A model generated the notes under the pieces. That model was not told where the DNA came from. It ran no database searches and was given only the letters and a program-made list of their open reading frames with translations. 33,016 nt of DNA from a virus: positions 1 through 33,016 of IMG/VR virus record IMGVR_UViG_3300044732_000869; one strand, given 5' to 3'. Shown one piece after another: positions 1 to 33,016 of this stretch. Numbering within the stretch: the first letter of the stretch is position 1; each line of letters opens with the position of its first letter. Position numbers and translations under genes: made by a program.

Positions 1-3000
1 TATGACAATGTAAACAATGTAAAAATACAAGACATAGATTTCGTCGATGCAGCTAGAGGAAAAATTCTTAATATAGCTGAGCAAGAAATAAAATACAAAA
101 CTCCATATGATCCTGCAGTGTATTCAATAGGAACTGCTGAAGTAGTAGTAGATTCCACAATAAACTGGTTAGAAAAAAATGTAGGAAAATTATGGTGGAA
201 TACTAGCACTGCAAAATTTCAATATGCAGAACAAAAAGATTCTGCTTACAAAACAGGAAATTGGAATCAACAGGCAGTGGGTTCGAGCATAGATGTGTAT
301 GAGTGGGTCGAAACTGTGTTATTGCCTAACGAATGGGCAGCATTGGCAGACACTAATGCAGGACTAGCTCAAGGAGTTAGCGGACAACCATTATATCCCA
401 ACAATGATGTTTACAGTGTGAAATTTTTCTTTAGCCCAACCACTGGACTTGTCTCAGAAACATTATATTATTATTGGGTACGTAGCAAAGCTGTGACACC
501 ATCTAATATGCCAGATCGAACAAAATCAGCTGCTGATGTGGCCGGATTAATTGCAAATCCAGCAGGATCAAATCTAGCTTTTGTTGCATTGATAGAATCT
601 AACAAATTCCTCACATATAATTTTAAAACAATCATGCAGTCTGATACAGCGTTGTTGAATCTACAAATTAGCAACAGCTTAGAATCTCAAAGACCAATTC
701 ACAACGAATATCAACTACTTACAGAAGGCGTGGCTGATAATTTACCATCTTTAAAATTAGAAAACAAATGGATTGACAGTCTTATTGGTTCAGATATAGC
801 AGGAAATAAAATTCCTGATATCGATCTTCCAGCTAAACAAAAATATGGTATACAATATAGACCTCGACAGACTATGTTTGTTGATAGGTTGCTGGCATTG
901 CAAATCGTTATAGAATATATCAATGATATATTATTAAATGAAACTTTTGCAGAAACCATAGAATATACTAATTTAAATAAAGTTGATACAGCTCCTAGTG
1001 ATAAGTTGAATCTTTATGACATTGCAGTAGACACTGAAATAGAGTTACAGACAGTAGGAACAACTAATACCAAACGTGCTGTATTGCGTGGTAATTTGAT
1101 CAACGGTGAATTAGACACAATAGATATAATAGATCCGGGATACGGATATAAGCCTAAAGAATTATTTGATCAAGAACAGCCCGGAATCTATATTGGCCCT
1201 CCGGTGATTATTACCGGAGATGGTTTGAATGCCACAGCAGTGTGTCACATTGACGGTCAAGGCAGAGTAATAGCTGTGGTGGTCACCAATCGCGGTAAAA
1301 ATTACGGTGTCATCAAAGTTGATGTTAGATATTTTTCTGTTTTAGTAAACAATGATGCAACTTTAAATAATTTCTGGAGTATATATTCTTGGGACGATCT
1401 ACGTAAGACGTATTTCCGTAGTAGGTCACAGGCTTACGACACCACCAAGTATTGGAATAAAGTGGATTGGTTTAGATCCGGATATAATGATACTCAACGT
1501 GTTGTTAAAGAGTATTCTAACATTTATGAAGTTGTAGATAGCCTTGTGACGATTGGTGACATAATCAAAGTCAAAGAATATGCTGCCGGCGGCTGGGCGA
1601 AATTCCAAAAAACTCAAGAAATAGGTCAAACGTTTTTAGACAAGTATCTATTGGTCGGTAGACAAAACGGTACAATACAATTTGATTCTATACTATATAA
1701 CACCAGTGCAGTTGGAGTAGGATTCGATAATACACAGGCGTTTGATACCACAACCTATGACATTGAAAATTCACAAGAACTTAGAAATATTTTTGCAGCA
1801 GTAAAAGAAAATATTTTTGTAGGTGATTACGCAGTAGAATGGAACAAATTATTTTTTGCTTCAATAAGACATGTATTCAGCGAACAACAGTATGTAGATT
1901 GGGTGTTTAAAACCAGTTTCCTAAATGCCACGCATAACATTGGCACATTAGCAAGCCCACCGAATTACAAAAATGATAATTTATCAAGTTATCAAGATTA
2001 CATCAACGAAGTTAAACCATTTAGAACCACAGTTAGAGAGTATATCAGCCGTTATGATCAACCAGAATCATACGCATCGGCAGCGATCGATTTTGATTTG
2101 CCACCGTCGTATTCAATCTTTGACGGTCGTGCCAATCCTGTTAATGCATCATCACTAGAAATATCACAGTATCCATGGAAATGGTGGGCAGATAATAAAG
2201 GCTATGCAGTCACCGCTATAGAGGTATATCAGCAGGGCACAGAATATTTAACTCCGCCTAGAGTTTTGATAGAAGGAGACGGCACCGGCGCTACTGCTAG
2301 AGCATTTATCTCGAATGGTAAAGTGGCAGGCATACAAATGTTAACTCAAGGTTCAGGATATATCAAAGCTCCGACAGTGACATTGGTAGGAGGAAATTCA
2401 TCTACTGCTGTACAGGCCAAAGCCACTGCAATCATAGGAAATTCTCAAGTTCGTATGTTTGATGTTGCTTTGAAATTTGATAGACTTTCAGCTAACGGCA
2501 TCTATGAAAATTTTTCGCAGACACAGACATTTATTGCCGGTGGCAGCAGTGCTGTATTCTTTTTAAATTATGCACCGACTAATGATAAAACTCGAATCAA
2601 GGTAACTAGAAAAATATTTGCCACGCAAAAAACACAAGTTGTGTTAGCTAGTGACTATCAGGTATCTCTGTATTATCAAGCCACCGGTGGTTATAATTTG
2701 CTTCGTGGAAAACTGATATTTAATACTGCTCCGACTATAAATGATGAAATTATAGTGACTTATGACAAGAACATTTTGTTATTGGATGCTGTAAATAGAA
2801 TAGAAAAGTCCTATAACCCAAAAACAGGAATGGCAGGCAAAGAAATAAATCAACTCATGACTGGTATTGATTTTGGCGGAGTGAGAATACAAGGCACGAC
2901 ATTTGATGTCACCGGTGGTTGGGATGCCTTGCCTTGGTTCACCGACAGTTGGGATTCAGTAGAGATCAGCTCAGATTATTATCACGTAGCGGACGGAAGC

Positions 3001-5478
3001 ACCGGATCAGTGACGTTACCATATATACCAGCAGCTGGACAGCAAATCAACATATATATCAAACGTAAAAACACAAACATCACTGTGCGTATAGATGATG
3101 AAAATTACTCATCGGCACAAGATTCAAGCACAGGTGTTAATCCTGCAGCAGAAATGCCAACGTTTGTAGGTGATGGCGTAAATGCTGTAGTATTAATAGG
3201 CCCGTATATCAGCACTCAAGATGGTGATATCCTTATTTTCCGTCCTACAGACAGTGATGGATCTGTAGTAATTACAGATGATAATATACTTGATACCAAA
3301 CTCAGCGGTGGCTCGTTGTCAGCTATAAGTTCTGCTTACGCCACAGCTACAGGCAAAACTGCAGAAGAGATATCTATCTTGGGCGGAACATTCATTGACA
3401 AAGATAACGTTCCGGCACCTGAAGAAAACATACCAGGACAAGTAATAGACAGTGTTTCGATAAAAGTATATAACAACAAAACATCCGGAGCAGCTGCGTT
3501 ACAATCAAAGATTACTATTTCCAATGGTCAAGACACTGCGTTTGCTATAGGTCAGACAGTTTTAGAAAACTCCTCAGTATTTGTTTATGTTGATAACACT
3601 GCAAAAGCGTTGAATCAACACTACACCATAGACCGTTCAGCTGCAACTGTGAATTTTATTTCAGCCCCAGCAATAGGCGAACTAGTGGAAATATTAAGCA
3701 TAGGAATTGGCGGCCTCGGCATATTAGATTATCAAAGTTACATAGCAGATGGCACTACTGGATTATTTCTTACCAATGCAGACTATGATGCTACTAGTGG
3801 TGTATTTGTTACACTAAATGGATCTCGAGTTGATGTAGGCTTCCGCAACAGCACAGATATCATAGATGCTGTAGGAAAAACTTTAGTTGAATTTGCAATA
3901 AAACCTCAGCTTGGCGATGTAATTAAAATAGCATGTCTAGCAGCATCGTCGGATGTGGATTCATTAGGACTGTCCCTAGTAAATGTAAATACTCAGACAT
4001 TTTATTACGAAGGTAGCACACGCAGTTTTGATCTCGATGGATTTAGTGAATTAGCCAGAGGATCGTCTCTAAGTTCTGCGATTGTGGAAGTCAACGGGCA
4101 ATTACTTAGAGGTCCAGACACTAACTACGTAATATATGACGGCACTAATAATCAGTTCATACTTGGAGTAGATCCGTTTGAATCAGGAGGCAGCATATTA
4201 CCTTCTAATCTAAAAGTTTACATTAATGATGATCCCAGCACGTTTGTGATTGATTACACATTCAACGGTCCTACCAAGGAATTGATCATCAAACCAGAAA
4301 AGCTATCACTGGGCGATAAAATCAAAATTGAAAACGATTTAAATGCACAGTATTTTATACAAGGAAATAATGTAATTATTGACAGTGAATTTGATTTTGG
4401 ATTTCCTGGAGATTCTACAATATCCGATTCAACATATCCTGCAATCAATGTTACTTGGTTTGGTGAATATCCTTCTATGGATATTATTCAAGATGAAATC
4501 AAAGGCGGCAAAGTGAATTATCAATTGGCTAGATCTCCTATATCGGCCAGTTATGTATGGGTATACTTAAACGGCATCAGACTTCAACAAGAAAAAGATT
4601 ACTTTGTGAGCCTGCCAAGAGCAGTGGTGTACCTCAATGTCACGACCACACTTGACGATGATATCAAAATAATTACTTTTGGAAATGATATTTTTAAATT
4701 GCCCTCAGCTTACGAAATCCATAAAGACATGTTAAATGTATATCACTTTAACAGATTTTCAAAAGCATCATGCAAATTAACAAAACCTTTGAGATATTTT
4801 GATACGACCATAGAAGTATCAGATGCTAGTTTGTTAGGGCATCCGATTATGTCTAGAAATTTACCAGGAACTATATTCATTGAGGGCGAACGCATTGAAT
4901 ATATGTTGAAGACAGGAAATGTGTTGAGCCAGCTGCGTAGAGGAGTGCAAGGAACATCGATCGCAGAAACATATGCTATAAACACTGTGGTTGCTGATGT
5001 AGGGTATAGTGAAACGATTCCTTACAATGAAACACAACAGCGGATTGATTTTACCAGCGACGGTAGCACATTACTGATTGGGCCATTGGATTTTACTCCT
5101 GTAAAAGGCTCACGAAGCGGTCTCTGGTATAGAAAATCTATTCCGCTAACTTATGGACCGTGCGACCAACTTGAAGTTTTTGCAGCAGGCCGTAGATTAA
5201 AAAAAGATCCACAGGATGTATACACCGAAATTAATGGAGCGGCAAGTCCTGAGGCAGATCAAACACAAGAAGCTGAGTTTAGTGTGGACGGTGTTTCACA
5301 GCAAATTAGATTAACCGCTGCGTTACCTGCTGGAACTAGGGTTACCGTACTTAAACGACTAGGACAAACTTGGTATACGAGGGGCAATACTACAGCAGCA
5401 GATGGTGTGAGTCTAATAGACAGTTTGACGCCGGTGGCTAGATTCATTGTGGAAAAGACCACTGACATCCCTGAATAA
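1..5478 (+). CDS. giant virion structural protein, 5' end missing (baseplate/tail-fibre type)
   Basis: The frame is open to the first base, so the start lies outside the window; about 1825 residues are visible, ending in TAA at 5476-5478. A GTG at 118 is only an internal codon. No signal peptide or membrane segment is seen. Two beta-rich stretches carry Gly-rich repeats common in phage structural proteins: around residues 378-440 (GYGYKP, GDGLNATA) and 743-800 (GDGTGATA, QGSGY, APTVTL). The second half alternates short beta-type blocks rich in Thr, Ser, Asp and Gly. A G-K-L-W-W-N motif near residue 61 resembles the Trp motif in the N-terminal modules of the downstream fibres. Size, composition and position directly before the fibre genes fit the very large baseplate or fibre-linked proteins of T4-like aquatic phages. 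That it is a virion protein is a strong inference; the exact structural role is not established. Confidence 0.75.
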   Translation, partial: YDNVNNVKIQDIDFVDAARGKILNIAEQEIKYKTPYDPAVYSIGTAEVVVDSTINWLEKNVGKLWWNTSTAKFQYAEQKDSAYKTGNWNQQAVGSSIDVYEWVETVLLPNEWAALADTNAGLAQGVSGQPLYPNNDVYSVKFFFSPTTGLVSETLYYYWVRSKAVTPSNMPDRTKSAADVAGLIANPAGSNLAFVALIESNKFLTYNFKTIMQSDTALLNLQISNSLESQRPIHNEYQLLTEGVADNLPSLKLENKWIDSLIGSDIAGNKIPDIDLPAKQKYGIQYRPRQTMFVDRLLALQIVIEYINDILLNETFAETIEYTNLNKVDTAPSDKLNLYDIAVDTEIELQTVGTTNTKRAVLRGNLINGELDTIDIIDPGYGYKPKELFDQEQPGIYIGPPVIITGDGLNATAVCHIDGQGRVIAVVVTNRGKNYGVIKVDVRYFSVLVNNDATLNNFWSIYSWDDLRKTYFRSRSQAYDTTKYWNKVDWFRSGYNDTQRVVKEYSNIYEVVDSLVTIGDIIKVKEYAAGGWAKFQKTQEIGQTFLDKYLLVGRQNGTIQFDSILYNTSAVGVGFDNTQAFDTTTYDIENSQELRNIFAAVKENIFVGDYAVEWNKLFFASIRHVFSEQQYVDWVFKTSFLNATHNIGTLASPPNYKNDNLSSYQDYINEVKPFRTTVREYISRYDQPESYASAAIDFDLPPSYSIFDGRANPVNASSLEISQYPWKWWADNKGYAVTAIEVYQQGTEYLTPPRVLIEGDGTGATARAFISNGKVAGIQMLTQGSGYIKAPTVTLVGGNSSTAVQAKATAIIGNSQVRMFDVALKFDRLSANGIYENFSQTQTFIAGGSSAVFFLNYAPTNDKTRIKVTRKIFATQKTQVVLASDYQVSLYYQATGGYNLLRGKLIFNTAPTINDEIIVTYDKNILLLDAVNRIEKSYNPKTGMAGKEINQLMTGIDFGGVRIQGTTFDVTGGWDALPWFTDSWDSVEISSDYYHVADGSTGSVTLPYIPAAGQQINIYIKRKNTNITVRIDDENYSSAQDSSTGVNPAAEMPTFVGDGVNAVVLIGPYISTQDGDILIFRPTDSDGSVVITDDNILDTKLSGGSLSAISSAYATATGKTAEEISILGGTFIDKDNVPAPEENIPGQVIDSVSIKVYNNKTSGAAALQSKITISNGQDTAFAIGQTVLENSSVFVYVDNTAKALNQHYTIDRSAATVNFISAPAIGELVEILSIGIGGLGILDYQSYIADGTTGLFLTNADYDATSGVFVTLNGSRVDVGFRNSTDIIDAVGKTLVEFAIKPQLGDVIKIACLAASSDVDSLGLSLVNVNTQTFYYEGSTRSFDLDGFSELARGSSLSSAIVEVNGQLLRGPDTNYVIYDGTNNQFILGVDPFESGGSILPSNLKVYINDDPSTFVIDYTFNGPTKELIIKPEKLSLGDKIKIENDLNAQYFIQGNNVIIDSEFDFGFPGDSTISDSTYPAINVTWFGEYPSMDIIQDEIKGGKVNYQLARSPISASYVWVYLNGIRLQQEKDYFVSLPRAVVYLNVTTTLDDDIKIITFGNDIFKLPSAYEIHKDMLNVYHFNRFSKASCKLTKPLRYFDTTIEVSDASLLGHPIMSRNLPGTIFIEGERIEYMLKTGNVLSQLRRGVQGTSIAETYAINTVVADVGYSETIPYNETQQRIDFTSDGSTLLIGPLDFTPVKGSRSGLWYRKSIPLTYGPCDQLEVFAAGRRLKKDPQDVYTEINGAASPEADQTQEAEFSVDGVSQQIRLTAALPAGTRVTVLKRLGQTWYTRGNTTAADGVSLIDSLTPVARFIVEKTTDIPE

Positions 5479-5481
5479 ATA
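5474..5481 (+). promoter_or_regulatory. possible T4-type late promoter (AATAAATA)
   Basis: The octamer AATAAATA matches 7 of 8 positions of the T4 late consensus TATAAATA. It overlaps the stop codon of the giant structural gene and lies 25 bases before the preferred ATG of the next gene, the usual geometry for such promoters. One mismatch in AT-rich DNA makes a chance match possible. Confidence 0.35.
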
Positions 5482-5506
5482 CATGATGGAACAAAAAGAG
5501 ATAAAA

Positions 5507-6157
5507 ATGCCTAAAAATCAAGATCAATCAGCTCAAAATACACAATCTCGACCCAACGAAACGGGCGGATTTAATTTTGAAGGTCATATCAAGATTCACG
5601 ATCCTGAGACCAAAGAAATTTTTGTAGACAAACGCAATGCTATTCACTATGAAAATATGAGTGTGGCCATGGTCAACAGTCTTAGTAATCAAGGATACGG
5701 TACAGTATATCAGATGATTTTTGGTACAGGCGGAACCACAGTCGATCCTACAGGTCTTATCACTTATCTTACACCCAATACTGTTGGTGTTAATTCTAGC
5801 CTCTATAATCAAACCTACCAAAAAGTAGTGGATCAAAATGCTATTGAAAACCAAGATCCTGTAAGAAATAAAATGGAAATTAGACATATCAGCGGAGCGA
5901 CTTATAGTGATATTGTGATCAGCTGCTTGTTAGATTATGGAGAACCATTAGAACAAGAAGCATTTGACAACAGTGTTGACATGAATGGTGAATTTGTGTT
6001 TGATGAATTAGGATTAAAAAGCATCGGCCAAAACGGTGCTGAGGGAAAACTATTAACACATGTGGTGTTTCACCCTGTGCAGAAAAGTCTTAACAGACTG
6101 TTACAGATTGACTACACTATCCGTGTGCAGAGTTTAACCGGATTCACTGAGATATAA
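5507..6157 (+). CDS. conserved phage structural-type protein, 216 aa
   Basis: The preferred start is ATG 5507 (MPKNQDQ) because AAAGAG at 5495-5500 sits six bases upstream. The open frame reaches back through ATG 5483 to a TTG at 5447, which would overlap the previous gene. The first 30 residues are polar and look disordered (Gln, Asn, Ser). Then comes a compact region beginning GHIKIHDPETKEIFVDKRN and a C-terminal beta-type part ending in HPVQKSLNRLLQIDYTIRV. No enzymatic motif or membrane segment is visible. It lies between the giant virion gene and the first fibre gene, two bases before the latter, so a minor virion or baseplate-linked role is likely. I recognise the type as common in aquatic T4-like phages but cannot give a precise name. 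Confidence 0.7.
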   Translation: MPKNQDQSAQNTQSRPNETGGFNFEGHIKIHDPETKEIFVDKRNAIHYENMSVAMVNSLSNQGYGTVYQMIFGTGGTTVDPTGLITYLTPNTVGVNSSLYNQTYQKVVDQNAIENQDPVRNKMEIRHISGATYSDIVISCLLDYGEPLEQEAFDNSVDMNGEFVFDELGLKSIGQNGAEGKLLTHVVFHPVQKSLNRLLQIDYTIRVQSLTGFTEI

Positions 6158-6159
6158 TC

Positions 6160-8277
6160 ATGCCATACATAGTTAATTTTACAGATAAAGAAAACAAAAG
6201 TCCTATCACGGTGTTTGATAATACTTCTAGTACAGACACTAGTCTCAAATTTCCAGGTCGTAATGTTACCGGCTACGGTCAGATTATCGCAGAGAATTTT
6301 TTATCACTGCTAGAAAATTTTGCATCTACTAGTCAACCAGTTAACCCTGTAGAAGGACAGCTTTGGTATGATAGTACAAGTGGAACACAAACCCTAAAAA
6401 TATGGGATAATACTGCATGGAAAGCAGCATCCGGAATACAAAAAGGAGTTAGTCAACCTTCAGTAGAAACTAGTAAAGTAGGAGAATTATGGGTAGACAC
6501 TACCAATCAACAACTACGGATATTCACAGGCACACGATGGATATTAGTTGGGCCGGTTGAGAGTTCAGTTGGTGGCTTGAGATATGGACCGGTTATAGAA
6601 AAAATATCAGATTCTGATAACTTAGATAGATTTATTTTAACATTTTATATTGCAGATATTCCTGTAATTATTTTTTCCAAAGACAGTTTTACACCGAAGA
6701 CTTTGATCACTGGATTTGCTCTGATAAAATCAGGCATCAACATCAGTGCTCCTGCAACGTCAGGTGAAATTGCAAATTTTGTAGGGGGATTTTTACCTGT
6801 GCTAAATGGCACAGCAAGAAATGCTCAAGCATTGTTAGTAGGGGGAGTAGAAAAAGCTGCGGGAACATTCCTTAGATCAGATACCATCAACACCACTAAT
6901 TTTGAAATAAAGATCAAAAACAATAACGGTATCTCTATAGGTGCTGATGAGACATTCAAGTTATCAGCTACAACAACATCTAGTAATATCTATAACTCTG
7001 CTGCAGGCAGTTCTATAGATCTACAGACAAATCGCAACGGTATTCCAGCAACGGTTTTAAGAATTGTTGACAACAAAGTTGGTATAAATCAAAGCAATCC
7101 ACTAGAAGCGTTAGACATTCAAGGCAATGCAAAAATCACAGGTTCTTTTTTTACTACCAGTAGCTTAGCCAGCACCAATTTAAATAACGGCAGTATTGTT
7201 ACTCAAGGTGGAATTGCAGTTGCAAAAAACATAATTGTCGGCGACGGCATCGATGTTACCGGTCCACTGCAAACTGCGTTTATATTACCAAAAATTACAA
7301 ACACATATGATATAGGCACTGCAACAAGACGCTTCAATAATATACGTGCCAAAACAATCATCGCAGATACTATACAAGGAGTGCTTGACGGAAACATCAG
7401 TGGCAATGCTAACACTGCGACATCTCTCAGCACAATTACTAGTTTTCAATTAGCAGGTGATGTGATTTCACCGGCTGTGCAATTTGACGGGCAAGTAGGC
7501 AGTTCTACTAAAATTCTTAATGCCACACTCACAGCAAATATTATTGCAGGTAAAGAAACTCCGGTGCCTAATCGTGGCAAAAAAGGCGATTTTATTTTAA
7601 CCTACAGACCTAGTGAAAGCACTCTAGCTAGTTCTGGTCTTCTTAAACAAACCAGAGAAGTGTTTCTTGGTGATCTAGCAGTGCCGATAGGAGCTATTCT
7701 GCCGTATGCAGGTATTACTGCTCCTGATGGTTACTTGTTTTGTGACGGTTCAGAAATTGAAAGGGTAAAGTTTACAGATCTGTTTGATGTGATCGGCAAT
7801 GTATATAATGGAGCCACACCATTACTAGGAGTAAACACATTTAGATTACCTGATCTTAGAGGTAGATTTGCACTTGGTAAGGATAATATGGATAATGCTG
7901 GCACCGTGCCGACTATTGCAGGTCCTTATGTAGATGCTGGCGGCGGCGTTGCAGGCCGAGTTCCGGATGTGCAGGCCACAATACTTGGGGGGTCAGCAGG
8001 ACAAAGTTCTGTAGCGTTGACATTGCCGAACCTACCAGAACACAGTCATACACTGTCAACTCCCACTCAAGACTATTCTGCAGTTGCACTTACAACAACA
8101 CTCGATCCGTTAGCCACTTCCGGACCTGGCCCAACAGCCCCAGGTCAGGCACAATATCTCAAAGACAGCGGCGGAGTAAAAAAAGCCGTGGGAGTAACAC
8201 TAGCAACACCAGTAGGTTTAATGAATCCTTTCTTGGCAATGAATTATATTATAAGATCTGGACCACCAGCTTTCTAA
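6160..8277 (+). CDS. tail fibre protein with C-terminal tail-collar domain
   Basis: A 705-residue fibre, first of four paralogues. Residues 1-130 form the shared N-terminal module: MPYIVNFTDKE, then GYGQIIAENFLSLLENFA, then two Trp motifs (GQLWYDS and GELWVDT), each followed by a short aromatic strand. The middle is low-complexity beta structure rich in Thr, Asn, Ser and Ala (for example GNISGNANTATSL), as expected for a trimeric shaft. The C-terminal part matches the phage tail-collar domain: PIGAILPYAG from 509, FCDGS near 527, RLPDLRGRF at 562-570, PEHSHTL around 628 and NPFLAMNYIIRSG near the end. Such domains sit at the receptor-binding end of fibres. It starts two bases after the previous stop, with GAGA in front. 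Fibre identity is well supported; the receptor is unknown. Confidence 0.88.
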   Translation: MPYIVNFTDKENKSPITVFDNTSSTDTSLKFPGRNVTGYGQIIAENFLSLLENFASTSQPVNPVEGQLWYDSTSGTQTLKIWDNTAWKAASGIQKGVSQPSVETSKVGELWVDTTNQQLRIFTGTRWILVGPVESSVGGLRYGPVIEKISDSDNLDRFILTFYIADIPVIIFSKDSFTPKTLITGFALIKSGINISAPATSGEIANFVGGFLPVLNGTARNAQALLVGGVEKAAGTFLRSDTINTTNFEIKIKNNNGISIGADETFKLSATTTSSNIYNSAAGSSIDLQTNRNGIPATVLRIVDNKVGINQSNPLEALDIQGNAKITGSFFTTSSLASTNLNNGSIVTQGGIAVAKNIIVGDGIDVTGPLQTAFILPKITNTYDIGTATRRFNNIRAKTIIADTIQGVLDGNISGNANTATSLSTITSFQLAGDVISPAVQFDGQVGSSTKILNATLTANIIAGKETPVPNRGKKGDFILTYRPSESTLASSGLLKQTREVFLGDLAVPIGAILPYAGITAPDGYLFCDGSEIERVKFTDLFDVIGNVYNGATPLLGVNTFRLPDLRGRFALGKDNMDNAGTVPTIAGPYVDAGGGVAGRVPDVQATILGGSAGQSSVALTLPNLPEHSHTLSTPTQDYSAVALTTTLDPLATSGPGPTAPGQAQYLKDSGGVKKAVGVTLATPVGLMNPFLAMNYIIRSGPPAF

Positions 8278-8288
8278 CAGAGTAAAAC

Positions 8289-10103
8289 ATGGCATATCAA
8301 ATAAACAAAACTGACGGCACAATTGTAGCAACTGTAGCAGACGGCCAGATCGACGATCTTTCCACTGATATCACTCTTATAGGAAAGAATTTCAGCGGTT
8401 TCGGCGAAGCATTTAACGAGAATCTTATTAAATTGCTAGAGCATTTTTCTAGTAATACAGCCCCCATACACCCCATTAAAGGTCAAATATGGTTTGACGC
8501 TAGCCAGTCAAAATTAAAAGTTTACAACGGTATTACTTTTGTTCCGGTAAGTTCGGCTACGGTATCGAGCTCCCAACCAAGCACACTGGCCACCGGTGAC
8601 CTTTGGTATGACGATATCGGAAAACAACTATACTTTTTTGATGGGGTTACAGCGGTGTTACTTGCACCGGCGTATAGTAGTGTGCAAGGTCTTAGCGGAC
8701 TGAGAGTAGATACTATTTTAGATACACTAAATCAAACTAGGGTAGTAACTAGTCTTTATAATAATGGTGTGTTACTGGGAATTTTTTCCAAAGACAGTTT
8801 TACACCCAAAGTAGGAATCATAGGATTTAATGGCAATATAGAACCTGGTTTCAATGCAGGCACATTATCTAATTTTAAAATACGTGCGACTTGTATAAAC
8901 AGCGATAGTTTAGGCGGAGCTCCGGCAACCACCTATGTTAGAACTGACACTTCTAATAGCATAAATGGGCAACTGCAGATTACTAGTGATTTAGGTATCA
9001 CAGTAGGTTCAGCAGGCCAGGCAAATCTATTTGTTAGTGCAGGAGATGTATTGATAAGCAATGCTGCAACTGATAGGAATATTCAGTTGAGTGTTCGAAA
9101 GGGTATTACACAAGAAGCAGCTATCACGATTAATGCAGCAACAAGAAACATCGATCTATATTCTGGATTTACCAACAGCACAGTGGTCGCCGGCGGCGAT
9201 CTAATAGTCAATGGTAATCTCACAGTCGAAGGAACGACTACAACTATTAATACCACAACAGTGGCGATAGAAGACAAAAATATTGTTATAGCTAATGTGG
9301 TTAGTCCTACAAACATCACGGCCGATGGTGCAGGTATCACAATCAAAGCGTCTACAGATAAAACTATAACTTACAACAACAGTAGTAATTGGCTTGATAT
9401 ATCCGAGACACTGAATTTAGCCGCAGGACGAGCAGTATATATTGGCGGAACTAAGGTAATAGATGGCAACAGTCTGGGTTCGGCTATTACAAGTATTCCA
9501 GGAGTTAGTTCCTTTGGTACACAGACTGTAGTTAACATAGGTCCGGGTGCTCCTGCAGTCACTCAGATGAGACTGGAAAATCACAGAATCAGCACGGTGA
9601 GTACGAATTTTGATATTGAGTTAGAACCAGACGGCTCAGGAAATGTTGCATTGATCGGGTCTCCAAGAATCACCGGCATGCAAGATCCTGTGGCAGCTCA
9701 AGATGCTGCCACCAAAGAGTATACAGATAACAGGGTGGAATCAAGACCTGTGATTTTTACTATTGATTTATCCGATGGCAAATCTAATACATATATTATT
9801 ACAAACATATTGAATAATCTTGCTCCTGTGAGCGAGTATAGAGCATTCACATATGCTAGAATTTTATGTAATTTGATAAGCAATAACGCTCAATCTTTAA
9901 GTATAAATTCATTGCCACCGTCAATTTCCACAGCAGCATTTTTAACCAATCTTGGTGGAGCCAGCAGCCAAGCAATCACAAACATTAGTTTCCCCACAGC
10001 AACTATAGCTGCGGCAAGTGTCTCGGTAACAAGAATTATCAAAGTATTTCGAATAATCGGAGGAGTGTGGACATGGCAGTCGGATCTACCACTACCTCCA
10101 TAA
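8289..10103 (+). CDS. tail fibre protein, second paralogue
   Basis: A 604-residue protein sharing the N-terminal module of the preceding fibre: MAYQINKTDGTIV, then GFGEAFNENLIKLLEHF, GQIWFDAS and GDLWYDD. The shaft contains the segment GDLIVNGNLTVEGTTTTINT followed by VAIEDKNIVIAN and GAGITIKAS, a block I recognise from fibres of marine T4-like phages. Near the C-terminus is ATKEYTDNRVES, a variant of the KEYVDS motif common in tail fibres, and the last 100 residues form an apparently distinct tip ending IGGVWTWQSDLPLPP. It lacks both the collar domain of the first paralogue and the YADLAE module of the next two. The ribosome binding site is weak (AGAG about six bases before ATG). Probably a separate fibre or a fibre segment; its order in the virion is unknown. 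Confidence 0.83.
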   Translation: MAYQINKTDGTIVATVADGQIDDLSTDITLIGKNFSGFGEAFNENLIKLLEHFSSNTAPIHPIKGQIWFDASQSKLKVYNGITFVPVSSATVSSSQPSTLATGDLWYDDIGKQLYFFDGVTAVLLAPAYSSVQGLSGLRVDTILDTLNQTRVVTSLYNNGVLLGIFSKDSFTPKVGIIGFNGNIEPGFNAGTLSNFKIRATCINSDSLGGAPATTYVRTDTSNSINGQLQITSDLGITVGSAGQANLFVSAGDVLISNAATDRNIQLSVRKGITQEAAITINAATRNIDLYSGFTNSTVVAGGDLIVNGNLTVEGTTTTINTTTVAIEDKNIVIANVVSPTNITADGAGITIKASTDKTITYNNSSNWLDISETLNLAAGRAVYIGGTKVIDGNSLGSAITSIPGVSSFGTQTVVNIGPGAPAVTQMRLENHRISTVSTNFDIELEPDGSGNVALIGSPRITGMQDPVAAQDAATKEYTDNRVESRPVIFTIDLSDGKSNTYIITNILNNLAPVSEYRAFTYARILCNLISNNAQSLSINSLPPSISTAAFLTNLGGASSQAITNISFPTATIAAASVSVTRIIKVFRIIGGVWTWQSDLPLPP

Positions 10104-10122
10104 TGAATCAGGAGCGGCATAA

Positions 10123-12225
10123 ATGGCCTATGTAATAAACAAGTTCAACAAGGAACAATTAGTGGTGTTGCAAGATGGCACCATTGATACTACTACTAGT
10201 CTAGGATTGGTTGGTAGAAACTATGTAGGCTATGGCGAAATACAGAATGAAAATTTTGTGTTCCTCTTAGAAAATTTTGCTAATACAGCTCCTCCATCAA
10301 GACCGTTGACTGGACAGATATGGTTTAATACCACAAACGACATAGCTCATGCCTATGATGGCACACAATGGAATCCTATAGGATCTGCTATTGTGAGTGC
10401 AACAGTCCCATCCAGTGCTAGCCCGGGATCGTTATGGTTCAAGACTCCTATCAATCAATTGTTTACATATACCGGTACATCATGGAGATTGATAGGTCCA
10501 GAGGCCGTAGAAGGATTTGGATCTACCAAAGCAAGATCAGGAACACTGGACGACAATACCGGTAATCCTCGTCCAGTGATATTCTTAGAAACCAATGGCG
10601 TGATATTTGCTATCTGCACTGCGGCAGCTTTTACTATCAACACAAACAATCAAGTTGAGGGGTTCGGCAACAGTCTATTGGTGGGAATCAATCTTTCTAG
10701 CACAGCCAAGATCAATGGCAGTGTAACCGGCAATGCTGCCACAGCTGATCAGTTATCAACACCTAGACTAATCAATGGAGTACCATTTACAGCTGCGTCA
10801 AATATCACAATCACAGCAAATACTACCAATACATTGAAAAAAGGTGATTATATTGTAGGATCAGATTTCAATGGTGCGGTGGAAAGAACATGGAACGTAG
10901 ACGCATCGTCTGCCAATCTTATAGGCAAGATAGTTGCCAGAAATTCACAGGGCGGGTTTTCAGCAGGTATCATTACAGCAGATTTCGTTGGCAACCTTAC
11001 CGGAAATGTCACAGCAACCAGCGGAACCAGCACATTTAACATAGTTCAGGCCACCCAATTTATTGGTGAACAGTTGTCCGGAAATGCAAACACTGCTACT
11101 AGATTAGCTACTGCTAGAACTATTAATGGTGTGAATTTTGATGGTTCTAACAATATCACAGTCACAGCTGATGCTGCAACCTTGACGGGAAGCAGTCTTA
11201 ATAATTCTGTGACACTGAGTGGACTCACACAGCTAGGAACACTGAGTTCGTTGAATGTCAGTGACACTGGAATATTGTTAGGCAGTGGAAATCAACTGAG
11301 GTTGTTTGTTCATTCGAGTGGTCCTACGATAAGATCTACTAGCGGAAAATTAAAATTTGATATGTTAGGAATAGGACCCGAGTTATCGTTTATAGATGCT
11401 CCGGAATCATTGTCTTTAGGCGGTCCTAACGAGCCTGCAATTATTTCTGATAATACATCAAATTTAGGTATTCCAGGTCATAAATTTAAGAATGTGTATG
11501 CAACATATTTCAAGGGCACTAATGTTGAAGTTAATAGCATAACGTCGGCAGACCCTGGTAATGATATAACAGCTAACGGCAATTTAATTGTAACTGGAAA
11601 TTTAACAGTTCAAGGAAATGTAACAGCAGTCAATTCTACAGAACTTACAATCGAAGACAAATTAATAACATTGGCCAGCGGAGCAGCTACAGCAGCTGAA
11701 GCTAACGGTGCTGGTATATTTATTAATGGGTCTGGCGCTTCGGTTATGTATTCAAGCATTGGTAACAAGTGGGTTTTAAACAAAGTTTTAGATACAGGTA
11801 GTAATGATATTTTTACCACCGGGTTATTTAGAGGAACAGCAACAACTGCTCAGTATGCGGATCTAGCAGAAAATTATGTAGCTGACAGAGAATATGAACC
11901 TGGCACAGTTTTGGAAATTGGCGGAGAATATGAAGTTACTTTAGCTCACCCAGAAACTAATAAAATTGCTGGTGTTGTTTCTACTAATCCTGCGTATTTA
12001 ATGAATTCCTTGTGTGCAGGCAACAATGTAGTTGCTGTAGCATTGCAAGGGCGAGTTCCGTGTAAAGTTACAGGAAAAATTAATAAAGGTGATATGTTAG
12101 TCAGCGCCGGTAACGGGTTTGCTAAAGCAACTAATCAACCGAAGTTCGGTAATATAATAGGTAAATCTTTAGAAAATTTTGACGGAACTGAAGGAATTAT
12201 TGAAGTTTTAGTTGGAAGAAACTAA
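10123..12225 (+). CDS. tail fibre protein, third paralogue, with YADLAE C-terminal module
   Basis: A 700-residue fibre-type protein. The start is supported by GGAG at 10111-10114, eight bases before the ATG. The N-terminal module is again present (MAYVINKFNKEQLVV, GYGEIQNENFVFLLENFAN, GQIWFNT, GSLWFKT). The shaft repeats motifs such as GNAATADQLSTPR and GNANTATRLATAR and contains GNLIVTGNLTVQGNVTAVNS plus IEDKLITLASG, matching the block in the second paralogue. From residue 578 to the end is a module of about 120 residues opening YADLAENY and continuing EPGTVLEIGGEYEVT and ALQGRVPCKVTGKINKGD; the fourth paralogue has the same module. I take it as a fibre tip or assembly domain. No catalytic residues for self-cleavage can be assigned from sequence alone. 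Confidence 0.85.
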   Translation: MAYVINKFNKEQLVVLQDGTIDTTTSLGLVGRNYVGYGEIQNENFVFLLENFANTAPPSRPLTGQIWFNTTNDIAHAYDGTQWNPIGSAIVSATVPSSASPGSLWFKTPINQLFTYTGTSWRLIGPEAVEGFGSTKARSGTLDDNTGNPRPVIFLETNGVIFAICTAAAFTINTNNQVEGFGNSLLVGINLSSTAKINGSVTGNAATADQLSTPRLINGVPFTAASNITITANTTNTLKKGDYIVGSDFNGAVERTWNVDASSANLIGKIVARNSQGGFSAGIITADFVGNLTGNVTATSGTSTFNIVQATQFIGEQLSGNANTATRLATARTINGVNFDGSNNITVTADAATLTGSSLNNSVTLSGLTQLGTLSSLNVSDTGILLGSGNQLRLFVHSSGPTIRSTSGKLKFDMLGIGPELSFIDAPESLSLGGPNEPAIISDNTSNLGIPGHKFKNVYATYFKGTNVEVNSITSADPGNDITANGNLIVTGNLTVQGNVTAVNSTELTIEDKLITLASGAATAAEANGAGIFINGSGASVMYSSIGNKWVLNKVLDTGSNDIFTTGLFRGTATTAQYADLAENYVADREYEPGTVLEIGGEYEVTLAHPETNKIAGVVSTNPAYLMNSLCAGNNVVAVALQGRVPCKVTGKINKGDMLVSAGNGFAKATNQPKFGNIIGKSLENFDGTEGIIEVLVGRN

Positions 12226-12238
12226 TAGTATTTGAATA

Positions 12239-12246
12239 GATAAATA
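12239..12246 (+). promoter_or_regulatory. possible T4-type late promoter (GATAAATA)
   Basis: GATAAATA matches TATAAATA at 7 of 8 positions. It lies in the 48-base gap after the third fibre gene and ends 27 bases before the next ATG. The gap has no convincing terminator hairpin, so it may hold an internal promoter for the fourth fibre and the genes beyond. Confidence 0.45.
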
Positions 12247-12273
12247 TAAAACATAGCAGAGGTTCTTACTAAC

Positions 12274-14076
12274 ATGGCATATGAAGTCAACAAATTTAAC
12301 GGTGTATTTTTAACGTCTGTAGCCGACGGCACCATCGACACCAATACCGACCTAAGGCTAGTAGGTAAAAATTACGCAGGTTACGGCGAAGTGCAGAATG
12401 AAAATTTTGTGCACCTATTGGAAAATTTTGCCAATACAACAGCACCACCAAAAGCCATAACCGGACAAATTTGGTTTGATACAGCAATTAAAAAACTAAA
12501 ATTTTATGATGGCGCTAAGTTTAAAACAGCCGGTGGTGCTGAAGCCAGCGCATCAGCACCTAGTGGATTATCTATCGGTGATTTTTGGTGGGACACAGCG
12601 GCTAAACAGTTGTATACATACACCGGGAATGATTTCACACTCATTGGTCCTATAGCTAGTCCCGATCTAGGCACATCAATTATTAGTCCGGCAGTGGTAT
12701 ATGGAACATTGGCTACTGCAGAAGGTCCTCATACTATACTTAAAGTCATAGCAGACAACAAAACCATAGCTGTGATCAGCAAGACTGCTTTTACTCTCGA
12801 CACTAGTAAAAACCCCATTGACGATTTCACAGTGATTAAGAAAGGTGTAACATTAGTAAAATCACAGACTGGTGTTTCTACGGATGATTTTACCTTTTGG
12901 GGCACCGCAAGCAATGCTACCAAGCTAGGCGGGTTCACCGCTGATCAATATATTAAAACAGGTGAAAGTGCATTTATTTCTGAAGTGAATTTTGGTGATC
13001 CTGGATTTCAATTGGGCGATGGCAACGATCTCAGAGTCAGGGTTGAAAACGGTACTGATGTAATTGTAGAAAATCGTTTAGGCAATGATATAACATTTAG
13101 GATCACAGTAGACGATGTTATCGATGAGAGAGATATTGCGATTATAAAACGCACAGGCGTAGAACCTGGTATCTCTAATGCATACACATTAGGATCAACT
13201 ACAAAGCGGTGGAGCAATGTTTTTTCTACAGCATTCACCGGTGCATTAACCGGAGCAGTGACCGGAAACACCACAGGAGTTCATACAGGTAATGTGTTAG
13301 CCAATGACAGTACAGTTCTGATAAACGCTACGACGAAAGAAATAGGATTTGCCGGTGCTAATATTATTGGTACTCTTACTGGGTCAGTTACTGGGTCTGC
13401 GTCAACAGCGGTAAATGCCAGTAAACTAAACAATTTAGATCCGAGTGCTGTTATACCTGGATTAGCAATTTCGACAATAGCTGTGCGAAACTCCAACGGC
13501 GATATATTAGCCAATCAATTTGTAGGTATAGCAGACAACGCTGATAGAACGTTCATCGATAGAACCAACGCAAGAATTGATCCTACGTGGGCGGATGGCA
13601 CAGCCAGCACTCAATATAGAACTGCAAGAATCACAGCCACAGCTTACAGTATAGCAGCTAGAGATGTCAGCGGTAACATCACCGCAAATATTTTTAATGG
13701 CACAGCCACAGCTGCTCGTTATGCAGATTTAGCTGAAAAATATCTTGCTGATAAAGAATACGAAGCAGGAACAGTGATGATAATAGGTGGAGAAAAAGAA
13801 GTTACAGCCGGTGATGTTAATACTCGTGCTATAGGAGTCGTTAGTGCAGATCCTGCTTTTATGATGAACAAAGATCTCGAAGGTGGGATATATGTTGCTC
13901 TCAAAGGAAGGGTTCCATGTAAGGCATACGGTTCAGTAACAAAAGGAGATAGACTGATAGCTGGCCCAAGCGGCACAGCTATGGCAGCCCACGGTAATTA
14001 TGCCAATGTGTTTGCAGTTGCTCTAGAATCAACCGGAACACGAACTGGCAATATCATTGAAGTATTGGTGCTGTAA
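12274..14076 (+). CDS. tail fibre protein, fourth paralogue, with YADLAE C-terminal module
   Basis: A 600-residue paralogue of the preceding fibres. The N-terminal module reads MAYEVNKFNGVFLTSVADG, GYGEVQNENFVHLLENFAN, GQIWFDT and GDFWWDT. A central stretch has YTLGSTTKRWSNVFSTAF and then GALTGAVTGNTTGVHTGNV, a shaft pattern seen in other phage fibres. The C-terminal module begins at residue 483 (YADLAEKY) and includes GGEKEVTAGD, ALKGRVPCKAYGSVTKGD and a final GNIIEVLVL; it aligns almost without gaps with the end of the third paralogue. AGAGG lies about eleven bases before ATG, a rather long spacing. The next gene's ATG starts at the last base of this gene's stop codon (TAATG). Duplication of one ancestral fibre, followed by tip exchange, is the simplest explanation. 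Confidence 0.85.
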   Translation: MAYEVNKFNGVFLTSVADGTIDTNTDLRLVGKNYAGYGEVQNENFVHLLENFANTTAPPKAITGQIWFDTAIKKLKFYDGAKFKTAGGAEASASAPSGLSIGDFWWDTAAKQLYTYTGNDFTLIGPIASPDLGTSIISPAVVYGTLATAEGPHTILKVIADNKTIAVISKTAFTLDTSKNPIDDFTVIKKGVTLVKSQTGVSTDDFTFWGTASNATKLGGFTADQYIKTGESAFISEVNFGDPGFQLGDGNDLRVRVENGTDVIVENRLGNDITFRITVDDVIDERDIAIIKRTGVEPGISNAYTLGSTTKRWSNVFSTAFTGALTGAVTGNTTGVHTGNVLANDSTVLINATTKEIGFAGANIIGTLTGSVTGSASTAVNASKLNNLDPSAVIPGLAISTIAVRNSNGDILANQFVGIADNADRTFIDRTNARIDPTWADGTASTQYRTARITATAYSIAARDVSGNITANIFNGTATAARYADLAEKYLADKEYEAGTVMIIGGEKEVTAGDVNTRAIGVVSADPAFMMNKDLEGGIYVALKGRVPCKAYGSVTKGDRLIAGPSGTAMAAHGNYANVFAVALESTGTRTGNIIEVLVL

Positions 14077-14978
14077 TGACTAGCGGAACACAAATATTTG
14101 CTTCGCAGTATGTGGCCATACAGGACAAGGCCGAATCTTTGTTAGGCATAGGATCTGCTACTAGGGGATATGGGCAAGCAGTGCAATCTTCGGATGTCTT
14201 CATCGGCAACTCGATCACCAAAGCACAGTGGGATCTATTGAGATTTGATATCATCAATATAAGATTACATCAAGACGGTGTGATGCCCAATGTGGTGCAA
14301 GTTAATGTCGGCGATGCAATTGGATTTGGACCAAGTTCTCCAAATACCAATTACGATATATTGTTAGAACAGGCTATTACAAATAGATTCAATCTTGCCG
14401 ACAATCAATCCGTAGTCTCAGCTAAAGCCACACAGACATTCAGTTCTCCGTGGACAACACAAGCCCAGACAGTATTGACCTGTAACTTTGCTGATGCTAC
14501 CACAGCCAGATATTTTTTCAATAGTGGTGGAAAAATCAGAATTACATCGGCGTTGACAGCTGGTGTATCAACCGCGCAGGTTACAGCTTGGGTAAACTTT
14601 TTGAACAGTGTTGGAACACGAAGCTTTGGTGCCGGCACGGATCCTACAGTTAATTACTACACTCTGACAAATTCTTATCAGACATTCTATCAAGATTCTC
14701 TCAGCAGCCCTTATTCTGCAAATAATTATAGACTTGAAGCCAAGACCGATGTAGCAAATAACTCCACAGGAACAGCTACGCAAGTTCAGATACGTATTAC
14801 ACTGACAGACACGTATACTGATCCTGGACCAGAACCTAGTCCACCTCCAGGAGATTCTGTATCGGGCACGTTGACAGTAAATGTGGCAGAAGTCAAAGCT
14901 TCTGGACTGCTACAGCCATCAGGCAATTTTACAGTTACAGGACCGACATATTCACTTTCAAGCATTGTAGCATCATAA
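14076..14978 (+). CDS. probable virion structural protein, 300 aa, first of a pair
   Basis: The start ATG overlaps the stop of the fourth fibre by one base, so the genes are probably translationally coupled. The N-terminal half is conserved with the next gene: GIGSATRGYGQAVQSS, then QWDLLRFDIINIRLHQDG, then a segment reaching ITNRFNLAD. The central part has ARYFFNSGGKIRI followed by a GT-x-FG stretch. The C-terminus has a Pro-rich linker (PGPEPSPPPGDS) and a short beta-type tail with GTLTVNV, ASGLLQPSGNFTVTGPTYS. No catalytic motif, signal peptide or membrane helix is visible. Position at the end of the fibre block and the beta-rich, Thr/Ser-rich composition suggest a virion or fibre-attachment protein. 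I do not recognise a named family. Confidence 0.65.
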   Translation: MTSGTQIFASQYVAIQDKAESLLGIGSATRGYGQAVQSSDVFIGNSITKAQWDLLRFDIINIRLHQDGVMPNVVQVNVGDAIGFGPSSPNTNYDILLEQAITNRFNLADNQSVVSAKATQTFSSPWTTQAQTVLTCNFADATTARYFFNSGGKIRITSALTAGVSTAQVTAWVNFLNSVGTRSFGAGTDPTVNYYTLTNSYQTFYQDSLSSPYSANNYRLEAKTDVANNSTGTATQVQIRITLTDTYTDPGPEPSPPPGDSVSGTLTVNVAEVKASGLLQPSGNFTVTGPTYSLSSIVAS

Positions 14979-14994
14979 TCTCTTAAATATTCTC

Positions 14995-15975
14995 ATGCCA
15001 GCTGTTAACAGTACAATAGTCCAAGCAGACTACAATTCGATAAGAAACAAAATCGTTGCTGTGTTAGGCAACGGCAGTGGAAACTCTGGATATGGTCAAC
15101 AGGTCAGAATAGTCTCTACAGAAGTTCTTGAAGGACAACGAGTCACCATTAACGAATGGGCAAATCTACGATTTGACATCATCAATGCCTACAAGCACAT
15201 CAACGGATCTAATCCGACTACGGCTGTGGTCGCAGACGGTGATACTATTAGATATACCAGTTCATTTACTCCTGATACCGGAACTCTCGACGTACCGCAA
15301 AAGCAATATGATGATTGGGCCGATAATATCACAACTAATAGATTTACGATAGCCACTAGTGAATCAGCTACCACAGCAGCGACCACATCAAGCAGAACCG
15401 GAGCATGGATCAGCCAGTGTGAATGCGTCATACAGTTTTATTGGACCAATGCCAATGATGCTAGATACTGGTTCAATAGTGGCGGTAAAATTAGGATCAG
15501 TGCGAGTCGAACCGGTGGGGTGCTTGGCACCCAGCAAAACACTAGTTGGACTAGTCTTCTCAGTGCTGCAGGTACACAGAACTTTGGCGGTGCTGTGCCT
15601 AGTGCAGGAACTTCTCCTAACGATGGCACCAATTGGTATAAAACCACTAATACTTTTCAAACATTTTATACAGCCACAGCCAGTAGCCCTTACGGATCTA
15701 ACAACTATCGATTACAAGCTAGATGTGTTGATGTACCTTCGAACAGCGGAGGCACATCGGCTAGCGGTGAAATACGAGTGTTGTTCACAGACGGATACAC
15801 CGACTCGGGTGCAATAGGTCCTCCGTTTTTAAACCCACCCCCGGGTGATGACATAGATGGTACTCTCACAGTGAGTGTTTCGACATTATTTGCCACGGGT
15901 ATCATGGCTCCTAGCAGCGCAGTATTCACCGTAACTCAACCCACAGTTTCTATTGGGGCTGTCACTGGCTCGTAA
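14995..15975 (+). CDS. probable virion structural protein, 326 aa, second of a pair
   Basis: A clear paralogue of the preceding 300-residue protein and in the same order: NGSGNSGYGQQVRIVS, EWANLRFDIINAYKHING, TTNRFTIAT, then ARYWFNSGGKIRISASRTGG, a GTQNFGG stretch, NNYRLQARCVD, a Pro-rich linker (PPFLNPPPGDD) and a beta-type tail (GTLTVSVSTLFATG, FTVTQPTVSIG). It is about 26 residues longer, mostly through insertions in the middle. There is no strong ribosome binding site before ATG 14995, so expression may depend on the upstream gene, 16 bases away. The region is visibly GC-richer than the downstream glycosyltransferase-repeat gene. Virion function is inferred from context only. Confidence 0.65.
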   Translation: MPAVNSTIVQADYNSIRNKIVAVLGNGSGNSGYGQQVRIVSTEVLEGQRVTINEWANLRFDIINAYKHINGSNPTTAVVADGDTIRYTSSFTPDTGTLDVPQKQYDDWADNITTNRFTIATSESATTAATTSSRTGAWISQCECVIQFYWTNANDARYWFNSGGKIRISASRTGGVLGTQQNTSWTSLLSAAGTQNFGGAVPSAGTSPNDGTNWYKTTNTFQTFYTATASSPYGSNNYRLQARCVDVPSNSGGTSASGEIRVLFTDGYTDSGAIGPPFLNPPPGDDIDGTLTVSVSTLFATGIMAPSSAVFTVTQPTVSIGAVTGS

Positions 15976-15999
15976 TTTATTTCACACCACATAGTTCTC

Positions 16000-16007
16000 T
16001 ATAAATA
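16000..16007 (+). promoter_or_regulatory. T4-type late promoter (perfect TATAAATA)
   Basis: A perfect match to the T4 late-promoter octamer, in the 59-base intergenic gap and 27 bases before the ATG of the next gene. It is the only exact octamer I found on the + strand. It precedes an uninterrupted run of 13 tightly packed genes ending at 29796 and is the obvious candidate to drive them late in infection. Confidence 0.7.
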
Positions 16008-16023
16008 AACTACGCAGTTTATC

Positions 16024-16030
16024 AAGGAGA
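16024..16030 (+). promoter_or_regulatory. strong ribosome binding site (AAGGAGA)
   Basis: AAGGAGA ends four bases before ATG 16035, the strongest Shine-Dalgarno match on the + strand. It fixes the start of the first gene of the late operon. Confidence 0.75.
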
Positions 16031-16034
16031 ACTC

Positions 16035-16385
16035 ATGAACGCACAGTTAAAAGCTGTATTGGATTTTGCCAATTATCAGCAGACTTTTTCAATCCACAAA
16101 AAAATTCTCAAAGAACGCACAGCTGCCAAACTGATGTACGGTTTCTCCGGCGGGCTGTTTGCCATTGATAGAAATCTGTTGACATTTGTTGAAATGCTGT
16201 GTAGCAAAGGCAGAGTTTCTGGAACGGTGCTGTTAGACGTCAATGAAAATCCCATATTGATAGAAAATCTAGAAGCTTTTCGTGATGAAATCTTCAGCAG
16301 ATATTTCGAAGTCACTAATGAATACTTTCAAGAATTTGATAAAATCAAGAAATCTAGATCTGTAGAAAAACTTATCACACAATGA
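16035..16385 (+). CDS. small conserved protein of unknown function, 116 aa
   Basis: The start is fixed by the AAGGAGA at 16024-16030 and a perfect late promoter upstream. The protein looks mainly alpha-helical: an N-terminal helix (LKAVLDFANYQQTFSIHKK), a short strand-and-turn region around YGFSGGLFAIDRNLL, a strand pair near GTVLLDVNENPI, and a charged C-terminal helix (NEYFQEFDKIKKSRSVEKL). It contains one Cys and no membrane segment. The stop overlaps the start of the first glycosyltransferase as ATGA. I do not recognise a family. Being first behind the strongest late promoter and ribosome binding site suggests abundant synthesis, so a virion or assembly role is possible. Confidence 0.7.
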   Translation: MNAQLKAVLDFANYQQTFSIHKKILKERTAAKLMYGFSGGLFAIDRNLLTFVEMLCSKGRVSGTVLLDVNENPILIENLEAFRDEIFSRYFEVTNEYFQEFDKIKKSRSVEKLITQ

Positions 16386-17242
16386 CCAATGGCATTTTAA
16401 TTTTCGCACACAATAATCGTGAAGTAGATTATGGATTATTAGCAGTGATCAGCGGCGGTCTTGCAAAAAAACATCTTAATGTTCCAGTTTCATTGGTCAC
16501 AGATCTCAGCACCAAGGAATGGTTGATTGAATCACATACATGGCAGCAGGTTGAAACAGTATTCGAGCATGTGATAATTGTAGATAAACCTGTCACAGAT
16601 AATCAACGTGGATTACACGACGGTGTAATCAATAAAAAAATACCATTTTGTAATACCAATAGACACTCTGTATGGGACCTCACACCCTACGATAGAACGC
16701 TACTGATAGACAGCGATTTTTTGATATTCAGTGATAATCTAAACAAATATTGGAATGTGGAAGCTGACGTAATGATAGGTGATTCGATCAACGATATCTA
16801 CAGTGAAGAAAGATTAGGCTACCTTGATAGATATGTCTGTGAAACCAGCTGTAAAATGTATTGGGCAACCACAGTGATGTTCACGAAAAATCCACAATCT
16901 AAACTGTTTTTTGATACTGTGAATTTAGTCAAAGAAAATTACAAGCACTATGCTGATGTCTTCCGATTCGATCACAGACAATATCGAAATGACATAGCGT
17001 TTAGTGTTGCCAAACACATGCTAGATGGATTTGAGAACATGCACACACCAACACTCCCACCCGTGTTATCAGTCATGGACAAAGACATACTCACTGCTGT
17101 CGACAAAGACAAATTAACATTCTTGATTGATCATCGATTAGATGCCACATATTGTGCAGCATCTGTGACTGGAGTTGATATACATGTGATGAATAAACAA
17201 AGTATATTGAGACATCGACAACAGTTAATGGAGTTGATATGA
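16382..17242 (+). CDS. GT-A-like glycosyltransferase (DSD motif)
   Basis: A 286-residue protein starting GILIFAHNNREVDYGLLAVI, a strand and helix typical of nucleotide-diphospho-sugar transferases. Residues 103-112 read YDRTLLIDSD, giving the D110-S-D112 motif that in GT-A enzymes binds the metal and sugar-nucleotide diphosphate. Further on are YWATTVMFTKN and a His-rich segment near VFRFDHRQYRNDIAFSVAKH, placed as in GT8-like enzymes where the acceptor side is formed. It overlaps both neighbours by four bases (ATGA), and the gene after it is a distant paralogue, so the two may act in sequence or as a pair. Donor and acceptor cannot be read from the sequence. Virion or host surface glycans are both possible targets. 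Confidence 0.72.
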   Translation: MTNGILIFAHNNREVDYGLLAVISGGLAKKHLNVPVSLVTDLSTKEWLIESHTWQQVETVFEHVIIVDKPVTDNQRGLHDGVINKKIPFCNTNRHSVWDLTPYDRTLLIDSDFLIFSDNLNKYWNVEADVMIGDSINDIYSEERLGYLDRYVCETSCKMYWATTVMFTKNPQSKLFFDTVNLVKENYKHYADVFRFDHRQYRNDIAFSVAKHMLDGFENMHTPTLPPVLSVMDKDILTAVDKDKLTFLIDHRLDATYCAASVTGVDIHVMNKQSILRHRQQLMELI

Positions 17243-18078
17243 ACTTTGGATATCTGTTGTTTGTAGCACACTATGATGACATTGATTATCTCAAGTGCGC
17301 CTATGCTCTAGCTTTGAGTATAAAAACCACTCAAAAACCAGGGTATGACAGGGTGGCACTGGTAATTGACAACAAAGAATCACTTGCAAAATTATCAAGT
17401 CCGTGGGTGTTTGACACAGTGATCGAATGGGACCAAGAGAAATATTGGGATGGCAGATCATGGATGGACCAACTGTCTCCGTTTGATCACACAGTATGCC
17501 TTGATGCTGATATGTTATTCCTACGAGATTACAGTCATTGGATTGATTATTTTATTGCCAACAGCGAATTGTATGTGGCCAATCAGGTCTATACCTATAG
17601 AGGCGAAACAATCACAGATCGCACATATAGAAAAACCTTTGACAGAAATTGTCTGCCGGATTTATACTCCATGTGGACTTTTTTCTCTAAAGGATCTGTG
17701 CTATGCCAAGAATTTTTTGAATTAGGTCGACAGATTATAAAAAATCCCCGCGAATTCGCCAATCAGTTTTTAAGTGAACACAGGCCTAAGGTAATTGGCA
17801 CAGATGAAGCATTCGCATTGGCTGCTAACATACTAGACATCACTGACGACATTGCCTACGATTTACCATTTCCTCGAGTAGTGCATATGAAACCAATGCT
17901 GCAAAAATGGCCATGGCCGGCTGATACTTGGAGCGATCATGTGGGATTTTATCTTAATGCAGACGCTAGACTAAAGATAGGAAATTTTCAACAGAATGAT
18001 ATTGTGCATTACGTAGAGAAAAATTTAATCACAAATGAGTGTATACATATCTTGGAGACTAAAGCATGGAAACTATAG
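17239..18078 (+). CDS. GT-A-like glycosyltransferase (DAD motif), paralogue of the preceding gene
   Basis: A 279-residue protein with GGAG at 17230-17233, five bases before ATG. It begins GYLLFVAHYDDIDYLKCAYAL and carries PFDHTVCLDADMLFLRD, the D89-A-D91 motif of GT-A glycosyltransferases, followed by YSHWIDYF. A later segment (KVIGTDEAFALAANIL) has the conserved Asp-Glu position seen in GT8-like folds, and VVHMKPMLQKWPWP sits where such enzymes close over the donor. It aligns with the preceding protein around the N-terminal strand and the DxD block but is otherwise quite divergent. Overlap is four bases upstream and thirteen downstream. Assignment to a glycosyltransferase superfamily is good; the reaction is unknown. 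Confidence 0.74.
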   Translation: MNFGYLLFVAHYDDIDYLKCAYALALSIKTTQKPGYDRVALVIDNKESLAKLSSPWVFDTVIEWDQEKYWDGRSWMDQLSPFDHTVCLDADMLFLRDYSHWIDYFIANSELYVANQVYTYRGETITDRTYRKTFDRNCLPDLYSMWTFFSKGSVLCQEFFELGRQIIKNPREFANQFLSEHRPKVIGTDEAFALAANILDITDDIAYDLPFPRVVHMKPMLQKWPWPADTWSDHVGFYLNADARLKIGNFQQNDIVHYVEKNLITNECIHILETKAWKL

Positions 18079-18683
18079 AAGATTTTGATAAATGGCTGAG
18101 AGAATACAAGCCACCAATTACACAGTATGTAGCGGTGTTTGATCCAAATACGGGTCAAGTTATCAGCGTGGGGCCAGATCATGCTTTTGCAGATCAAAAA
18201 CATATAGTGCAGATATCACAAGAAATTGCTGAATCCATAATCACAGCTGAAATACAGATACACAACTGTCAAATAAATGTAGAGTCAGGACAGTTAGACA
18301 TAGCTGAAAAAAAGACACTAAACAAATTAGATGATGTGTTGCATAGAATTCCTGATATCAAATATTCAGATCAAATTGAATCGGATATACATATAACATA
18401 TAATTCAAAAAACAAATATTTGAAAATTCAACTGTCTACAGAATACGGCGGAACCAAAAAATACAAAGGCAACGACGGAACAAGAAAATTTATTTGGGAT
18501 GGTAGCACCGATCTGGATTTTTTAATCACAGATTACAACGATCCCAACTTGATTTTTCAGATGTTTTCTGTTAAACTAAATGAACTAATAGGGCATAATG
18601 TAACAATTAAAAATATTGACTATGATAAGTTTAGTGTGTATACAAGACGCCTATTTAAAAATTATGTGATTGAATATAAATGA
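18066..18683 (+). CDS. conserved protein of unknown function between glycosyltransferase genes, 205 aa
   Basis: ATG 18066 follows GGAG with eight-base spacing. The N-terminal 55 residues contain ITQYVAVFDPNTGQVISVG followed by PDHAF, a beta-hairpin-like unit; an acidic helical middle follows (IAESIITAEIQIHNCQINV, then IAEKKTLNKLDDVL). The C-terminal half has beta-type sequence with KYKGNDGTRKFIWDGSTDLD and ends NIDYDKFSVYTRRLFKNYV. No DxD, Cys cluster or membrane segment is visible. It overlaps the genes on both sides by 13 and 4 bases, so it is made with the glycosyltransferases. It could be a virion protein that the enzymes modify or an accessory subunit; neither is shown by the sequence. 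Confidence 0.62.
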   Translation: METIEDFDKWLREYKPPITQYVAVFDPNTGQVISVGPDHAFADQKHIVQISQEIAESIITAEIQIHNCQINVESGQLDIAEKKTLNKLDDVLHRIPDIKYSDQIESDIHITYNSKNKYLKIQLSTEYGGTKKYKGNDGTRKFIWDGSTDLDFLITDYNDPNLIFQMFSVKLNELIGHNVTIKNIDYDKFSVYTRRLFKNYVIEYK

Positions 18684-19597
18684 AAGTAATTGAATTTGAT
18701 GTAGTTTTTTTAAGTTACGACGAACCTAACGCAGATCTGCATTATGCTGACTTGTGTAATAAAGTACCTTGGGCTAAACGTATTCACGGAGTCAAAGGAT
18801 CAGACCACGCCCATAAAGCCGCAGCAGAAGCCAGTGAAACAGATTGGTTTATCACTGTTGATGCTGATAATATTGTAGATCCTAGATTTTTTAATATCGA
18901 CCTTGACATGAGTGATCCCAAGATACAGGTCTATGGTTGGTGCGGCCGCAATGCAATTAATGGTCTTCGATATGGCAACGGTGGATTGAAAATCTGGCGT
19001 AAAGATTTTGTTCTTAACATGAAAACGCATGAAAACTCCAACAGTGATCGCGGCCAAGTAGACTTTTGTTGGGAAGATGGGTATAGAAATTTTCCATTGA
19101 CGTTCAGTGAAAGCGTTATCACAGGATCACCATTCCAAGCATGGAGAGCAGGATTCCGTGAAGGTGTTAAGATGACTTTGCTAGACGGGGTCAAAGTTCC
19201 TCCTATGGAAATTAAAGAACGCATATGGTGGCACAATATCCATAGACTGCGCATGTGGTCAACTGTGGGTGCTCACGAAGAAAACGGAATTTATGCAGTA
19301 TATGGTGCTAGATTAGGAACATGGATGGCTAATTGCACACAGTGGAATTATGTCGATGTTCGAGATTTTGAAATACTCAGAGATATATGGAATCAATACG
19401 GTAAACCGTATGAAGATGTAAACGGTGATGGTCTAGTAGATGAGATTAAAAATTTAGGCGAAAAAATAAAAATGAGTTTGGGATTAGATTGGCCGTTTCT
19501 TGATGCGCAGCAAAGTAAATTTACTTTAGATTTGTATAATGAAACCATGAATCTCAACGACACTTATTTTAAGATGCCGGTGCCAGCCAATGTATGA
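18680..19597 (+). CDS. glycosyltransferase-like protein of a phage family (DAD motif)
   Basis: A 305-residue protein with the family signature FDVVFLSYDEPNADLHY near the N-terminus, then AKRIHGVKGSDHAHKAA, DWFITVDADNIVD (D61-A-D63), a YGNGGLKIW block and AWRAGFREGVKM near residues 155-166. The same blocks in the same order make up the C-terminal domain of the next gene. The DxD motif and the strand preceding it fit a GT-A nucleotide-sugar transferase, though this family is less well described than GT2 or GT8. It overlaps the upstream gene by four bases (ATGA) and the downstream gene by eight. I am confident of the family relationship within this window and moderately confident of a glycosyltransferase reaction. 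Confidence 0.7.
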   Translation: MKVIEFDVVFLSYDEPNADLHYADLCNKVPWAKRIHGVKGSDHAHKAAAEASETDWFITVDADNIVDPRFFNIDLDMSDPKIQVYGWCGRNAINGLRYGNGGLKIWRKDFVLNMKTHENSNSDRGQVDFCWEDGYRNFPLTFSESVITGSPFQAWRAGFREGVKMTLLDGVKVPPMEIKERIWWHNIHRLRMWSTVGAHEENGIYAVYGARLGTWMANCTQWNYVDVRDFEILRDIWNQYGKPYEDVNGDGLVDEIKNLGEKIKMSLGLDWPFLDAQQSKFTLDLYNETMNLNDTYFKMPVPANV

Positions 19598-21899
19598 TAT
19601 TTTTTATGTTTCAAAAGGCGAAGGAAATACTAAAGATTGGAATGCAATAAAGTCTAGGTATCCCCTTGCTCAAAAATTAACAAACATAAAGTCTTACGAA
19701 GAAATTCGATCTAAATCTTTTACAAAAATGTTCTGGGTAATCTGGGACGATATAAATCTTACAGAATTTAATTTATTAGATTATAAAGCCACTAAGTGGG
19801 ATGACATGTATGTTCACGTTTTTAAAAACGGAGAACACTATGATGGTATTTGTTTGTTTCCTAAATCGTTGACGATTTCTCAGCGTGAATTTCATCATAG
19901 ATTTTTTACAGCTAAAAAAGAAATTGATATTGTTGCTAGTATTCCAAAACAATATAAAACATACAGTCCTAATACATTCAACGAATACCAACACATAACC
20001 GACGACATGTTTTGGCTAGTATGGCCAGAAGTTACTGTAACTGACAAATCAATTTTTGACATATATTTTAGTCATCATAATAGTTATGACCGCAGAGAAA
20101 ATCATGTATTTAAAAATCTCTGCAATAGTGTTGAATCTTATCTCAGCGGAGTAATCCTTTGCAGCAAATATAAACCTTTATCAAATCGAGAGTTTGATAA
20201 ACAGTATGCTGTAGATAAAAAAGAGCACAACAAAGTTGTCAGCAAATATCAATACCCAGTTTATAAAATTAATTCTTATGCTGATTATTTAGAGATTATT
20301 GACAATGAAAAACAACAAATGTTTTGGTGTCAGTGGCCTAGTATAGAAATTATTGACGATACAATATTTGATTTTTATCTTGATCCTAACAATGGTGCAT
20401 TAGATTATGATAGGCAAGAAAATCATGTATTTAAAAATTTATGCAATGATAAAGAATCATATCTAAGCGGAGTTGTTTTATTTTCTAAATCTAAAATTAT
20501 TTCTAAGAAAGAATTTGATAGAAAATATTTAATTGACAAAAAAGAACATACCCGCATAGTTAGTAGGTATAGATATAATCGATACAATATTTCCAGTTAC
20601 GAAGAATATAAACAAATTATAGAAACAGAAACTCAACCTTTATTCTGGGGTATCTGGCCCGAAATAGCTGTTACAGATAATTCTGTTTTTGATTTATATT
20701 TTGATCCCAATGACGGAAAATACGATCAAGATAGAAAAACAAATCATATGTTTAAAAATTTGTGTAACGATAAAGAAACTTATCTTTGTGGATTAGTATT
20801 GTTTTCAACAACACAAGTTATTTCACAGAAAGAATTTAATAGAAGATATTTAATAGATAAAAAAGAACATGCAGAAGTTGTAAGCCGTTACAGATATAAT
20901 AGATATGTGTTATCGTCATATGACGAGTATACCGACATTGTTAAAAAAGAAACCCAACCACTATTTTGGGGAATCTGGCCCGAAATAGATATTATCGACG
21001 AATCGATATTTGATTTATATTTTGATCCCAATGACGGAAAATACGAACACGATCGAAAAGAAAATCATACATTTAAACACTTATTCAATGAAAAAGAAAT
21101 TTTTGTTAACGGTGTAGTGTTATTGTCTAAAGATAAAATAATTGGTCAAAGAGAATTTAAACACAGATTTTTAATTGAGAAAAAAGAACATGATAGATTA
21201 GTATCTAAACATTCTTTATATGATGTTGTTTTTATTTCTTATAACGAACCCAATGCCGATGAAAACTGTAACAAGTTATTAGAAATGTGTCCAAGAGCAA
21301 AACGTATTCACGGAGTTAAAGGAATTCACCAGGCGCATATACAAGCAGCTAAAATGTGCAATACTGACATGATATGGATCGTTGACGGTGATGCTATTGT
21401 CGAAAATGATTTTAATTTTAATTTAGTTATGAGTAGTTACGACATAGACTGTGTTCATGTTTGGAAAAGCCGCAATCCTATTAACAATCTAGAATACGGC
21501 AACGGAGGTGTTAAGTTATTACCAAGACAATTAACAATATCTGTTGATGTTAATTCGCCCGATATGACCACTAGCATATCGAAAAAATTTAAAGCTATGA
21601 ATACTGTGTCTAACACGAATTCATTTAACACAGATGAATTTGCTACATGGAGATCAGCATTTAGAGAATGTTGTAAACTAGCTAGTCGTGTAATCGAAAG
21701 ACAATACGAGGAAGAAACTACACATCGTTTAGATGTATGGTGCTCAGTTGGTGTTGATAAACTATTTGGCAAATATGCAATTAAAGGTGCTCAGGCAGGT
21801 AGAGAATACGGCGAAACTAACAAAAACAATCCAGAGGCCCTTAAGAAAATTAATGACTTTGATTGGTTAAAGGAACAGTTCAGTGGAATACAATCGTAA
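19590..21899 (+). CDS. five-repeat protein with C-terminal glycosyltransferase-like domain, 769 aa
   Basis: The C-terminal domain (residues 544-769) matches the preceding protein block by block: YDVVFISYNEPNADEN, AKRIHGVKGIHQAH, MIWIVDGDAIVEND (D599-G-D601), YGNGGVKLL and TWRSAFRECCKLASRV. In front of it, residues 47-543 are five tandem units starting at residues 47, 140, 244, 351 and 458, each opening (M/L)FWxxW and continuing through HxFKNL, SGVVLFSK-like, (S/G)xxEFxxxY and DKKEH segments. The opening of each unit looks like the catalytic-strand block with the metal-binding Asp pair replaced (WDD, WPE or WPS). So the units may be remnants of glycosyltransferase domains, leaving only the last catalytically intact. 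The gene is markedly AT-rich. It overlaps both neighbours. Substrate unknown. Confidence 0.7.
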   Translation: MYDIFYVSKGEGNTKDWNAIKSRYPLAQKLTNIKSYEEIRSKSFTKMFWVIWDDINLTEFNLLDYKATKWDDMYVHVFKNGEHYDGICLFPKSLTISQREFHHRFFTAKKEIDIVASIPKQYKTYSPNTFNEYQHITDDMFWLVWPEVTVTDKSIFDIYFSHHNSYDRRENHVFKNLCNSVESYLSGVILCSKYKPLSNREFDKQYAVDKKEHNKVVSKYQYPVYKINSYADYLEIIDNEKQQMFWCQWPSIEIIDDTIFDFYLDPNNGALDYDRQENHVFKNLCNDKESYLSGVVLFSKSKIISKKEFDRKYLIDKKEHTRIVSRYRYNRYNISSYEEYKQIIETETQPLFWGIWPEIAVTDNSVFDLYFDPNDGKYDQDRKTNHMFKNLCNDKETYLCGLVLFSTTQVISQKEFNRRYLIDKKEHAEVVSRYRYNRYVLSSYDEYTDIVKKETQPLFWGIWPEIDIIDESIFDLYFDPNDGKYEHDRKENHTFKHLFNEKEIFVNGVVLLSKDKIIGQREFKHRFLIEKKEHDRLVSKHSLYDVVFISYNEPNADENCNKLLEMCPRAKRIHGVKGIHQAHIQAAKMCNTDMIWIVDGDAIVENDFNFNLVMSSYDIDCVHVWKSRNPINNLEYGNGGVKLLPRQLTISVDVNSPDMTTSISKKFKAMNTVSNTNSFNTDEFATWRSAFRECCKLASRVIERQYEEETTHRLDVWCSVGVDKLFGKYAIKGAQAGREYGETNKNNPEALKKINDFDWLKEQFSGIQS
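19728..21218 (+). repeat. five tandem coding repeats inside the 769-aa gene
   Basis: Units begin at 19728, 20007, 20319, 20640 and 20961, giving lengths of 93, 104, 107 and 107 codons and a last one of about 86 before the catalytic domain. Units 4 and 5 are the most alike: 20691-20725 and 21012-21046 are identical over 35 bases, exactly 321 bases (107 codons) apart. Unit 1 is the most divergent. The pattern suggests stepwise internal duplication, with the last step most recent. Confidence 0.85.
21869..21874 (+). promoter_or_regulatory. ribosome binding site deciding a GTG start
   Basis: AAAGGA lies eight bases before GTG 21883 inside the end of the upstream gene. It supports a GTG start and a 17-base overlap for the first radical-SAM gene. 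Confidence 0.6.
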
Positions 21900-23316
21900 T
21901 ATAAAAGGCAACGAACTTAAAGAGATTAACGGTAGATATGAATCTCGATATCTTGCTGATGCTGACTACGTGTATAAAGAACTAAACAAAGTTAGTCCGA
22001 GCTTTTGTCTTGCTAAATGGTATAATGTTAGTCTACACATTCCTACGGGAAAAACACATAGTTGTTATCATCCTAGGACACATCAAGTTCCTTTAGAAGA
22101 AGTTCGAATTGATGTTAGTGCATTACATAATACAAAATATAAAAAAGAACAACGCAAATTAATGTTAGCTGGAGAACGTCCTAAAGAATGTGAATTTTGT
22201 TGGCAGATAGAAGATAGTGGTACGCAGTTAAGTGATCGTGCATATCGAAGTAAAGATGTTTACGAACACGGTTTAATAGAAGAAGCACAGTTAGTAGAAA
22301 ATCCTAATCCACGCTACGTTGAAGTAAATTTTAATCAAGCCTGTAATTTTAAATGTAGTTATTGCAGCCCTCATCTAAGTACAGCATGGCACAACGATAT
22401 TCAACATAACGGTGCGTTTATTTTAAAAGATCGTTGGCACAATGATATTAATTGGATGAAGAGTCTTAACATAGATAACGGGCCAAACAATCCTTACTTG
22501 CTAGCGTTCTGGGAATGGTTGCCACAGATATATCCAACACTACATACATTCCGTATGACTGGCGGTGAGCCATTGATGGATAAGAACACGTTCCGTATGT
22601 TTGACTATGTTAAAGAACATCCTAAAGAAGATCTGCATCTAAGTATTACTAGTAACTGTTGTCCGCCGGGTGATCAGTGGGCTAAATTTATGACTAGTCT
22701 TAAAGAGATTACAGATGTAGATGCAATTGATCATTTTATGTTGTATTGTAGTTTAGACTCTTGGGGTAATCAAGCAGAATATATTCGCAACGGTATGGAT
22801 TTTAATCTACTGTATAATAATGTATGTGATTATTTGCAAAATAGTGATAAACACAGTTTAACATTTATTATAACTTTTACCGCATTAAGTTATACAGGAT
22901 TTTATTCTTACATAGAAAATATTTTAAAACTTAGAAAACAATATAACAAAGGACGTCAATTAGTTTGGTTTGATGTTCCACAGTTATTAGATCCTGATTT
23001 TTTAAATCCTAAATTATTACCAGAAATGGTTAGTGAATTAGAACGCACTATAGAATTTATGAAATACAATCCTGAAACACGCTGGAACGAATTTAAAGGA
23101 TTTAGTGATTTTGAAATTAGTAAGGTTCAGCGTTTAATTGATTGGATTAAATCGGATACAGGTTTTAATCGTGAGCTGGCGATGGAAAATTTTTATTTGT
23201 TCTTTAGCCAGCATGATGCACGTAGAGATACAAATTTTTTAAATACTTTTCCAGAGTTAGAAAATTTCTGGAAAGAATGCGAGGTAAAATGCAAGAAAGC
23301 AATACACAAGCAATGA
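21883..23316 (+). CDS. radical-SAM protein with N-terminal auxiliary cysteines (permuted twitch/SPASM-like), 477 aa
   Basis: Starts at GTG 21883, with AAAGGA eight bases upstream. The radical-SAM cluster motif is C154-x3-C158-x2-C161 (ACNFKCSYC), followed by the S-adenosylmethionine-contacting block MTGGEPLMD. In front of this core are further Cys: C42 in FCLAKW, C61 in HSCYHP and the pair C103/C106 in CEFCW. That spacing resembles a SPASM/twitch module, which binds an auxiliary iron-sulphur cluster but normally lies after the core. The C-terminal segment (FYLFFSQHDARRDTNFLNTF, then PELENFWKEC) is shared with the radical-SAM gene at 23983. Such enzymes usually modify peptides or sugars by radical chemistry; this one's substrate is unknown. 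It overlaps the glycosyltransferase gene by 17 bases. Confidence 0.85.
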   Translation: MEYNRNIKGNELKEINGRYESRYLADADYVYKELNKVSPSFCLAKWYNVSLHIPTGKTHSCYHPRTHQVPLEEVRIDVSALHNTKYKKEQRKLMLAGERPKECEFCWQIEDSGTQLSDRAYRSKDVYEHGLIEEAQLVENPNPRYVEVNFNQACNFKCSYCSPHLSTAWHNDIQHNGAFILKDRWHNDINWMKSLNIDNGPNNPYLLAFWEWLPQIYPTLHTFRMTGGEPLMDKNTFRMFDYVKEHPKEDLHLSITSNCCPPGDQWAKFMTSLKEITDVDAIDHFMLYCSLDSWGNQAEYIRNGMDFNLLYNNVCDYLQNSDKHSLTFIITFTALSYTGFYSYIENILKLRKQYNKGRQLVWFDVPQLLDPDFLNPKLLPEMVSELERTIEFMKYNPETRWNEFKGFSDFEISKVQRLIDWIKSDTGFNRELAMENFYLFFSQHDARRDTNFLNTFPELENFWKECEVKCKKAIHKQ

Positions 23317-23993
23317 CGATTTTCATATACGGTGATAGTTTTAGCATGTCTAGTGAAGTGAGATGCACTTCGTGGATTGATCAATTACATGGAAAACATC
23401 AACTAATAAATCGATCAATTGCAGGTGCAAGCAATCATTATATATTTTTAAGATTCATGGAAGACTTAGACCGTATAACACCTGACGATTTAGTTGTTTT
23501 TTGTTGGTCTGAGAATCAAAGATATTATCAGAAAGATTCTAAGAAGACACAAGAAATTCACCAGTTGTATCATAAACACTTTTATAATCAACGTCTTCTT
23601 GAAATGCAGTCTGATATGTATTTGGATAAGATCGAAGCGGTTGTTAAAGAACGAAAGATCCGCATGTTGTTTTTCTGGGCTTTCCCTTCCGGATACGGTG
23701 ATTCGAGCAATTGGGTATCTACTAAATTTGTATCCGAGGATAGCTTAGTTTATTCGCACACATTTGAAAACGAAGTTAGGCCAGCTCTGATATATTTCTC
23801 TAGAATAGAAATACCAAAAAAATATTTAAACACAGAAGAAAAACTGCTTGAGTTTGCCTCTAAAGATATGAGACCTAATCATATGGCTAACCAAAAATTG
23901 CACGACGAACTATTTAAAATAGTAGATGATGTTTTTCATCATAGACTAGCAGGTCAAATTAATTTAAAAAACAGGTTACATAATGAGTCATAA
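23289..23993 (+). CDS. SGNH-hydrolase-like protein, about 234 aa
   Basis: Block I is IFIYGDSFSM, with the candidate nucleophile Ser in GDS at the very N-terminus. SIAGASNHYIF supplies a G-x-S-N element for the oxyanion hole, and MRPNHMANQKLHDELF near the C-terminus gives the HxxN/H region where the catalytic His is expected. ATG 23289 has GAGG four bases upstream; ATG 23313, which overlaps the previous stop as ATGA, is equally plausible and would start MTIFIYGDSF. An ATG at 23277 lacks support. SGNH enzymes hydrolyse or transfer acyl groups, often acetyl groups on sugars. Its place between two related radical-SAM genes suggests work on the same substrate. Activity is inferred, since block III is only partly clear. 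Confidence 0.65.
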   Translation: MQESNTQAMTIFIYGDSFSMSSEVRCTSWIDQLHGKHQLINRSIAGASNHYIFLRFMEDLDRITPDDLVVFCWSENQRYYQKDSKKTQEIHQLYHKHFYNQRLLEMQSDMYLDKIEAVVKERKIRMLFFWAFPSGYGDSSNWVSTKFVSEDSLVYSHTFENEVRPALIYFSRIEIPKKYLNTEEKLLEFASKDMRPNHMANQKLHDELFKIVDDVFHHRLAGQINLKNRLHNES

Positions 23994-25341
23994 ATTACAA
24001 TATATTAAAAACGTAAGAGATAGATTAAACAAAGTCGGTACGGGATTCTGTGCAATGAAGTGGTTGCACCAAACTCTGTATCTACACACCGGTGATAATC
24101 ACAGTTGCTATCATCCGCGCCCACATCATATTGGTTTAGATGAAATTGCAGCAGATCCTAGTGCATTACACAATACAAAATGGAAAAAAGAACAGCGTAA
24201 AACCATGTTAGAAGGCGGTCGCCCTAACGAATGCCAATATTGTTGGAATATTGAAGATCTACCAGGCGAGCATATCAGTGACAGAATGATACATAGTTCC
24301 AGTGATTTCAGCGAACCACTGATTGAAAAACTAGCAGAATTACCTTGGGATGCTCCGGTTAATCCTCGTTACTTAGAAGTGAGTTTTGGTAACGGATGTA
24401 ATTATCGTTGCGGTTATTGCTGCCCACAAGCAAGCACCATGTGGACAGAAGAAATCAAGAAGCATGGCAATTACGATCTAACCTATAATCAGTATGGCAT
24501 TGAGTTTATGACCAACGGAACATACTACGGTCCTAAAGACGAAAATCCCTACATTGAAGCATTCTGGAAATGGTGGCCAAGTTTAAAAAATGACTTACAT
24601 ACTCTGCGTATTACTGGCGGCGAACCTCTAATGAATCCAGGGGCTATGCAGTTTTTTGATTTGCTAGAAACAGAACCAAGTCCTCATTTAGAAATTACAT
24701 TAAACAGTAATCTAGGTGTAACCTTTGATCGTGTTGACAGACTTATTCAAAGAGTAACTAGTCTTGTTCGTCAAAAGAAGATCCGTAAATTTAGTTTCTT
24801 TACAAGCATTGATAGTTGGGGCGAGCAAGCAGAATATATGCGTACAGGACTTAAATGTGATCACTGGGAACGCAATATGATAGAAGTAATCAAGGCAGGT
24901 GCTACTGTAAATTTGATGTGTACCTATAATGTCTTGTGCGTTACTAACTTTCAACAACTATTAGAAAAGGTAATCGAATGGCGCGAGAAGTTTGGATTTG
25001 AGTCAGTGTCTTTTGATACACCGTACTTGAAAGAACCACCACATTGGATGATTAACATTCTCACAGATGATTTTATAGCACATCAAGAACGTCAATTACA
25101 ATTTATTGTAGACAATAAAAAATGGTTCACCGACGTCGAATATGAAAAAATGCTTCGTGTTACAGACTATATGAAAGAGAATCCGGTAAGCAAAGAAAAG
25201 ATTCATGCTGGCAGAAGAGACTTTTATAGTTTTTTTAAAGAAAATGACAAACGTCTAGGTACAGATTTACTAAAGACATTTCCAGAATACACAGAATTTT
25301 ATAATCTGTGCAAACAAATTTACGAAAATTATGACAAATAA
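23983..25341 (+). CDS. radical-SAM protein with N-terminal auxiliary cysteines, 452 aa, paralogue of the gene at 21883
   Basis: The core motif is C139-x3-C143-x2-C146 (CNYRCGYC), with ITGGEPLMN later. The auxiliary Cys precede it: C23 (FCAMKW), C42 (HSCYHP) and C84/C87 (CQYCW). It shares SALHNTKWKKEQRKTML and the C-terminal FYSFF...FPEY segment with the gene at 21883, so the two arose by duplication and are now separated by an SGNH gene. The conserved HSCYHPR-P-H segment between the first auxiliary Cys pair marks these two as one subfamily. Overlaps are 11 bases on each side. No strong ribosome binding site is visible, so translation probably depends on the upstream gene. Substrate unknown; a peptide or sugar is expected from the family. 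Confidence 0.85.
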   Translation: MSHKLQYIKNVRDRLNKVGTGFCAMKWLHQTLYLHTGDNHSCYHPRPHHIGLDEIAADPSALHNTKWKKEQRKTMLEGGRPNECQYCWNIEDLPGEHISDRMIHSSSDFSEPLIEKLAELPWDAPVNPRYLEVSFGNGCNYRCGYCCPQASTMWTEEIKKHGNYDLTYNQYGIEFMTNGTYYGPKDENPYIEAFWKWWPSLKNDLHTLRITGGEPLMNPGAMQFFDLLETEPSPHLEITLNSNLGVTFDRVDRLIQRVTSLVRQKKIRKFSFFTSIDSWGEQAEYMRTGLKCDHWERNMIEVIKAGATVNLMCTYNVLCVTNFQQLLEKVIEWREKFGFESVSFDTPYLKEPPHWMINILTDDFIAHQERQLQFIVDNKKWFTDVEYEKMLRVTDYMKENPVSKEKIHAGRRDFYSFFKENDKRLGTDLLKTFPEYTEFYNLCKQIYENYDK

Positions 25342-26533
25342 ATCCACTTACTGTGTGAATCCATACATGAATCTAAGTATTCATCCTAAAGGCATAGTTA
25401 AAACATGCTGCATGAGTACTCGAGAATTGGTTACTGACTCAGGGAAGACTACCATTAATAATGCTAGTATTTTGGAGTTTTGGAATAGTAAAGATCGTCA
25501 ACAAATGATTAGCAATCTTAATAACGGGGTTAAAATACCGGAATGCACATTTTGCTGGCAAGAAGAGGAAGCCGGCAAGGAAAGCAAACGAATTAGAGAC
25601 AATAAAACGTATGCAAGTATTATTACTGATAGTGACATGTTACCAGTAGTTGTAGACCTAAGTATGGGAAATCTATGCAATATAAAATGTAGGATATGTA
25701 GCCCAACACACTCTACTCCTTGGATGATTGAAGAAGCTAGTATACATTTTCCAAATAATAAACAAGCATATTTAAAACAACCGAGGTGGCAAACTGTTAA
25801 AGATAGTTTTGATTACGAAAATAAATTTCTGTGGGATGATATTACTGCATTATTGCCCAATGTAACTAAATTTGATTTTGCCGGAGGCGAACCTTTTTAT
25901 ATCGAAAAACACTGGAGTATTGTAAACAAATGCGTTGAGGAAGGGTGGAGTAAAAAACAACACATTCATTATAACACTAATGGCACTATCTACCCAGAGA
26001 AATATATGTCATTGCTAGAAGAGTTTAGACTTGTGGATATACAAATCAGCAGTGATGGTGTCGGTAAGAAATTTGAATATTGCCGTCATCCAGCTGTTTG
26101 GGAAGAAGTAGAAGAAAATATTGATAAGTTTATTTCTGCAAAAAATAATAGCAAAACTGAATGGTTGCTATCTGCTTGTATTTCTGTTTCAGCATTTAAT
26201 GTATATGATTTTTTTGAAACATTTGAGCATTATGCCAGCAAGGGCATCGGTATATATGTTAATATGGTGCACGATCATCATAGTATCAAAGTGTTGCCTT
26301 GTGAATTAAAACAATCAATAATTAATAGACTCAATGCATCTGAATCTAAATATCTGCCACAACAGTGGAACAATGATAGAAATATGGTTATACAATACCT
26401 ATCTAACACAGAATTTTTTGAATCAGACTGGATTAATTTTTGGGCAGAACTCGAAAAGCGAGATACAATAAGAAAAGAATCTTTCAAAGAGATCTTTCCT
26501 GAATATTTCAACGAAATTAAAAAATACTTATAG
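25331..26533 (+). CDS. radical-SAM protein with N-terminal auxiliary cysteines, 400 aa
   Basis: The core motif is C116-x3-C120-x2-C123 (CNIKCRICSP), followed by FDFAGGEPFYIE, a GGEP block. Auxiliary Cys come first: C8 (YCVNPY), C26/C27 (KTCC) and C72/C75 (CTFCW). The opening YCVNPYMNLSIHPKGIVKTC closely resembles the usual C-terminal SPASM opening, but here it is the N-terminus. The C-terminal end FKEIFPEYFNEIKKYL recalls the ends of the two preceding radical-SAM proteins. It overlaps the upstream gene by 11 bases. It is shorter than the two preceding paralogues and has no HSCYHP element, so it belongs to a different branch. Function in peptide or glycan modification is inferred. Confidence 0.85.
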   Translation: MTNKSTYCVNPYMNLSIHPKGIVKTCCMSTRELVTDSGKTTINNASILEFWNSKDRQQMISNLNNGVKIPECTFCWQEEEAGKESKRIRDNKTYASIITDSDMLPVVVDLSMGNLCNIKCRICSPTHSTPWMIEEASIHFPNNKQAYLKQPRWQTVKDSFDYENKFLWDDITALLPNVTKFDFAGGEPFYIEKHWSIVNKCVEEGWSKKQHIHYNTNGTIYPEKYMSLLEEFRLVDIQISSDGVGKKFEYCRHPAVWEEVEENIDKFISAKNNSKTEWLLSACISVSAFNVYDFFETFEHYASKGIGIYVNMVHDHHSIKVLPCELKQSIINRLNASESKYLPQQWNNDRNMVIQYLSNTEFFESDWINFWAELEKRDTIRKESFKEIFPEYFNEIKKYL

Positions 26534-26541
26534 GATATAAT

Positions 26542-27768
26542 ATGTGGAATGATGCAGTAACACAGGTTCATTGGGAACCAACAGACAAATGTAACAGTGG
26601 ATGTTCTATGTGTCCAAGATATGATTCAAAAGGTTTTGAGATAAGCACATTAGAAAATAAAGAATGGACTTTAGAAAGTTTTAAAAAAGCATGGTCTGTA
26701 AAATTTTTATCGCAATTGCAAAAGATACTTGCTTGTGGTAACTTTGGTGATCCTTGCGCCTGTAGAGAATTTGTAGACATATATGAATACTGCAGAGAAA
26801 TCAATCCAGGCATGGGGCTTGCCTGTAACACTAACGGTAGCCTTAGAAATCCAGCATGGTGGAGTCGGTTAGGGGCTGTGATGCGTGAAGATCAAAATCT
26901 AGGTAACTACTGTACGTTTAGTCTAGATGGACTTGAAGACACAAATCATCTTTATCGTCGAAATACCAACTGGAAAAAAATCATGGAAAACGCCAAAGCA
27001 TTTATTGATGCTGGCGGTGTTGCTCATTGGGATTTTATTGTATTTGAGCACAATGAACATCAAGTTGAGGAAGCTAGAGAACTAGCACGTTCTATGGGCT
27101 TTAAGAACTTTAACGTTAAAAGAACTACCCGTTGGGCAAAATACAAAGACGGTGTTGGGTCATATCCTGTTTATTCCAAAGGCATACACTTGTATGATCT
27201 TAAACAACCCAATGAAGATAAATTCAAACACAACTTTGAAGATTCGCAATACTTCAAGCAGAGCAAATATCAAAGTATCACGCTGAATGATTTTAAAAAT
27301 ATGGTAGGTATCAAGAATGGGGACATGAGATTTGTAAATGGAAAATGGGAAACTATTGATCTAGATTCACTTAACATAGCGTGCCGCGCAGTCAAAGATG
27401 CTAGAATGCATCAACCGCACAATGAAATATTTGTAAGTGCAGGAGGACATGTTGCTCCTTGTTGTTTTTTAGGTTCCGAGCCTATGATAGATACCAAAGT
27501 TAAAGACCGAGACGAAAATTATATCAGTATGATTAATGCTCAAGGTGGACTACATAGACTTAATATGCATATCAACGATATCTACGACATACTGCAATTA
27601 GATATTTTCCAGAAATGGATTCCCGACACGTGGGATAACGAAAATGGTAATACTTCAATGCGTCCAGCGAAATGCGGACAATGCTGTGGTGTAGAATTTA
27701 ATGGTCTCGATTTTGGAGAACTTGGAAACAAAAAAGATTCATACATTATCAAGGAAAACAATGAATAA
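26542..27768 (+). CDS. radical-SAM protein with conventional C-terminal SPASM/twitch-like region, 408 aa
   Basis: TAGGAT precedes the ATG. The core motif is right at the N-terminus: C17-x3-C21-x2-C24 (CNSGCSMCPR). Instead of a GGEP block it has GNFGDP, a variant found in other radical-SAM families. The C-terminal part has Cys C281, C307/C308 (HVAPCC), C378 and C381/C382 (CGQCC), as expected for one or two auxiliary iron-sulphur clusters of the SPASM/twitch type. This is the reverse of the domain order of the other four radical-SAM proteins here. An eight-base gap separates it from the upstream gene and it overlaps the downstream one by eight bases. The substrate cannot be read from sequence. 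Confidence 0.85.
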   Translation: MWNDAVTQVHWEPTDKCNSGCSMCPRYDSKGFEISTLENKEWTLESFKKAWSVKFLSQLQKILACGNFGDPCACREFVDIYEYCREINPGMGLACNTNGSLRNPAWWSRLGAVMREDQNLGNYCTFSLDGLEDTNHLYRRNTNWKKIMENAKAFIDAGGVAHWDFIVFEHNEHQVEEARELARSMGFKNFNVKRTTRWAKYKDGVGSYPVYSKGIHLYDLKQPNEDKFKHNFEDSQYFKQSKYQSITLNDFKNMVGIKNGDMRFVNGKWETIDLDSLNIACRAVKDARMHQPHNEIFVSAGGHVAPCCFLGSEPMIDTKVKDRDENYISMINAQGGLHRLNMHINDIYDILQLDIFQKWIPDTWDNENGNTSMRPAKCGQCCGVEFNGLDFGELGNKKDSYIIKENNE

Positions 27769-28960
27769 TTTATGTGTCTTACCTTTTAATAGCATAAGCA
27801 TAGATGCAGTCGGGCAATTTAGAGCTTGTTGTAGCAGTGGAACCAATGGATTCAAATTATATGCCAAGGATTTAACTCCTGAAGAATTCATTAATAATAA
27901 AAAAATTGTAGAACTAAGACAGGATTTTTTAAATGGACAAAAGCCTAGTAACTGTGATCGATGCTGGAACATGGAGGCTATCGGGAATCCTAGTTTTAGA
28001 CACGTAGCAAATGAAAATCAATCTTATGGAATAAAAAATAACAAGACGATTGAATTTAAAAGTCACATAGGTTTTGAAAATATACAGTATCTTGATATTA
28101 CACTAGGAAATAAATGTAATCTCGCCTGTCGAATGTGCAGTCCTTATAGCAGTTCTTTAGTTGCCAAACAATGGAATATCATTAATAAATCACAGGGTCA
28201 CAAGGAAATCATCGAATTTGATAGATCTACCAAAGACAAAATACTTGACACAATCAACAAATCTGTTAACTTAACAGAAATATACATGTTGGGAGGAGAA
28301 CCACTGGTATCTGAATTTCACGATGAGATTGTTGAACTGCTCATTGCGAACGGTAGATCAAAAAATTTAATCTTGCATTACAATACAAACCTACAAATTG
28401 ATGCTGAACGTAAATTAGAAGTATGGGAAAAATTTAGAAATATAGATTTAAGCATCAGTATAGACGGCCATGGTGATACTTATGAGTATATAAGGTGGCC
28501 TGGAAATTGGGCTAAATTACATAAAAATATAAACCTTGTAATTGATTATTCTAAACAGAATAAGAATATACTACCTGGAATAGCCACCACTGTGCAAAAT
28601 TTAAATGTTGATAACTTAGACCAACTTATTGATAGCATGCATGAACTATCAGATAATAAACTCAGCTTTTATTTTATTCCGGTAGTTCAATTCAATGAGC
28701 TTGACATAACACCCTTGCATGTTTTGGAAGAGTCACACAGCAAATTACAAAAGTATAGAAATACATCGTTGCATCGAGCAGATGAATTATTAAATATGAT
28801 TAAGGAAGCAATAGATAAATCTAAAAATGTGGACTCTAAAAGGGTGGTCGAATTTTTTAAAATGCAAAAAAACTATGATATGATACGTAATCAAAATTTA
28901 TTCAAAATCAAACCTCATTTTATAGAATACGCAAAACAATTCAAGGTAAACACATGGTAA
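27761..28960 (+). CDS. radical-SAM protein with N-terminal auxiliary cysteines, 399 aa
   Basis: ATG 27761 is chosen because AAGGA at 27751-27755 lies five bases upstream and the protein then begins MNNLCVLPFNSISIDAVG, the auxiliary-cluster opening. The frame stays open up to 27701 but that part only overlaps the previous gene. Auxiliary Cys are C5, C23/C24 (RACC) and C65/C68 (CDRCW). The core is C119-x3-C123-x2-C126 (CNLACRMCSPYSSS), with IYMLGGEPLVSE after it. The N-terminal opening is most like that of the gene at 25331. It overlaps the upstream gene by eight and the downstream SGNH-like gene by seven bases. Radical-SAM identity is clear; the target is not. Confidence 0.85.
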   Translation: MNNLCVLPFNSISIDAVGQFRACCSSGTNGFKLYAKDLTPEEFINNKKIVELRQDFLNGQKPSNCDRCWNMEAIGNPSFRHVANENQSYGIKNNKTIEFKSHIGFENIQYLDITLGNKCNLACRMCSPYSSSLVAKQWNIINKSQGHKEIIEFDRSTKDKILDTINKSVNLTEIYMLGGEPLVSEFHDEIVELLIANGRSKNLILHYNTNLQIDAERKLEVWEKFRNIDLSISIDGHGDTYEYIRWPGNWAKLHKNINLVIDYSKQNKNILPGIATTVQNLNVDNLDQLIDSMHELSDNKLSFYFIPVVQFNELDITPLHVLEESHSKLQKYRNTSLHRADELLNMIKEAIDKSKNVDSKRVVEFFKMQKNYDMIRNQNLFKIKPHFIEYAKQFKVNTW

Positions 28961-29796
28961 AACTTACTATCAAAGAAAATACATTTAATGTAAAAAGAAT
29001 CGTAGCATTCGGTTGCAGTTTTACAGCCGGGACCGAAATACTAGATTATCAATTAAATCCCTATTTTGTAGATTTAAAAAATAAATTAGATGCGTATCAG
29101 TGGTGGGAAAAACTTAAAAAAGATCCAGATCAGATGAAGCTACAGCTAGAAATTCGAAAACAAGAACCCAACCATTCTTGGCCGGCACATCTAGCTTCTT
29201 ACTTGGGTGTGAACTTTATAAATTATGCAAAGCCTGGTAATAGTAATGAACTCATGTGTTGGCAGATAGAACAAAAATTAAATTCGGGAGAAATTACCGA
29301 TGACGATTTAATTTTGGTCGGAACAACCGGAACCCAGCGATCTATGTTTTTCTCTAGTACCTATCCAGAACCTGTGCCGTTTTTACTTTCAAATATCGAA
29401 TCGTACAAAGTCGAACTATCAGAACATATAACAAAATATTTCACAGACGATAGACTCTTGTGGAATTATTATAGAGATTTAAAAGTATTCGAATCAATAA
29501 AACAGAAAATAAATGGCAGATTGTTTGTGATCCCTATGGAACAAATTCGTGAAGAATTATGTCTTTGGCCCAGCACACACGCTTACGGCACATATCGGGT
29601 AGCGTCACTTGAGAATGCTTTATTTTTTAACAAAATAATAAATCAATTACATAATTCTCAACTATTTGCAACTACAGATTGTTGTTTATACGATTTTAAA
29701 ACGGAAAAAACTACATTACCACATGGACATTTAAATGAGGATGCTCATAAATCTTTCGCCGAACAGCTTTACAAAGAGCATGTTATTATCAACTAA
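28954..29796 (+). CDS. SGNH-hydrolase-like protein, 280 aa
   Basis: Residues 15-26 read RIVAFGCSFTAG, a GxSxTxG-like block I with S22 the likely nucleophile. INYAKPGNSNELM gives a G-N-S-N element, DDLILVGTTGTQRSMFF corresponds to the third block, and HGHLNEDAHKSFAEQLY near the C-terminus has the His-rich end where the catalytic dyad is expected. This is a different branch from the other SGNH-like protein at 23289 (GCSFTAG instead of GDSFSM). It is the last gene of the late + strand run, and its stop lies 22 bases before the convergent methyltransferase gene. Acyl-ester hydrolysis or transfer on a glycan is the likely type of reaction; phage relatives of this type are often not characterised. 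Confidence 0.65.
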   Translation: MVKLTIKENTFNVKRIVAFGCSFTAGTEILDYQLNPYFVDLKNKLDAYQWWEKLKKDPDQMKLQLEIRKQEPNHSWPAHLASYLGVNFINYAKPGNSNELMCWQIEQKLNSGEITDDDLILVGTTGTQRSMFFSSTYPEPVPFLLSNIESYKVELSEHITKYFTDDRLLWNYYRDLKVFESIKQKINGRLFVIPMEQIREELCLWPSTHAYGTYRVASLENALFFNKIINQLHNSQLFATTDCCLYDFKTEKTTLPHGHLNEDAHKSFAEQLYKEHVIIN

Positions 29797-29818
29797 CCAG
29801 AATAGAGAAATTGTTCTG

Positions 29819-30469
29819 CTATAATTTAATTAATGGATTTGTTATTATTGCACATAGATCAAGTTTCCAGAGTCCGTTGTGTTCGATATTAAAATAGACT
29901 AATTCTAAATGATGTTCTTTGGCAAATCTGTTGGCACACTTGTTAATATGTTCATACATACAATCGTCGACAAATATAATACCGGGCTTCATGTTCGCAT
30001 AACAATATTCTAAGTCAGTTTTTAAAACTTCGTCCTTATGGCTACCATCGAGTATTATACAACTCATTTGAGAAATATCAACATTATGCACTACATCTGT
30101 AATTAACGTAATATTATCGCACTCTTTTTTATACAATTTTTGAATATGTCTAAAAGATGCGGGCTCTAACATAAGTTCGGGATACTTCGATCGTAGGTGC
30201 ATTAAATGATCTGAGAGACCTTTCATTGCGAAGTATTCTTCAAAGTTGCTAGGGTCAACGGTTGTTATTGAATTGCTTGGGAATTCTTTTGCTAGTATAT
30301 ATGTAGTGCCGCCTGCAAATGTTCCAATTTCTAATATTTGTGTTAACTTATAATCATTGATTGCTTTGATAATAGGTGTTAACTTATTCATGGGCATCAA
30401 CGACATTGGTCGAGATGTTAAAATCTCTATTACTTCTTTTTCTACAGATGAATCATCGACTCTATACAT
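29819..30469 (-). CDS. class I SAM-dependent methyltransferase
   Basis: About 216 residues if begun at the ATG ending at 30469 (MYRVDDSSVEKEV); a TTG at 30484 would add five residues, and neither has a clear ribosome binding site. ILEIGTFAGGTTYILAKEF is motif I, the S-adenosylmethionine-binding loop; ITTVDPS has the acidic residue after strand 2, IILDGSH lies near strand 4, and PGIIFVDDCMY corresponds to motif VI with a DD pair. This pattern fits O-methyltransferases of the Methyltransf_24 or catechol type, often acting on small metabolites or sugars. It is the last gene of the - strand run and converges on the SGNH-like gene. It could belong functionally with the glycan-modifying cluster, which the sequence does not prove. 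Confidence 0.75.
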   Translation of the reverse strand: MYRVDDSSVEKEVIEILTSRPMSLMPMNKLTPIIKAINDYKLTQILEIGTFAGGTTYILAKEFPSNSITTVDPSNFEEYFAMKGLSDHLMHLRSKYPELMLEPASFRHIQKLYKKECDNITLITDVVHNVDISQMSCIILDGSHKDEVLKTDLEYCYANMKPGIIFVDDCMYEHINKCANRFAKEHHLELVYFNIEHNGLWKLDLCAIITNPLIKL

Positions 30470-30497
30470 AAGTAAATCTAACAATGCTTTTAATCAT

Positions 30498-30803
30498 CTA
30501 GAACAATTTATTAGTTTCGCTGGCAATATCAGTTTTCAAGCGGGTCACATCAACTTTAAAATCGATCTTTTTGATTTCATCCTTGTATTCTTGGAGTGTG
30601 TTAAGCAATACGTCAGCGATGCTTTCGGAAGTTTGTTTAGTCAATTCATTTTTTACATCGATTTCCCATACTCTGCCATCTATAAAATCCAGTCGTACTG
30701 AATCCAGATAGGCTACCGGCATGGTATTCATGTAGAGATCTTCAAAAACCTCCGGCCATTCTTTTACAAGATGGCGCGGAGGTTTGAACAAGGGATTAGG
30801 CAT
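30498..30803 (-). CDS. small conserved protein of unknown function, 101 aa
   Basis: Starts ATG 30801-30803, overlapping the end of the upstream gene by eight bases, as often in T4-like phages. The N-terminus reads MPNPLFKPPRHLVKEWPEVF followed by YMNTMPVAYLDSVRLDF; the rest is charged and mainly helical (NTLQEYKDEIKKIDFKVDV, then TRLKTDIASETNKLF). The Lys/Glu/Asp-rich second half could form a coiled coil. There is no membrane segment or metal-binding motif. The next gene downstream, a methyltransferase, begins 28 bases further along. I recognise the opening as typical of small proteins in aquatic T4-like phages but know of no function. Confidence 0.68.
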   Translation of the reverse strand: MPNPLFKPPRHLVKEWPEVFEDLYMNTMPVAYLDSVRLDFIDGRVWEIDVKNELTKQTSESIADVLLNTLQEYKDEIKKIDFKVDVTRLKTDIASETNKLF

Positions 30804-31446
30804 CAGCAGTTTCTTCTACCTTTTTAACTTTTTTAACAGTGGGATCGAGTTCTTCCGCTTCTTTGCGTAATCTTGCTGCTTCTTTATACATAGCATCAGC
30901 TTGGCTACGATATGATTTTGCTAGATCCTTGTCAGTTAGTACAGCATCGGTTGCGGCCTGCGCTCGTATAGGAGCAGGTATATCTGAATCTACCGCAGGA
31001 ATCGTATCATTTACTGTGGCTGCATTTTTAACTTCAGCTTTAGCAGACGGAGCACCTGCTACAAATGTGCATAGATCATCTACGGTGCAGTTTTTCTGTT
31101 CTGCTATCAGCGTGTTAAGATTAGCCAACAGCACAGTATCGTTGGTAGTAGGTGTCATCATTACAGCATCTGTGGCTACTTTAATCAATCTGCCATCTGC
31201 TTGCATGGCCCGCAACATAGGTCTACCATCCGGGAATGGGCGTATGTGCATGATTTCGCCAAACTCAAATGCATCCTGCGCTTGTTCTGTTTCTACCAAA
31301 GTCATAATCGAATCATGATATTGATCTGGCAGTTGAGCTACAGGTAATACTAGAGCCATGTTTGACTCTCCGGGCAACGTTCTAAACACTACCAATACCT
31401 TGGCACCTGTGTTTTGAATTCTACCTATGTGTTTAAGGCTTTTCAT
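30796..31446 (-). CDS. conserved protein of unknown function, 216 aa, with Ala/Lys-rich C-terminus
   Basis: The start ATG follows AAGGA in the end of the upstream gene, so the two are coupled. The N-terminal 130 residues look like a compact beta/alpha domain (LKHIGRIQNTGAKVLVVFRT, then LPGESNMALVLPVAQL, and later MHIRPFPDGRPMLRAM); the C-terminal third is Ala/Lys/Glu-rich, with KAEVKNAATVND and many charged residues, probably disordered or coiled. It ends KKVKKVEETADA. No enzymatic motif is evident. The conserved domain and the tight packing with its neighbours suggest a phage morphogenesis or replication accessory protein, but I do not recognise a family and assign no function. Confidence 0.65.
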   Translation of the reverse strand: MKSLKHIGRIQNTGAKVLVVFRTLPGESNMALVLPVAQLPDQYHDSIMTLVETEQAQDAFEFGEIMHIRPFPDGRPMLRAMQADGRLIKVATDAVMMTPTTNDTVLLANLNTLIAEQKNCTVDDLCTFVAGAPSAKAEVKNAATVNDTIPAVDSDIPAPIRAQAATDAVLTDKDLAKSYRSQADAMYKEAARLRKEAEELDPTVKKVKKVEETADA

Positions 31447-31686
31447 TTAGGCTTCCTTTTTAGATACAGCTTCAAGGAAGGAATTTAGTTTGTTGAAACT
31501 TTTACCAACTGCTTCCAATTCTGCTGCTTTGAACGCTCCTCTGCTTGTTGCAACTTCGATGATATTTTTCACAGCTAGCAGATCGCTGATATTTAAATCA
31601 GGACCTTGTGCTGCTGGTGTATCTGTTGCCGCAGGCGCTGCTTCGGCTGGTGTCTCTACGACTTGTTTGTTAACTTCTTCTGACAT
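31447..31686 (-). CDS. small protein of unknown function, 79 aa, Ala/Pro-rich N-terminus
   Basis: The strong ribosome binding site TAAGGAGA at 31692-31699 lies five bases upstream of the ATG at 31686-31684, giving a start MSEEVNKQVVE. An ATG at 31710 would add eight residues but lacks such a site and overlaps the upstream gene's coding part. The N-terminal half is low complexity (AEAAPAATDTPAAQGPDL), probably a disordered linker; the C-terminal half looks helical with EVATSRGAFKAAELEAVGKS and FNKLNSFLEAVSKKEA. No catalytic motif is seen. Gene order suggests expression with the neighbours on the same strand. Confidence 0.7.
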   Translation of the reverse strand: MSEEVNKQVVETPAEAAPAATDTPAAQGPDLNISDLLAVKNIIEVATSRGAFKAAELEAVGKSFNKLNSFLEAVSKKEA

Positions 31687-31955
31687 TAGTTTCTCCTTAG
31701 GTGTGGGCATGCAAGCATGAAATAGGTTAATTCTTTTTGATCTTCGAAACCTACAAAATGTGAAGATCTCAAATTTCCACTCTTATCCAGAGCAGGCTTT
31801 TTACAGATATAATATCTGCCTTTGAGCTTGATCTTGATCCAGTCTTCAATGCCTTCAAATATCTCAGAATCTGTGATATTCAATTCAGTGAAATGTGGAG
31901 CTACAGTCTTCAGCTTGCGCTGTTGTAGTACGTCCATTGGATTAAGGTCAAACAT
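31686..31955 (-). CDS. small conserved protein of unknown function, 89 aa
   Basis: Begins MFDLNPMDVLQQRKLKTVAP; an internal ATG at residue 7 (31937) is an alternative start. The rest contains beta-strand-like segments (IEDWIKIKLKGRYYICKKPA) and ends ELTYFMLACPHLRRN. It has two Cys and no metal-binding spacing. A perfect late-promoter octamer ends only eight bases before ATG 31955, which would leave almost no leader; the internal start would leave about 20 bases. The gene ends as TAATG with the next. It looks like a single compact domain with a real coding pattern, but I do not recognise it. Confidence 0.65.
   Translation of the reverse strand: MFDLNPMDVLQQRKLKTVAPHFTELNITDSEIFEGIEDWIKIKLKGRYYICKKPALDKSGNLRSSHFVGFEDQKELTYFMLACPHLRRN
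31692..31699 (-). promoter_or_regulatory. strong ribosome binding site (TAAGGAGA)
   Basis: Sits inside the end of the 89-residue gene, whose TAA stop overlaps the next ATG as TAATG. It fixes the start of the 79-residue gene at 31686. Confidence 0.75.
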
Positions 31956-31963
31956 AGTGAAAA

Positions 31964-31971
31964 TATTTATA
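31964..31971 (-). promoter_or_regulatory. T4-type late promoter on the - strand (perfect TATAAATA)
   Basis: A perfect octamer, read on the - strand, in the 24-base gap between the 132- and 89-residue genes. It points toward the run of small genes and the methyltransferase. Its closeness to ATG 31955 is unusual. Confidence 0.6.
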
Positions 31972-31979
31972 CGGTGGGA

Positions 31980-32378
31980 TTATTTGGGGGTGGATTCTTG
32001 GCTAAGTCTTTTGCTCATGGCTCTGTTGTGCCCTAGCTTTCTAACATCTCCACTGAGCAGATACAGTTCAAAAGCAGCTTTTTCTTTCATTACTATGATG
32101 TGTTTTTTATTGACAAAAAATGGTGAATCAATATAATTATCTAACCAAAGTAGCACTTGCGGAGTAAATGCAAATTCTTTGGGAAACTCTATCTTGTAAG
32201 TTTTTATTTTAGCATACTCTTCAATGAATTCCAAGGCCTGGTCAGTCAATCTCAATCCTCCTTGTTTTTTATTTCTAAAACTCCACCACCATAAGGCTTT
32301 ATAGTCTTTGATATTTTTTTCATTGACGGGTAGTTCTGCTGCCTGTAAGAACGCCTTGGTATAGGCATCTTTGTTCAT
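31980..32378 (-). CDS. conserved protein of unknown function, 132 aa
   Basis: Starts with ATG 32376-32378, one base after the stop of the upstream gene (GAAGAG about ten bases upstream). The first half is helical (DAYTKAFLQAAELPVNEKN) with an aromatic patch YKALWWWSFRNKKQGGLRLT; the second half has LLWLDNYIDSPFFVNKKHII followed by VMKEKAAFELYLLSGDVRKL. The DSPFFVNKK stretch reminds me of small conserved proteins in T4-like aquatic phages, without a known function. There is no membrane segment. Its C-terminal tail (RLSQESTPK) is polar. Confidence 0.68.
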   Translation of the reverse strand: MNKDAYTKAFLQAAELPVNEKNIKDYKALWWWSFRNKKQGGLRLTDQALEFIEEYAKIKTYKIEFPKEFAFTPQVLLWLDNYIDSPFFVNKKHIIVMKEKAAFELYLLSGDVRKLGHNRAMSKRLSQESTPK

Positions 32379-32379
32379 A

Positions 32380-32664
32380 TCATTTAATCTCTTCGCCAGA
32401 GGTGAGTTTGAAAACTGCGAAGTCTTTGGTCTTAAACAGTCTGTTCAATTTTTTAGCAAGATTGTGTGCGTGACCGGGATTTGAAAATGAAACTTTTTTA
32501 TATTTTGGTCCCGGATAGCTGGCTACAAGACTACCGCTTTTGAGATTGAATGGTTGGCCGTTATAGAACACAGCCCAGATAGCTTCCGAGTCAAGAATCT
32601 GCTCAATCTTGTAGGTTTCCTTACTAGCATATTCTAAAAGAATTTTTGGTTTGGGTCTGCTCAT
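32380..32664 (-). CDS. small conserved protein of unknown function, 94 aa
   Basis: A basic protein beginning MSRPKPKILLEYASKETYKI, then IWAVFYNGQPFNLKSGSLVA and SFSNPGHAHNLAKKLNRLF, ending in KLTSGEEIK. Many Lys and an alternation of strand-like and helix-like stretches are seen; a nucleic-acid-binding role is possible but not shown. Its ATG (32662-32664) lies at the base of an inverted repeat whose loop contains AGGAA, so start-codon access could be controlled. A CATAAATA box is 28 bases upstream. It precedes the 132-residue gene by one base. Confidence 0.66.
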   Translation of the reverse strand: MSRPKPKILLEYASKETYKIEQILDSEAIWAVFYNGQPFNLKSGSLVASYPGPKYKKVSFSNPGHAHNLAKKLNRLFKTKDFAVFKLTSGEEIK

Positions 32665-32692
32665 ATACGTGTTCCTAATTAACCACGTATAT
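32663..32692 (-). promoter_or_regulatory. inverted repeat (hairpin) over a start codon with ribosome binding site in loop
   Basis: Nine-base arms at 32663-32671 and 32684-32692 (ATATACGTG pairing with CACGTATAT) flank a 12-base loop. On the - strand mRNA the loop carries AGGAA, a plausible ribosome binding site, and the 3' arm runs into the ATG of the 94-residue gene. The perfect arms make it a candidate RNA switch or protein-binding operator. Confidence 0.45.
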
Positions 32693-32699
32693 ATTTATG
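32692..32699 (-). promoter_or_regulatory. possible T4-type late promoter (CATAAATA)
   Basis: Read on the - strand, CATAAATA matches 7 of 8 positions and ends 28 bases before the ATG of the 94-residue gene, in the 42-base gap between genes. One base overlaps the hairpin arm. Confidence 0.4.
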
Positions 32700-32706
32700 T
32701 TTTTTT

Positions 32707-32955
32707 TTAGAACTGACCGCCGTCGAATTTAACGTCTATTTGTGTAGTAGATTCTTTGATTACTGCCAGCATTTGATGTATTTCGCTAACAGTTTTACCT
32801 AACTTCGCAGTCATCAGTGCTAACTCTGCAGTTAGTTCACGTGCTTCTTGTAAACTCATACGTATTTCTTTCTGCTGGCTACGTTCTGCCACCTGAGTGC
32901 GTTGGATAAGCTTCTGTATAGTTGGTAATGTATCTGGTAAGTTATTTTGTGACAT
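32707..32955 (-). CDS. small coiled-coil-like protein, 82 aa
   Basis: Begins MSQNNLPDTLPTIQKLIQR and continues as an almost uninterrupted helix with Leu/Ile/Met at regular spacing (SLQEARELTAELALMTAKL, then GKTVSEIHQMLAVIKES), ending in a short polar tail. This is a typical small helical coiled coil, perhaps oligomeric. The ATG overlaps the end of the upstream gene by 14 bases. No catalytic residue or domain is recognisable. It could be a small scaffold or regulatory protein, but that is only a suggestion. Confidence 0.66.
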   Translation of the reverse strand: MSQNNLPDTLPTIQKLIQRTQVAERSQQKEIRMSLQEARELTAELALMTAKLGKTVSEIHQMLAVIKESTTQIDVKFDGGQF

Positions 32956-33016
32956 TAGCCAATACCTGTTTCATTTCTAGATCAGTCTTGAATGGTCCTT
33001 TGTAAGCATATCTTTC
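32942..33016 (-). CDS. C-terminal end of a gene cut by the right window edge
   Basis: On the - strand one frame stays open from the window edge for 24 codons (ERYAYKGPFKTDLEMKQVLA followed by NVTK) and stops at 32942-32944, overlapping the next gene's ATG by 14 bases. The other two - frames contain stops within about 40 bases. The overlap style matches its neighbours, so it is probably the end of a real gene. Too little remains to name it. Confidence 0.5.
   Translation of the reverse strand, partial: ERYAYKGPFKTDLEMKQVLANVTK

Follow-up and report, generated by a model that had tools for sequence, protein, structure and literature searches.

Next to the tail-fibre genes of a large aquatic phage, in a 33,016-nt stretch of DNA (hereafter the window), lies a run of 13 co-directional ORFs on the + strand (A to M, 16035-29796) that brings together sugar and radical chemistry. 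Do these genes form one late system, as an initial annotation had proposed, and on what could their products act?

Organisation of the A-M locus

The features discussed below are the following:

118..15975, +: o1-o8, virion structural and tail-fibre genes left of the fixed module (PHROG and isolate matches)
16000..16007, +: TATAAATA, T4-type late promoter element, 35 nt before gene A (exact match)
16035..16385, +: A, 116-aa conserved protein, first gene of the fixed module (28-100% identity in relatives)
16382..17242, +: B, probable GT8-like GT-A glycosyltransferase (GT; D110/D112, glycogenin profile)
17239..18078, +: C, probable GT8-like GT-A glycosyltransferase (DxD columns, glycogenin profile)
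18066..18683, +: D, 205-aa conserved protein with a beta-rich C-terminal half (model pLDDT 79)
18680..19597, +: E, probable GT-A glycosyltransferase, homologue of the F C-terminal domain (hhalign, D61/D63)
19590..21899, +: F, GT-A enzyme with five GT-A-like units upstream of its GT domain (model, structure matches, hhalign)
21883..23316, +: G, radical SAM protein, N-terminal twitch domain (NF033640, 307.5 bits; conserved Cys)
23277..23993, +: H, SGNH-like protein, weak, by motif only (GDS motif)
23983..25341, +: I, radical SAM protein, N-terminal twitch domain (NF033640, 294.7 bits)
25331..26533, +: J, radical SAM protein, N-terminal SPASM/twitch (NF033640, 285.5 bits; PF13186, 26.7 bits)
26542..27768, +: K, radical SAM protein of another type, core at the N-terminus (PF04055, 40.6 bits)
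27701..28960, +: L, radical SAM protein, N-terminal twitch domain (NF033640, 288.5 bits; PF04055, 40.8 bits)
28954..29796, +: M, SGNH/GDSL-like protein, weak (PF00657, 19.0 bits)
29819..30484, -: convergent methyltransferase (Methyltransf_24), end of the present cassette type (PF13578, 29.1 bits, cut-off 26.3)
30498..32955, -: x1-x7, conserved right-hand block bounding the cassette (kept across cassette types)

The start of the run agreed with the initial annotation, which had placed a late promoter and a strong ribosome binding site there: an exact TATAAATA, which we take to be the T4 late consensus, begins at 16000 (+), and AAGGAG (16024-16029) precedes the ATG of gene A at 16035. The window contains two copies of the element (16000, + strand; 31964-31971, - strand), no more than expected by chance (shuffle mean 4.2). 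Its place is kept among relatives, however, as the exact element preceded gene A in 31 of 62 distinct upstream regions and stood at -32 to -39 in 30 of those 31, against a background of 0.054 per kb on both strands (25 loci). Sixteen further regions matched seven consecutive bases of the eight-base element at -32 to -34, and 15 of the 62 had neither form. The unbroken run with a single non-overlapping junction was likewise recovered, 11 of the 12 junctions overlapping and J/K being separated by 8 nt. The overlap range of 4-28 nt given earlier applies if internal ATGs are the real starts of H and L (G/H 28 nt, K/L 8 nt); counted from the first start codon it is 4-68 nt, G/H (40 nt) and K/L (68 nt) being the longest. 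Five other IMG/VR contigs (L003, L005, L008, L009 and L011) carry the full A-M set with protein identities that round to 100%.

Of the four glycosyltransferases claimed for the run, F is well supported, while the assignment of B, C and E is probable and rests on DxD columns, marginal profile matches and homology. B and C gave marginal profile matches to glycogenin (E 0.03 and 0.02); D110/D112 of B and D91 of C are invariant, D89 of C nearly so, and C is a member of phrog_1903, a PHROG of unknown function. E carries invariant D61/D63 and aligned with the C-terminal domain of F (hhalign 100%, E 1.7e-42). Gene A had no Pfam or PHROG match, and neither A nor E, both searched, had a match in isolated phages. 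Profile searches with D and E returned no solved structure, and the D model had no Foldseek match at E<=0.001 (best VIA Z 5.0).

The model of F (pLDDT 90.3) consists of R0 (aa 1-118), R1-R4 of about 105 aa each and a GT-A domain (aa 544-769), in which a GT-A fold is combined with an invariant D599/D601. This domain aligned with B4GALNT1 (VIA Z 11.4, rmsd 2.8, 138 aligned) and matched GT-A folds that include the PBCV-1 capsid GT, the Che8 phage GT and many others; such fold matches are generic, IspD cytidylyltransferases tying with GTs (within Z 1). R0 and the R1-R4-type repeats also aligned with the F GT domain (hhalign 97.9%, E 5.7e-13, and 92-94%, E about 1e-7, respectively; reversed control 0.1%) and gave no hhalign match to the E profile (repeats 0.1%, R0 1.0%). 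Both E and the repeats thus match the GT domain of F, though not each other. In the model, R0-R4 share the GT-A order of strands and helices, the DxD of R1-R4 being missing and its place filled by WPE/WPS. The number of these units differs among relatives.

Profiles confirmed the five radical SAM proteins reported for the run (G, I, J, K and L). G, I, J and L score 285-307 bits against NF033640 (N_Twi_rSAM; curated cut-off 170 bits), and K lies outside this family (37.1 bits). N-terminal twitch radical SAM enzymes are characterised by CX3CX2C together with N-terminal auxiliary-cluster cysteines, and the NF033640 cysteines C139/C143/C146 and C23/C42/C84/C87 were invariant in 31 aligned sequences. 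A brief look at the literature gave no report in which the function of the family had been tested. The G/I type is the most constant gene across the cassette gene lists; among isolated phages, I had only half-length matches of 24% in two Vibrio phages. As for the two SGNH-like proteins, the resemblance in motif stands and a Pfam score above cut-off does not, since M reached 19.0 bits against a PF00657 cut-off of 23.6 and H had no Pfam match.

A fixed module and an exchangeable cassette

Comparison with relatives revealed that A-M is two modules, a fixed A-F and an exchangeable G-M, instead of one 13-gene system. A-F stays beside the fibre genes, and the gene after E was F in 148 of 148 loci, drawn from two scans in which radical SAM genes played no part in the selection. 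On the left, o1, o3, o5 and o6 match tail or virion structural PHROGs, o2 a PHROG of unknown function, o4 the tail-fibre/baseplate genes of isolated phages, and o7 and o8 no PHROG. The genes after F, in the slot that ends at x1-x7, change among relatives: a close relative (dS 0.35-0.60 over A-D) has a different cassette without J-M, and a distant one carries the present cassette, J-M included. The unlinked occurrence in relatives that the initial annotation had named as an argument against its own proposal was therefore found in part. In four loci the cassette lies on the strand opposite to A-F, so its co-expression with A-F is not universal. Exchange and inversion together rule out the single 13-gene system. 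A convergent methyltransferase had been suggested to complete the set; copies at 100% occur only alongside the G-M cassette type, and elsewhere the matches are only 30-35%, in six loci (L013 and L015-L018 on the + strand, L031 on the - strand).

An invertible switch was considered and rejected, as no exact 11-nt inverted repeat links the F end with the x1 side in L244 or L247. Within the window one 10-mer alone does so, and the 25 longest pairs per region from a general search were all imperfect, the longest being 40 nt at 73%, and in no case joined both cassette borders. Given this lack of suitable border repeats, the inversion looks like a lineage event and not a switch.

An apparent crossover lies inside F (19740-20653, L016/L089). 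The stretch is identical in both parents and long enough for an assembly chimera. L016 and L089 differ at one position in 10.5 kb, although the samples behind them may overlap. Neither of these two contigs is needed for the dS discordance seen with L051 and L021 or for the cassette switch in L113. Identical fibre genes accompany a different cassette in L113 (o3-o6) and in L016 (o6-o8), and any decoration is therefore not coupled to fibre specificity. Purifying selection acts on the cassette genes (dN/dS 0.02-0.21 for pairs with dS <1), and all 51 distinct complete cassettes examined contain a radical-SAM motif gene, with 1-6 CX3CX2C genes each.

Alternative cassettes at the same site encode an NDP-sugar 4,6-dehydratase type enzyme (PF16363, 168 bits), a three-domain C-methyltransferase (PF08421/PF13489/PF08484), presumably of the deoxysugar type, an epimerase, a 2OG oxygenase and a B12-radical SAM enzyme; 11 of 20 other-cassette proteins had no Pfam match. 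G-M itself encodes no NDP-sugar source, and five related records contained no PF02348 (CMP-sugar synthetase family). Lipid-linked O-antigen and Gtr serotype-conversion loci encode a multi-pass flippase, a polymerase or GtrA/GtrC. In contrast, none of the 146 ORFs of 27 cassettes had more than one hydrophobic segment (four had one), while the same script found at least four segments in 18 ORFs of 15 bacterial loci, indicating that the usual flippase, polymerase or lipid-carrier enzyme is missing from these cassettes.

Comparable islands in other phages

Five of eight related records, including a 281-kb version of this phage (contig G001), encode the T4-type major capsid protein Gp23 (PF07068; best E 5e-98 to 2e-100); the three without it are 75-87 kb and may be fragments. 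Islands rich in radical SAM genes have been on record in phages since 2010 (PMC2853527); the available portions of the cited reports give no tested function for them. The A-M locus resembles the pelagimyophage host-recognition islands and the CP220/CPt10 radical-SAM module. As far as the accessible text of PMC7029224 describes it, the host recognition cluster (HRC) of pelagimyophages and cyanomyophages shares with our locus the T4 superfamily, a hypervariable island in the structural region, fibres, GTs and radical SAM gene cassettes that vary between close genomes. In T4-superfamily phages this type of cluster sits between VrlC and gp14. The HRC-type layout is present here, with o3-o8 and A-F on the left, x1-x7 on the right and the middle exchanged. 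Compared with the HRC as presented there, our locus differs in its fixed A-F GT module, its bounded F-to-x1 slot with inversion, the apparent crossover in F and the variable number of GT-A-like repeats; the freshwater pelagimyophages in the same text, unlike this phage, have no radical SAM genes.

Similarly, the part of PMC2853527 at hand describes five radical SAM genes per interchangeable module in CP220/CPt10, varying between close phages as they do here. It also gives this module a glycine amidinotransferase; G-M has none by Pfam, and a sub-threshold match occurs in a second cluster of G001. In the CP220 record the module is followed by two genes annotated as nucleotide-diphospho-sugar transferases, with a possible baseplate lysozyme nearby. 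Of I, K and L, the radical SAM proteins searched, K alone had CP220 among its listed matches (23% identity over 45% of K). For the T4-like marine virus TARA_ERS488813_N000010, the section of PMC5332604 available lists 12 radical SAM genes and an A-type Fe-S carrier gene, and the 281-kb contig has 19 PF04055 matches with IscU and IscA, for Fe-S assembly. Its second radical-SAM cluster also adjoins a fibre (Mtd_N) gene. This cluster encodes an epimerase and a QueC-family protein; one radical SAM protein in it weakly matches a B12-binding profile, and its SDR and amidinotransferase matches (ADI-family E 0.0026) stay below cut-off. Pelagibacter phage Mosig EXVC030M has three genes annotated for molybdenum cofactor (MoaA-like) near its tail-fibre genes, along with a sugar aminotransferase, a carbamoyltransferase, a methyltransferase and an epimerase; its radical SAM types differ, and A and E, the proteins searched, had no match in it. 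Hence the combined set, which the initial annotation did not recognise as a described system, has comparable clusters in pelagimyophages, CP220/CPt10 and Mosig, and is not wholly unknown.

Possible roles of the locus

The decoration of virions or glycans suggested at the outset remains our leading idea; the late-type promoter, conserved in position, the sugar and radical chemistry and the place beside the fibres are upheld as well. Specifically, we lean, at somewhat under an even chance, towards a scheme in which virion (fibre) proteins receive variable sugars late and in the cytoplasm; late timing, a joint pathway, a sugar substrate, a virion target and the role of the F repeats are what we infer. 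In the cytoplasm, the GT-A enzymes B, C, E and F would build or attach a short glycan, and the extra units of F may bind sugar or protein, setting reach or valency, without being catalytic. The twitch-type radical SAM enzymes of G-M could then tailor the sugar by oxidising, deoxygenating or epimerising unactivated carbons, and the SGNH-like H and M by acyl transfer or removal. Swapping the cassette would swap the decoration, most likely on the fibres encoded next door. Bacterial O-antigen and flagellin-glycosylation loci swap decorations in a comparable manner.

We favour this reading because the locus adjoins the fibres behind a position-conserved late-type element, alternative cassettes bring sugar-nucleotide-type enzymes, multi-pass membrane proteins are absent from 27 cassettes and PF00303 from five records, the GT domain of F has its matches and the cassette genes are under purifying selection, and the 281-kb contig combines IscU/IscA with a second cluster beside a fibre gene. 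It is weakened because G-M has no NDP-sugar source and five records no PF02348, identical fibres go with different cassettes, four cassettes are inverted, GT-A fold matches are generic and 11 of 20 other-cassette proteins lack a Pfam match. The bacterial relatives of G and I also weigh against it. These came from a genome scan with one short pattern, so the matches listed are a lower bound; among them, Bdellovibrionota neighbours included GT4 (four loci) and an ABC-2 exporter (tested in one), and PqqD-like proteins were confirmed nearby in three loci picked by eye. Such neighbours also fit exported glycans or modified peptides.

The exported-glycan side of this observation leads to a rather unlikely alternative, in which a host-surface polysaccharide is altered during infection, blocking superinfection or re-adsorption of progeny. 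The available text of PMC7029224 reads the GTs of pelagimyophage islands in this manner, as does that of PMC7824862 the polymorphic GT clusters of jumbo cyanophages, and cassettes that vary on a constant fibre background, like the GT4 and ABC-2 neighbours just listed, are in line with it. Against this stand the 27 cassettes without any membrane, lipid-carrier or export component, the late promoter type and the fibre genes side by side.

Less probable again is that virion proteins have their side chains altered by the twitch/SPASM radical SAM enzymes and also receive sugars from the GTs. The PqqD-like (peptide-recognition) proteins near the listed relatives would suit such chemistry; in addition, radical SAM genes exceed GTs (5 here, 19 in the 281-kb contig), and the weaker NCBIfam matches of G, I, J and L include peptide maturases, all far below cut-offs. 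However, there is no room for a precursor peptide, as the one gap among the 12 junctions is 8 nt and the rest overlap, none of the 13 proteins A-M matched PqqD, and alternative cassettes bring sugar-nucleotide enzymes. In a RiPP-type reading, a virion protein could serve as substrate instead of a precursor peptide.

A cassette of auxiliary metabolic genes acting on small molecules or host metabolism is improbable. It was proposed for CP220/CPt10, whose authors, in the part of PMC2853527 at hand, consider that the module possibly raises the fitness of the infected host, and the second cluster of the 281-kb contig has biosynthesis-like enzymes; the fixed GT module and a late-type promoter and fibre linkage kept over deep divergence argue otherwise. 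DNA hypermodification with glycosylated bases is very improbable: phage GTs can glucosylate DNA, according to the accessible part of PMC12619734, but the promoter is of the late type, the locus is linked to fibres, and PF00303 (thymidylate-synthase-type hydroxymethylase) was absent from five related records, which may be fragments.

Returning to virion decoration, a more specific version has a modest chance of being right: the locus may be a phage counterpart of serotype loci, with A-F as a fixed fibre-glycosylation machine and a swappable, sometimes inverted radical-SAM sugar-editing slot. The slot would sit at the meeting point of two late operons, and the repeat number of F would tune the glycan. 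Whatever the function, this bounded slot beside fibres, with many natural alternatives including inverted ones, makes the question testable; its cassettes supply radical SAM enzymes, kept by purifying selection, whose substrates are probably sugars or virion proteins, and F supplies a GT in which the count of GT-derived repeats varies. If the serotype-like version is true, exchange via the F repeats would change the virion 'serotype' of aquatic jumbo phages independently of their receptor-binding proteins.

The locus and its promoter

The window, a viral record from IMG/VR, is 33,016 bases long. The same locus was found at 100% in several further contigs, one of which (G001, also listed as L011) comprises 281,658 bases. 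We assigned the phage to the T4 superfamily because Gp23 was present in five out of the eight related records, G001 among them, the remaining three being shorter (75-87 kb). The gene order is as follows:

Left of A: o1-o8, virion and tail-fibre genes
16035-29796, plus strand: A-M, 13 genes, to the right of o1-o8
Right of M: a convergent methyltransferase gene, then x1-x7, a conserved block on the minus strand

The initial annotation had placed a late promoter ahead of A and described overlaps at all junctions but one; ORF coordinates, together with motif and junction checks, confirmed both. The motif TATAAATA occurred in the whole window at chance level (2 observed versus 4.2 expected). Upstream of A, it was conserved in 31 out of 62 distinct relatives, at -32 to -39 in 30 of them, while 16 of the others presented seven of its bases and 15 neither form.

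The fixed block A-F and the slot after F

A-M had also been proposed to form a single 13-gene set. This view was not borne out, since the genes constituted two modules in which F always came after E and the block beyond F was exchanged or inverted. In the scans queried with C and E, which were not selected on radical SAM, F was the gene after E in all 148 loci having a gene at that position (loci not deduplicated). Among 72 distinct loci containing F and at least 1.5 kb beyond it, the next gene was a same-strand radical SAM gene in 61. Five of the 11 exceptions (L012, L093, L095, L101 and L104) carried radical SAM genes downstream, and tblastn recovered G, missed by ORF picking, directly after F. 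As for the others, F was split and overlapped by G in L257, two other genes lay between F and the radical SAM gene in L156, and the radical SAM cassette genes were on the minus strand in L244, L247, L249 and L276. Among these minus-strand cassettes, only those of L244 and L247 extended to x1. The inverted G-like ORF of L247 overlapped x1 by 17 nt, so the slot is the meeting point of two convergent gene blocks, either of which can be extended by a cassette.

The number of CX3CX2C genes longer than 200 aa varied among 51 distinct complete cassettes: one (15 cassettes), two (10), three (1), four (18), five (6) or six (1). These cassettes were pooled from all three scans, near-identical strains included, and the first scan, queried with a radical SAM protein, was biased towards radical SAM. 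When 20 proteins from other cassettes were tested against Pfam, eight matched above the cut-off, one below it only and 11 not at all. The eight proteins above the cut-off comprised one dehydratase of the GDP-mannose/dTDP-glucose type, one C-methyltransferase with three domains, one epimerase, two DUF6492 proteins, one 2OG oxygenase, one B12-binding radical SAM protein and one AMP-binding enzyme.

Cassette exchange was also visible in the synonymous divergence from the window, which was discordant along two related loci. L021 showed dS values of 0.35-0.60 over A-D, saturation in J and K, and 2.7 in L; L051 showed 0.50-0.70 over J-M, 1.7-2.8 over A, B and D, and saturation in C. Similarly, L113 carried a different cassette although its initial 6.5 kb, from o3 through o6, was 99-100% identical to the window. 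L016 matched the window without difference as far as 20653 and, from 19740 onward, matched L013 in the same way, so that the join falls inside F, an apparent crossover that could also be an assembly chimera. The cassette genes are under purifying selection, with dN/dS ratios of 0.02-0.21 in pairs with dS below 1. At the other end of the window (31447-32955), x3-x7 were just 87-96% identical to contigs matching o6-x2 at 100%, and this drop suggests a further recombination border near x2/x3.

The repeat units of F

The structure model of F had a mean pLDDT of 90. Residues 541-705 fitted GT-A folds with Z about 10-11, in a tie with cytidylyltransferases of similar fold. All 50 matches listed by Foldseek against the PDB were glycosyltransferases or nucleotidyltransferases, including the PBCV-1 capsid glycosyltransferase, and in the viral structure library the Mycobacterium phage Che8 glycosyltransferase also matched; these fold matches cover a single domain, with low whole-chain TM-scores. 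Two uncharacterised long phage proteins of that library matched most of F.

Five units precede the glycosyltransferase (GT) domain, R0 and four (R1-R4) of about 105 residues. A profile built from R0 units matched the N-terminal 109 columns of the domain (97.9%, E 5.7e-13). In the region of the DxD strand, the domain was also matched by a second profile, built from 72 units of the R1-R4 type (92-94%, E about 1e-7), compared with 0.1% for a reversed-repeat control. The profile of E was matched by neither the repeats (0.1%) nor R0 (1.0%). In the model of whole F, each unit presented the strand and helix order of the GT domain, and R1-R4 carried WPE or WPS in place of DxD. From this model and the profiles, we read the units as putative degenerate GT-A copies. 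The lengths of F homologues clustered in classes about 105 aa apart, with one to eight motif-defined units; four more distant homologues had no recognisable motif. L022 carried eight units and L030 six, though the two were 97.6% identical to each other over a 10.8-kb stretch. In the excerpts consulted on phage radical SAM proteins with glycosyltransferases or tails, we met no description of these repeats.

Enzymes, relatives and the likeliest target

G, I, J and L scored 285-307 bits against NCBIfam NF033640 (radical SAM, N-terminal twitch domain; cut-off 170), while K was a radical SAM protein of a different type. In an alignment of 31 sequences, CX3CX2C and four cysteines of the N-terminal region fell in invariant columns. 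B and C conserved the DxD columns, with marginal profile matches, both to glycogenin (E 0.02-0.03), and the C-terminal domain of F was homologous to E (E 1.7e-42). H and M appear SGNH-like by motif only, and A and D are conserved proteins of unknown function. Radical SAM proteins of 816-821 aa in L145 (15342-17792) and L149 (12433-14898) resemble head-to-tail fusions of two twitch-type enzymes.

G001 contained 19 PF04055 matches, five in the A-M cluster, thirteen at 230-262 kb and one at 158 kb; 18 were over the cut-off and the other was G, which passes NF033640. Besides its 13 radical SAM genes, the second cluster (230-262 kb; L162, L163) encoded an epimerase, a 2OG oxygenase and a QueC-family protein, with sub-threshold matches to SDR and amidinotransferase, and its end adjoined a fibre gene carrying an N-terminal Mtd domain (Mtd_N). 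Genes for IscA, IscU and Fe/Mn superoxide dismutase lay in succession at 216.6-217.9 kb (L167 11643-12889). The phage IscA and IscU plausibly serve the radical SAM enzymes; IscU was found in one of the eight records (G001), the others being shorter and possibly fragments. At 219946-220806 of G001 (L167) lay a DAHP-synthase-family gene (PF00793, 231.6 bits), presumably a KDO8P synthase, and a CMP-sugar synthetase (PF02348) was absent from that record.

The scan for bacterial relatives returned at least 42 loci. Among the matches listed, 13 had E values of 1e-68 or better, labelled Bdellovibrio-/Bacteriovorax-like (10), Deltaproteobacteria, Beijerinckia and 'Neomarinimicrobiota' (one each). By its content, the Neomarinimicrobiota MAG contig (L173, PBPT01000082.1) is a phage of the same lineage inside a bacterial MAG, with homologues of A-C, E, G and I as well as of o4, o6 and o7; there, a 444-aa protein without match took the place of D. 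Ten neighbours picked by eye from four Bdellovibrionota loci comprised four GT4 proteins, three PqqD-like proteins, an ABC-2 permease, an ABC ATPase and one protein without match, and other bacterial loci carried transporter-like genes that, judged by sequence, resemble those tested. A Bdellovibrionia contig (L168 130-14596) held, within 15 kb, nine CX3CX2C ORFs that resemble the radical SAM proteins of the phage.

In the excerpts consulted, a pelagimyophage host recognition cluster contains glycosyltransferases, with radical SAM cassettes distinguishing two close genomes (PMC7029224), CP220 and CPt10 have an interchangeable five-radical-SAM module, with 11 and 12 radical SAM proteins per phage (PMC2853527), a T4-like marine virus carries Fe-S related genes alongside 12 radical SAM genes (PMC5332604), and mycobacteriophages have virion glycans (PMC12619734, citing another paper). 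In the CP220 record, two nucleotide-sugar-transferase genes adjoin the radical SAM module. Compared with the pelagimyophage and CP220/CPt10 islands, the bounded slot, the inversions and the GT-A repeat protein are features of the present island.

None of the 146 ORFs in the first 27 cassettes, which preceded 24 further ones, had more than one hydrophobic segment, and four had one. Virion proteins are, tentatively, the likeliest target, since the fibre genes adjoin and no component tested in the locus carries material across a membrane. Modification of the host surface instead of the virion, which that same lack of a membrane route disfavours, is a less probable alternative. Depending on the pathway, enzymes of the twitch/SPASM type act on sugars or on peptides; that the radical SAM enzymes themselves modify side chains of virion proteins is slightly less probable still. 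On the favoured reading, A-F would make or attach a glycan in the cytoplasm late in infection, and the enzymes of the cassette would edit the sugar.
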